In this document: one piece after another, positions 1 through 64,000 of the stretch
Position numbering within the stretch: position 1 is the first letter of the stretch
Layout: the number at the start of each line of letters is the position of its first letter
Assembly (NCBI GenBank): GCA_949751835.1
Contig: CATKHK010000058.1
Coordinates: forward strand, 62,001 to 126,000
Reading direction: 5' to 3'
DNA length: 64,000 nt
From: Blepharisma japonicum
Taxonomy: Eukaryota; Ciliophora; Heterotrichea; Heterotrichida; Blepharismidae
The notes under the pieces: generated by a model
Seen by the model: only the letters and a program-made list of their open reading frames with translations
Told to the model about the DNA's origin: nothing
The model's database searches: none
Made by a program: the position numbers and the translations under genes

Positions 1-1570
1 TGCATTTATAAAATCATATATAGGCATAGATGCTGGCTCAGTTTTTAAAATCCTAACAAACTCTGCAATCGAAACTTTACTGTCGCCAGCTAAATCAAGG
101 CTATCATAGAATAAGCTTGACTGCGTTTTAAAATATTCTGAGCGGTAATCAAGTGTTTTTTCTATACAACAAATTAAATTAAAGATATCTACTGGGTATA
201 AACTCTCAGAAGAGTTTTTAGCATAAGCTTGATAGCAAAGACTTAGTTTTTCATCAGTTGGGCATTGAGAAAGTAATGCTAAACCAATTTTTATCTGGGT
301 AAGGTCTATAGAATCATTTCCATATTGGTCAAATGCGTTAAAAATATTTATTGATAGGCTTAAGATCCAATTTTGCCGTAATTTTAAAATACTTAAAAAT
401 TCTTCTCGTGAAACAAATTCTTTATTAAGTTGATCAAAAGAATGGTAGATATCAAGGAGTTCTGAAAAAGAAAAATCAAGACCTCTGTTTCTAAGAAGCA
501 TTTTAGATTGCCGTAACCGATATAGCCTTTCTAAGTGCAATTTTTCTAAATTTTCAGCTTGATTTATCAATTCATTTCTTTTTTGAATCCTGTATGTCGA
601 TTTTGCTATAGCTTTTTTCATCATTTTTTCTATAGGCATTTTTTCCAATTTCATCATAAACTTAATCCTCGTTAAATTTCCAGCCACTGTTAATGTATCC
701 ACGGAAGTATCCAAGCCTAACGCTTTTGTCTCAGACTTTACAGTGGTTCTCAGAAATTTTTCATATTTGCTTAAAATGGTGAGAGCAAATTTAATCGCAA
801 ATTCAAAACCGTGAATTAAAATATTGTCTCAAACTCTAAGCAAATCACATGGTAAAATATTTTTTACAAATAAAGAAGAAAATCATGAAAAACCTATCCT
901 CTTTATTGTGTTTACAAATGGAGTCAAGTCATCTACTTTTGTGTTAGAATTTTTTGGGTGAAAAACTGCTTTTAATGTAGCTACTAGTTTAGGTCTTAAT
1001 TTTTCAGCCATCATAGCAAAAATCCTTAGTTCTCGATGAAGCCCTAATTTTCGGTTATCCAATGTGAAATAGTCCTATATTTGATTTACTTCTGGGTAAA
1101 TTTTTTCAATGATATGGCACAGCATAATAAAAATATCACTTTCAAGTTTAAATACTTCTAATAGAATTGCTACAAGAAAATTCATCCCAGAATGGTATCC
1201 AATATCTGGTCTTTTATATGCAAATATACTTAAAACTGTGGAAATCTTTTGAATTTTTTCTTCAGCTTTTCAAGCACTCAGTGCACTAATATAAGTTTCT
1301 GCAGACTCTTTTCTAATGTTTTTTGCAGTATTTGTTGGAATTGTTACTTGCTTTTGGTTTTTTGCTGCATGAAAAAAATGTAAGCATTCAGATGCAAATC
1401 GAGGATCTATTAAAGCTACTCAGACTCTATATAAACTATTACGCTGGCCGTTGAATTCGAGGACTAATGTATGATAAAATTGAGCTTCTTAATGTAGTTA
1501 TTTTTATTTCATATGATTCTTGCATTCTAAGGAATTCTGGCCAAGATTTGATAGCTTGTTGTCTAGCCAT
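1..1570 (-). CDS. TBC-domain (RabGAP-like) protein with C-terminal EF-hands, 3' end outside window
   Basis: TBC domains normally stimulate GTP hydrolysis by Rab proteins in membrane traffic. The frame opens at the ATG at 1570, just after an in-frame TAA, and stays open to base 1 (513 codons visible) once two introns are removed: 1427..1442 (16 nt) and 1075..1089 (15 nt). The TBC domain spans about residues 45-270, with RPDIGYHSGMNFLVAILL and WFSSLFVKNILPCDLLRVWD as the clearest blocks. Several codons for Trp are TGA. The C-terminal part has EF-hand-like loops, such as DQYGNDSIDLTQ and DLAGDSKVSIAEF, giving a TBC1D8/TBC1D9-like order of domains. Oddity: the usual glutamine finger (GYCQ) reads GYHS, and no clear IxxDxxR arginine finger is seen, so catalytic activity is doubtful. 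The family call is firm; the GAP function is not. Confidence 0.85.
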
Positions 1571-1919
1571 TTAGATTATAATAATAGTTTAAATTTATTC
1601 AACTTTTTTAAAGATATTTAAGGTTTGTTGTCACTTGTTTCTAAGATTTTATTTATGCTATTTTTTGTTTAAATAGCTAAAACTTGTATATTGAGTGAAA
1701 ATAAGTTTAATTACATTAAAATTTTGTTTAATCTAATCAACTCATATTATGTTTGATCATTGCTGAACTCATCATAAATGGAATTAATTCAGATTGGCGC
1801 CAGCTATCAAATGCTGCAGTTTCACTATTGTAATAATTAAACCTAATTATTATAATAAGAATGACTAATGTTTGCTAAGAGAAGCTTATCAAATTTGACC
1901 GTTTAATTAGTGAATAAAT
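1571..1919. other. Intergenic, AT-rich, no gene seen
   Basis: This stretch lies between the start of the TBC gene and the stop of the Trm10-type gene, both on the minus strand. I see no open frame, repeat or RNA signature. It should hold the promoter of the TBC gene and the 3' UTR of the methyltransferase. Confidence 0.5.
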
Positions 1920-2681
1920 CTATTCATTATTATCTTGTGTTGCTTTTTCTTCTTCATTTTTATTTTCTTCAGTTTCCTCTTCAGTTTTTTGTTTTTTCCT
2001 AGGAGGCAAAGAGCATTCAATAGCTCTTGGCCAGTCTTGGAATTCCACGTATTTAAGCACAAGTTGAAAAACATGATTTACAGCCAAAACTCTGCTTCAG
2101 TCGATTTTTGTATCTTTAAATCTTCCTAATGGTAATTTTGCACTCTTTATACCTTGGCTATTTGCTTTGTCAATTGTTATTCTTTTCAGTCTATTATGAT
2201 CCACAAGCCCTCCTATGATATACAATTTATCTTTATCAAATTCATCTAGTTCTTCAGTAGCATCTGCAGTTAAATAAATCAGCTTTTCTTTCTCATATAA
2301 ATCAATATAATTTTGCTTGCAAATATTAATAGCCCAATTCCCAGATGACAAATTTTTGATTTCCTGTTCCATAGAATCATTAATCCCAGTCAATATCAAA
2401 TTAACTGGATTTTCTGATTTTTTATTTTCTGCGTAACTAAACATAATTTGCTGCTTCAGGCTTGTTTTTTCTCTTTCAGTCAATAGCTCATTGAACTCAC
2501 AATCAATTATGACTTTTACATTTTCAGCTTTTCTTCTATCTCATTCATCTCTATTCAGCCTAAAAAGGGTTTTGGGCTTAGGCTTTCTAATTTTTTTCTT
2601 CTTTTTCTCTTGTCTTTTCAATTGTCACAACTCTCTCTTTTTAAGCTTTTTTTGCTGGTTTTTGGAAATTGTTCCTTCCAT
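1920..2681 (-). CDS. TRM10: tRNA (guanine-N1)-methyltransferase, Trm10 family
   Basis: Trm10 enzymes use S-adenosylmethionine to methylate N1 of the purine at position 9 of tRNAs, in the nucleus, cytosol or mitochondria. The 253-residue protein starts with a lysine-rich tail and has the family landmarks in order: KVIIDCEFNELL, IYLTADATEELDEFDKDK, LYIIGGLVDHNRLK (holding the conserved Asp of the catalytic loop), KLPLGRF, VLAVNHVFQLVLKY and SLPPRKK. Three in-frame TGA codons read as Trp; without that the protein would break into pieces. The acidic tail after PPRKK is ordinary for the family. The start at 2681 gives a typical length and lies 86 nt from the divergent CFAP20 start. No mitochondrial presequence is evident, so a TRMT10A/B-like nuclear or cytosolic form is more likely than the mitochondrial TRMT10C. 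Confidence 0.93.
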
Positions 2682-2767
2682 ATAATTATTTATTTATTGC
2701 TAGAAATTAAGGATGATATAGAATAGGCTGGAGATTAGGCTCTATAAGCCATATTATAATTGCAGTT
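2682..2767. promoter_or_regulatory. 86-bp divergent promoter region between Trm10-type gene and CFAP20
   Basis: The two start codons point away from each other with only 86 bp between them, so both promoters and both 5' UTRs must fit here or overlap. No consensus element is recognisable. This is inferred from gene layout only. Confidence 0.4.
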
Positions 2768-3343
2768 ATGTTCAAAAACACATTCCAATCTGGATTTTTA
2801 TCAATACTATACAGCATAGGCAGCAAACCTTTACAGATTTGGGACAAGAGTGTAAGAAATGGGCATATTAAGAGGATAACTGACCAAGATATACAAAGCT
2901 CTGTGCTAGAAATAATGGGCACTAATGTAAGTACAACCTATATCACATGCCCAGCAGATCCAAACCAAACCTTAGGGATCAAGCTCCCATTTCTTGTGAT
3001 GATCATCAAAAACTTGAAAAAATATTTCACATTCGAGGTCCAAGTTCTTGATGATAAAAATATACGCCGAAGATTTAGAGCTTCCAACTATCAAAGCACC
3101 ACCAGAGTAAAACCTTTTATTTGCACTATGCCTATGAGACTTGACGAGGGCTGGAACCAAATTCAATTTAACTTATCTGATTTCACCAGAAGAGCGTATG
3201 GTACAAATTATATTGAAACTTTAAGGGTACAGATCCATGCCAACTGTAGGATGAGAAGAATTTACTTCTCAGACAGACTTTATTCAGAAGAAGAGCTGCC
3301 GCCAGAGTTCAAGCTATTTTTACCTCTACAAAAACAAACTTAA
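2768..3343 (+). CDS. CFAP20: CFAP20 (BUG22), ciliary/axonemal doublet protein
   Basis: CFAP20 is an inner-junction component that ties the A and B tubules of axonemal doublets together; in Paramecium and other ciliates it is needed for normal ciliary beating. The 191-residue protein matches the very conserved family end to end in length (human about 193). Recognisable blocks are [96 protein letters not shown] and [19 protein letters not shown]. There is no intron and no TGA codon. It is transcribed divergently from the Trm10-type gene. Confidence 0.98.
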
Positions 3344-3434
3344 TAATTTAGATAGGCTTTTCTGATTATAAAAATATGAATTTCATACTAAAATTTGTGG
3401 ATTTATTTAGATAACTCATAATGTTAGCTTAATT

Positions 3435-4754
3435 TTATTGCCATCCTTGGTTATTGACAAACCTATAGACCAAATTAAGAGCGTTCACTGGCTGGTCATG
3501 AGGAACCATATGGCCAGATTTCAAAACTACCACAAAGCTTAGGTTATTATAAGTCTGTGCGTATCCAGCTACATTTCCATTGACGTTCCAAATGATTTTG
3601 TTAGAGTTAATAAAATTGTTGATATATGGCCAGTTTAAGTTTGCCAACATTTGTTCGGTGGATGGGGTGTTGACTATTAAATCATCTTGACCATTATAAA
3701 TAAGGACTTTAATGGTGTCAAGTAGGTATGGTATTAATGGTGCAGCTGATGTCATAATATCTTGGGTCATAGCATTGTAAATATTGTTGTTGCATTCTGT
3801 CCAAATTATATTAGAAGGCACATGAATCATTTGTTTAGTTGATGCTAAATTAAGCCATGTTGGAAATTGTCCCATATTGTAGTTTGGGTTATAATCTCTA
3901 CTGTTATACACATTGATTCCTCCTGCGTAGTCTACAATAAGAGAATATGATTGTTCCCAGTCATTTAATGCTTGGTTCCAGCTTCCAGTATTGAGTTCAC
4001 TGGTAACTTGGTCTTCATAAGTCTGAATAATCCCAAGCTCTTCTTGGTCAATAATGCCAGTCGCGTATGCATAGCTTCCATAGGTTTGGCTTTGGTTTGG
4101 AGGGTCAGTCCATGGGTCTCCAATTCCTACACCTTTAAGGCTGAACTTAAAAGGAGGGTTTGGGCTTCTATTATTTGATAAAATTTGGTAAGCAATGCCT
4201 GGGATCCAATGTCCTCCAAAGCTTTCTCCAAAGAAATAAAGGTCTCGTGAGAACCAAGTTGGGTATTTATTTGCAAGTTTTACTAAAAAGTTATATAGCT
4301 GTATTGATGAGCCAGTTGTGGTATTTTTCATATCATAAGGAGCTCCTGCCACAGAATATCCAGTCCCCAGAGGGTGATCAATAGTCATGATGTGGAAATC
4401 ATTAGTCCATGTATAAGGATTTTTTTGAGGATTTGTATTGTTATCAATATAGAAAGGAGCTATATTTTCAAAAAACATTCCAGTTTCTCCAGAGCAGCCT
4501 GGACCGCCTTGAATTCATATAATTAAAGGTAATTTATCGGTTGTGCTTGAGATGTTGCCTTTAATTGCTTGAAAAAGCCAATAGAAATATGAAGAGCCAG
4601 TAATAGCGTTCATATTAACTTCACCTGCGTAGCCTTGGAAACCAAAATAACTCCATTGACCATCTGTATCACCAAGAAGTTCTTGAGTATTGGTAGAAGA
4701 AACTAAGGATAAACTCAAAAAGAGCAATCCTATATGAAGAAGCCGTAGGACCAT
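3435..4754 (-). CDS. Secreted/lysosomal serine carboxypeptidase (peptidase family S10)
   Basis: S10 enzymes remove C-terminal residues from peptides in acidic vacuoles or outside the cell. The 439-residue precursor starts with a hydrophobic signal peptide (about residues 1-20) and keeps the S10 landmarks: the oxyanion block IQGGPGCSG near residue 81, nucleophile Ser178 in FFGESFGGH, Asp358 in YNGQDDLIV and His415 in KSGHMVPHDQP. The Trp just before the GGPGCSG block, conserved in S10 enzymes, is encoded by TGA at 4515..4517 and bridges two otherwise separate open frames. No intron is needed. Sequence style is closest to vitellogenic-like carboxypeptidases (CPVL). It probably serves food-vacuole digestion, which is inference from the family. 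The start lies 224 nt from the divergent EF-hand gene. Confidence 0.95.
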
Positions 4755-4978
4755 ATTTATAATTTGTTCACCTAATGAAGATGCTTTCTTACTGTTGAAG
4801 GAGAAAATAGGGAAGATTATTCATTTTTGAGAGAGAATTTAGAATGGGAAATATAAAAATGAGTTTTGATAAAAAAGGATTTAAGTACGCTTCTTAAGGA
4901 ATCTTAGAACATATAAGAAACAGAATTACAGAAATTCTTAATATTGAAATTAATTCAATTAAATAATGAAAATTAAAT

Positions 4979-6298
4979 ATGAGTCAAACAAACGACATTA
5001 CTAAAACAGCTAGAAAGGTCCGAAGACTATTAAGAAACACCCTTAAAACTTTTGATACCACAAACAGTGGAAAAATTCCTTTTGATATCTTTAAAGAGCA
5101 ACTACAAAATATAAACGTTATATTGAAAATCGAAGATTTTGAAGCAATTAAGGACAAATTTGGAGACCAAGATAATAAAATCGAATATACAGCTACTTTA
5201 CGAAGGCTTAAGCTTCATCATGATAGAGGCAGATATGTGTGGTATATGGACAAAGGAGATAATGAAAGCATTTTTCTATCTGGAGTCGCAAGAAATCAGC
5301 AATTAAGTGAAGATAATCAGCTAGGGTTTTTGATAAACTCTCATAAATATTTACCAATTTATAGTAGTTTTCAAGAAAATAAGAAAGGGAAAGTAGAAGG
5401 GTCCCTGATTGGAAAATTGCAGCAAAACCATATAGATATAAGAACCCTTGAAGCGATAAAAGCGCAGGCAATAATGCTTATTAAGGATCAAAAGCCAAAA
5501 TCTTCCTCAGCTACATTCAAATATATCTTGAATTCATATGGTTCAAAAATTCCAGATCAGTTAAAAAATGACTTAATTGCACATTGCATAGATTCTGAAG
5601 GAAATTTTAAGCTTTCTCAGCTATATGATCTTGTCGAAGCTTATAAATTTGCACCACAAGGCACAAAATATTATAATTCCCAGCTTCTTTCCTCTAACGT
5701 TAAAGAGGCTTTATGAACTTCAGAAAACTCCAGCTTCAGGATTAGCCCAGAAGACCAACAAACTCAGCTGAAGAAAAAGCTTTCACAGCAAATAAATGAA
5801 AAATTCCGTATGGTTTCTCAAGCATTTCGATTTTTTGACAATGATAAGGTAAAATCTATATAGGATGGAGTTGTAAATTTTAGTGATTTTTTAATTTCAT
5901 TAGAAAATTTTACAATTTTTGCGACTAAAAAAGAGTTGAAAAGCCTTTTTAACCATCTTGATGAAGGAAATAAAGGCTGCTTAAAGCTTGAAGATTTTTC
6001 TGCTTTATTTGCCAAAAGAAATTCATCTACTCCAGTCCCAGAAAAGTTATCAAATTCAAAGAAAAGCAGACAAATTGGATTTATTTCTGAAAGAAGAAAC
6101 GTAAAATTAAAATCATATGAAAATTCACCTAGGATAAAAGATACTCAAAGAAGTACCGAAAGCTTAGAAAAAGCTCAAAACAGAAGTTTTGACCCGCAAA
6201 ATCTCCTTAAAAAAGGACCCAAATATATTCCGAAAAATAAGAGTTTTTTAAGTGAGATTAAAAGGCCATTGCAAAGGCAAAATGTCAGCCAGTTGTAA
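4979..6298 (+). CDS. EF-hand calcium-binding protein, 434 residues
   Basis: This is a multi-EF-hand protein of unknown role. One 15-nt intron at 5849..5863 (gtaaaatctatatag) splits the calcium loop itself: exon 1 ends in FFDNDK and exon 2 resumes DGVVNFSDF, rebuilding a perfect EF-hand loop. A second C-terminal hand, LDEGNKGCLKLEDF, follows directly. N-terminal hands (FDTTNSGKIPFDIF, then FGDQDNKIEY) are recognisable but weaker. A TGA-coded Trp near residue 246 joins two frames. The tail after about residue 350 is basic and rich in Ser and Lys, with no domain I recognise. The next gene begins only 31 nt after the stop. It could be a ciliary or cortical calcium sensor, but nothing shows that directly. 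Confidence 0.88.
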
Positions 6299-6329
6299 TC
6301 TTAATAATTTTGATATTAAATTACTTATC

Positions 6330-6986
6330 ATGTCTACTCGTATACAGTCAATCCCTTTTTTATCAGGACTTAAATTCTCCACACCTCGGCCAGACTCAGA
6401 ATTACTATGTGAAGGTGAATATATCCCAAAAACCTGTCGTACAAAAAAGGGCATGGAAATAATTGATCATGATTTAACTACAAAAGCTTTTTCACCCTTT
6501 GTAAATAAACCTCTAAATGCAAAGCTTTTGAAAAGTGTTTCAGTTAAAAATTTTCCATTTACAATAAAGCCTAGAAGCTCTGTTTATGATTCTTCCAGAA
6601 ATGTAAATATAAAAAAAGCTGGCGAAACCATGAGGATCGATAAAAATAGTATTAATTTTTGCATAAAGAAAAAAATCAAGGAATTTACTAATTATAAGAA
6701 AGAAAAATATAATGAAATAGAAAAACTTAAAAGAAAAATTAAGGAAAATGAAAAGCAGAAAGAAAATATAAGAAATAAGATTCAAAGCTATGAAAAAATT
6801 GGAAATTTTATTATAAAGATGGTAGAAGAGAAAAACAATAATCCTGAGGATTTTGATAATATAATAGCAATGATTGAGAAAATTAAGCAATCCCATAATA
6901 AAAAGCAGCCAGAGTTTAATGAGACAGCAGCTGAACTTTGGGAATTATTTCAAAAATTTGAAGGATTTTTTAAAGAGAATAAATAA
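6330..6986 (+). CDS. Hypothetical protein with C-terminal coiled coil
   Basis: The 218-residue protein is not recognised. The ATG at 6330 was chosen because it lies 31 nt after the upstream stop; the frame stays open further back but would overlap the EF-hand gene. The N-terminal half is basic and rich in Pro and Ser (for example FLSGLKFSTPRPDSELL). Residues of roughly 115-180 form a Lys/Glu heptad-type coiled coil (KEKYNEIEKLKRKIKEN and so on), followed by ELWELFQKFEGFF. Codon use matches its neighbours. The close same-strand spacing suggests short UTRs rather than an operon. Confidence 0.75.
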   Translation: MSTRIQSIPFLSGLKFSTPRPDSELLCEGEYIPKTCRTKKGMEIIDHDLTTKAFSPFVNKPLNAKLLKSVSVKNFPFTIKPRSSVYDSSRNVNIKKAGETMRIDKNSINFCIKKKIKEFTNYKKEKYNEIEKLKRKIKENEKQKENIRNKIQSYEKIGNFIIKMVEEKNNNPEDFDNIIAMIEKIKQSHNKKQPEFNETAAELWELFQKFEGFFKENK

Positions 6987-7560
6987 CTTAATTTTTCATG
7001 TATTTAATATAACCCTTATAAATATTTTCTTGTGCATTATGAATATAATAATTTTAATGAGCACGATATGAGTTTAAAGAATTTGCTACTTTGCTTTTAT
7101 TTCGGCTATTTGCCTAATTCTTTTATAATCTCTTACTAAAACATTTATCGAATTTTTAGAGCTATTTAATATCATGCATAGCACTCGAAACTAAAGGCAT
7201 CAATTATTATAAATTTTTCCAATGCCTACTAAGAGTTTGTATAAATAAATAAATGCTGCTTTCCCTTCTAAAATAATATACTTACGCCATAACTGCGTTG
7301 GGCAACTTTCGCTATGATTCATATTGTTTTCCTTGAATTTGTTCTCCATTAAAAGTTGAGTTAATTACAAATAATCGATTTGATAATTGTTTAAATAATT
7401 TAACGAAATCTTTTATATGCAATATTAAGTTATTTTAGATGACATTATCATTTCAAGCACTAAAATTCAAAATTTTAATTATAAATCTTTTTTATTTAAA
7501 ATCAGGGTAAAATTTTTATTTGAGAATTATTTCTTTGCTTTATATAATCTTCATCTTACA
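6987..7560. other. Intergenic, AT-rich, no gene seen
   Basis: There is no open frame beyond chance length on either strand, with TGA read as Trp. I found no tRNA-like or repeat structure. Confidence 0.45.
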
Positions 7561-7986
7561 ATGAAAAAAGTAGTTCCATTTAATCTAAATTTAGAATCAA
7601 GAATCTACCCCCAATTCAAATCTCAAAGCAACCAAATTAAAAGTTATCGTAGAACTTCTTCTACTATAATAGGCAACACAAACAAATCCTTACACAAAGT
7701 ATCTCAATCCACCAATATTCCTACCCCATTAATAGAAGAAGATCCACGAGAAGAAATTGAAATGATAAAAGAAGAATTGCAAGAACGATTTGAACAGCAA
7801 AGGAAACGTGAAGAAATGATGAAGGATTTATATCCTTCTGACAATGACTCTGTGCTAGTTACTGAAGAAATTTATATTGAATGTCCTGAACAGAAAAGTG
7901 AGATAGTCATAGAACAAATTAAGGAAGATGATACTAAGTCTATTTTTATCTGCTGCAGACAAATTCTTAAGTGCCTATTTATGTAG
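7561..7986 (+). CDS. Small hypothetical protein, 141 residues
   Basis: This single open frame has a sensible ATG and a TAG stop. The N-terminus is basic and Ser-rich, the middle (about residues 60-90) is a charged helix rich in Glu, Arg and Lys, and the end is Cys-rich (FICCRQILKCLF). No family is recognised. The composition, with Glu/Lys codons and a clear switch from the surrounding AT-only DNA, supports a real gene. The isoleucine/cysteine tail could be a membrane or lipid anchor, which is a guess. Confidence 0.6.
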   Translation: MKKVVPFNLNLESRIYPQFKSQSNQIKSYRRTSSTIIGNTNKSLHKVSQSTNIPTPLIEEDPREEIEMIKEELQERFEQQRKREEMMKDLYPSDNDSVLVTEEIYIECPEQKSEIVIEQIKEDDTKSIFICCRQILKCLFM

Positions 7987-8115
7987 TATAGTGGATTATT
8001 AAAATTTTTCTCAAATTTTAAATTTAAATTCATAAATTCTTAAAATCCACATATATTGCTACATATCGAAAGTTCACTAATCTAACAAGTATATTATATA
8101 AAATTTTATTGTTAA

Positions 8116-11100
8116 TTAAGAAATTCGTAATTTTTCCATCAAATATTTGGACTCTTGTGGGCCTGTGTGCATAATTAAATTTCTAAACAGCGAATTTTCA
8201 ATTGAAGCAAGATCCCTAGGAGTACCTTTTTCTTTGCAAGTCCCTTCCTCCATCATGATAATCAGGTCAACATCAATTATTGTCCTCAGCCTATGAGCGA
8301 CAATAAGCATGGTGCTTTCAGCAAACATGGTCTTTATTTTTTCATGGACGATTCTATCAGTTTTAGGATCAACGTTAGCTGTAGCTTCATCCATCATCAC
8401 AATTTTGCTATGTCGAATCAAAGCTCGAGCAAGGCAAACTAATTGTTTTTCTCCAGCAGATAAGCCAGACTCGCTACCTGAGAGCACTGTGTTTAGTTTA
8501 TCAGGCATCGCCATAACTGCATCATAAATATCTGACTGTTTGCAAATAGTTAAAATCTCTTCGTCAGTGTGCTCATGGAATGGGTCTATATTGTCTCTAA
8601 AACTGGCCATAAATATTATAGGTGATTGAGGGATAACAGACATTTGCTTTCTTAACTGATGAAGACCGGCATTTCTGTAGTCTTGGCCATCAATTAGGAT
8701 AGTCCCAGAAGCAGGGTTGACAAGTCTGAATAAAACGTTCATGATTGATGATTTTCCTGAACCAGTTCTTCCTACAATTCCTACCTTTTGTCCTGCATCT
8801 ATTGTAATATTAAGGTCACGAAGTGCATAAGGATAACCTTCACGGTACCTCATACATAAATCCTGGAATTCAATTTTTCCATTTGTAATTTTAAATGGGG
8901 TTTTAGACTCAAACTCGCCTTCAGATTTCATGTCAGCATACTCCATAAGTCTCTGTGGTGAAATCATTAAAATTTCTACCTCAATCATCGAATCACCCCA
9001 TGAAGTGGTAGGCTGCATAGCTATAACTAAGAAGCAAATGCATAACCCTGCAAGATCTTCACTTATGAAATCTCTCCATGGAACAAGAATAAATGCTGTC
9101 ATTACACCTAACAAAACAACAAAAAGTTCCATGTAAAGCTGATAAAACCTGAAAGGAACGTCCCTGCTGAATTCACAGCGGAAATTCCACTCAAGATTTT
9201 TCTTCATGTCTACTAAGAATTTTTTCTGCATTTCATGAGTTCTTATAGTAGCAATTCCATGCAAAGTAGCATTTGCAAGACTTAAAATAGGGCTTTTTGA
9301 TGCTAAAGCATAAGCTCCAAGATCTTTGACGATTGGCAGTATTAGCTTAGAAAACCATATTGCGATTAACAAGTAAAGGAATACTAAACCTGCTGCTGGC
9401 GGAACAATAATAGAAATAGAAATGAGAGTTCCCCAAATATCGAAAGCTTGATTGACGAAATAATAAAACATTGTATGCAGCATTTCATCAATCATAAATG
9501 TATCTTTTGAAAACCTATTAATCATTCTTCCAGTCTGGTTTTTATCAAAGAAAACAGTTTCTGTTTTAACTACGCTTTCCAAAGCTTTATTATGCAGATT
9601 TTTCCCAGCTATGGTCATTGCATAATTCAGTGCCCAGCATCGCAAAAATGAGCAAAAAAAGCAAACTCCTATGATCACCGCATAAAACCAAACATAATAA
9701 GTATCCTCCTGCTCAGACTCTGACTGACTTGACCATATTGTAAGCCAATATAATACAGCTATACTAGAAACTTGTGTAACAACGATTAGCAATAACATTG
9801 CTACAATAAGAATGTTATATTTATACCCATACATAAAAAACTGATGGTAAGTTTTCAATGTAATTGGAGGTAGGTCTTTTTCTTCTTCACTCAGCCCTGG
9901 TACTGCTTCTCCTTTATCTTCTCCTTTTATATAAACAGAATAATCAATTTCTTTAGCAGCTTCACTTTTGACCTTTTTCAATTCTCCGACAAAGTCTTCT
10001 ATGTCATCTCGTTCTTGGAATTCTTGGTAGGTCCCAAAAAACAGCTGTTTTCCTTGATTTAGGACCAAAAGTTTGTCAGCTTCTGATATAAGGTGGATTT
10101 GATGAGTCACCAAGATGACTGTTTTACCTTTCAAATATTCTTTGATGCAGTTTTTGAAAATATATGAGCTTACCTCAGAGTCAACTGCACTTAAAGGATC
10201 ATCAAGAAGAACTATATCTCTACTAGAGTATAGTACTCTTGCAAGACTTATTCTAGCTTTTTGGCCTCCACTTAAGGTGATTCCATTGTCACCAATACTT
10301 GTTTCATCTTTATTTAAAAACTGGTCAAAATCTTTATCAAGCCTACAGAGCTTGACAATTTCTTTGTAGAGTGTTTCGTTATATTCGTTATCCATTATGA
10401 TATTTTCTCTTATAGTTCCTGAGAGAATTCATGGTTCCTGTCCTGCATAAGAAATTTTGCCATTCAGGTCCACCTTTCCGTTAACCAAAAATATTTCGTC
10501 GAGCAATCCAAGCAATAAGCTGGTTTTGCCACTTCCTACTTGTCCTACGACGATTAACAATTCTCCTTTTTTCAGCTTGAAATCTATCCCACTGAGCACT
10601 TCTCTTTCTTCTACCTCTTTTCCTATTAACTCTTCTTCTTCTGTTAGTAATTCTTTTTTGGATTTATAAGAAAAGCTGGCTTTTTCTACTGATACAGGAT
10701 CTTCTGAGTCAGGATTTTGCTGGTTTTTATCGTCAACTTTTTTCTCATCGGTCATAAGGATTTGTGTGAGTCTCTCGAATGATAATATAATGGTAGCTGC
10801 GTTGTAGGCAGCAATGACGCCTGTTTTGATTAGCAGTGCATAAATAATAAACATAACGGCGACCACACAGAACACTGAACTTACCTCAAGCTCATTTCCT
10901 GAGTGGACATATAAGGCAAAGGTGACTAGTAAGACAATTCCGATCCCTGAAACTCCAAACGAGTTATTAACTGCTGTTACGTCATATTCTTTATTGAGCT
11001 CAGAAATTTCCCTTTTTCTTTCCCCATAAATCAGCCTTAAAAATGGTTCTTCCCATCCATAAAGCTTCACTACTCTAATTCCTTCAATTAAATTCGTAAT

Positions 11101-11883
11101 CATCATAATCCTTTTATCACTACATGCAGACGATCTCATTCTGTAGTAGCTAGATAAGCTAGATAATACGACTGCAATAGGGAATTGAAGGATTAAAATA
11201 GCCAAACCTATAATTCCAGGCCATCCCATAAGAATCCCAACGATCACAAAAGCTCCCGCGAAAAGAAACGGACCCCCCATTACTATGGAAACGGTTGTAA
11301 TCCCACTAAAATACTCTAAATCTGATGCAATTGTATTGGGCATTTTTCCTTTGAAGTCTTTTTGAGAAATCTCTTCGTAAGAAGTTTTGAGAACTTTTTT
11401 ATAAATTATATATGGAACTATAGATTTTACCTTGATTGTAAGCATTCTCAAATAAAAAGCTCCAAGTGCGAACAGTGAAACACCCAAAATGGCTGCCACT
11501 GCTAAACATGCGACAAGTCATATCCCTTCAGTAATCTCAGCGTCATCATCGGTAAAAAAGTTGATCAAGAAGATCATGATAACAGCTTGGACCAATCCTA
11601 AAGCTTGCCCAACATTTAAGATGAAGGTATATTTGGTGAACTCCCACCATACTGTCCTCATTAAGGCTCTTAAAAGGCTAGGTTTTTCCTTTTTTGACTC
11701 AATTTCCCATTCTTTTTCGAGTGCTAATAGAGACTCTTCAAACATGATCCGATCAGGAATTTTTAAGATGTTGTTTTGGCTCGGTTTGTTTTTGCTTCAG
11801 AAGCTGATTATGCTGTAAGCCCAGAACATCCATAAATCGCTGATGAAGTTCCCTTTATCGTAGCCAAACTTTGGTTCTGCCAT
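8116..11883 (-). CDS. ABC transporter, subfamily C (MRP-like) full transporter
   Basis: ABCC proteins export glutathione conjugates and other organic anions, or act as regulators, using two nucleotide-binding domains (NBDs). The 1,255-residue protein is laid out TMD1-NBD1-TMD2-NBD2. NBD1 has Walker A GQVGSGKTS near residue 447, signature LSGGQKARISLARVLYS near 537 and Walker B IVLLDDPLSAVD. The Asp in place of the catalytic Glu there is usual for ABCC NBD1. NBD2 has GRTGSGKSS near 1038, signature LSAGEKQLVCLARAL and Walker B with Glu (IVMMDEATANVD). Four in-frame TGA codons give Trp; the one at 10429..10431 is the conserved Trp in the ABCC motif QEPWILSGTIREN. The protein lacks the extra TMD0 of long MRPs, so it is a short form. 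No intron is needed. Confidence 0.96.
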
Positions 11884-12295
11884 TGTAAATAGTTATAAAC
11901 GGATAGTTAATTACACTTAAACTTATGATAGGAATAAAAATATATACCAAGAGCAGCGAGGAAAATTTGAAAAGTCATAGGAATTTGTGAGAGAATTTTT
12001 TTTAGGGAATTCATTTAATGATATGAATAAAAAATAGTGAATAAATCATATTTTAAAGTATAATTAAAATTATTAGAGCTGATTTAACTTTCAATTACTT
12101 TGAAGTTACTGAAGCTTCTTTTAACATAGTTTCAATGTGGCAGCATAAGAGAATGATAATCTTTTAATTTTAGATATTTAACTCGCTTTAAGCATAATAA
12201 ATGACTTTGTTTCGCTATTTTGTTAATAAGATATTTGATTTTTCTGCAATATTCTAAAATATCAAAAATAATGACTCATAGCCCATAACTGTTAT

Positions 12296-12327
12296 GCTAT
12301 TTTTTATTTAAAAATATAAAAAATAGC
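12296..12327. repeat. Perfect 12-bp inverted repeat, 8-nt loop
   Basis: The arms gctattttttat and ataaaaaatagc are exact reverse complements around ttaaaaat. The stem is nearly all A:T, so the structure is weak and may arise by chance in DNA this AT-rich. Confidence 0.4.
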
Positions 12328-12944
12328 TTTATTAAGTATTATTATGTTTTTTATTATTTTAACGAGAAATTTCAAGAAAAGTAATAATGTCTTATTCCAT
12401 TCAAAGGTGCTTAATGTATATTTTCTATTCAAATCACAATTATCTATTTTTTAATTGGAATTCATTTTTGAAGAATATCCTATAAAACATAAAGATAAAA
12501 TCAAACAATTAATAAGCAAAATAATGACAGATTGGATCTAGTGTTAAAAGTTTTATAGTTTATATTTATAAAAATCATTGATTCCAAATCGTTATACATA
12601 AAATTTTCTGCAATGTGTTTACGATAGAAATTCGTATAATTTTTAAGATAGAAAGACTATTATAGTATGCTGCTCTATATAAATTTTTTAACATTATACT
12701 TTTGTTGATAAATGATTCAAGACTTGCAGATGAATGATTCAAGCCCTTTAAGCACACTATGTTGTCTCTCAAATCATTTCGGCTTTTATTATAGTTTAAT
12801 GATAATTATGAGCTATATATAGCATATTTCGTTTAGCTGTCTTAAAAGCAAACCAAGTCTACTCATACAAGTATAGGCCCAACTATGCAAAAAGGGCAAT
12901 AAAATAAATTGATTTATTTATTTTAAGGATGTTTATAGCACTTA

Positions 12945-13052
12945 ATGAGCTTTTACAAAGATAAATCCATTTTCTCAAACATAGAAGATATACTAGGTGA
13001 AAGATTAAATTGACAAAAAGAAAAGCGATTTCCTTTCTCTTGCCGTAATTAA
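12945..13052 (+). CDS. Candidate very small ORF, 35 residues
   Basis: The frame begins MSFYKDKSIFSNIEDILGER, includes one TGA-coded Trp (NWQKEK) and ends at TAA. The composition looks like protein rather than AT-noise, and an in-frame TAG lies just upstream of the ATG. No family is recognised. It may be a chance frame or a remnant of a lost gene. Confidence 0.2.
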
Positions 13053-13349
13053 GCTAAATAACTTGATTTTGATTTTTAAAAAGCCTTCTCAAATAATAGA
13101 ATTTGCCACACATCGGGTCAAGCACAAACCCAACCTCTCAATAGTAACCTACTTGCATTCACTCATAAAAAACTCCTAAACTCCAAACAATCTTCTTACG
13201 CTCACCTCTATATATTTATATTTCTCTTAAATAATAATACCGCAGAAAAACAAAGACCTGACCGAATCAATTATTATTCTAAATTAAATACTATAGAAGG
13301 TTGAGATCTGCAATTAACCACACTTTTAGAATTTGATAATCTAATTAAC

Positions 13350-14240
13350 TTAATATGTGTACGGATTTCCATCAGCAAATCCATCAACGTCCACAATATA
13401 ATATTGTCCAACCATCCCTTTGAATTTTTCATCTATAAAAGTCTTTATCCCAGTTTTCCATTCCCAAAAAGTAGTTAGCCACCCCGTCATCTCAATAATA
13501 GTTTCCATTCTAAACAACCTAAACACTTTTAATTCTTCATCGTTATCTCCATAGACTGGTTTACCTTTTTCATCAACTACTACAAGTTTGCAAGAACTAA
13601 CTATTCCGGCATCTATTGTTTTAATTCTTAAAGGATACCATTGGAATAAAGTTGCTAATTCTTCAAGCTTTTCTTGATGTTCTGAATGATCTGAGGCGTT
13701 TAATGCTTTTAGGTCTAAGTCATTGAATTTTGAAAAATCTTTTGGAGGAGATTTGGGTTTTCTTGTTCTGAAAAAGACTCCAACAGGAGTTTTTGAGACA
13801 GGATCAATTAAAGGTTGTTGATAATAGCTTTTTTCAGGCAAATTCAAATTTCTGTATGGTGTAACTCCTCCAGAGAAGTAGCTGACACCTATAACTCTGA
13901 CTGCTGCATCATCAGAATTTCCTATTTTTTTGAATGTGTAGCCTAATTTCTTATATTTTTCGCATATTTCTTTAAGTTTGATAAAAAAATTATGCTCTGT
14001 CATATCTTCGAGTTCTGCATATTTTCCTTCCGCTAATAGGGTCATAAAAGAGTCATGTGCTAGCTTAATTCCTTCAACATCGCTTGACCGATAAAGGTAG
14101 TCCTTAACTTTAACATCTTCGAGATTTGGAATATTTTTATGATACTTTATAGGGAAATCAGAAAAATCCTCAATTGCATAGTTCACATCAAAAACTTTTG
14201 ATTTTGCTGTTGATGCGAATCTGCTTAATATTTTTATCAT
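13350..14240 (-). CDS. Probable mitochondrial Tim44-like domain protein
   Basis: The 296-residue protein opens with MIKILSRFASTAKSK, a basic, Ser/Arg-rich start typical of a mitochondrial targeting presequence. The body has an alternating helix/strand pattern with KLAHDSFMTLLAEGKYAELE (helix followed by a loading-type loop) and a later strand-rich part (LRIKTIDAGIVSSCKLVVVD, then VFRLFRMETIIEMTGWLTTF). This resembles the Tim44-like fold shared by import-motor Tim44, mitoribosome-associated Mba1 and ribosomal protein mL45. Which of these it is cannot be settled by eye. There is no intron and no TGA. It is divergently arranged with the kinase gene, 189 nt apart. Mitochondrial location is moderately supported; the domain call is weaker. 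Confidence 0.6.
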   Translation of the reverse strand: MIKILSRFASTAKSKVFDVNYAIEDFSDFPIKYHKNIPNLEDVKVKDYLYRSSDVEGIKLAHDSFMTLLAEGKYAELEDMTEHNFFIKLKEICEKYKKLGYTFKKIGNSDDAAVRVIGVSYFSGGVTPYRNLNLPEKSYYQQPLIDPVSKTPVGVFFRTRKPKSPPKDFSKFNDLDLKALNASDHSEHQEKLEELATLFQWYPLRIKTIDAGIVSSCKLVVVDEKGKPVYGDNDEELKVFRLFRMETIIEMTGWLTTFWEWKTGIKTFIDEKFKGMVGQYYIVDVDGFADGNPYTY

Positions 14241-14429
14241 TTAAAAGATTATGGCATTCTATTTATCTGATAATTTTTATATCTTGAAATTATAACCTAT
14301 CCCTCCAATTTCAAAAACTATCAAATTAGCCCCTATCATTTCCTAAATTTTTCTTTTTTAATGCTCTTCACACTCATAAACCGTTTTATCTGCCAAATTT
14401 TCCTATGTTTTTTATTATATTCCATTTAA

Positions 14430-15632
14430 ATGCAAAGAGACTCAGACATCAGTAAACTCAGGACAATGTTTACCCTTAGCCAAGGAGGTTCCCGACCAGG
14501 TCATCGTCGTGGATTAAAATCTCAAGGCTGTATCCAATCTGACCCACACAAAGAAAAAGAAACGACTCATGAAGTCCCATCCCCTACAATCAACAAGCAT
14601 TATTTTAATTTTCTTTATCCGATTGGAAAAGGAGGCTTCGGCCGTGTATGAAAAGTTGAATTAAAAAAAGTCAAACGGCTTTTTGCGATGAAAGCTATGA
14701 GCAAGCTCAGAATCGTTTCCAAAAGAAGTGTACATTCAGTTATGAATGAAAGAAAAATTCTCTCAGTTTTGAGACACCCTCTTATTGTAAATATGCAATT
14801 CGCCTTCCAAGACAGAGAAAACTTGTACTTAGTGATGGATTTGATGCCCGGCGGAGATCTGAGGTATCATATTGGGAAAGTTAGAAGATTTAGCGAGGAG
14901 CAGACCAGATTTTTTGTAGCTTGTATAGTCTCTGGGCTGGATTATATACACGCAAATGGCATTATACATAGAGATATTAAGCCAGAAAATTTGGTGCTGG
15001 ATAGCAAAGGATATGTGAGGATAACAGACTTTGGGATCGCAAGGGTTTTTAACCCTGAAAACTCTCAAGACACTTCAGGAACACCAGGCTATATGGCCCC
15101 TGAAGTCATGTGTAGAATGAACCATAGCTTTGTTGCAGATTATTTTGCCTTAGGTGTAATAGTATATGAGTTCATGATGGGGAGAAGACCTTATAATGGA
15201 AAAAATAGAAAAGAAATCAGAGATCAAATCCTAGCAAGACAAGTACAAATCAAAAGACAAGAGGTCCCTGAAGGCTGGTCTCTCGAAGCTGCTGATTTTG
15301 CTAATAAGCTACTCATGAGGAAAGCTGATAGCAGACTCGGGGCAAAAGGTGCAAAAGAAGTTAAATCCCACCCTTGGCTTCAAGAGTTCCCTTGGAAACA
15401 GCTTAAAGAAAAAACTCTAGAAGCCCCTTTTAGGCTGACGACTGAAGACAACTTTGACCCCAGAGTAGGTGGAGAATGAAAAGACGAAATTGATCCGACA
15501 ATTGAGCAAGATTCAATTCAAAGCTTGTTTTCTGGCTATTTCTTTGATTTCAGAATGGCAGCGTCTAAAGTAGCTGATAGCACACAGGAATATCGAAAAT
15601 TTTCCTTGTCGTCAACGCTTAGTTGTATTTAA
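14430..15632 (+). CDS. AGC-type Ser/Thr protein kinase, STK32 (YANK)-like
   Basis: The 400-residue kinase has all catalytic elements: glycine loop GKGGFGRVW at residues 66-74, Lys88 in LFAMK, HRDIKPEN with catalytic Asp182, DFG at 200-202 and APE at 223-225. Trp74, the residue after GRV in the glycine loop, is a TGA codon (14649..14651), and a second TGA gives the Trp after DPRVGGE. The wording GGDLRYH, RRPYNGKNRKEI and EAPFRLTTEDNFDP after the catalytic core is close to the STK32/YANK group. Residues 1-58 are a basic, low-complexity leader and the C-tail is Ser-rich. No regulatory domain (cyclic nucleotide, PH or C2) is present. The stop lies 23 nt before the next gene's ATG on the same strand. 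Confidence 0.93.
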
Positions 15633-15655
15633 GCAATAAAATTTTAAAATTAAAA

Positions 15656-16498
15656 ATGTCGGAACATTGTATCCAACTTTCTCACAGATTTAGGAGACCA
15701 TGGTATATGGTCGCCAGAGCATATCTTGCAAAGTATCCACATAGAAAATTATCACATATAGAGTATATTGATACTTTGGAAAGGTATGTAGATGAGGAAG
15801 GGAGGTTAATAACCACGAGAGTTCTGGCGAGTTCTTTCATGAAATTTTCATCAATTATTGGGCTAGAGAGATCGGCTGTAGATCTGGAAAGACAGGAATT
15901 GAGTTTAGCCACAGATAATATCACACATAGACAGATTTCGAAGGTAAATGAGATCTGCTCATATACTGTGGAAGAAGATAATAATACTCATTATGCAGTG
16001 CAGTGGACACTCGTGCCAGACTGGCGAGTTGAGTTTCTAGCTAAAAAGGTAATAAGAGAAGCAAAGTACAATTTTAATAAGGGAGTAAGGATCTTAGAAG
16101 ACATCATGCGCACAAAATTTAATATTCCATTATTTGATTCACCACAGAGTTTTATTGAAATATGGAACGAAGCGAACATGAGAAAGAAATTCAAACTTCT
16201 TAAAAAATCAGTCTCTGAAATAGATTATTTTAAAAATATTGATGTTAAAACTTTTGCCGAAGTAATCAAAGTGCTAGCACGTCATAAGGAAGAGGCAGAT
16301 ACGGCATTTAAGTACATTAAGGCATTTTCAGAAAGTCAGGAGGTTGATAAAATAATTGATTTCATGAGCTTAAAAGAGAAAAAAGACCTTGAAGAGCTCT
16401 TAAAAGCTATCAAAGAAAGGCATGAAGACGCCATAGGACCAGAGCCTTTTGATGAACTCTATATTAAGTTTGGCTTATATGAACTTAATAAGATCTAA
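15656..16498 (+). CDS. PRELI/MSF1-domain protein, paralogue 1
   Basis: PRELI/Ups/Slowmo proteins carry phosphatidic acid or phosphatidylserine between mitochondrial membranes. The 280-residue protein has the PRELI domain in about residues 1-175: PWYMVARAYLAKYPHRKLSH, DTLERYVDEEGRLITTRVLA, then the NITHRQISKVNEICSYTVEE strand region. The C-terminal 105 residues are helical and not part of the usual domain (KKFKLLKKSVSEIDYFKNID and so on). I chose the ATG at 15656 because the earlier one at 15623 overlaps the kinase stop and its extra residues are absent from the paralogue. The next gene, 124 nt on, is a tandem copy of the same 280-residue length. Confidence 0.9.
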   Translation: MSEHCIQLSHRFRRPWYMVARAYLAKYPHRKLSHIEYIDTLERYVDEEGRLITTRVLASSFMKFSSIIGLERSAVDLERQELSLATDNITHRQISKVNEICSYTVEEDNNTHYAVQWTLVPDWRVEFLAKKVIREAKYNFNKGVRILEDIMRTKFNIPLFDSPQSFIEIWNEANMRKKFKLLKKSVSEIDYFKNIDVKTFAEVIKVLARHKEEADTAFKYIKAFSESQEVDKIIDFMSLKEKKDLEELLKAIKERHEDAIGPEPFDELYIKFGLYELNKI

Positions 16499-16622
16499 TT
16501 TCAGCTCATCTTTAAGCAAGCTTATTGATGAGCGTTTATTCAAAATATCTTGCCAATTTTAATAAATGCATTTATAATCACAATTCATTGATGTTTTTAT
16601 CTTTCATAATTTTTTATAAAAT

Positions 16623-17465
16623 ATGTCTGAGAACACTATCCAGCTTTCTCATACATTTAAGCAGCCATGGTACATGGTCGCAAGAGCTTATCTCGCCAAA
16701 TACCCTCACAGAAAACTCTCCCATGTCGAGTCTGTGGATACTTTAGAAAGATATGTAGACGAAGAAGGCAGGTTGATCACAACCAGAATTCTTGCAAGCT
16801 CTTTCTTGAAATTTTCCTCAGTCTTTGGTTTTGAAAGGTCAATCATCGACCCTCATAAACAATCGATAACTTTACTGACAAATAATCTCACCCATAGACA
16901 ATTTTCAAAGTCACGAGAAGTCTGCACTTATTCAGTAGGAGAAAACGATACAACAAATTATATTTTACAGTCCACAGTTATACCTGCAACAGGTCTAGGA
17001 TTTTTAGTAGGAAAACTTATGAATGTTGTAAAAGGAAACTTTACCAAAGGGACTAAAGTTTTAGAAGATATCATGCATACAAGGTTTAATACCCCGATAT
17101 TTGATTCGGCGCAGTCTTTTACTGAGAAATGGAATCAAGTAAACATGAAGAAGAAGTTTAAACTGCTGAAGAAGTCAGTGGCTGAAATTGAGTATTTCAA
17201 GAATATCGATGGAAGCACCTTTAATGAGATTGTCAAGGTCTTGTCGAGTCATAGAGATGACATTGACGTCGCTTATAAGTACATTAAGGCTTTTTCAGAA
17301 AACCAGTGCATTGATAAAGTCATAGATTTTATGACGCTTAAAGATAAAAAAGTGCTGGAAGATCTGATTAATGCCATTAAGAGGGCTTATGAAAAAACTA
17401 TGGGATCTGAACTCTTTGACCAGCTTTTGGTTAAGTTTCGATTAGCAGAACTTAATAAACTTTAA
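16623..17465 (+). CDS. PRELI/MSF1-domain protein, paralogue 2 (tandem copy)
   Basis: This protein is collinear with the gene just upstream, has identical length (280 residues) and matches it throughout, including the non-standard helical C-terminal extension (KKFKLLKKSVAEIEYFKNID). Identity is highest at the N-terminus (AYLAKYPHRKLSH, DTLERYVDEEGRLITTR) and falls in the segment around residues 70-125, where the two may differ in lipid or partner choice. No intron or TGA codon is seen. The gene pair arose by tandem duplication, and both copies look intact. Confidence 0.9.
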   Translation: MSENTIQLSHTFKQPWYMVARAYLAKYPHRKLSHVESVDTLERYVDEEGRLITTRILASSFLKFSSVFGFERSIIDPHKQSITLLTNNLTHRQFSKSREVCTYSVGENDTTNYILQSTVIPATGLGFLVGKLMNVVKGNFTKGTKVLEDIMHTRFNTPIFDSAQSFTEKWNQVNMKKKFKLLKKSVAEIEYFKNIDGSTFNEIVKVLSSHRDDIDVAYKYIKAFSENQCIDKVIDFMTLKDKKVLEDLINAIKRAYEKTMGSELFDQLLVKFRLAELNKL

Positions 17466-17721
17466 TTATGGAAAATCGTACAAAAGTACTAATTTCTGTT
17501 AGAGATCTGCAGAAGTATGATTTTCAGATAAAGAAATTCACATAAAAAATAATTGAAATCAGATTAAGTAATGAATAATTAATATAATAAAATTATTATA
17601 TTTTCTTATTTTGATTCAAGATATAGTTATTTTACTATTTGAAAAATATTTAAAATGCTACATTGTTGCTATCGCATCAACATTTCCCATCATAATCAGT
17701 AATTAATAATAGTTATAGCTC

Positions 17722-18936
17722 TTAATCTAGATTTTCAAGTTCTTCCCACCTTCTTTTATTGTCTTCAATCGTATCTATATGAATTTGTGCTTCAGGTATA
17801 TAAGTCGCTACAACTTTCCACAGTGGATAAATCAGCTTCTCGATAAAGCCCAGCTGATTTTTTTTAATTCCAGCAACATCGTTTCCAACTCTTAAATATT
17901 CAGACACCGGAAGACCTTTCTGCTCTTCAGTAAGTACTTGCTTATTAAATTCCTGAATAATCCTCAAAGAATAAACAGTCGCAATATCAAATCTTAATGT
18001 AGGATTCCCTACATCTGCCGAATGTAATAGTCCATCCATTACAGCCTGTCTATGATCAGCATTTTCCCTATCAAAATTCTTCATAACGCCTTCAAAGTTC
18101 GCAATAACCTGAAAATGCTTAGCCATATCAGTCGCCAAAATAGTTGGAATTATCTGTCTTCTCATGTAATTTTTATCCTGAAGTGGGAAGTTTTCCAGAA
18201 TATCGCACCCAGAAAGCTCGAGAAAATGAATCAATGTTGATGCGTGGTAATTTTCCAGCACAGAAATATCGTTATAACGAACTGCAAGCTGGTGTCTTGT
18301 ATTTATCATGTAAGCATTTGTTACTCCTGGATGGTTTAAATCGTGCCCTAATGCAGAAACTAGGAGAGCAAGCCTATCTTTATGTTCTAAAAACGCTTGA
18401 AGTTTGTTAGCTCTTTCACTTATGCTGAATATCATTTGAGTGACTGCAAATGCATGAGTGAAATTATGGAATGGGTTATTGTTGTAATTTTCCGACAAAG
18501 CAAAAATAAGCCTTTGGAGCTTTGAAATATCAATATTGAACAATGGGATGAAATCAGAGTATATATGCAAAAGACAGTTTCTTAGCTCGTCTTTGGATTT
18601 GTCAAATGGTAGAAAATCTTTATTTCTCAAAGTTTCTAATTTATGCTCATCTGGGATGAATGGATTTGAGTCAGAATATGGGAAATTTTCTATCATTGAG
18701 AAATATAAGGGATTAATGATATCATTATGGATTGTTGCAAGCCATTCTTCACGCTTAGCTGATTCGACAGTATGAAGATTGCTTAAAGTTTGCAAAAGAA
18801 ATTGGAGTTCTGCAGGCGATGGAGAGTTTTGAACTTGAGAGGCAAGTTCACCTATTTTGTTAATAATCTTAATATCTTGCTCAGATAATTGAGCAACTTC
18901 TTGGACGTCCTTGTCAGCAGAAAATTTACACCCCAT
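17722..18936 (-). CDS. 3',5'-cyclic nucleotide phosphodiesterase, class I, probably membrane-anchored
   Basis: Class I PDEs hydrolyse cAMP and/or cGMP. The 404-residue protein has the catalytic HD fold: HNFTHA at 157-162, LGHDLNHPGVTN with His198, Asp199 and His202, and LLHSADVGNP carrying the later metal-binding Asp. There are no GAF or PAS domains; residues 1-120 are short and helical. The N-terminus MGCKFS fits an N-myristoylation site (Gly2, Ser6) with a palmitoylatable Cys3, so the enzyme is probably held at a membrane, perhaps the ciliary one, as inferred from the motif. cAMP or cGMP preference cannot be told from the sequence by eye. There is no intron. It converges with the PRELI pair across 256 nt. 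Confidence 0.95.
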   Translation of the reverse strand: MGCKFSADKDVQEVAQLSEQDIKIINKIGELASQVQNSPSPAELQFLLQTLSNLHTVESAKREEWLATIHNDIINPLYFSMIENFPYSDSNPFIPDEHKLETLRNKDFLPFDKSKDELRNCLLHIYSDFIPLFNIDISKLQRLIFALSENYNNNPFHNFTHAFAVTQMIFSISERANKLQAFLEHKDRLALLVSALGHDLNHPGVTNAYMINTRHQLAVRYNDISVLENYHASTLIHFLELSGCDILENFPLQDKNYMRRQIIPTILATDMAKHFQVIANFEGVMKNFDRENADHRQAVMDGLLHSADVGNPTLRFDIATVYSLRIIQEFNKQVLTEEQKGLPVSEYLRVGNDVAGIKKNQLGFIEKLIYPLWKVVATYIPEAQIHIDTIEDNKRRWEELENLD

Positions 18937-20308
18937 TTATTATTACAGTTTATTCTTTTTATTTCGATTTGATAGAAATCAACAATTATGCAATAGTGCG
19001 TTTAAAATTATCTAGAAAAAATATGAGATAGCACTGATATTTTTATATCATATTGTATTTATAATAGCTGGGTATTTTAGCATACTAATACGCTCATGGA
19101 GCAAAGAATATTGGAATGAGTAATGATCAAAGCTAGAAATAAGTAATATTTGGAAGATTGGCTAGAAAGAATTGAGATTCTATTAATTAAGGGTAGACCT
19201 TTATTAACAGATTTTATTAGACATTTACATGAAACTAATATTTGATTTTTCTTTCTTAACATTTATTGGAATTGCCTATTTCTCTGGAAATTCTTATTAT
19301 AATTACTAAAGAATTCGATTTAATGAATTGTAAAAATATGCTTCAGCTTTATACTAAACTGAAGTATCTCGAATTATTAAGGATATTATGAATGCCCATT
19401 TACTTGAGCTCCACCTAATGCGCTTCTAAATCAAGTTTAAAGTTCAAAGAATGCGTCAGCATAATAATTTTTATGGCAGCTTATGCCAGCAAAGACATAA
19501 AATGGCATCAAGAAGAAAAAGCCGTCAGAAGGATTGAAAAATCAAAATTGCGAGTACAGTAAAGGTACTTTTTATCAACTAATTATAAAGCTGTAAAAAT
19601 TTCTATCATGGAAAATTAATGTTATTTAAAGGCAAACTTATCTTGAAAATTGTTGAATGTTCTGAAAAACGACATAAAAGGATCAAAGCAATAAAAACTA
19701 AAATACAATTCACAGCGTATATAAAACAAATGCTAGTTCATTAGTATAATTTTCGTAAAATTTGAATTAAGTTTTTCAGGATATGCAATTTGGGATTTAC
19801 AAAAATTATTAATTTGTATCTTCAAGTAATGCTAAAATTTTAAGAATTGATGACCTTTTGATAGTGTGCTTTATCAGGTTCATCATAACTTGTTAAAATA
19901 GGAGAGGTGCTAAGGAAGAACTTTAAATTGAAACTACAAAGATTTAACAGTTCTTCGCTGCAATCGTAGATAGAATTCAGAATATAAGAGACTTATTATT
20001 AAAAACTATAATGAGGATCTCCTATTGTTTTCATGGTGAATCTCCAAGTTAATTTTTAAATTTAATCAAATTCGATTAGCAATCAAAAAAGATAAATGGA
20101 TAAAAACACTCAAATATTGATTATAAGTAAAGCAAAAATACATATAAATATAAGAGAAATAGAATAAAAATCGTTTGATGAAAAAATCAATTAGCTTAGT
20201 TACTGAAAAGCAAAATGTCAGCCAGAATTGAAAATTTAAAAATCTGTTTGAATTTTCGGCATTTAATTAAGATTTTTAATAAAAAGAATTAAAAAATACC
20301 TAATAGAA
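18937..20308. other. 1.37-kb intergenic stretch with possible small gene
   Basis: This lies between the divergent PDE and K+ channel genes. Apart from the small minus-strand gene listed at 19840..20034, there is a 29-codon open frame at 19473..19562 (+) that I could not extend or match. The rest is AT-rich without visible structure. Confidence 0.4.
19840..20034 (-). CDS. Candidate small gene, 59 residues, with one 15-nt intron
   Basis: The ATG at 20034 begins MKTIGDPHY. Removing 15 nt at 19992..20006 (gtttttaataataag) joins this in frame to a 50-codon open stretch that runs through DCSEELLNLCSFNLKFFLS and TSYDEPDKAHYQKVINS to TAA. Without the intron the frame stops after 11 codons. The intron has the right length and an A at position 10 like the others here, but it starts GTTT and ends AAG instead of GTA...TAG. 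The predicted protein has mixed composition unlike noise. No family is recognised. It may be a real micro-gene or the edge of a decayed one. Confidence 0.35.
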
Positions 20309-21949
20309 ATGCAATCACTGAAAAGAACACACACAATTACTCAAGGTTGTGTTTACAGCAAAATAGCTTCATCATACGCTTTGATGCTCGCTTTCAATGA
20401 TCCATTCGGAGATTCTTTAGGCATTCCTACAAGAGTAGCTACAATTTTCCCAGAACTCGATATATCAAAACTGAAAGTTCGATTTAAAATAAACTCAATC
20501 CTGACAGGCATATTAAGTGTCATTATTCTTATTCTCTCTATTGTTGAAAATGAATCCTTTTATTATAATGATTTTAAGTCAACGACGAATATAAATCTTC
20601 TCAGAGCTATCATCATAGCGCTAAATGCTTGACTTATAAGTTTTGTTATCCAATATTACTCCATAAAACTGCACCTTGCAAAGGCTTATCGAGAATGTCA
20701 TATTAATAGCCAGTTATGAGATATCCCAATAAGAAACTGGATGGTATTTGAAATATTCATTTGTTTTCCTGCCACGCCTCCCTATTTGGATTGAAGTTTT
20801 GAAGTCCATGAATTGAATACTTACGCCTTACTTTCGATAGATGATATTATTCTTGGCATTTCATTTATCAAGCTTTATTTTGTGTTTAAAATGATTTATG
20901 AGACCTCGTATTACAGTTCACAAACAGCTGAAATTATATGGTAACAATTATATAGTAATTTGGAGAATGTAAGAGATTTTATGATTTTTTCACTAAAAAC
21001 TCAGTTAAAGACAAGGCCTTATCATTCGATTTGCTTTCTTTTCACTATTATTATGATATCAGCGGGATTTTTGTTGAGAATTTTTGAGAGGACGCTGGAA
21101 GATAGTGATTTTGGGTATATATGAAATGGATTTTCTTTGTCTGGATTTACAGAGTTAACAGTGGGCTATGGAGATGTAGTTCCAGGTACCCATATTGGAA
21201 GATATATTATAGTTTTGATAAATTTTCTAGGTGTATTCATAGTCTCGTCTACTGTGCTAACTGTAGAACACGAGCTTATCTTTTCAAGGAAAGAAATGGA
21301 TTTTTATGAAAAAAAAATTTATAATCATTGTGTAAAGAAAAAATTGGCTCCTTACGCTTTGGGATTAATTATAAAATGATGGGCATTAAAGAAAAAAAGA
21401 AGATCTGAAGAGCCTAGGTGACCCGAATTTTTAGTTTTTCATACACAACTTAAAAGATTTTCACTAATGAGGAAATGCGTACAAGGAGAGAAAAATCATT
21501 CGCTTAGAGAAAATATTGCAAAATTCGATAAAAATTATGCTGCAAATATACCGAAATTTTTAAAATATCTGCAGCCGTTAAGAAGAAACTTAAAACCAGT
21601 GAAAAAGATTATGAAGCAGGAAATTCAATTAACCGAAAAAATTCTCAAAATAAAATGAAATGCTTACAATTTTCAAAAACATACAATGGGAAACACTCTG
21701 GAAAATAGAGCCAGGCGATCATCATTTGATTTATCTCCAAGCTCTTCTAGAAATGAAGCTGATAAAGAGAGTTTAAGGCTTAATAAATCCTTAAAAGTTG
21801 AAAGCAGAAATGGGTCTATAAAAAAGAGATTTACCATGATGGCAGGCTCTATAATACATCCCATTATAGCTGCAGAATCCAATAGAAAGCGATTGGATTT
21901 GAATGGCGACATTTCTAAAAATGAATGCTATGATACCAAAGGCACATAA
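20309..21949 (+). CDS. Potassium channel, small-conductance calcium-activated (SK)-like
   Basis: The 541-residue protein has six membrane segments and the K+ filter TVGYGDVVPG in the pore loop FSLSGFTELTVGYGD. After S6 comes HELIFSRKEMDFYEKKIYNH followed by a basic helical tail, matching the place and style of the calmodulin-binding region of SK channels. S4 has few positive charges, as in SK channels, so gating by calcium/calmodulin rather than voltage is likely (inference). One 15-nt intron, 20941..20955 (gtaacaattatatag), falls before S5. Several TGA-coded Trp residues are spread along the frame; without them the gene breaks into five or more pieces. The last 90 residues are Ser- and basic-rich with no domain. 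In ciliates, K+ channels set swimming behaviour. Confidence 0.92.
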
Positions 21950-22169
21950 ATTTTGTTCTTATATTAATAAAATTATTTTCAAATTGCTTATATGTCAAAT
22001 AGCTTGAAACAAATAAATTGGAAAATTAATATCTTAAATTTTACAAGGAAAAAAAATATAATTCCCTAACAAAAGTTATTAGTAAAAATCCAATAATATT
22101 AAGCTTTTCCAAATATTTAAAAGAGATTAAAATTTAATAGAATAAAATTATTTATTATAATTATCTGGT

Positions 22170-23195
22170 TTAAAACTGAAGTTTCGGCTTTGAATAATAC
22201 TCCTTCCCAGTATCTCCATAATCTCCTGATGTATTTCTATTATGCTTTGATTCATATTCATAATCAGAATACTTTGATTTTTCTTCGTATTCTCCTTCAT
22301 TGCTTCCATAATTTTCTCTTCCTCCCTCATAATTGCCTACATCCCCTTCTCTATTTTCTTCTTCTTTCCCTTTTCTTTGCAAATTTGCAATGTTTCCTTT
22401 TAATTCTTTTATTTTCAATATTTTTAATTGACACTCCTGGTCTTTTTCTCTTAATTTTTTTTTCAATCCCAAATCTTCTTCTTGAAGAACTTTCAGGTTA
22501 TTTTCAGCTTCCATTACATATCGTTTCCCTTTAGCTTCTTCAGTAGCTATAGCTTTATTAAGGACATCTTGCTTTCTTTTAAGTTCAGTTAATTCATCCT
22601 CTTCTTGAGTTTTAGATTGAGCTTTTGGTGCTTTCCCTGAGGCTTCTCTTATTCTTGACTCAAGGGCGATCATCCTTTTGTGGTCTTCAAGCCATCTTGC
22701 TTCTTCTGATTTCATCGTTTCATTGACTTCTCGGTATTCATCTTTGGCTTCTTTTATTTCTTCTCGAAGTCTGCTGATCTTGTCTGCAACAGTTTGCCCA
22801 GTGCTTATTGTTTCCATATGGCTTTCTTGGTCTTTTTGAAGTTTTAAGAGAGTTTGTTGCTCCCCTTCTGCTTGTTTTAGTTGATTTTTGAGATATTTTA
22901 ACTCATTTTCGATTTCTGCTGTGTTGGAATCAGAATTTGCAGTGATTTGGACTTTTAAGGATGAACGCTCATTTTTAAGTTTTTTAATTTTTGAGTGCAA
23001 AACTTGAAGTTCTCGGTCTTCAGACTCTGAACTGAAGTTAGGACGTTGTGCTTGAATACTTGCCTGCTTTTGGTTATTCATAGCAGTTTGTAAAGCACTT
23101 CTTAGCTGTGAAAGCTCAGATTTAAGCTTTTCATTTTGCTGCTTCAGTTTCTGAACTGCTATTTTTGGGTCTAAGTGTGTAGCGGTTTCTGCCAT
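22170..23195 (-). CDS. Coiled-coil protein, 341 residues, function unknown
   Basis: Most of the protein (about residues 8-280) is one long coiled coil, rich in Lys, Glu, Gln and Leu, with a break near 190-200 (SGKAPKAQSKTQEEDE). The last 60 residues are a disordered tail rich in Gly, Tyr, Glu and Asn with repeated YE/YG pairs. There is no intron and no TGA codon. The form suits a cytoskeletal, basal-body or cortical fibre protein, but no specific family is recognised. It is divergent from the C2-domain gene across 687 nt. Confidence 0.85.
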   Translation of the reverse strand: MAETATHLDPKIAVQKLKQQNEKLKSELSQLRSALQTAMNNQKQASIQAQRPNFSSESEDRELQVLHSKIKKLKNERSSLKVQITANSDSNTAEIENELKYLKNQLKQAEGEQQTLLKLQKDQESHMETISTGQTVADKISRLREEIKEAKDEYREVNETMKSEEARWLEDHKRMIALESRIREASGKAPKAQSKTQEEDELTELKRKQDVLNKAIATEEAKGKRYVMEAENNLKVLQEEDLGLKKKLREKDQECQLKILKIKELKGNIANLQRKGKEEENREGDVGNYEGGRENYGSNEGEYEEKSKYSDYEYESKHNRNTSGDYGDTGKEYYSKPKLQF

Positions 23196-23882
23196 TTTAT
23201 CTATGCAATGAAATTATTTATCATTAAAATGCAGTAAATATTGCAGAAGAGAAACCGTTTCCAGGCCATTTTATGTCAAAATTTCTTCAAGCTTCCAATA
23301 AAATATAATGATGAATACACTAATATTAAGATAAAAAATAATTTAGATTTCTAATATAACCTCTCAAGGGAGTTATTTGTTTTATTGGTAAGATTAAATA
23401 AAGTGAAAATCTATGAAGTTTACCTGCTAAATATAAATTTATTGAAAATATATCATAATTTCAAACGTATAGTTATTTTATAGAATTTTATTTCAAATAT
23501 AAGCTTTTTCTTATAAGTTGCTTTAACCCTTTTGAATAATTTGTTTCTATATGATAATAATGGTGTACATCAGTGATTATTCTTATTAAATTTTAAAACC
23601 AAATAATACAGTAAGGCAGTTTTATCTCTCTGCTTAAATATCTGATTTCATCCAATAAGAATCTTCTTTCTTCATAAACTGACTTTTTGCATCATAAATC
23701 TTGTATCCTTAACATAAACTGATGATTATTTAATTTATCTCTCCGGCCCAATTTTTATTTATTTCCCATCCTAATGATCTTAATCATCCTTTCTTTGTTT
23801 TTTTCTTTCATAATTCTTCTTAATAAATCTCAAGTTTGTTTATCTTAAAATTTCATTTCCATAAAGTGCATAAAAGGTTTAA
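23196..23882. other. 687-bp divergent intergenic region
   Basis: This is presumably the shared promoter region of the coiled-coil and C2-domain genes. It contains pyrimidine-rich runs near 23750-23830 next to the C2 gene and one 40-codon minus-strand frame, listed separately. No other structure was seen. Confidence 0.4.
23593..23715 (-). CDS. Candidate very small ORF, 40 residues
   Basis: The frame starts MLRIQDLWCKKSVYEERRFL (one TGA-coded Trp), continues with a charged helical stretch and ends at TAA. The composition is protein-like, but a competing frame on the same strand is also open for about 80 codons, so either could be chance. No family is recognised. Confidence 0.2.
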
Positions 23883-24872
23883 ATGATATCAATACCGAGT
23901 AAGCAGTCTCAGCAAACTATATACCTAACCATCCGCATAATAGAGGCAAAGCTCAAAAACAATGTAGCTCGATTAGGGAAAATGAGTCCTTATGCTGAAG
24001 TTCAATGTGGTGAGCAGATCTGGAAATCTCAAGCAGCTGCAGGCCAACATCTTGATCCTCACTGAAACCAGTCACATACTTTTATAGCTAAAGGTCTATT
24101 TCCTTTTGAAGTTCGATTTTTACATAAATCTAGAATCTTTTCGGACGTTGAAATTGGAAAAGTCACACTAACCATTGACGAATCAAGCCGCAAAAAAGGT
24201 GCTAGTTGATGGAATTTAGCAGATGGATCTGGACGAGTCCTTTTGTGCTATATCTGAGAAGAAGCTAATGAACCTCCTAAATCTGAGATAGATTATCGTA
24301 AATTAATACACGAAATTGAATTGGAAAAAGAAGAAGTCAAATATTACAAGAAAAAAATACAGCGAAAATTATGAAATTTAAAAATTGAGAGCAATTCGTG
24401 CAAAAAGAACATAAAAAGAATTACAACAACAGAGGAGAGCACACATTCGTCCACAGAAGACCTAAATTTAAAAAGTCCAAGAACCAGCATCGGGAGAACT
24501 TCAACTAAAATTGACAAAATCAGAGAAGAGCGAGAGAAAGTCAGGGGCGAGTACAAAATGATGATGGAAATAAAGAAGAAAGCCAGCAGAGAATATGAAG
24601 AACTTATGAAAAATAAAGTCATAATGCAAAGAGAAATGAAGCACAAAGGAGTACCTAGAAATAACTCAGAAGAAAGGAGAGGGATAAAAGAAGAAATGCT
24701 AAACGAAGCCCAAGAAATCAACCAGGCGAAAATGACACTGAAAGTGAAGGAAACTATAATAGAAGAAGATACACATACAATTATGGACATGCTTGGACAA
24801 ATACAAAAAGAAAGGGCAGAACTTGAGCTGAGAAAGAGTATAGCGAGTTTTGATGAGTTGGAAAACTTATAA
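23883..24872 (+). CDS. C2-domain protein with coiled-coil tail
   Basis: The 329-residue protein has an N-terminal C2 fold at about residues 10-130: YLTIRIIEAKLKNNVARLGK, SPYAEVQCGEQIWKSQAAAG, DPHWNQSHTFIAKG, FEVRFLHKSRIFSDVEIGKV and GRVLLCYIW. The Asp residues that bind calcium in loop 1 (normally xxSDPYV) are replaced (KMSPYAEV), so calcium-independent membrane or protein binding is more likely. From about 145 on, the protein is charged coiled coil with a Ser/Thr-rich break near 185-205. Five TGA-coded Trp residues lie in the C2 region and its edge, including the Trp in DPHWNQ and two in GASWWNLADG, a position where C2 domains often carry Trp. There is no intron. Confidence 0.88.
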
Positions 24873-25016
24873 GAGTAGTCAGTGTAAATCTTGATTGTGA
24901 TAATTTAAAGTAATAATATCATTCATGGATAAGAAAGCGCCTAATCTGAACCTCGGGTTGATATTTGTATTGATTTTAAAGGAATTAAAATTTTAAACGT
25001 TAAATTTTAATTTAAA

Positions 25017-25391
25017 ATGAAAATTTTATTGATATTTATAGTTGGGGTATTCTCAATTAGATTAAGCAGTTTACCTCAAAACAGCATTGAAGCTGAAAGC
25101 ACAAATGCTGAAGAATATTTAGAATTTAAAGACATAGGCGAAAATTTAGAAGAGGCTTGGGAAGATGAAGAAATCCTTTATTTTTTCCTTGGCGCAATAG
25201 CATGCTGTGTTATTTGCTTAATTTGTGTAGGCTTTACATCATCATTAAGCAAGCAAGCTAAATATTATCTTATTGATGCAAGAATACGGTATCAAAACAG
25301 GAAAACATTAGAAAAATATAACAGGCTTCCTCGGAAGCTTGAAATTCCTCAAGAAAACATAATTTTTGAAAACCCTTTTACTCCAATTTAA
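25017..25391 (+). CDS. Small type I membrane protein, 124 residues
   Basis: There is a clear signal peptide (MKILLIFIVGVFSIRLSSLP), a short acidic external part (about residues 20-54, rich in Glu), one membrane span (about 55-77, FFLGAIACCVICLICVG) and a basic cytoplasmic tail of about 45 residues with Tyr and Arg. No family is recognised. The architecture is that of a small surface or vesicle membrane protein. Its stop lies 8 nt from the stop of the convergent dynein gene. Confidence 0.75.
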   Translation: MKILLIFIVGVFSIRLSSLPQNSIEAESTNAEEYLEFKDIGENLEEAWEDEEILYFFLGAIACCVICLICVGFTSSLSKQAKYYLIDARIRYQNRKTLEKYNRLPRKLEIPQENIIFENPFTPI

Positions 25392-25399
25392 CTAAAATT

Positions 25400-28300
25400 T
25401 TAATCATTAAGTTGACATACAAAAGCAGCCCCTTTTAATATCCAATAGCTTGGTTTCTGCGAGTTTGGGCAGTCAATAAAAATAACAAAATTTGTTGAGT
25501 GCCCAGTTGTGGATAAAACTCCAGCTCTGGCTGATGTTTTATAAACAGGCACTGAACAGTCGTCACTTTCTACAGGTTTATTATTTACAGGCACAAATAG
25601 AATTATAGGCACTTTTGTAAACATTTCTCCTGGTCTGGAATCTTGCAGCTCCATATACTCCATATCCCATCTGCATCCTTCAGCAAAGAGCCCATAAATG
25701 TAAACTCCTTCTTCAGGCTTTTCTTCTATATAGTCTGGATCAGTGTACTGCTGAAATTCAAATGCAAACATTAAGGTGTCTATAGGAACATGATATTTTC
25801 TGGCATAAGATTGTAAAGCTGCAGTTAAAAACCCTTGAGGGAAGAAAAAGCAGCTTAACCAAAAGGCATTTGGAGGCCCAAGTTTAAGCCATGCTCTGAT
25901 AAAATTGGTTCTTGCTACTAAATCATCAACCCATATGCCTAAAGGTTTTAACGAAGGATAGGCAACTTTTTGCCATAAATGTGGAACCTGGTTATTTAAA
26001 ATGTTAACATACATCAAATCCAGCTCATCACTCATCAATGCAAGCCCACGAATTGCTTTTCTTAAATCTTCTAATGATGCACGAATAGATGACAACAACT
26101 TATTAAACCTCGAAATTTCTTGCATGAGAAATGTAGCTAAAGCATCCATCAGCCCATTTTTTTCTTTTGCAAAAGTAATAGGCCCAGCTTCTGATATAAG
26201 CAGTGGCCGTGGCAAGATTTCTAGGATTTGTTTAGCAATTTCATCAACAATAGTATCAGATGGCTTCCCAAGCCTTCCTTTTTCTTTGGGCTGTATTGAT
26301 AAAACTGTTAGCACGATAAGCTCTGATTCTTTTATTTGATAAGTAATATTCGCGTTTGGATGCATCCCAAAGATTTCTGGATCATCTTCGGTTGGAAGTG
26401 TTTTTACATATTGTTTGAAACCGTCTAGATTGTGAACTGTTGGGATTTTATAAAGTTTTGATGAAGAAAATGCATAATCATGCTCGAGGACATCTACTGA
26501 CACAAATGAGCTCAAAATGCTATTAAGAGTTCTTCTGTCAATAGAATCAGTTACACGGCCTCCATAAATAATTTCTCCAGTGATATATTTAATTGCGTCA
26601 ACTGGAATTGATTCTTCTTCAAGGAAAAGTGTTATCATTTCTATAGAAGTATCAAAATCACTTTCATTAAACTCATAGCTAACATTCCATCCTAAAGACC
26701 CAAACTTCAGTCTTTCTTTTACAACTCCATGGAAGAAGCACAAACTCATCAAAAACTTCCTCAACTCTTCTGGCTTTGCTGATTTTTCGATTTTTTCTTC
26801 TTGGATCATGCTGATCGACCGAAGCATATTTGATTTTAGTCCTTTTGGCTGCTCACTTGTCACTTTTGTGCCGTTTTGCAAAACAGCGACTGGGAAATAA
26901 TCACACGGCATCGATGTTAAAAAGAGTCTAAAATCTTCATGTGGCTGACTATTAGTTTCGCCAATAATATAAACCAGCCTTTCCAGTTCTGGCATTCATG
27001 ATTTAGCTAGGTGGCAATTTTGCAAAACAATTCATTTCCCTTCTCTTATTCCGTGCTCAATAAACCGTTTAGCTCTTTCTCCTTGGCCTTTTCCAAGGGA
27101 AATTACATCTAATTTTTCATTCATCGATCTGATTTTCGCATATTTTTGTATCATATTCATAGGATCACCACCTGAACTCAATATAAAAATCAATGGGATT
27201 TTAGGCCTACTGTCTTGGAAAAGCTCTTCAATAGAATTTTGGCTTGCTTGTAAAAATTCAGCCCCAAGATTTTCATCAACAAATCGGTTTACAAGTGTGA
27301 AAATTTTTTCTTCACGGAATGCTTTTATGAGAAGGAGCAAATGGAAAATGGATAGGTCACTGTATGGAACTGGAGGAGGAGTTGTGGTAGGATTGCCACA
27401 GTTTATCCATTCAAGCCATTGCAAAATGTCTTGATCGACGTATTTTCCAAGGACTTTGAATTTTTCACTGATATTTTGTAAACAAATCACAAAATTCCAC
27501 GATTTTTCAGAAATTCCTTCAGGTCTCCTAGGGCGACCGTACTCAGGAGGGATTATGCTGGCCCCTCTCAAAAATAAGCTTCATTCAGCGTCTTCTATGC
27601 TTCCAGATAGTCTGGCAATTTTTGAAGCAATAAGAAAACTGAATATCAGCTTATGTCTATTGAATAACCCTTTGCAGATGCTTTGATATATAATAAAAGT
27701 GGTATTTTTTATAATAATCCTCAATCTCTCTTCCAAAATTTCTGTTTTCTCTGACTTATCTATAATGTCATTAAAAAGCTTTGAAAAATATCTCAATGAA
27801 TATTGATACATAGGATCAATAATAGCTAGATCAGCAATCACAAAATAAAGTACAGATCCTCTAATAGCAACAGGTTTATATTTTACTCTTGCATCTTCTA
27901 TTAATTTTTTTGTAACTTCTGACTGTTTTACTCTGTCATTAATTTCTTGTGCTAGCTGCTTCGAACTCTTTAAAGTGTTTATCAGTTTTGCGTCGTCTAG
28001 AATATTTCCCTTTGTTTCTGATAAAGTGTTTAATATGCTGTCCTCTAATTGTTTAAGCTTTTTTTGGTCTTTTGCTATATCAATGATCAAGCTGACTTTC
28101 TGTTTTTCGATTTCTGGCTCTTCAATTCTTACAATTTCTGCCAATAGCTGCTCTTCCAGCCCTTCACTTGTGACAGTGAAATTAATGATGTTTACTTTGA
28201 TAAAAGTTTCTGGTAAATAATGGGGGTTTGAAATTTTTGTTGTGATATAAAGTCTGAATTTCATGTCATAATCAATATAATTATCTCCAAATTTAATTTC

Positions 28301-31300
28301 AAACATATTCTTCGTCCTTTCAACAACATTCATATGGAAAATAGAATCCAAAGACGGATTTAGCGACTCTCCTACATCTTCTATCAGCATAGGCAGCCCA
28401 TTTCTTAGACAAGCTTCTAAAGTTCTATTAAAATCTGAGTCATAATCTTTGGCTATTTTTATATTATTTTGCTGCTCCATTTGTCTGATCCATCTATTAG
28501 CTTGCTCTTGAGGGTCAATCATAAGTGGCCACCTTTCTGATCTAGTTGCTAAAATTGCGTTATTTATTGATACTGAATCAGATGGCAAGGACGCTATATT
28601 TCATTCTCTTATTAATAGAGGATATGCTAGAACATTAGCTAAATCAAACTCTTCTGAGAGCGGAATTTGTAGGCTTTGGCATTTTTTGATTCACATGCTA
28701 ACAAGCTGGTTTCTAAAAGAGCCTGTAAATGGTCCATAATAGCTGACACAAACAGCAGCCATTAAGGCATCGCCAATTAAATGACTGAGTCTGTTATTTA
28801 ATGATTCATAGAGGCTTCCCCATCTGATTTGTTCTTCTTTTAAGCCGTCAGTAAGCACAGAAGCTCTTGTAAGTCTGATCATGTCTGTCATGATCTGCTC
28901 CCCTAGCTTGTCTCTTTCATTAATTACTTCTCTTAATGTATTTTCTAAATCATCGACTTTTTGCAGCTCAACTTGGAGTTTATCTCTTGCCACCCTAAGT
29001 CCTGACAGTGCATCTTCTAGAGCCTTATTCATTTTTTCTAGTTTCAGTCGTTTTGGGTTGATTTCTTTTATAACCTTCGCATAATGTTCAATTGCGAATA
29101 CCCATTGACATAACGATTTTGATGACATATTTTGTGATCCTACTTTATCTGGTGTGAAATTTGGGTTTGAAGTTATTTTATAGCGAAGCTTATTTATAAC
29201 CTGTGGCTTGATATCGTCTCTATTGAAATTTTTCAAAGTATCTATAAAATTGCTATTCAAAAGCCTCTTTATTGAATCCCAGTCAGTTTTATGTTCTAAA
29301 ATAATGGCGATTGCTTCTAAAGTATACACAACTAATGGAGGAGGGCTTGGAAAAGTTCGGATTTCGGTGATATCTTTAGGATTAATAGATTCAACTGCCT
29401 TTATTGCAGAATCGAGCATAGGCATAACTCTATGGAAATCAAACTCAGCTTCTTCTTGCAGCCTTTGAATTTCTTGTGTTTTTAGATTGACTTCTCGTTC
29501 TTCGTCTTCCACAACTCTTCTTACATTATTAGCCTCAATTGTATCTAGCTCAATTTTCTGAGCTAAAAGCTCGCTCTCTTTTTTCTTGGCTTCTAGGACT
29601 GGCTGAAGCTTTCTAAGCGTCTCTTGCATTTCTAGCACATCTTTATGAGTTTTTTCTAGCTGTGATAGTCCTTTAAGATACTTTGACTTATCTAGGCTGA
29701 GTTCTTCTTTTTTTGAGTAAAAAAGATTTTTAAAGCACTTTATCATATCGAAATAAGATTTGGGAGTGACATAGACATGGCGTGAGAGGGTTTGGTAAAA
29801 TTCGTCAGCAACAGACTCTACTGAGGAATGGACAATGACACAAGCTCTTGCAAGGGCGTTTTTCAGCCTAACCGCTTCATTGTGATCTGACTCTGATATT
29901 TGTAAATCATACATCCTGCTTAATGATACGTTTAATAAAGCGTCTTCTCCCCATGGTGGAAACCATGAAATCGTACAGCAGTTAACCAATGATGGGAACA
30001 TCCTCATTCTAAGCCTGAAAGCTTGCCCTACAGGTGACATACATAAGACTATATGCAGGTTTTCTCTTACCCTTTGAATAAAGAAGTTGTAAATGTTTTC
30101 CACATGCATCTTATTTTTTTCCACAATATACCTTATATCTTGTTCTACAACGTCTAGCTCTTCTTTTGTGAAAAGATTTGGAATTTCTCCTGAGTTTAAT
30201 AAGTTATTGATGTCTTCTAAGAAAGATTCAGACACAATTTGATTGTCATTTAGGATAAACACTGTAGGAGTAGGCTTAGCTCCTCCTGCTTGGATAAACA
30301 GCTTTTTTAAGTCTTCTCTGAATAAGGACAGCTTATACACTTTTGTGATATGGATTTGAAAGACGGCGCAGTGGCATATATATGCTGCTAGTTTAGTCAG
30401 ACTTTGTTTGCCAGAACCACTGAGTCCGACAAGCATCATATTTCCTCTTGACATCCTCAAAACTCTGCAAATCCTAAGCAGCTGCTCTAAAGCTTCTTGG
30501 AACATAACAATGTCAAGGCTATTCGATTTGTTCAAGTTATAGTTGACTAGAAATTCGTGGACCCTTTTATTCAAAATTTGAGAGTTTGGGAATTCTTCGT
30601 ACTCTCTTTCACTCATATCTAGATCTCCTTTATAAAAATCTCCAAAAAGTTTTGGAGAAACTTCGTCGAGCTCGTCTAAGGAAATATTCTTTCTGAAGCA
30701 TTGAATAAGCATTTTTACAATTGATTCTTTAAGCCAGTTTTTATCCTCATTAGTTACAAGCCTGTCAGAAAAAACTCTTGATGCCTCATGCACCCACAAG
30801 TTAATCATAGTATCTTGATTTTTTATGGTTTTCGGCTTTATTTGCATAAGACCTTGAAATACTTTAGCAGCATCTCGCATATTAAAAATGTAGTGAGATT
30901 TGGAAGGAGTTGGTAGTAACTCTTTGCTTATTGATTGATAAATAGTGGTGGTACTCACAACTATTGCATTTGTAAGAGCAATAATTTCTGTTTTGAAACC
31001 ATGGGTGAAAAATCCTTCTAAAATACTCTTGAAAATATATTGCAAATTATCTTCACTTGTCTGAGGGATTGAAATTATATGGAAATGCCGAGTAAAACGA
31101 GGGGACAGCGGATGTCTGCCGCCTTCAGGTGGAGCAGCACAACATATGACAGTGGTATCTATAACTCTTAGCTGATAATATTTAGATCTCTCATAGAAAT
31201 ACCCACCATCTATAAGTTGCCTGATTAATTCAATAGGTGGCTGTGCTCCGAATTCCTCAATATTTGGCATATTGACGTCATCAATCATGATAACTACTTT

Positions 31301-34300
31301 ATTAATTCCTGGACCACCTAATAAATCTTTCCTTTTCTGGTCAAGTTTGCTTGTAATCGAATTTTGAGTAACCTGAGCATTAGTCTGTGCAGAAAAAGTA
31401 AGGAAAATTGGATGCAAACTCATTTTTTCTTGCAAGAGATTTATGGTATTTTTCACTAAAACTGATTTTCCAACTCCAGTTGGCCCAAGTAAAAACATAG
31501 GTTTTTGTGAAATAATGTTGAGCTTTAATAGGTATTCGTATTTTACTGTATCTACAGTAGGAACAAAAATTTCATTAAACGGTACATTAGGACTATACGC
31601 AAATTGAGGACGGATCGAATCCCAAGTTTTATACTCTCCACCTCTTTTCGAAGGATCCACAAAGGAATCATACAAAGACCCTTTAGGCAAATCACTCCCT
31701 ATTTCTGAGCTCATAACTTGGTCAAATCTTGAAGCACTGCGTCCATCTAGTGCTCCTCCTAGGCTCCATGCTACACAGAACACAAATACTTTTTCAATGA
31801 ATTTTTTAAAGCTTGGAAATTCATCATTCAGCCTTGGGCAATTTGCAGGCACAAGCGCTTTAACTAATGAGCACAAGTTAGCAACCAAGCTATTGTCCAT
31901 AGTATTAATAGGCTCATTAAGGTTTCTTCTTATATATTTCAATGATTTATCCACATATAAAGATATAAGATAATCAATGTGATCAATCTGCTCAGTATTC
32001 CAATTTTCCAATGTCTTTAGTCAAGATTTTACATATGGTTTCCAGCCTACAGCTTCAATATTCATATAAACCATCCCGCATCTTGATACAGTAGCAGGTG
32101 ATGCAGAAGCTAAGTCTAAAACTTCAAATAAAACCCTCATTTCTTTGCGGAGTTTCATTCTTTCTCCATTTCCTAAACAAAGCATCATATTATCATCAAG
32201 GACAGTGTTCATATTTTCTATTCATAAGGAATCGACAGGCCCATCAAAAATGATTCATTGATAGTTCGTGTCCTCTCTCTTTGAGTATTCACGCATGATA
32301 TGGCTTCCTACACCATCTTTTCAGTCCTGAGTGGCATCATTGTACTCTCCAAAAAGTTCTCCCATAGATAAAGCTTTAGGATTTATTACAGTAAATGATA
32401 CTTTTTGGTATTCTTCTTGATCTGAGTTATGCTTGACTCGTAAATTGGTTATTGCGTTAGCTAGTGTTTTATAGCATTCTGTTTTACCAGAAATTGCTGG
32501 ACCTACCAGCATAGCTCCGAATCTGACTGAAATTGTTTCATAGAGCTGAATGACTTTTTCTATAAAAGTAGGGACAGGCTGCAAGCCTTGATCTTGGATG
32601 CACTCATGTATAGACTGCTCGAGGAGACCATATTGTAGCTTAGGTATTGCTATTCCTGGGAATAAATCTTGGACAATAGCATCAAAAAGGTCTAAATCAT
32701 CTTTCAAAAACTTCGGGACATTGGAATCTCTCATTGCGCGGATTAGTACAACTGATTCGTCTAATTTTGGTTCTTTTCTTTTGAGCTGTCCAGCCATGTT
32801 TAATACACTTTTTACTGCTCTCATTCCAAAATCGTAGTGATCTTGCTGTGAGAGCTGCTCTGAGCTTAGTTTATAGAGTTTTGTCATTTTCCCAGAGAGT
32901 TCTTTAGCGTTGCTGAATCCTTCAGCAAATAACATGATTTCTGCTATTAAAGTATAATCAGGAAGCATCATTGAGACAGGCCTGAAAAGTACTTTTAAGT
33001 TATCGGGAAGCTCAGTTCTTCCTACATAGTCTGGATTCATTGTAATAAAAACTCCCATAGACTGAACCAAAGGAATATTATATTCCTCAAACAAAAATTC
33101 GGTTTTATTCTCTAGTTTAGCATGCTTTATAGATCTAAGCTGAGACGCAATCACTGATAACACTTCTATATCAATGCGATTAAATTCATCCAAGCAAGTC
33201 CATGATCCAGTATAGCAAAGTCCCATAAACAACTTTTGCGTCATAAGAAAAGTCACTTGTTCTGAGCAGTTAAACACAACACAATACCTACCCAAAGCTT
33301 TAGCTAAATCTTTAGTAGACTCAGTTTTCCCAGTCCCTGCAGGTCCTGCAGGAGCAGCTCCCATCTTGATATGGAGAGCGCTTGTAATTGTGATCCAGCA
33401 TCTATCAGTGAGTGGGGTGATTACTAATCGAGAGTAGGCTCCTAGATATTCATATCCATATAAAAAGCTTGCATTTACCTGCTTAATTGTGGTGTCTTCT
33501 GAGTCTATGTCCCAATTATACCTTAGCTGCTGTAGCCATTTGAAATCGTGTATGCTGATTAGTTCATCTTCTTCTTTTATCGATTCTACAATGTCACGGT
33601 TATGAACTGTTTGGGTTATTAATGCAACTATTGTTCGGCGCTGGAGAGTAGTGAGATCAGTGCTAACAATTCTTATAAGCTCCATCAGTTGGGCCATCAT
33701 TCCATCATAATGTTCTCGAACTGCATGGTGGGAATGAGCAATTGCGTCCTGGGTGTTGGAGCATCATATGATCATGTCGACCACACATACAACTTGGGTG
33801 GGAGTTCGCAAGATTCAGTCTTTTCGTCTGACAGGAGAATATGATCGTAAAGCTTCTCTGATTTCTGATTTTATTGAAATTTTCATAGCTTTTTCAAGGT
33901 TTTCAAGCCAGTCTTCAACTCTGGATTTAATTTTAGTGTTTCTTGGTAAAAATATGGCCTCTCCTTCCCCTGATTTCATAGCTTCAATATCGTCTGGATT
34001 AGACTGAGAAAATTGAAGCGAATAAATTCCATCGAACATATTCCTCAAGCTTAGCTGGATTATCCCAGGATTCTGAGAATTCGATAGAATTGTGATCAGC
34101 TCTTCATTAGAAATAAAGAAAAATCGTGAGAAAATTCTTCTTTTCTTGTCTAAATATTCTTCGAGATCTCTCTGCAGTACTTCAAGGGTCTTATTCCAAG
34201 CCTGCAATTTTTGTAAAGTCCCTTCAATAGTAGCTGCTTGTAGTGCCAAAGGATATTGATAAGTAGATTTCATGAGCTCTTTAAACTGAACATTAACTTG

Positions 34301-37300
34301 ATTGAATTTTTTAGTTTTATCATGCATTTGTCTTGCAATGTCTTGTGATGAAAATATTTTTTCAAGCTCTCCTCAGTGTTTTTGACAAGTTAGCCATTCG
34401 TCTAAGGTGGCTGCAAATAAGGAAAATTTTTTATTTCACTTGTCAACTTCATCGAATAGGGATCCAATATAACGGTTAGTAAGAATTGTGGTAATAACGA
34501 CTTGAGTGTCTTCTAGTAGCGAAGAAATGTCTTCTATTGCAGTAAAAATATAGAAATCTTTATCTCGTAGGTATTTAAACTGGAATTCAATGGTTTCCCA
34601 AGGCCTTAAAATTTCTCGTAACTGTTTTTCTAGCTCTTCTTCTTTTCGAGCTTTTAGTGCAATTTCGCAGATTTCTTCTTTTTTGTCGTTAACTCTCATA
34701 CTTAGAAGAGCGTCTAATGTGAAATTTGTGTCTTCAATATTTATATCTTGCTTTAAAATCTCTCGAAGTGCTTTCCAATGCCTCTCTTTTAATGCTGGGC
34801 ACCTTAAATCTATAACAACAGGCATTGTATCTCTAAGTTCTTCAACGAGCTGCTTTAGTCATTGCCCTACAAAGTTTCCTTGCTCTTCTAGTTGCCGTGA
34901 TCTTTGAGAAACTTTATAAAATCCTTCAACTTCTTCACCAATTGTTTCCACATCGATATCTTTGAATGGGGTTTCTTTCCACATCCCTAATTTACCTGTC
35001 CAGTCATTAAGAGCACCCCACATATCATTTTTTAAAATATAATCCTGACGAAGGTTTATTACATGATTGAAATTTTTCCTTTCAAGCTCTAAAACTTCTA
35101 AATACATTGAATAATTATTTGCGTCTGTATAAAGCTCTTCAACATCTTTTCCTACACGTTTGAGAAGATCTGACACTAATATTGGCGATGAATTTTTATC
35201 ACTTATAACAGGGTCTTTTAGCTGAGCTTGCAAAACTTGTGCTCTTTTGTCAACGCTAGCAATATGTGACTTCAGTTCCTTTGTGAACTTAATTTTGTTC
35301 CCTTCAGACTTCATATAAGCTAAATTAGTCCTTTGCCGCATAATTTCTATAGCTTTCATGGCGTCATTATATTTGTCTTTAGCGCTGTCTCCTGCAGGAA
35401 TATTATAAACTTCCATCAGTCCCATCATTTCTTTTAATTCATTGATTTTAAGGCCTAAAGTCTGGGATTTTTCTTCGACATCTCTTAAAATCAAGACTTG
35501 CTGGATATATTGATGAATATCATGAGGATTATTCCCTAGCTTTTTATTAACTCCTGATACTTCTTGGTAGAGGCTTTGTGATCTTTCATATGCCAGATCT
35601 GGTAGCAGTCTTTCTAGCTTATTAATGCATTCAATTGGTGATGGGATTATTAATTTCTTTATTTTTGAGGCATCTAGTCGAAAAATCCCGACATCTTTTA
35701 TGTCAACCAAGTTTTTGAAAATTTCTGCTTGCTTTTTGTATCTTTTAATAGTATTGCTTAATACTTCAATTTCTACAGTTTTGAATTTATTTATTTTCAG
35801 ATGTTGATTATCTATATATTCTTTAATATTGCCTTTTAAATAGTCAGAAGCTTTTGCAACATTTTCAAATCTTGAGTCCAAACCTTCTCTTATCTTAGTT
35901 TCTAGAATCAGAATATTGCTGTTATCCATTATCATTTGTACTAGATCGACGTTATCATCATAAAAATCATCAGCAAACTCATTCATGGCTCTCCTTAAAT
36001 TATCAAATTCTTTGGAGTGCGATAAATGCTTATTGCTTGATACCAACTCAATTGATTTTATAATTACATCAGAAATCGCGCTTCTCAGCTCTTCTATATT
36101 TGGACTGAAAGTAATTTCATTTTTATATAATTCAGCTTCTATAATGATAATAGGTTGATATTGCTTATTTAGCCCTCTTTCTTTATTTGTATAGTCAAAA
36201 GTAATTGTTCCCACCATTTTTGTGGAAGTCGCTATACACAGTTTGATTTTTGAGTCAATAATATTATAATCGCAAAGCTTCACAAATTTTGCAAGTCTTC
36301 TTAAATGAGTTCTGATAATGGCTTCATGGGTATATGGCATAGGTTTATTATACATATTTCCTATCAAAAATGCTTCTTCTTCCTCCAAATCGTCATGCAG
36401 CACATTAGTATTATTAGCTTTTCTAAAGCTCTCCATAGAGTTTTTGCATGATTCTCGTACATTTTCCTTGATATTTTTTTCAATATCTTCCAGTTCCATT
36501 CTTCTTCTTTCCCTTCTGATTTCTTGATCTTCTACAAATTCCTTGATGCTCCTGACCAAATCAAACCTTAAATCAATCATATCAAATTTTGATATCCTGT
36601 AGCATTGGTATCTGACTTCAAAAAATGACTCCCTCAACTTGTTGTCTAATATAAATAATTCCTGCTCTAAAAACTGTGCTCGCTCTCTCATCATAATCCT
36701 TCTCCTCATATTTTTTCAAAGGGAAAAATCTTTCCACAGCTTATACTGCTTAAAAAACGAGATTTTTTTGAGTTTTTGGTACATTAAATATTCCCTTTCC
36801 CATTCTTCTAGTGTTAAAAATGAGATATCGCCATGGCTGAAATGGGTAATTCCACGTGAGCTTATAGTAAAATATTCATTTTGATTTCTTTCATTAAAAC
36901 TGACAAATTCCAAATCATAAGCATCTTGTCCACGGTTGCAGTACCAAAAATCGTCTCTGAGCTCCTGTGAATGTTTAATCAGTTGTAGGAATTCTAAAGG
37001 AGTAGGCATATTGCTTAAGTTTTTCATTTCAGTTTTCAGAAAATGCAAATCGCCATGCAAATGCTTCTTTTTGGAGCGAGGATTTCTGGAGGTAGATCTC
37101 ATTCGTGAATGGATGATTTCTTCTTGGACTTTGATAGTTTCAAGAAATGGAGTTTCTGAACGCTCCATGCCTGTGCGATCTGTTTTGAGAGGGGAAGAAA
37201 GGTTGTTACGGAGAATTGAAGGGATTGGCTCGAGCTTTTCACGCTTTTTCATTTGAGAAACTGAACGTGTTTCTTGTAAGTTAAGTTTTGGGACAAGAGT

Positions 37301-37417
37301 AGGGAGAGGACGTAAACGCTCTGTACTTGGGTTTCGTGGGAGCTTATGGTGGAATTTTAAGCCAATTTCTGTAGCAATAAGACGCTTGGCGAGTCTTTTC
37401 TTAAGATCTTCAGACAT
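25400..37417 (-). CDS. Axonemal inner-arm dynein heavy chain, single-headed type (DNAH3/7/12-like)
   Basis: This is the motor subunit of an inner dynein arm, which slides axonemal doublets during ciliary beating. It is one frame of 4,006 codons with no intron, joined across many TGA-coded Trp codons such as those in QNCHLAKSWMPELE and YQWIIFDGPVDSLWIENMN. Motor landmarks in order: AAA1 P-loop GPAGTGKTE near residue 1358 with CLDEFNRIDIEVLSV; AAA2 GPAISGKTE near 1639; AAA3 GPTGVGKSV near 1978 with Walker B VVIMIDDVNMPN; AAA4 GLSGSGKQSLTKLAAYI near 2331. The coiled-coil stalk follows around 2600-2950, then AAA5, AAA6 and the C-terminal domain. The N-terminal words (YDLEFV, YFTISSRGITHF) and total length near 4,000 point to the DNAH7/DNAH3/DNAH12 group. 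The start at 37417 (MSEDLKK) follows an AT-rich leader. Confidence 0.96.
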
Positions 37418-37602
37418 GTATTAATATGAAGAATAGATTAATGCAAATAGGAGGGAATGATTTTTTAGAGTGTTTTAGTCAAAATTAAGCATGAATTAGA
37501 CACAAAGCTTAAAAAAAAGCTAAGAATTATATAAATTACCTACTATAGTTAATGCAAATTTTATTATTTATTTAAATTTATTTGAAATTAATAATTTTAG
37601 CG

Positions 37603-40600
37603 CTATATTTGTTCCGTATTCATATCCAAAATTGTTGGCAAAATTGAGAACCTTCTAAGCTGGGTAATTTGATTATTTAAATATGGCAAATAGTAACAAA
37701 AATATAAGAGGCATAAAGCAACTGAATAAATAATTGTGGTATCTATAATAATACCCAGCTGATCATCTATAATTGTTTTAGAGTCATCATCAGCAAGCTG
37801 AAACTCTTGTCCAATTTCCTTTTGAACCTCACTAATTTTAGCCAAAAAATGAGCCATCAAATCACCAGGCCATAAGGTTTCCTGAGAAGCTACATCTTCA
37901 ATGTCAAATATTAATGTATTAATAGAGGCTTCAGTTCCGTATTTTAATAAATCTAAAGTCGAGTTGTAGCTTTCATAGAGCTTCTTAATCAAACTCTGTG
38001 ACATTAAATCTTTGAAGCCCTGCTGCCTAATTTCTATATTATGCTTCAGCAGAGAATCAGTAGATTGGACAAGCATCACATGAGAATTAGCAAAGTCATA
38101 ATAATCAGGGAAATTCAAAATAAAATAAGGCTGGTATAAATCTCGCGCAAAAATACTCATTCTTGATATCAATGATCTTCGGGAGTTAAAATTGCTTAAA
38201 AGTTTCGGCCTATTTATCATTAGCCTTTCACATTTTGGATAAAAATATAAAGAAATCAAAAAATAATAAGATGTAGCAATTGCAAAAAAAATCATAAGTC
38301 TCCAAGTGTAATTTAGATACAAAGATGTTTTAACATGTCTTGCTTCATCTAGACGATTCTGCCTAGTTCTTATTGAAGTATCGATATTATAATCTATGCT
38401 ATGAATAATCATTAATCTTTCAATGCAAGAAAGCTTGAGCTTTGACAAAGAATATTGAGCATTATTTGATACAAAATTTCAAAATTCGTCATGCTTTTGG
38501 GAGACCAGTATTATAAATCCAATTATAATGGTAACCAGAACTGCCAGCGTAATGAATCCTATAATTAGCAGCGCATTTATTATATTTCCATTTCTTTTTA
38601 CTCTATTTATTTCACAATCTTCTATTCCTTGCATAGTGATATTTGTATAGTCATAAGCAAACCCCAGGCCATTAATAATTAAAAACTTGCAATGATCTTT
38701 ATAGTCCTTCCCTAATTTTACATCTGAAATCATATTTTTGCCCTATCTTAAGATTACATGAAATATAAATTCTCCAATAACATCATAAAGATTTTCAAAT
38801 GATCTTTTGGTGCTTTCTCCGTCAAATATCCATAATGGGACTAAAGACTTATAAAGAATATCTGCAGAAGAGCAGTAGTTTCACTGCTCAAAGTCTTGCA
38901 AAATGTCATTTTCTATCCTATCTAAATCAATAATAAGATTTTGGAAAATATTTATTTGGTTCATTTGTAATTCGCTTGAAACATTCATCAAAATCATTCT
39001 ATCAAGAGCCCTTGATGTATCAGCTGAATGGCCTAGATCATATAAAAGGTCACCTACAAGCTTAAATGAGCTTAGAGACGTAGAGTAAGAAACATCGCTT
39101 ATCATATAGCCTAAGATGGCAGAAACTGTAGTTATAACTGACAAAATTACTGCAAAAAGAACCCATTGTAGCACTCTGATTCTTTTTTTGGTGTGCAGCA
39201 GTATTTTTTTGGCATGGACTAATTATAAATTACTAGATTTTATTGAAAATCCGCTAAAATGTTCAAAGGATACTGATTTATCAGAGCGAGTTTTTTCCTC
39301 ATCATTACTTTTGATGAAAGTATTATCAATTGAGCGTGTAAAATCAGTCTCAGTTTTTTCGTATGATTTCATAGTGAGAGATATATCCTGAGTTTGCTGA
39401 AATTTTACTTCAAAAATTTTAGGCTTTGCTTTTATTTCTTCTTGTAGGGTGCCTTCAGTAGCTTGCACAGTTTGCAAAGAATCGCCTTGCTCTTGATCAT
39501 GGTTTTCTAATCATCTTTTCAATTCTTTATCGTTGTGTATAATTACCAGCTGCTCAATTTCTTTTGACATTACTAATGTTTGCATTTTAATTACAGCTAC
39601 TTCTGAATTATTTAGAGGCATCATAAAAGGTTCATTCAATTCGAGGTTTTCATAGCATAGCTGTGGCAACAAAGCAGAGATTTTTTTATTAATAAGAAAT
39701 TTTTCTTGGAGTCCTAAATAGTAGGGAAACAGTTCTGAGTGGCTAGTTATTACGCCTTCTTCTGAAATAAGTGCAATCTGCCGGCTTGTAGCTTTTGGTT
39801 TAAACGATACCAAAAAATAAAGAAAATTATGAAAAGCCGTTAGCTTAACCAATACACTGCACTCTATCATAAAACCTTTTTGGTCTAAAATATAGAGGTT
39901 TTTATGGTCCATAACATCAATTGAATCACAATTTTCAACAAAAGTTCTCATCTGTGTGTCGTGATCAATATCAAAAGGTCTAGGAATGAAGCAATTAAAA
40001 GGAGTTTCATGTGCATTTGGTAAAGAAATTTTTAAAATATGTGTTGCTTTTTCGTTTAAATATACAATTTTCCCAAATGAATCGTCTAAGCATGAGATTA
40101 ATATTGTTGCTACATCTTTTCCATATTTTTCTAAACTTTGTTCTTGCGATCTTTTATTATACAAGCTCATGCCATTTTTTTTCCTTTTAACTATTTCTGC
40201 TTGCTCTTGATTATTATAAATATTTTCAAGGTAGCTAGCATATATTTCAAATGCCTCTAAATTTTTATATCTGTCAACTAGACTTTTATAGCCTTTTTTA
40301 ATTCCTCTTGCAGAGTCTGAGACACGACCTACTAAATTAATTATTTTTTTGATACGAGGATGCGTTGAATAAAACTCAGACTGCAACTCAATCATCATGT
40401 AGCATAAAATTTCATCTTGATTTTTAAGCCTATTATAATCTTTTAAATAATCCAAATAGCTTGTGTCAGGGAATTCTTTGCATTTTCTCATAGTAAGCCA
40501 TCAAAAAAGTCTCCATTCTTGGGCTTCTGCTTCAAAAGAAGATTCATACTTTTTTATTTTCGCAAGCTTGACTCTTGCTAGTCTTTCATCTTTTACCACA

Positions 40601-41832
40601 AAAACACAGAAATTAAACTCCCATATCACAAAAAGCTTATCTTTTTGAAAATGGTGGAGTTTTGAATAAGTTTTAAAAAGATCTAGAATTTCGGATTTTT
40701 CAATAAGATTTTCGTTTGTTAATAAATACCTGTATTTTCTTTCGAAATCAAACTGATTATGAGGAAATGAAGAAATTTTTGAAAGATTTTTGGTTTTGTT
40801 ATTAACGAATCAAAGGACTGCAAATAAGACCATAGGTTGCAAAAAGATATTAAAAATGAGTATAATAAGTGCGCTGTCCATTATTCTCCCGAATAAAAAA
40901 ATCAAAGATAGTGCAGACAATGTCATCATTTTTCAAGCTTGAATAGAATTTTCAATCTGATTAAAATAATCCAAACATAAAATCCCCTGAAGCCCAAGAT
41001 AAAATGAATATAAAAAGACCATAATTTGATGGAAATCTACATTATAATCTCCAAAAATCACATAAGAAACACAAATCAAAATATAAAATAGCCGCCTTTG
41101 TACATCTAATTGTACACTTGACCTTGCCTTTATATTTACTCTATGATGTGAGTGATTAATATCGCATGTAAAATTCTCGAAAGAGAAATTTATAAAAGCT
41201 ATAGATAACAAGCAACTTATTCCAAGTATGAATCCTACTGGCCCGTAATTTAACTCACTTGCACTGATTGACCCTTCATATTCAATTATTGAACTCCGAT
41301 TAATCGTGGAATATTTTACTACTAATAAAAGCATCATTACACTTGGAACAAGGCAAATCGTCGTCAAAGATAAAGCAATTTTCCTGGTTAAAATCACAAA
41401 TAGCGACGGAATTTCTTTTTTTAAGTAAAAAGATATTCCGAAAATCAGAAAAGTTACAAAACAGATCCCTATGAGTGAAAGTGTACCGTAAAAGCAAAAG
41501 CTCATGCTATAAGTTTTTGCACAAATTTTATCATAGCTGATATATCCGATATATTGCCAAATCGGCATATATGATTTTCAGCCAGCTATAGTTAGTTTAG
41601 GATGTCATGCAACTGAAGCCAGTTGTAAAACTAATATCAAGTTTATAAAAATTTCATTTAAAATCTGAACTCTAACTTTCGTTTTTCGGCTGTATTTAGG
41701 TTTAAAGATCTTTCCAAAGAAACCAAAAAAATAGTTTTTAAATTTGTTTGTAAAGAGGTTTTGAGAGAAAAATCCATCATTTCCTTTAATTTCCTTTGAA
41801 ATTGCATCATCTTCATCTAAAATCGTGAGCAT
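37603..41832 (-). CDS. Array unit A: TmcB-like multi-membrane TPR/PAS protein, 1,399 residues
   Basis: This is a receptor-like membrane protein of unknown ligand. About eight membrane segments fill residues 55-345. The cytoplasmic part follows: FDFERKYRYLL and a helical TPR-like region (about 370-560, including LEAFEIYASYLENIYNNQEQ), PAS-like domain 1 (IVYLNEKATHILKIS) and PAS-like domain 2 (IALISEEGVITSHSELFPYY). The C-terminal half has four more membrane spans that enclose two helical external domains. Introns: 39219..39233 (gtaatttataattag), just before the ninth span, and 38743..38757 (gtaatcttaagatag), before the tenth. Many Trp codons are TGA. The helical/PAS order resembles the ciliate TmcB/TmcC-like family; this is recognition by eye. 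A is the most divergent unit and lies 185 nt from the dynein start. Confidence 0.88.
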
Positions 41833-42295
41833 TTTATAAAATTGATTTTAGAGATAATCTAAAAGGGTAAAAATGAGTTGTGGATAAGATATTTTAAAAT
41901 GCGTAAGAATAGATTATTAATTGCTATTATCTATTATAAAAATTGCTCATAGGGCTTGATGAGACTAGATGATACCAAAGATTTTGACTACTGAAATACA
42001 ATGTTGGTTTTTATTGTTTGCTTTGATTAAGCTTGATAATTATTTCCTAAAATAATAGCAAAATATATTTATATGTAAAGGCTTCATAATTATGATATGA
42101 AATATAGAAATATACTATATTGAATTTGTAATGACTTATAATTCTTTCTTGCCGATTTATGATTTAAAATATGTTTAAATAATAAATTCTATTATCAATG
42201 TTTTATATTTATTGCTTACATTTATTTAAATATATATAAATATAAGGAAAAGTAAAATCTAAGCGAGCCACTAAAATGTATATCTATAACAAGGC
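41833..42295. other. Spacer between array units A and B
   Basis: This is 463 bp of AT-rich DNA with no open frame or shared repeat. It should contain the promoter of unit A and the 3' end of unit B's transcript. Confidence 0.45.
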
Positions 42296-45200
42296 TTATT
42301 CAGGCTCCATTGGCAAAATTTTTGGAAGAATCGAGAAGCGGCTAAGCTGCTTTACTTGTTTATTCAAATATGGTAAATAATAGCAAAAGAATAGCACACA
42401 CACCGCTGTAGAATATGCTGCAGTTGTATATATAATTGAGTTTAGCCTATCATTTATAAGATTCTTTGAATCGCGATCCGCCAATTCAAACTCGTGGCTG
42501 ATCTCAATTTGAATTGCTACCACATTGGCAAGTATTTCCAAAATTGCTGTGGTAGGTAAAAACGTGTAATATCCTTGATTCTCACAATCATAGATAATGG
42601 AATTAATAGCAGCTTCTGTTCCATATTTAAGAACTTCACGACTTGATTCCACACTTTCATAAATTCTGTCTTCTAATTCTGATGACATTAATTTTCTAAG
42701 CTCGCTTTTTCTAAGCTCTTTATTTTTTAATTTGATAATATTTGCAGTGTTATTAACCATTGTTCAAGCATTTGCAAACTGAAAATAGTGAGGCATCCGA
42801 AATTCTATATAATGGGAATATATTTCTCTAGAAAACATTGACAATCTCCTTAGATTTGACCGCCTCATGTTAAAGTTGCTGAGAAGCTTTGGGCGATTTA
42901 TCATTAAAGCTTCACAATTTGGATACAAATAGCAGAATATTAATAGATAATAAGAAGCAGCTATTGCAAAAAAAATCATAAGTCTTCAGATATAATGTAA
43001 GTAAATGGAAGTTTTCACTTTTCGTTTTGAGTGACTTCCCAGTATATCAATGCTCAGTTCAGAGTTATAATCGATTCCATGAATAAGTATAAGTCTGTCT
43101 GCAGCTGAACTCTTGAGTTTAGCTAGTGCCCACTGTGCATTATTTAAAATAAAATTCCAGAACTCATCAATCTTCTTGGAAACTAAAATAATGTATCCAA
43201 TAATAACTAAAACTAGTATGCCTAGTGTAATAAATCCACATATTAGCAGAATGTTTATATTTGATCCAGTATTTTTCACTCTTTCTATTTCACAATTAAC
43301 AATTCCGTCCATTGTGGAATTTGCTTCATTAAAAAGATTTCCAGACCCATTAATGAAAATAAATCTGAGATAACTAAGATAGGATTTATTTTCTGAAACT
43401 GCTTTAATCATACTTTTGCACTATATAGAAATTACATTTAAAATCATTTCTGATACTGCATCATATAAATTTGAGTATTTTACTCTCGGCTCAACCTCAT
43501 CAAAATATATAATAGGAATTATATCATTTGTCACGATTTCTGAGCTTGAGCAATAGCTTCACTGGCTAAAATCATCAAAAATGGTTCCTTGAACAGTTTC
43601 TAAGTCTGTGATTAAGTTTGTTAAATCATCAATTGATTCTTTTAATTGCTCAGGAGTAGAATCTTGCAGGGTAGCTAACTTGTCTACTATTCTTGCTGAG
43701 TCTGCTGCCAGCCCAAGATCATACAAAAGCTGGCCTAGATCTTTAAAAGAACTCAGAGATGTTGTATATGACACATCAGTTATCATATACGCTAAAATTG
43801 CCCCAACAGTCACTATAACTGAAGACATCTAATTTTTTCTTACCACAAGGAACAGCACAACTTGTAGAACTCTTATTTTTCTTTTTGATTCTACGAGTAA
43901 TCTTTTAGCTTGATTTGGAAGATTATACCCTGCTGAAGATTTCGAATGGTCTTCCGTAAGTGATTTTTTGTCTTGACTCCTGCAAGAGTTTAATAAATCT
44001 TTTGTTTGGGTAATATCATTAGTTAAATATTCTGTTTCTACTTTATCAATAGATTTGGCTGAAAGAGAGAAATTACTGACTGAGTGGTATTTCACTTGCA
44101 TACCTCTTCTTTTTACGTCTATATCTGATTGAGTTTGGTCATAATCACAAGTAACATCCTGATCTGCAAAATATGTTAATTGATCTTGGTCGGTCCCTTC
44201 TTTTCAGTTTTTAATTTCTTTTTGATCATGAATGATTATTAATTCATGTATTGCTACTGAATTAATTAGTCTAATTTTATGGATAAAAGCAAGCTCTCCA
44301 TCATTAAAAGGAAGGATCCAAGGCTCGTAATCCTGCATTTTATTTATTTCTAAAACAGGAACAACAGTTGACAAATTTTGGCCTTTTAAGCTTTTTGATT
44401 CTGAGCCAATATAAAATGGAAACAGTTCAGAATGCCCCGTGATAAATCCATCATCAGATATTATTGCAATTTCGCGCGATGTTTTTCTTTGCTCAAAAGA
44501 AATAAGAAAATACGCACAGTTATGAAACGCTGTCAATTTTATTAAAAAATTGCATTCAACTATATTTCCTTCAATATTTTGTAAAAACAAATATTTATGT
44601 GATGGAAGGTCAATCGTACTACTATTAAATACAAAATCTTTAATTGATTTCAAGTGGCAGACGTCAAAAGGTTGAGGAATAAAATTTAATAGAGATGTGC
44701 CAATTATATTTCCAATTGATGATTTTAAGAGTCGGGATGCTTTTTCGTTAAGATACATAATGCTGCAAAATGAGGCATCAGAACAAGAAACTAAGATTGC
44801 TGGTACATCTTTTCCATAGTTTTCTAATTTTTTTATATCGTTATGCTGGTTATAGAAATTTATTCCATTTTTTTTCCGAGTTATTACACTTGCTTCTTCA
44901 TGATCATTTTTAATATTTTCCAGAAAACCTCCATATAACTCATAGCCTTCTAAATTTTTATATTTTTCACAAAGGTTTTTGAAATCTCCACTAAGAGCTA
45001 TAATAGAGTTTGCAGTCCTATTAGCTAAGTTGACAATCTTATGAATTCTAGGAGCTTTTAAAGAAATTTCTATTTGAAGTTCTATAAGCGTATAACAAAG
45101 TTCTTCATCTTGATTTCTAATTCTACTATATTCTTTTAAAAATTCTAAGTAATTTGTTTCAGGAAAAGACTTGCATTTTCTTTTAACTAGCCATGTAAAA

Positions 45201-46513
45201 AGTCTTCATTCCTGAATTTCTCCTTCAAATGAAGGTTTTGCATTAGCTATTTTAGACAATTTTACCCTCGCTAATCTTTCATTTTTAACTATTGTAAGGC
45301 AATAACTGAATTCCCATATTACAAAAAGTTTATCCTTTTGAAATTGATTTGCTTTTCAATGAGCTTTGAATAAATCAAGTACTCAAAGCTTATCGTCATA
45401 ATTTTTATCAATTAATAAGTGTCTGAATTTTCTTTCAAATTCATACTGATTATTTGGGCACTCAGTGTTGTCTTTTAGCTTCATGTAATTTCTCCTAACT
45501 ATCCGAGCTATCAATAAAAATACTATGGGCTGAAGGCATATAGTAAATATTACAATAATTAAAGCATCATCTAAAATCTCTCCAAATATAAAAACAGAAA
45601 TCATAGTAGAAATTGAGCCCATTTTGCAAGCTTCTATTACGTTTTCAAAGATATTAAAATACTGTAAAACTGTTATTGATTTATAATTCAAAAAAACTGC
45701 ATAAGATAGCAGAATTCCTTGGTGAACTATAACATTTGAATCTCCAAAAGCAACAAATAAAACACAAGTAAATGTATAAAAAATTCGCTTTTGTAGGTCT
45801 AAAAGAGAAAAAGCCCTTGATTTTAGATTTTTTTCTGAATGGGAATGCTGAATGTCGCAAGAAAAATATTCAGAGCATACATTAATTGGAATCAAAATTA
45901 GTAAGCAAAAAATCGAAAGAAATATTCCCATTGTTCCAAAATCAAGGATGCTTGAAGACAAGCCGTCATATTCTTCTATTTCTTGTGTGTCGAGAATTGA
46001 ATATTTTGTTATCATCAGCAGAATCATACTACTTGGAATTAAGCAAACTGTCGTCAGCAGCACTGCAATTTTTTTAGGAAAAATTGATATATAAATTGGT
46101 GGATCTTTTTTGATATAGATATAAAACCCAAAAACTGTAAATGATATCAAGCACATCCCGATAAGAGAAATCGTTCCAAAAAAACAAAAATTCATAATAC
46201 CTAAATTAGCACAAATACTGTCATAGCTTGTTCACCCTATTATTTTTCAGAAGGTTTTATATGAGCTTCAGCCATGCACTTTCATTTTTGGGTATCATGC
46301 TAGTGAAATTATCTGAAGAGTAAACGTAATATTAATTAAAATTTCATAACTGAGCTGAATATTTGGTTTTGTTTTTCTATTGTATTTTACTTTAAAGAGT
46401 TGACAGAAAACCCCATAAAAGTAATTCTTGTATTTGTTTGAAAATAATGATTGAGAGAGAAAGCCGTGCAGATCTTTACCTTCTTTCTCGAATGACTTTA
46501 AATCATTTGCCAT
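42296..46513 (-). CDS. Array unit B: TmcB-like multi-membrane TPR/PAS protein, 1,395 residues
   Basis: Unit B has the same layout as unit A. I chose ATG 46513 (MANDLKSFEKEGKD) because unit E starts in the same style (MPESLKYTENEVKD); an in-frame ATG at 46549 would add 12 residues. The first membrane span is at IQLSYEILINITFTLQIISL. The helical region contains LKAPRIHKIVNLANRTANSI and YELYGGFLENIKNDHEEA, then PAS 1 (IMYLNEKASRLLKSSIGNII) and PAS 2 (IAIISDDGFITGHSELFPFY). Introns: 43829..43843 (gtaagaaaaaattag) and 43421..43435 (gtaatttctatatag), at the same places as in A. The second intron is letter-for-letter the same as in unit E. B groups closely with E and F. Confidence 0.88.
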
Positions 46514-46549
46514 AGTAATCAATCTTAATATTTTTATGGTAAAGTGCAT

Positions 46550-47448
46550 ATTTTTAGCTTAAACTATTTCATAAAATTAAACATTGAACCAACTATTCCA
46601 CTTGTGCGTTTTTTGAAAAATTGTCTTATTATAGCGTATTATATTATGAAAAGCCTTAAAATTAAAAAAATAATATACCTTTTTTGATTTTGGAAAAAGA
46701 AGAGCTCTTTACTTATTTTTTTTAGTTATTCTGGAAATTTTTTAATAGTAATAATATGAAATTATTATAAGTAATTTCTTCCAATAAGCTTTTAAAAGTT
46801 ATGAATTACTTAAGATTATCATTATTGAATCACAAATAACTTTTGACACATATACAAAATTTAAAAATTATTTCAGACACCAAGTCTGATTTCAATGCAA
46901 TTACTACTTACAATGACATGCTTAAAGTTTATAAATTTTTGGATAATTAAAAACAACAACTCCTTTTGCATATTTGTTTGTAACAAAAAATTTCTATAGA
47001 TTAAATTAAATTCAATTTTAGAAAGATAGGCTTGCATTCATCTTTGCATTATTTTTTAATTTAAAGCATTTTAAAAGATTTTTTAGTGGAATTGTATATC
47101 ACTAGTATATTATTAGATTGACGTTTAGGGTCTCTTTTCAAGCATATCCTAAGAAACCAAAAATTAAATAGCTGTTAAATTTAAAAGATGAATTTGCAAT
47201 TTGCTTACATTTTATTATAATATGGATTTTTCAATGATAGGTGTTACTTTGTTCAAGCCATATTTGCTTAATGATCTTTAGACATCTATTTTGCAGATAT
47301 TATTGATTTTTATTTAATAATTATTAAAATTGGAGTAGGTTTTTAAGCTCAAAATCCAATTTATTAATGATGAAATTTAGGATTATCAATAATTAATGAT
47401 ATTAATAATTATTATGCAAAATTATAATTATTTTTAATTTTTTTAAAT
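46550..47448. other. Spacer between array units B and C
   Basis: This is 899 bp of very AT-rich DNA. I see no gene, no remnant of an array unit and no clear repeat. Confidence 0.45.
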
Positions 47449-50400
47449 CTATTCTGCTTCTATTTTTAAGATATTATGGAGCATTGAAAATCTATCAATT
47501 TGCCTCATTTGGGCTATAAAAAAAGGTCAATAATACAAGAAAAATAAAACTATAATAGCTATGGAGTACACAATTGTTGCATTGATAATAATACTCAATT
47601 GCCCATTTATAATACTTTTAGAGTCATGATCAGCTAATATAAACTCTTGCAAAATTTCATTTTGTACGGCTGCGATTTTTTCAGAATATCGATTATGTTC
47701 TGTAACTGTTAATGCAGGCTTATAAACAATATTATAAATTTCATCAATAACGTCATTAGCTAAAGGGTAGCTTCCTTGATTTAATGCATTTGAATCTGAT
47801 TCTACTATTTCATAAATTCTGTCTTTTAATTCGTTAGACATTAAATTAGCAAAATTGTTTTCCCTTAATTCTTTTGATTTTACTCTAAATTGCTCAAAAG
47901 TATTATCTACCATTTTCTGAGGATTTGGGAATGCATATGATGTTTTGAATAGAGAAATCATATATGGCGACATTGTTTCCCTAGCAAATATACTTAATCT
48001 TGAAATTAGGGCTCTTCTAAGGTTGAAATTGTTTAAAAGTAAAGGTCTATTAATCATCATTTCTTCACAGTTTTTGTAGATAAAGAGATATGTTATAAAA
48101 TAATATGAAGCTGCTATAATAAAAAATATAAATATTCTTTTAGAGTAATATAAATGCAAAGACGATTTCGCATTATAGACTTTATGAATATTTTTTAATA
48201 TTTCTACATTGGGATCACTATTGCAATCTGTTCCATGAATTAGCATTAATCGATCGATTGAGGAATTCTTGAGCTTTACCATAGCAAGTCGAGCATTGTT
48301 CAGCATAAATTTCCAAAATTCATCATGCGATTTTGATACTGAAAGAATAAACAAGAACACAATAGCAGCCAAAAATCCAATTATCATCAATCCTAGTAAT
48401 GTTAGAATATAAATAACAATCCCTGTTACTTTAACTCTATCTTGCTCACAATTAACAATTTTGTTGGTTGTCATATTTGCATAATCAAATGGATATGAAA
48501 GTCCATTTAAATATAAAAACTTTGTATGGTAAGTAAAATCTTGTTTTAAAGATAGACTATTAAGCACTTGTTTACCCTATTTAGTGATTACAGTGGTAAT
48601 AAATCTTGAAATTACATTATAGAGATTATCATGGCCTATAACTGGGCTACCGCTATCAAAATTTCATAATGGGATTATTGGCTCTTCAATAATTTTGGAA
48701 GCTTCACAATATGCCCACAATTCGAAATCAGCTAAAATATTGTCTCTTATTACCTCTAATTCATCAAGAACGATTCTAAAAGTTAGAGCAAAGCTATCCA
48801 TTTGATCTTTCGTATATAGATTAGATTTTGCAGCCTTGTCAAGTGTTCGTATTGAATCTGTTGCAGCTTCAAAGTAATAAAGTAAATTCCCAAGATGCCC
48901 AAGCGAGCTCATTCTCGATGTTCGAGAAACATCTATGATGATGTAGACTAATATAGCAATCATAATAATTATGGCTGAAATCATCTAAAATAATTTTTAC
49001 CATAAAAAATAGAACCCATTTAAGTACATTTATTTTTTGTTTAGTCTTTAAAAGCAGCCATTTTGCGATATTTGAACCCTTACTAATACTATTTCTTGAA
49101 GAAGAGTGCTTTGAAGAACTCTCAACTTGATTGCCAATTCTTTTATTTCCACCTTGTACGTATTTTACTTTATCTTCACTGTTCAAATAAGCATTTGGGG
49201 CCAAATTCTTGAAAAAATTTTGTATAGATTTAGAGTAACTACTATCTGGTGATAAACTTCTGTTTAGAAATTGATTGGCCCCTTTATTTTGAGAATATTC
49301 TGATTGATTTCCATTTTCCGTTGATTTTCATTTTAAAATTTCTTCCTGATCAAATAGAACAAGCAAAATATAAAAATTAGTAGATTTTATTGCTGTCTTG
49401 ACATGAACAAATGCTATTTCTTCCTCGAAAATATTTAAAAAGAATGGATAATCACTTGATACATTTGAAATGTTAAAGCAAGCGATTATATCTGATACTG
49501 GAATATTTTTAGCAACTTTTACAGTGCTTTTTACTGAATAACAAAATAATTCTGAATGATTGAGGATAATATTTTCTTGAGAAAGCAAAGCAATTTGCCG
49601 ATTTGAAGATATTGGCTTAAATGACACTAAAAAATAAGAATTATTATGAAAAGCAGTCAGCTTAATCATAATGTTGCATTCAACCAAAAAATCATCATTT
49701 GTTTTAAAAAATAAGGATTTATGGGAAGAAATTTCTGTTGTAGTGCATTCTTGTAAAAAATTTTTCATTGATTTCTCATGAATAATGTCAAAAGAAGAAG
49801 GAATAAAATTATTAAACGGAGATCCATTAGCATTTATTATAGAAGTCTTCAATATTTGCGCAGCCGTTTCATTAATATAAGAAATTATACCAAAAGTGTC
49901 CTCTGTGCAAGAAATAAGCATAACTCCAATATTTTTCCCATAATTTTCTAAAGCTTGATACTCATTTCTTTTTACATAAATATTTAATCCATCCTTCTTT
50001 TTATTTATTGAACTTGCTTCTTCAGCATTTCCTATGATATTTTCAAGGAAGCTTGAATAATATTCATAAACTTCTAAATTTTTGTGTATTCCAATCAATT
50101 TCTTATACCCCTCAGTAATTTTATTCATATTATTGGAAGTTTTGCTAACCAAATTTATTAAATTTTCTATATTTGGCTTCTTTGAAATAAATTCATTATA
50201 TAATTTTATAATCATATTGCATAAATTTTCATCTTTATATTGAATCCTTTTAAATTCTTCCAAAAATTCTAAAAAATTTATATCATTGAATTTTCTGTGC
50301 TTTTTGCATGAAAGTCTATTGTATATTTTCCATTCTTGAATATCCCCTTCTAATGAGTATTTCGCTTTTGAAATTTTTGACAGCTTTATTCTTGCTAATC

Positions 50401-51625
50401 TTTCATCTTTTACTATTGAATAACAAAAATTAAATTCCCATATTACAAAAATCTTATTTTTCTCAAACCTGCTCATTTTTCAGTAAATATTAAATATATT
50501 CAAAGTTTCAATTTTATTTTCATTAAATTTATCAATAAATAAATATCTGAACTTTCTTTCAAAATCAAACTGATTTTTAGGAATTTCACAGTTTTCATTT
50601 AATTTTTTGTGCCTATAGATGACGATCCATATTGTCAAATATATAGCAAATGGCTGCAAAAAAATATTAAAAATCAAAATTATTTCTGAATTATCCAAAG
50701 TCTCTCCCAAAATAAAAATTAATAAAGTTGTAGAAACCATTACCATTTTGCAAGACTGGATTCAATTTTCAGGTAAATTGTAATATTGGATTACTTTAAT
50801 AGATTTTAAAGCCAAGTACAAAAAAATAATTAATGCTAAGGCTTGATATTGAACAATATTTTCATTTGTAAAAGAAATATATAAAATACATAAAATAATA
50901 TAAAAGAGTTTAACCTGTAAATCGAATTTTGATGACGATCTTGACCTTTTATTCTTTTTTTGATGGGAATGCTTCATATCGCATGAAAACAATTCTGAGA
51001 AAATCAAAATATTTAATAATATAATAAGCGAAAATATTGAAATAATTACGCTTGAATAGCTAAATTCATTATCTTGAATTCTAATTCCGTATTCTTCTAT
51101 ATAGTTTGATTTATTTATGTAATATTTCAATCCAATCAATAATAACTTAAAGCTTGGTATTGTCCCAACTGTTATAAAAATAAATAGGAGAATTTTAGGT
51201 AAAAATGTCAAAAAATGTTGAGGCTTTTTATTTTTGTGATAAAGGAAGCCAAGAATTAGTAAAAATACGAATTCTGAGACTATTAAAATTAAAGTTACAG
51301 TCAAGCAGTAGTTAATTAACCCTGATTCTGCACAAATTGAATCATAGCTAATATACCCTAAAAATTTTCATATATTTTCATAGCCTTCTCATTCAGATAT
51401 ATTGGCATTCGGATATCAAGTCAATCTAATTAATTGTAAGGCTAAAATAGTATTCATCATAATTTCAGAAGCTGCTTGGCTTTTTGGTAGAGTTTTATGC
51501 TTGTATTTTTGATGTAAAAGATTTTCAAATAGCTTATAAAAAATATTTTTAAGTTGATCAAGCTGTGTATGCTTTGGTAAAATTTCATGGATGACTGAAT
51601 TTGCTTTTCCTAATATAGCAGACAT
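47449..51625 (-). CDS. Array unit C: TmcB-like multi-membrane TPR/PAS protein, 1,381 residues
   Basis: Unit C is collinear with A and B but diverged. The N-terminus is MSAILGKANSVIHEILPKHT, with the first span at MMNTILALQLIRL. The helical part includes FDFERKFRYLFIDK and YEYYSSFLENIIGNAEEASS; PAS 1 has IISYINETAAQILKTS and PAS 2 has IALLSQENIILNHSELFCYS, which lacks the second Gly-type turn seen in the others. The linker before the C-terminal spans is longer and Ser/Asn-rich. Introns: 48985..49000 (16 nt, gtaaaaattattttag) and 48577..48591 (gtaatcactaaatag). The true stop is TAG at 47449, beyond an in-frame TGA at 47527. Its C-terminal sequence is the nearest intact relative of pseudogene D. 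Confidence 0.88.
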
Positions 51626-52049
51626 TATATTAAGAAGAGATTTAAATGGACTAAATAATCAAGCAAAGTTCATTTTAAAATTTTTATATAATTACACATT
51701 GAAATATATAAACAAATAAAATAAAGATAATTATTTATAAAATTGATTTTATTTTAATGAAATAAAGTTGATGATATATGGCCAGACTTTAAAAATAATT
51801 TAATAAGCTAAAATATGTTATAAATTTTATTTAAAAAATTAAAAAAACTCATAGCAAATTAAAATATAAGAATAAATACAAGATTGCATCAACCTTAATT
51901 TTTATGATTTTTCTTGCTGATTTAATTAATAATGCTAATATAATTTGTATAGGGATTTGAATGATATAATCAAAATTATACCTTAAAAGCTGCGTTAATT
52001 ATTACTATAAAATATTAAATTATTTATATAACTTCTTACAAATATGTAT
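51626..52049. other. Spacer between array unit C and pseudogene D
   Basis: This is 424 bp of AT-rich DNA with no open frame or repeat that I can identify. Confidence 0.45.
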
Positions 52050-53404
52050 CTATTCAGCTTATATCATCAAGATACTTTGAAACATTGAAAATTTGCTAAG
52101 TTGTTTTGTTTGGGCTATAAAAAATGATCAATAGTAAAAGAAAAATAAAAATAAAACAGATACTGTATAAAAAACTGTGATTTTTATGATGATATTCAAA
52201 TTGACTGCTTATAATATTTTTAGAATCATGATCAGCAAGTAAAAACTCTTGTAAAATTTCATCTTGGGCTGCTGTAATTTTACTACTATATCGTTTATGC
52301 TCTATAGCTGTAAGATTTGTATTTTTGAGGCTGTAAATTTCATCAACGACATCATTAGCTATCGGATAACTTCCTGATCTAAAGCATTTGTATCTGATTT
52401 TTTGCTGTTTCATAGATCCTGTCTATTAATTCTTGGGACATCAGGCTAAAAAATTTTTTGTTTTTTAATTCTTTTGTTTTTATACAAATTGCCCGAGGAT
52501 GGCTCAAGATAGTGCCATCCTCGGGCAATTAGTATATCATAAATTCTGCATAAGTATTCTCTACCATTTCTTGAGGGTTTGAAAAGGCATATAAAGTTTT
52601 GAACAAAGTATTCATATATAGTAAATACGCCTCTCTTGAGAATATGCTTAATCTTGATATTAAAACTCTTCTAAGATTGAAGTTATTTAATAATGAAGGT
52701 CTCTTTATCATCATTTCTTCGCAGTTTTGGTAGATATAAAAATAGACCCAAAAATAATACGAAGCTGCTATAATGAAAAACACTAAAATTCTTTAAGCAT
52801 AAGATAAGTGTAAAGATGAGTGGGACTTTACGAATGCTATGAGAATTTTTAGAAATTTCAGCATTGTTTCAGTATTGTAATCTGTCCCATGGATTAGCAT
52901 TAATCTATCAATTGAAGAATTTTTTAGTTTTACCATTCCTAATTGAGCATTGTTTAACATAAAATTCAAAATCCATCATGTGATTTTGATACTGAAAGAA
53001 CAAATACAAAAATAATCAACTCCAAAATTGCAAGTATCATAAGCCCTACTACAATTAATACTTGTATATTTTCCCCAGTAGTTTTCACTCTATTTATTTC
53101 ACAGTCAACAATTTCATGAGTTGTCCTATTTGAATAATCAAATGCAAATGAAAGTCCATTTAAATATAAAAACTTTGTTTGATAAATAAAATCTTGCTTT
53201 AAATGTATTACCCAGCACTTTCCTGCCCTAAATAATATATACTGTGTCAATAAATCTTGAAATAAAGTTATAAATATTATTATAATCAATAGTTGGCTTA
53301 CAACTATCAAAATTTCATAAAGGGATTATTTGGTCATCAATAATTTTAGAGGCCTTGCAATATGTTCATAATTCAAAATCGGCTAAAATGCCGTCTCTTA
53401 TGAC
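52050..53404 (-). pseudogene. Array unit D: 5'-truncated pseudogene of the TmcB-like family
   Basis: This holds only the C-terminal third of an array unit, closest to unit C (NCEEMMIKRPSLLNNFNLRR against NCEEMMINRPLLLNNFNLRR). Homology to C starts abruptly at about 53404, at VIRDGILADFEL; upstream DNA is unrelated, so the first two thirds are gone. An in-frame TAA precedes the RILVFFIIAASYYF span, at least two single-base length changes disturb the frame around 52330-52410 and again near the last span, and a palindromic insert sits at 52483..52536. The second intron is still recognisable at 53228..53242 (gtatatattatttag). The remaining sequence is still easy to align by eye, so decay is recent relative to the duplication. 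Confidence 0.85.
52483..52536. mobile_element. Short palindromic insert with TA flanks, MITE-like or retained IES
   Basis: Perfect 17-bp arms (aattgcccgaggatggc at 52487..52503 and its reverse complement at 52514..52530) enclose a 10-nt loop. The arms are GC-rich, unlike everything around. The insert is bordered by TATA on both sides. Taking out 54 nt (52 nt plus one copy of TA) brings the flanking coding sequence back into line with unit C (NTYAEFMI joined to KTKELKNKKFF). TA target duplication with terminal inverted repeats fits Tc1/mariner-type MITEs and also ciliate internal eliminated sequences. Which one it is cannot be told from a single copy. Confidence 0.6.
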
Positions 53405-53973
53405 ATTTCTGGCATGAGTGATTTCTATTTCTGAGAAACCAAAGGAGATAAGATAGGTACTTGTTCTGTTTAAGGATAATAATAAATAAAAGTATGAGGT
53501 GTCGAGTATCAGATAAGAAGTGTTAGGACGACTTAAGGAGATTTTATTTAAGAGCTTGATCTTTTCCAATTTAAAGGGACAGATCGAGTCTAGAAAATTT
53601 TTCTGCATCTGGGTTTACTAATAGTGTTCTAGTGCAAACTTATCGCAAGCTGCTTCAGACATATTATATGATTGGGGCTTGATAATATGCAAAATCTAAT
53701 TCCTAATTTATTATAATTATAAACGTTTGAGAATATATGTCGTTAAGTCTTGCTTGCACTATGACCTTAATCTCTTATTTTATTATATTATTTACTCAAT
53801 CCATTATGATTGAGCTTCTAAAAAGACTTATTATTTCGAATTAAAATCTAGTGAGCAATGATTTTTTTTAAAGACATTTTGATCTAGTAAGTTAACAGGA
53901 TTTTATTCAATCCAAATAATTAAATATTCAAAAATTATATATCCATTTTAAAACACTAAAATTATATTTAAAA
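53405..53973. other. Spacer between pseudogene D and unit E
   Basis: The part next to D (53405-53610) has a minus-strand open frame fused to the D remnant, but it matches no other unit and is probably DNA joined at the truncation point. The rest is AT-rich with no gene. Confidence 0.4.
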
Positions 53974-56900
53974 CTATTCTGTATCAAGTGGCAAGATATC
54001 TGGGAGAATTGAGAACTGATCAAGGCGCTTAATTTGATTATTAAAGTATGGAAAGTAATAGCAAAAGTATAATAGAAGCAAAGTTCCTGAATATAATGCA
54101 GTTATAGCTATAATAAAATCTAGTTTATCATTAATGAGATTTTTTGAGTCGCGATCTGCCAATAAAAAGTCTTGATTTATTTCGCTTTGAATTTTTATAA
54201 TATCTGCAAGCAATGATAAAATTGTTGCTAAGGGCGTAACTGTGTAAAATACCTTATTTTCACTATCAAGTATTACAGAATTGATAGCAGCTTCTGTCCC
54301 ATAATCTAAAATCTTGGTATCAGTGTCAACTTTTTCGAATATTCTTCTTCTTAATTCTTCTGACATTAATTTTTTCAAATCATTATCCCTGAGTTCTTTA
54401 TTTTTTAGTTTTAAAATATTTGAGGCTTCAATAACACTTGTCCAGGGATTGGGAAAATTAATATATTGTGGAACCATTTTTATGAAATGATGAGAATTAT
54501 TTTCTCTTGAAAAAATCGATAATAATCTAAGATTTGATCTTCTTATGCTAAAGTTGCTAAGAAGTTTTGGTCGATTTACCATTAAATCTTCGCATTTTGG
54601 ATATATATGGAAGGTAATCAAGATATAATAAGAAGCAGCAGCCAAGAAAAAAATCATAAGCCTTATAATATATTGTTTATAAACGGAAGTTCTTACTTTT
54701 CTTTTTAAGCAATTTCCAGGTATATCAATATTTGCTTCTGAGTTATAATCAATCCCGTGAATGAGTACTAATCTATCTATAGCTGAATTCTTAAGTTTAG
54801 CTAATGATGATTGCGCATTATTCAAAATAAAATTCCAAAATTCATCATATTTTTTTGAGGCCATAATAATGCATACAACCACGACTAAAACCAGCACCGC
54901 AAGTGCTAAAAATCCACATATTAAAAGAATATATATATAAATACCTACGGTTTTAATTCTTTGTGTTTCGCAATCAACAAAATCATTCATCATTGAATTA
55001 GTTTTATCATAAAGATATCCAGGACTATTAGTTAATACAAATTTAGCATATTTGAGGTAAGATTTATTGGCTGATAAAGCTGCAATCATATTTTTGCACT
55101 ATATAGAAATTACATTAAATATGATTTCTGATATTGCATCATATAAATTCAAATATTTTACTTTTGGAACTATATCGTCGAAATATATTAAAGGAATTGC
55201 AGGATTTGTAATAATTTCTGAACTATGGCAATATTTCCACTGGTCAAAATTTTCAAAAATGGTTCTTTGAACATCTTCTAACTCTCCAATGATTTTTTCT
55301 AGATTTGCTATATAGATATTAATTGGCTGATTAGTCACATTATTTATCTTCAAAGAATCAATATTTCTTACTGAATCATAAGACAGTCCAAGGTCATATA
55401 AAAGCTGTCCTAGGTTTTTGAATGAGCTTAGAGACGCAGTAAATGACACATCGGTGATCATATATCCTAAAATAGAGGAAACAGCTACTACAACTGAAAA
55501 TACCTAAATGTTTTTTACAACAAGAAATAGCACAACTTGTAAGACTCTGATTTTTCTTTTTGATTCTGAAAGTAGACCTTTCGCTTTATTCGATAATTTG
55601 TAGTCAGATGAAGATTTTGAATAATCATCTGAGTGCAATTTTTTATCCTCATATTTCTTTGAATTTATTTTTGTTTTCTGCGATTCTTCATTTGAATAAA
55701 TTTCTGCTTCAGTTGAAGGTTTTGGCAAGAGAGACGTGCTACTAATTGATAGAAATTGAGCTTTGATTGATTTTCTTACGCGTGAATCTAATTTATTTTC
55801 TTCATCGTCATAATCAATGTTTTGGTCTGCAAAATACATCAATTGGTCTTCATCCAGTCCTTCTTTTCAGTTTTGTATTTCATTCTTGTCATGAATGATG
55901 ATGAGTTCATTTATTGTTGTTGACTTTATTTGTATTTTCTTTTTAATGAAAGCAATTTCTTCGCCATTAAATTGTGCCACCCATGGTTCATAGTCTTTCA
56001 TTTTATAGAGATTTAACGAAGGAATTGCTGATGGGAATATTTGGCCTTTTAAGGTTTTTAACGAAGAGCCAATATAAAAGGGGAAAAGCTCAGAATGCCC
56101 CATAATAAAACCGTCTTCTGAGATAATTGAAATTTCACGCGTCGTTTTTCTTTGTTCAAAGGTAATCAAAAAATATGCAGAATTATGGAATGCAACTAAT
56201 TTTATTAAAAAATTGCATTCAAATAAGTATCCATGAACATTTTGAAAAAATAAATTCCTATGAGATGGTAGTTCAATAGTACTGCTACCAAGAACATAAT
56301 CTTTAATTATTGCTAAGTGGCAAGCGTCAAAAGGATAAGGAATGAATTGTAGCAGTGAAGACCCAGTTGCATTTCCTATTGAAACATTTAATAATAATGA
56401 TGCTTTTTCATTTAAATAGATTATAGCAAAATCAGAGCAAGAAACCAATAACACTGGCACATCTTTTCCATAGTTTTCTAATTTTTTTATATCATTATAT
56501 TGGCTATAAAGTTTTAGTCCATTTTTTTTGCTGTTCATTTTTTCTGCTTCTTCATGATTATTCGAAATATTTTCTAGAAAACTCCCATATAATTCAAAAC
56601 CTTCAATATTTTTATACTTTTCAACAAGATTTTTAAAATCTCTTGAAAGGGTTATTACATAATTTGTTGTCCTATTTGTTAAATTCACAATTTTTTTGAT
56701 TCTTGGAGCTTTCAAAGAAATTTCTATCTGAAGTTCTATTAGTGCATAGCAAAGCTCTTCGTCGTTGTTTTTAATTCTATTGAATTCTTTTAAGAATTCT
56801 AAATAACTTGTTTCAGGGAAAGCTTTAAATTTTCTGTTAACAAGTCATGAAAACAGTCTTCATTCTTGGATTTCTCCTTCAAATGAAGTGTTTGCATTAG

Positions 56901-58167
56901 AAATTTTTGATAACTTTATCCTCGCTAATCTTTCATCTTTTATTATGAAAAGACAGTAATTAAATTCTCATATGACGAAAAGCTTATCCTTTCGAAATTG
57001 ATTTGCTTTCCAGTAATTCTTGAATAAAGAAAGCACTGCAAATTTATCCTCATAGTCTTCATCAATCAATAAATGTCTGAATTTTCTCTCAAATTCAAAC
57101 TGGTTACTTGGTCTGTCTATGTTATTTCCAAGCTTTTTGCAATTTCGCCTAACGAGTTTAATTGTCAGTAAAAATATGGCTGGTTGCAGAAAAGCTGAAA
57201 AAACAATAATAATTGTAGCACTATTTAAGAGTTCTCCAAAAATAAAGAAAAATAATGTAGAGGAAATCGTGCTAAACTTACAAGCAACTATTATATTTTC
57301 CAGCACATTGAAATATTGCAAAACTGTTAATGATTTGTAGCCCAAAAAAAGAGAATATGAAAGCATAACTAATTGATGAGCAAAAACAGTTTCATTTATA
57401 AAAAGTCCAAATGAAACACAACTGAGGAGATAAAAAAGCCTTATGTATAAGTCTAAAAGAGAATGCGACCTCGATTTTATATTTTCTTCTGGATTTGCGT
57501 GCTTAATATCACATGAAAAATATTCTAAATAGAAATTAATTGAAATCAAAACTGCTAAGCCAATAATTGTCGAAAAAACGCCTAAAAGCCCATAATTGAG
57601 TGTAGAAGAAGGCACACTTCCATATTCATCAACTGTTCGAGCATCAATTATTGAATATTTTGCCACAACTAATAAAATCAAAGTGCTTGGAATAAAGCAA
57701 TATGTTGTAAGCATCACAGCAATTTTGTTAGTTCAAATTGATATATAAGCTGGAGGATTTTTTTTAATATATATGAAAAATCCAAAAATTGTAAATGATA
57801 TCAAGCATATCACAATTAGAGAAATTGTTCCATAAAAACAAATATTCATTATCCCGAAACTTGCACAGATGCTGTCATAGCTTGCTCACCCCATAAAATA
57901 TCAGATGGCTGTATATGAGTTCCAATCTTTCATCCTCATATTTGGATATCATGCCAGTGAAATTATCTGAAGTGTGTAAACAGTGTTGATGAAGATTTCA
58001 TAACTGAGCTGGATATTTGGTCTTGTTTTTCTGCTATAATTAACTTTAAAAAGCTGCCCAAAAAAACCATAAAAATAGTTCTTAAAGTTGCTAGAAAATA
58101 ATGATTGAGAAAGAAATTTGTTAAGATCCTTCACCTCATTCTCAGTATATTTTAAACTTTCCGGCAT
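53974..58167 (-). CDS. Array unit E: TmcB-like multi-membrane TPR/PAS protein, 1,387 residues
   Basis: Unit E is an intact, close relative of B and F. The start is ATG 58167 (MPESLKYTENEVKD); an upstream open codon at 58173 is TTG. Spans, helical region (LKAPRIKKIVNLTNRTTNYV, FELYGSFLENISNNHEEAEK), PAS 1 (IIYLNEKASLLLNVSIGNAT) and PAS 2 (ISIISEDGFIMGHSELFPFY) are all present. Introns: 55504..55518 (gtaaaaaacatttag) and 55099..55113 (gtaatttctatatag). Between the PAS part and the ninth span is a charged Ser/Lys/Glu linker of about 110 residues that varies most among units. The C-terminus ends DQFSILPDILPLDTE, a motif shared in form by all intact units. Confidence 0.88.
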
Positions 58168-60032
58168 ATACAATTTTTAAGGTCATTAAATCACTAGAAT
58201 TATGGCAGCGAAATTGATTATTCATTCAAAATTTGAATTTTTTTATTCTAAGCATATAGTTAATAAATTTTCATCAAGCCTAATCAATTAGATAATATTA
58301 TTATATAACTTCTCTCGGTGTTAAGCAAATAATTATAATTTAAATTATTCCTAATGAAAAGACTTCATTTTTGTTTTTAGCCACATAAGCTAAAAAAGTT
58401 TTTTAGTCAATTAAATGTTTTTATCACTATTTATTAAAGCAAACTTGAAGATTTATTGATTTTGATATATTATCTTCTTTGAGATTTAAATTATAGTATA
58501 ATTTATTAATTTAACAAAACTCTCTTTCTGTCTAAAATATCTTATTGCATCAAATTATTATAAGAGAAAGTGTTCAGCTATCAAATGACTTATTAAAATT
58601 TTGATCTCTTTGCATATATCTGCCAAATTTTTGAGGCTCAAAACTTAACCATCTTTTAATGTTCGTTTTATCATCATAATGTAAATTCTTGATGAAAAGC
58701 CCATAAAATTTCAATTTATTAAAAGTTGAGTGAATAAAAATGTCCTAGTTAGACCTTTACATAATATACTCTACTCTTTAAGTTGTTTAAAAGCAGCAAA
58801 ATACATAGGAGGCTTGAATAATTTAAATAATTTATTTTTAATTGCTAAAATATTAAGGCCTCCGTTGAAATTAAACTGCATCCAGATATTAAATTACTGA
58901 TTTATACATGCATTAGTCAATATAAAATATATTTGCATAGAAATCTGAATTAGAATTTTAAAAACTATTTATCATATGTTAACAAATTACCTTATTTTGG
59001 CACCTTATTCTAAACAACTACAGTCTTAAAATATGCTGAATTTTTATTGAAGTCCATTTTAATTATAATAATTAAAATCGCTTCATTAATTATAGCTTTC
59101 GTAAGTGACAACTGCTTTATTAATTTTTTGCTATTATAATTTTTTGTGCACAAAATCGCGTTAGACATTCGACTTTAGACTGTTGCTGGAGGACTTGCTA
59201 TTGTGAGTTTTTTGTTTTTATGTTGTGTATTTGTTTTGTATGTTTTGGTACTTTTGGATGATGGTGCTGCTGATGGTGCTATTGAAGGTAATGCTGCTGA
59301 TAATGATGCTATATGGAAGGTGATGCTGTTGATGGTGGAGTTATTATTTAGAAAAAAAGAGAGTAATGCTGCATAGGCAGCGCTAAAATAAGTTTATAAG
59401 TTATTTTAATTTTTTGTTACACAAATTTACTTTTTAATAATTGATATTGCTTTAGCATGAACTCCAAATTTATTATGGAATTCAATGTATTAGATATCTT
59501 GCCCTAGAATTTTAGATACGTCTTATATAATGTTTCTTTTATTATAATCTTTAGCAAACTACTTTAAAAGATTATTATTTCTATAAGACTCTGATAGACT
59601 GGCTTTAATTGAGTAAGGTGACGATTTTGACTATTCTTGAGCATTCTGTTTTTTGCCACCTAAGGATTTATTTATCTGAAACTCTATACTTCGGTTTTCC
59701 TATTCTTTTCTTCCTAAATCTTTGTTCTCCCATTCGCTAAGAGGAAAAGAACCCTTTAAGGCTGTAAAAGAATTTTAAGTATTTTAAAGCTTATAAGATA
59801 AAAAATTGAATTTTTATTCTAATTTTGAGATAAATAAGACCTTTCTTCATGCCCTATGTAATTCTTGATCAAGCCTTTTAGCTTAGCTTAGCTTTATTGC
59901 TTTAATTTGATATTTTATAATATTTTTATCTGATTTAAGATAATTAGAATAGTTTAAATGATTTAAACCTTAATAATCCATTGTGCTTATTTTAAAGATT
60001 ATAATTACCACAAAACATTATTCGGAATCCAT
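58168..60032. other. 1.87-kb spacer between array units E and F
   Basis: This is the longest spacer of the array. It is AT-rich and without a gene, apart from a short imperfect trinucleotide repeat at 59257..59340. I found no remnant of a further array unit here. Confidence 0.45.
59257..59340. repeat. Imperfect GATGGTGCT-type trinucleotide-phased repeat
   Basis: Units of the form gatggtgct, gctgatggt and aatgctgct follow each other in a 3-base phase. On the minus strand they would read as Ser/Ala/Pro-rich, but stops interrupt within a few tens of codons both ways. It is either simple repeat DNA or a leftover low-complexity tail of a dead gene. Confidence 0.5.
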
Positions 60033-63000
60033 TTATAAGATCTCTGGCAAAATCGAGAATCTATTAAGCTGTTTGATTTGCCTATTAAAATATGACAAAT
60101 AATAGAAAATATATAGCATGATTAGCGCTATTGAGTATGTCACTGTTGCATTTATAATCAAATTTAGCTCATAATTTATAAAATTTTTTGAATCACGATC
60201 TGCTAATAAAAACTCTTGGCCTATTTCGTTTTGGATTGCTACTACTTCTTCAAGAATTGCAAATATCTTTGATGAAGGAGTAAATTCATAATATCCCTGA
60301 TTTTCACTATCTTGAATAATAGTATTTATTGCAGCTTCTGTCCCATAGTCAAGGATCCTTTTATCGGAATCTACCTTATTATATATTTTCACTCTTAATT
60401 CTTTTGACATTAATTTTTTTAATTCACTTTCTCTGAGTTCTTTGTTTTTAGATCTCAAAATACTGGATGCCTCATCAGCACTTATTCAGGCATTTGCATA
60501 TTGAAAATATTGTGGAATTTTTTTTTGAAAGTAATGGGAATAAGTTTCTCTGGAAAGCATTGAAAATCTTCTAAGAGTTGAACGCCTTATATTAATGTTG
60601 CTAAGGAGTTTTGGACGATTTATCATTAAATTTTCGCATTTGGGGTACATGTAGAGGGAAATTAAGAGATAGTAAGAAGCAGCAATTACGAAAAATATCA
60701 TAAGTCTTCAGCTATATTGCAACCAAATAGAAGTTTTTATTTTTCTTTTTATTCGGTTTCCTGATATTTCCATATTTAAATCTGAATTATAATCAATTCC
60801 ATGAATGAGAACCAGCCTATCTATGGCCGAACTCTTCAGTTTAGCAAATGCCCATTGAGCATTATTCAAAATAAAATTCCAAAATTCGTCTTGCTTACGT
60901 GATACAAAAATTATATATCCTATAATAACCAAAACTAGCGCTCCAAGAGCGAAAAATCCAAATATTAAGAGAGTATTGATGTATATGCCAGTGGTTTTTA
61001 CTCGTTCTATTTCGCAATCTACAATCCCATTCATTGTAGAATTCACACTTTCGTAAAGATATCCCATCCCATTAACTAATACAAATCTGGCATATTTTAG
61101 GTAGGAATCATCATCTGAGATGGCACTAACCATACCTTTACACTAAATAAAAAAATACATGTAAAATGACTTCTGATACCGCATCATATAAATTCAAATA
61201 TTTTACTCTTGGCTCAAAAACATCGAAATATATTAAAGGAATGACAGGATTTTTAGCTATTTTTGAGACTGAGCAATAGCTTCACTGGTCAAAATCATTA
61301 AAAATTGTCCCTTTGATAGATTCTAAGTCTGATATTAAATTTTGTAAATCATTAATGATATCATTTATTTGTTCATCAGCAAGCTTTAAATTATCAATAA
61401 ATCTTACAGAGTCTGCAGATAGCCCAAGATCATATAAAAGCTGTCCTAAATCTTTGAAAGAACTGAGAGACGTTGTATATGACACATCAGTGATTATATA
61501 CCCCAAAATAGCACCAACTACTACAATTACTGAGAACATCTAATTTATTATTACCACAATAAATAGCACAATCTGAAGAATTCTGATTTTTCTTTTCGAC
61601 TCTAAAAGTAGATTTTGGGCTTCTTTTGAAAATTTTGAGCCAACTGAAGATTTTGATAAATCCTCTATTCCTGCTTTTTTGATTTCATTTTTTGTAGAAG
61701 GGTCTTCATTTCTCTGAGAACTTATTTCTTTAAACTGAAAATCTTCATTTGTATATACTTCTGTTTCAAACGAAGTTTTTTGTAAAAGTGACATATTAGT
61801 AATTGAGAGGAATTGAACTTGGATGCTTTTTCTACCTTCTTCTTCTATTTGAGATTTTTCGAAGTCAAAAGTTGTATCTAGGTCTTCAAAATGCATTAAT
61901 TGCTCAGGATCGATTCCTTCTTTTCAATTTTTGATTTCTTGATCGTCATGAAGAATTATCAATTCACGGATAACAGTGGACTTTATTTGTTTTTTTGTTT
62001 TAATAAAAGCAATTTCGCTACCATTAAAAGGCATAACCCATGGCTCAAAGTCTTTCATTTTATTTATTTCTAATTTAGGAACTACAGATGATAAGTTTTG
62101 ACATTTTAAATTTCTTGATTCAGTACCGATGTAGAAGGGGAAAAGTTCGGAATGTCCCATAATAAAACCGTCATCTGAAATTATTGCAATGTCACGATTT
62201 TCTTTCCTCTGCTCAAAAGAAATCAAAAAATATGCACAGTTATGAAACGCTGTCAGTTTAATTAAAAATTTGCACTCAAATAAGTACCCTTTGATATTTT
62301 GAAAAAATAAATATTTGTGTGATTGAAGCTCAATTGTATTACTATCTAACACAAAATCTTTAATATTTTTGATGTGGCAAACATCAAAAGGTTGAGGAAT
62401 ATAATTCAGCAGTGAAGTACCAATTATATTTCCTATAGAAGATTTTAGTAGGAGTGAAGCTTTTTCGTTGATATACATAATATTATTATCAGAGCAAGAA
62501 ACCAATAAAATTGGCATATCTTTTCCGTAGTTTTCTAAATTTTTTATATTATTTTGCTGATTATAATAATCAAGACCATTTTTTTTCCTATTCATTTTTT
62601 CAGCTTCTTCATGACTACTCAATATATTCTCTAAAAATGTCCCATATAATTCATAACCTTCAACATTCTTATATTTATCACAGAGATTTTTGAAATCTTT
62701 GGAAAGGTTTATTAAATAATTTGTTGTTCTTTTTGACAAATTCATAATTTTATCAATTCTCGGAGCTTTTAAACAAATCTCTGCCTGAAATTCTATAAGT
62801 AAATAACAAAGTTCCTCATCTTGGGTTCTAATCCTACTGAACTCTTTCAAAAATTCTAAATAGCTTGTTTCAGGAAAAGCTTTGCATTTTCGCTTAACAA
62901 GCCATGTAAAAAGCCTTCATTCTTGGATTTCTCCTTCAAACGAAGTTTTTGCATTCCCAATTTTCGACAATTTTACCCTTGCTAATCTTTCATCTTTTAT

Positions 63001-64000
63001 TATTAAAAGACAATAGTTAAATTCCCATATCACAAAAAGCTTATCTTTTTGAAATTTATTTGCTTTTCAAAAATTCTTGAATAAATCTAACATCCAAAAT
63101 TTATCTTCATATTGTTTATCTATTAATAAATGTCTGAATTTTCTTTCGAACTCAAACTGATCCTTTGGACACTCTTCACTGTCTTTTAGCATTTGATAAT
63201 TCCGTTTAACCACCCTATTTATCAGGAAAAATACTATTGGCTGCAGAAAAATTGAAAAAACTATTATAATTGAAGCACTATCCAAGAGCTCTCCAAAAAT
63301 AAAAAATAACAATGTAGTAGTAATTATGCTGAGTTTGTAAACTTCAATTATATTTTCAAGGACATTGAAATAATGTAAAACTGTTATCGATTCAAAAGTC
63401 AACAAAAGTGAAAACAATAATAAGACGGATTGATGAATAATTGCTCTCTTATCCACAAAAGTCACATATGAAATACAAACAAGAATGTAAAAAAGTCTTT
63501 TTTGCATGTCTATAAAAGAGCATGATCTTGATTTTAAATTTTTTTCTGGGTGGGCATGTTGAATATCACAAAAAAAATATTCACAATATAAATTAATTGA
63601 TATTAGAATTGCAAGTCCAATAACTGAAAGAAACACTCCCTGGAAGCCAAAATTAAGGATAGAGGAAGATAATCCATCGTATTCTTTTATCACTTGAGTG
63701 CTGATTATTGAGTATTTTGCTATCATTAATAGAATCATTGTACTTGGGATCAAACATACTGTTGTGAGCAATGTTGCAATTTTACGAGGTCAAAACGATA
63801 TATAAATTGGTAAATCTTTCTTTAAGTAAATAAAATATCCAAAAACTGTAAACGATGCTAAGCACAAACCTAAAAGAGAAAGCGTCCCATAAAAACAAAA
63901 ATTCATAATCCCAAAATTTGCACAAGCACTATCATAGCTTGCCCATCCTAATAGTTTTCATAAGATTATGTATGAGTTTCAATCACTTACCTTCATGCTT
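60033..64000 (-). CDS. Array unit F: TmcB-like multi-membrane TPR/PAS protein, N-terminus outside window
   Basis: About 1,311 residues are visible; comparison with E shows roughly 75 N-terminal residues, including the first span, are missing at the window edge. Everything else is present and open: spans two to eight, LKAPRIDKIMNLSKRTTNYL, YELYGTFLENILSSHEEAEK, PAS 1 (IMYINEKASLLLKSSIGNII), PAS 2 (IAIISDDGFIMGHSELFPFY) and the C-terminal double-domain half. Introns: 61540..61554 (gtaataataaattag) and 61143..61158 (16 nt, gtatttttttatttag). It ends ILPEIL at TAA, a few residues shorter than B or E; an ATGGATTCCGAATAA tail lies just beyond the stop, so a recent point change may have shortened it. 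Confidence 0.88.

Follow-up and report, generated by a model that had tools for sequence, protein, structure and literature searches.

The window, a stretch of 64,000 nucleotides, ends in a series of repeated units coding for large membrane proteins. This raises the questions of whether the units are separate genes, to which protein family they belong, and what a cell might do with so many of them.

Organisation of the array

Six head-to-tail units occupy positions 37603-64000 of the minus strand. The first-pass annotation counted them as six copies of one gene family over more than 26 kb; its coordinates, strand and family assignment hold, but only five of the units are genes (A, B, C, E and F), while D is a remnant. 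All five possess a start and a stop of their own along with two introns of 15-16 nt, and the products comprise 1386-1399 aa (161-163 kDa); start codons and domain borders were placed by hand.

Unit A (41832-37603; 1399 aa, 163 kDa) is composed of exons 41832-39234, 39218-38758 and 38742-37603, with introns at 39233-39219 (15 nt, shifted upstream by about 25 codons from its usual site) and 38757-38743 (15 nt). Unit B (46513-42296; 1395 aa) has exons 46513-43844, 43828-43436 and 43420-42296, separated by 15-nt introns at 43843-43829 and 43435-43421. For unit C (51673-47449; 1397 aa) the exons are 51673-49001, 48984-48592 and 48576-47449, and the introns 49000-48985 (16 nt) and 48591-48577 (15 nt). 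Unit E (58167-53974; 1387 aa) contains exons 58167-55519, 55503-55114 and 55098-53974 and 15-nt introns at 55518-55504 and 55113-55099. Unit F (1386 aa) begins with a start codon 224 bases past the window end and runs to 60033; exon 1 extends to 61555, followed by exons 61539-61159 and 61142-60033, with introns at 61554-61540 (15 nt) and 61158-61143 (16 nt). This unit terminates five codons early.

Unit D (53404-52053, minus strand) is a leftover from the 3' half of a gene resembling C, covering part of exon 2 and exon 3, and is interrupted by frame changes and stops. It is closest to C (mean identity 49.3% vs at most 38.2% for the seven other units) and harbours a palindromic insert (52491-52526), both 13-nt arms of which are intact at six places in the genome. 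Pseudogene formation, proposed earlier, is thus real for D, but D is the sole clearly broken member among 32 exon-3 matches on the contig; past the window, exon 1 was inspected for breaks in units G and H, in a portion of I and in the tree loci.

The array extends well past the window: the cluster numbers about 30 units, and the window covers one of its ends. Units G, H and I (the latter sequence without its first part) retain the plan of the window genes. We give almost no credence to the idea of a single giant transcript with the units as its exons, which their head-to-tail order on one strand could suggest. As the first-pass annotation presumed, the genes are separate: an in-frame stop and a plausible start are present in every one of A, B, C, E and F, with intergenic gaps of 463 (A-B), 935 (B-C) and 1865 (E-F) bases, G, H and I repeat the same plan, and 14 of 100 neighbouring pairs in the TmcB clusters of the genome lie on opposite strands.

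The reading frames require TGA as a sense codon, with 8-12 TGA codons per unit. In 540 ordered pairs of TGA and its aligned residue among eight units, the partner was TGA in 304, TGG in 126 and another residue in 110. TGA read as tryptophan, CCCTAACA telomeres and introns of 15-16 nt point to a genome of Blepharisma type; a passage of PMC9942806 likewise gives CCCTAACA as the Blepharisma telomere repeat unit. Full-length family members have one or two short introns, two of them in 12 of 14 cases (two of those 12 inferred); in H and in the members on contigs C57 and C17, a stop-free 15-nt stretch at the intron 2 site was retained as five residues.

Domain content and topology

The order of the protein is about eight spans, a TPR region, two PAS-like folds, a span, an outer helical domain, a span, a loop, a span, a second outer helical domain and a final span. 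The multi-span design, TPR region, PAS-like pair and two outer helical domains described in the first-pass annotation were all recovered, and, also as described there, no output enzyme is fused to the units examined.

The units belong to the TmcB family. TPR_TmcB (PF25474), a name that we take to refer to 'tiny macrocysts' and to imply a role in macrocyst formation, scored above the Pfam cut-off (27 bits) in A (35.3 bits), B (30.4), C (39.5) and E (31.7) in a scan run without exon 1 of F, and was detected at E<=0.01 in 35/35 exon-1 proteins, F among them. The resemblance to TmcB/TmcC, previously noted by eye, is thereby confirmed. In unit B the domain covers residues 454-550 (44864-45154, minus strand) and precedes two tandem PAS-like folds at about residues 570-775 (44189-44806, minus strand; borders set by hand).

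That two PAS-like domains follow the TPR region is supported by sequence comparison and modelling. None of the window units has a PAS domain above the Pfam cut-off, the best value being E 0.029 for PAS_9; at E<=0.01, PAS_9 was found in 13 and PAS in 10 of the 35 exon-1 proteins. A 35-row exon-1 profile matches FixL (E 1.9e-4), the match not reaching into the later portion of this PAS domain, and at E<=1 its PDB matches comprise 21 distinct sequences, confined to the PAS region and a short TPR-side stretch. A single-sequence PDB search with exon 1 of B gave no match. In a fold search with the exon-1 model, all 36 PDB matches at E<=1e-3 were PAS proteins. This model is poor (mean pLDDT 44, built with five sequences), with 62-77 per block over the second PAS (residues 681-780) and about 28-50 over the first; because of this weakness the first PAS domain is called mainly from sequence, namely Pfam stretches in B and C and the FixL match. 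The profile and structure check proposed earlier thus places TPR above the cut-off and identifies PAS through relatives, the family profile and fold comparison.

Hydropathy alone delimits six segments in the N-terminal membrane part, and since two of them could hold hairpins by their length, eight spans are likely, though not settled. Across 14 full-length members the share of K+R is 15.4% at the N-terminus, 5.3, 20.6, 8.4 and 15.4% across the four loops that follow, 16.8% on the TPR side, 8.0% in outer domain 1, 15.5% in the loop, 12.0% in outer domain 2 and 13.3% in the tail. The loop at 278-296, which lies inside under eight spans, contains merely 4.5% K+R, and we counted it against the proposed topology.

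Three outer cysteines are conserved in 14/14, 15/15 and 15/15 members of the expanded clade vs 0/3 canonical TmcB proteins; these C-terminal comparisons cover 18 sequences, including a partial one from C17 without the first cysteine region. N-glycosylation motifs show no enrichment in outer domain 1 (32 vs 26.1 expected, a count reached in 117/1000 shuffles), whereas outer domain 2 is depleted of them (9 vs 22.6 expected, equalled or exceeded in 1000/1000 shuffles). Of five models of exons 2-3 the best, at 65.1, was used; the remaining four scored 41-45. The fold search of the outer part gave no significant match, and a bacterial chemoreceptor fold at rank 4 (Foldseek E 0.36) was discarded, no methyl-accepting chemotaxis protein family having appeared in the Pfam scans. 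An internal repeat relating the two outer halves was likewise unsupported (hhalign probability 0.9%, E 0.06, albeit in matching register).

Expansion and selection

Apart from D, the genome contains 166 or more TmcB-type loci. The TPR search yielded at least 146 matches (140 above the Pfam cut-off and six below), and 21 loci, D included, were represented by exon 3 only; among ten new-looking matches that were inspected, one (C78:189150) was a new locus. All counts are lower bounds, because the genome searches scored a limited number of candidates, and intactness was examined for few loci outside the window. TPR_TmcB was absent from 14 control genomes. Searches with two short patterns from the window units, which distant relatives would escape, produced 156 matches in viral and 52 in prokaryote contigs, none of them a relative. 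In the literature we found no paper on 'tiny macrocysts', none combining TmcB with Tetrahymena, only papers unrelated by title for TmcB and Dictyostelium, and otherwise no title on this TmcB-type family.

An exon-1 tree of 35 of the at least 167 loci combined the five window genes with the 30 top-scoring loci returned by the TPR search, a choice that skews it towards high scorers. B, E and F form one clade (100/100) separate from A and C, and by mean identity D is nearest to C, in agreement with the three subgroups recognised earlier. All nine sampled members of contig C58 fall into one clade (100/100); the four from C50 do so among contig-labelled rows (100/100), with a C49 member inside, the four from C38 weakly (83/48), and the three from C57 occupy two places. 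Array members thus largely cluster by contig, and the expansion suggested by the first reading is well supported as growth mostly through local duplication.

The units are under purifying selection: dN/dS was 0.17-0.35 in all 11 unit pairs computed (28 possible), so their reading frames are not due to chance. Mean relative rates were 1.04-1.07 in the outer domains and 0.84-1.01 in PAS and TPR (0.84 for PAS1); the eight-span part stood at 0.99, the N-terminus at 1.14 and a cytoplasmic linker at 1.39. The linker gave dN/dS values of 1.02 (A-B) and 1.43 (A-C), with an alignment made doubtful by residue agreement of just 23% and 14%. In the outer domains dN/dS was 0.18-0.41 (11 pairs), and neither pairwise dN/dS nor rates, computed with no site model, gave a sign of positive selection there. 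The claim of divergence resembling that of chemoreceptor families is therefore not upheld, the outer domains being neither fastest nor hypervariable. Outer domain 1 exceeded the TPR region in dN/dS in 10/10 pairs computable for both, staying at 0.25-0.32, which is a mild point for chemoreceptor-like divergence.

Candidate functions and related systems

That the units are independent genes of a TmcB/TmcC-type family enlarged to a great extent is well supported; more tentatively, we favour the reading that their products act as surface sensors, perceiving outside cues through their outer domains. A sensory receptor is our best guess, and, judging from the sequences, a sensory or recognition role is possible. 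The protein would sit in a surface membrane with both ends inside and would meet the cue with its two outer helical domains, of which the first is probably held together by a disulphide. The four C-terminal spans could then relay a shift to the PAS pair and TPR region in the cytoplasm; these may bind a separate effector, proposed in view of the lack of a fused enzyme. Through many copies that differ slightly, the cell would have a range of specificities for cues, or of conditions under which a given copy is expressed. Counting against this reading are outer domains that are not hypervariable and carry no surplus of N-glycosylation motifs, the K+R-poor loop at 278-296 and the lack of a significant fold match for the outer part. 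Fusion with cyclases was considered and rejected: 37 of 87 cyclase-domain matches are on contigs that also carry a TmcB locus, and none comes closer to one than 30 kb. A bolder version, which we hold to be improbable, likens the repertoire to a small animal odorant-receptor set with selectively expressed copies, among them surface receptors for mating or prey cues.

The PAS domains could instead sense something inside the cell. As a less likely but serious alternative, the PAS pair would bind a small molecule, cofactor or gas and regulate the eight spans as a channel or transporter, with the outer domains serving assembly or as a scaffold. This would suit PAS1 being among the slower parts (0.84), outer domains that are not hypervariable, and best PDB fold matches that include DosP, FixL and PpsR, which are oxygen or redox sensors; however, we found no relation to channels or transporters, as the exon-1 profile matched PDB entries (E<=1) at the PAS region and TPR-side stretch only. 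Structural or adhesive cortex proteins, kept multicopy for dosage, would agree with purifying selection and fairly even rates across most of the protein, but we think them improbable: dosage copies should be near-identical, yet the median terminal branch of the 35-row tree is 0.54 changes per site long, and PAS and TPR are established regulatory modules. Slightly more doubtful still are cell-recognition or mating receptors, for instance for gamone 1, a pheromone with receptors that a passage of PMC10892320 terms putative. The Blepharisma-type genome, large paralogue set and conserved outer cysteines fit such receptors, but so many genes are needless for the receptor of one pheromone, the outer domain is not hypervariable and the data show no mating link.

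To our knowledge, the recognition of food, mates and chemicals by ciliates is largely open at the molecular level, and at least 166 loci of sensor-like membrane proteins make a concrete, testable candidate set, whose expanded clade bears its own outer cysteine mark. They also present a case of large tandem arrays under purifying selection in a seemingly somatic ciliate genome.

Bacterial methyl-accepting chemotaxis receptors resemble the units only generally, in an outer helical domain between two spans, whereas the units carry TPR and PAS inside instead of a signalling hairpin. Tandem-PAS sensors (DosP, FixL, PpsR and the HIF-2/ARNT pair) share the PAS folds matched by the exon-1 model, but the units have no kinase, phosphodiesterase or DNA-binding part and are membrane-bound, with TPR. 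The closest likeness is to TmcB/TmcC-like proteins, with TPR_TmcB, a multi-span N-terminal part, PAS after TPR and C-terminal spans with outer helical domains. The design, first considered unusual, has a C-terminal plan common to TmcB proteins on C54, C5 and C24 of the same genome; members outside the arrays follow the plan of the array units as far as tested, and the C54 protein, its open frame read whole, also has spans, TPR_TmcB and PAS. Unlike its 1730-aa frame, array units measure about 1390 aa and are devoid of its long acidic linker, and they differ further in one or two short introns, three outer cysteines and large tandem arrays. The kind of protein is already known; what is new is the scale of the family.

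Gene array and remnant D

The Blepharisma japonicum assembly comprises 45.2 Mb in 224 contigs; the window covers positions 62001-126000 of contig C58. With TGA read as sense, region 37603-64000 contains ten frames of 150 aa or more on the minus strand, and one further frame crosses the window end. These resolve into five separate genes (A, B, C, E and F) and one remnant, D. All five share a plan of exon 1 (~2.6-2.7 kb), exon 2 (~0.4 kb) and exon 3 (~1.1 kb), separated by two GT..AG introns of 15 or 16 nt; after splicing no internal stops are left, and the products have 1386-1399 aa (161-163 kDa). The six gene copies proposed in the first-pass annotation thus stand as six family units, but only five are intact, as D, closest to C, retains parts of exons 2 and 3 only. 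The first intron of A (39219-39233, minus strand) lies ~25 codons upstream of the corresponding intron site in B, C, E and F. A member on contig C20 lacks the first intron and one on C56 the second.

A study on Blepharisma stoltei (PMC9942806) gives the telomere unit CCCTAACA, TGA as tryptophan and introns predominantly of 15 and 16 bp. In our assembly, runs of three such units number 77 on one strand and 91 on the other (reversed control, 0); sites among the matches listed are near base 1 or at the opposite end (C5, C6, C7, C17 and C38). Among 236 residues opposite a TGA codon in aligned units, and themselves not encoded by TGA, 126 are tryptophan (TGG). On these features alone, a Blepharisma source is very likely.

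Inserted in remnant D is a 35-36-nt palindrome whose 13-nt arms are perfect (52491-52526). Six genomic sites (D, C7, C21, C32, C40 and C160) have it with both arms intact, and it may be a miniature mobile element. Palindromic eliminated sequences are mentioned for Blepharisma in PMC9942856.

The array is directly adjoined by a dynein heavy chain gene, a single minus-strand frame of 4006 aa (25403-37420; Pfam AAA_6, DHC_N2 and Dynein_C). Also encoded in the window are two adjacent plus-strand PRELI-like genes (15623-16498 and 16620-17465), each with an RPAP3_C match under its cut-off, a protein kinase (14430-15632, plus strand), a 1258-aa ABC transporter (8116-11892, minus strand) and a serine carboxypeptidase (3435-4838, minus strand).

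Domain architecture and topology

The proteins consist of about eight spans, a TPR region, two PAS-like folds and four further spans with two outer helical domains. The TPR-like region and TmcB resemblance, noted earlier by eye, were borne out: TPR_TmcB (PF25474) matched exon 1 of A, B, C and E above the Pfam cut-off and all 35 exon-1 proteins at E<=0.01, and the window units are members of the TmcB family.

The two PAS-like domains proposed earlier are weak by sequence in the window units (best E 0.029), but are supported by relatives and by fold. The best matches of relatives reached 7.3e-8 (PAS_9) and 4.1e-10 (PAS); at E<=0.01, PAS_9 matched 13 and PAS 10 of 35 members, and a 35-row exon-1 profile matched FixL at 1.9e-4. 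The exon-1 model had a mean pLDDT of 44 (per block of ten, 62-77 in the second PAS region and ~28-50 in the first); all 36 of its PDB matches at E<=1e-3 were PAS proteins, aligned over some 230-320 columns, with DosP the best (1.0e-5). Compared with each other as profiles, the two PAS regions gave a probability of 56.5% (E 1.1e-4, 31 columns).

For exons 2-3 of A, the model (mean pLDDT 65) shows a helical structure in which the outer helical parts are placed between spans; no PDB structure matched it significantly. Charge alternation in 14 full-length members is as expected if the N-terminus, TPR and PAS lie on the inner side and two domains lie outside. Against this topology, K+R is just 4.5% in loop 278-296 and 12.0% in outer domain 2, slightly under the 13.3% of the tail; N-glycosylation motifs in these members did not support an outside location of the outer domains. 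Three cysteines of the outer parts are present in 14/14, 15/15 and 15/15 expanded members examined and missing in three members outside arrays.

We suggest that the outer helical domains would meet a cue, which spans 9-12 would relay to the two PAS folds and the TPR region, these in turn acting upon a separate partner. Alternatively, PAS may be an internal-state sensor and the eight-span part the effector. No cyclase domain was found within 30 kb of any TmcB locus. The genome has a sizeable cyclase family, with 87 guanylate/adenylate cyclase domain matches, many paired ~1.5 kb apart.

Family expansion and selection

Genome search with TPR_TmcB (E<=1e-3) yielded 146 matches on 38 contigs, 140 above the Pfam cut-off; 116 are in clusters of at least two, where 86 of 100 neighbours lie on the same strand. 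Exon 3 of B gave 110 matches, of which 20 (D included) are not accompanied by a TPR match at the expected spacing, and exon 3 of C gave at least one additional locus. Altogether, there are at least 167 TmcB-type loci including D, the first 166 spread over 42 contigs. The contig of the window carries 32, of which 30 form a cluster from ~99.6 to ~244 kb and two lie at 273-283 kb. At ~4.2 kb each, and assuming every locus full length, the family would account for ~0.7 Mb of coding sequence, 1.5% of the genome.

In the exon-1 protein tree (35 members), eight canonical members, from outside large arrays, split from the 27 others (100/100). All nine sampled members from the window's contig form a single clade (100/100); four C50 members cluster at 100/100 with one C49 member nested inside, and four C38 members cluster weakly (83/48). 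C57 members occupy two positions, and canonical C54 and C5 members do not group by contig. This clade pattern indicates that local duplication accounts for most of the array growth and that the majority of splits are old.

The array genes are under purifying selection: whole-gene dN/dS (Nei-Gojobori) was 0.17-0.35 in all 11 pairs computed. The youngest pair is F with G, the latter a unit past the window end (dN 0.075, dS 0.327). In outer domain 1, dN/dS exceeds that of the TPR region in all ten pairs computable for both, but its values stay at or below 0.32. The fastest-changing part is a cytoplasmic linker (rate 1.39). Evolutionary rates are fairly uniform, which speaks against a recognition arms race.

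For the expansion size and the cysteine-marked clade, no account was found among the open-licence papers listed. The protein design, taken initially as unusual, is not new, since the family is in Pfam and non-array members of the same genome share the plan as far as tested.
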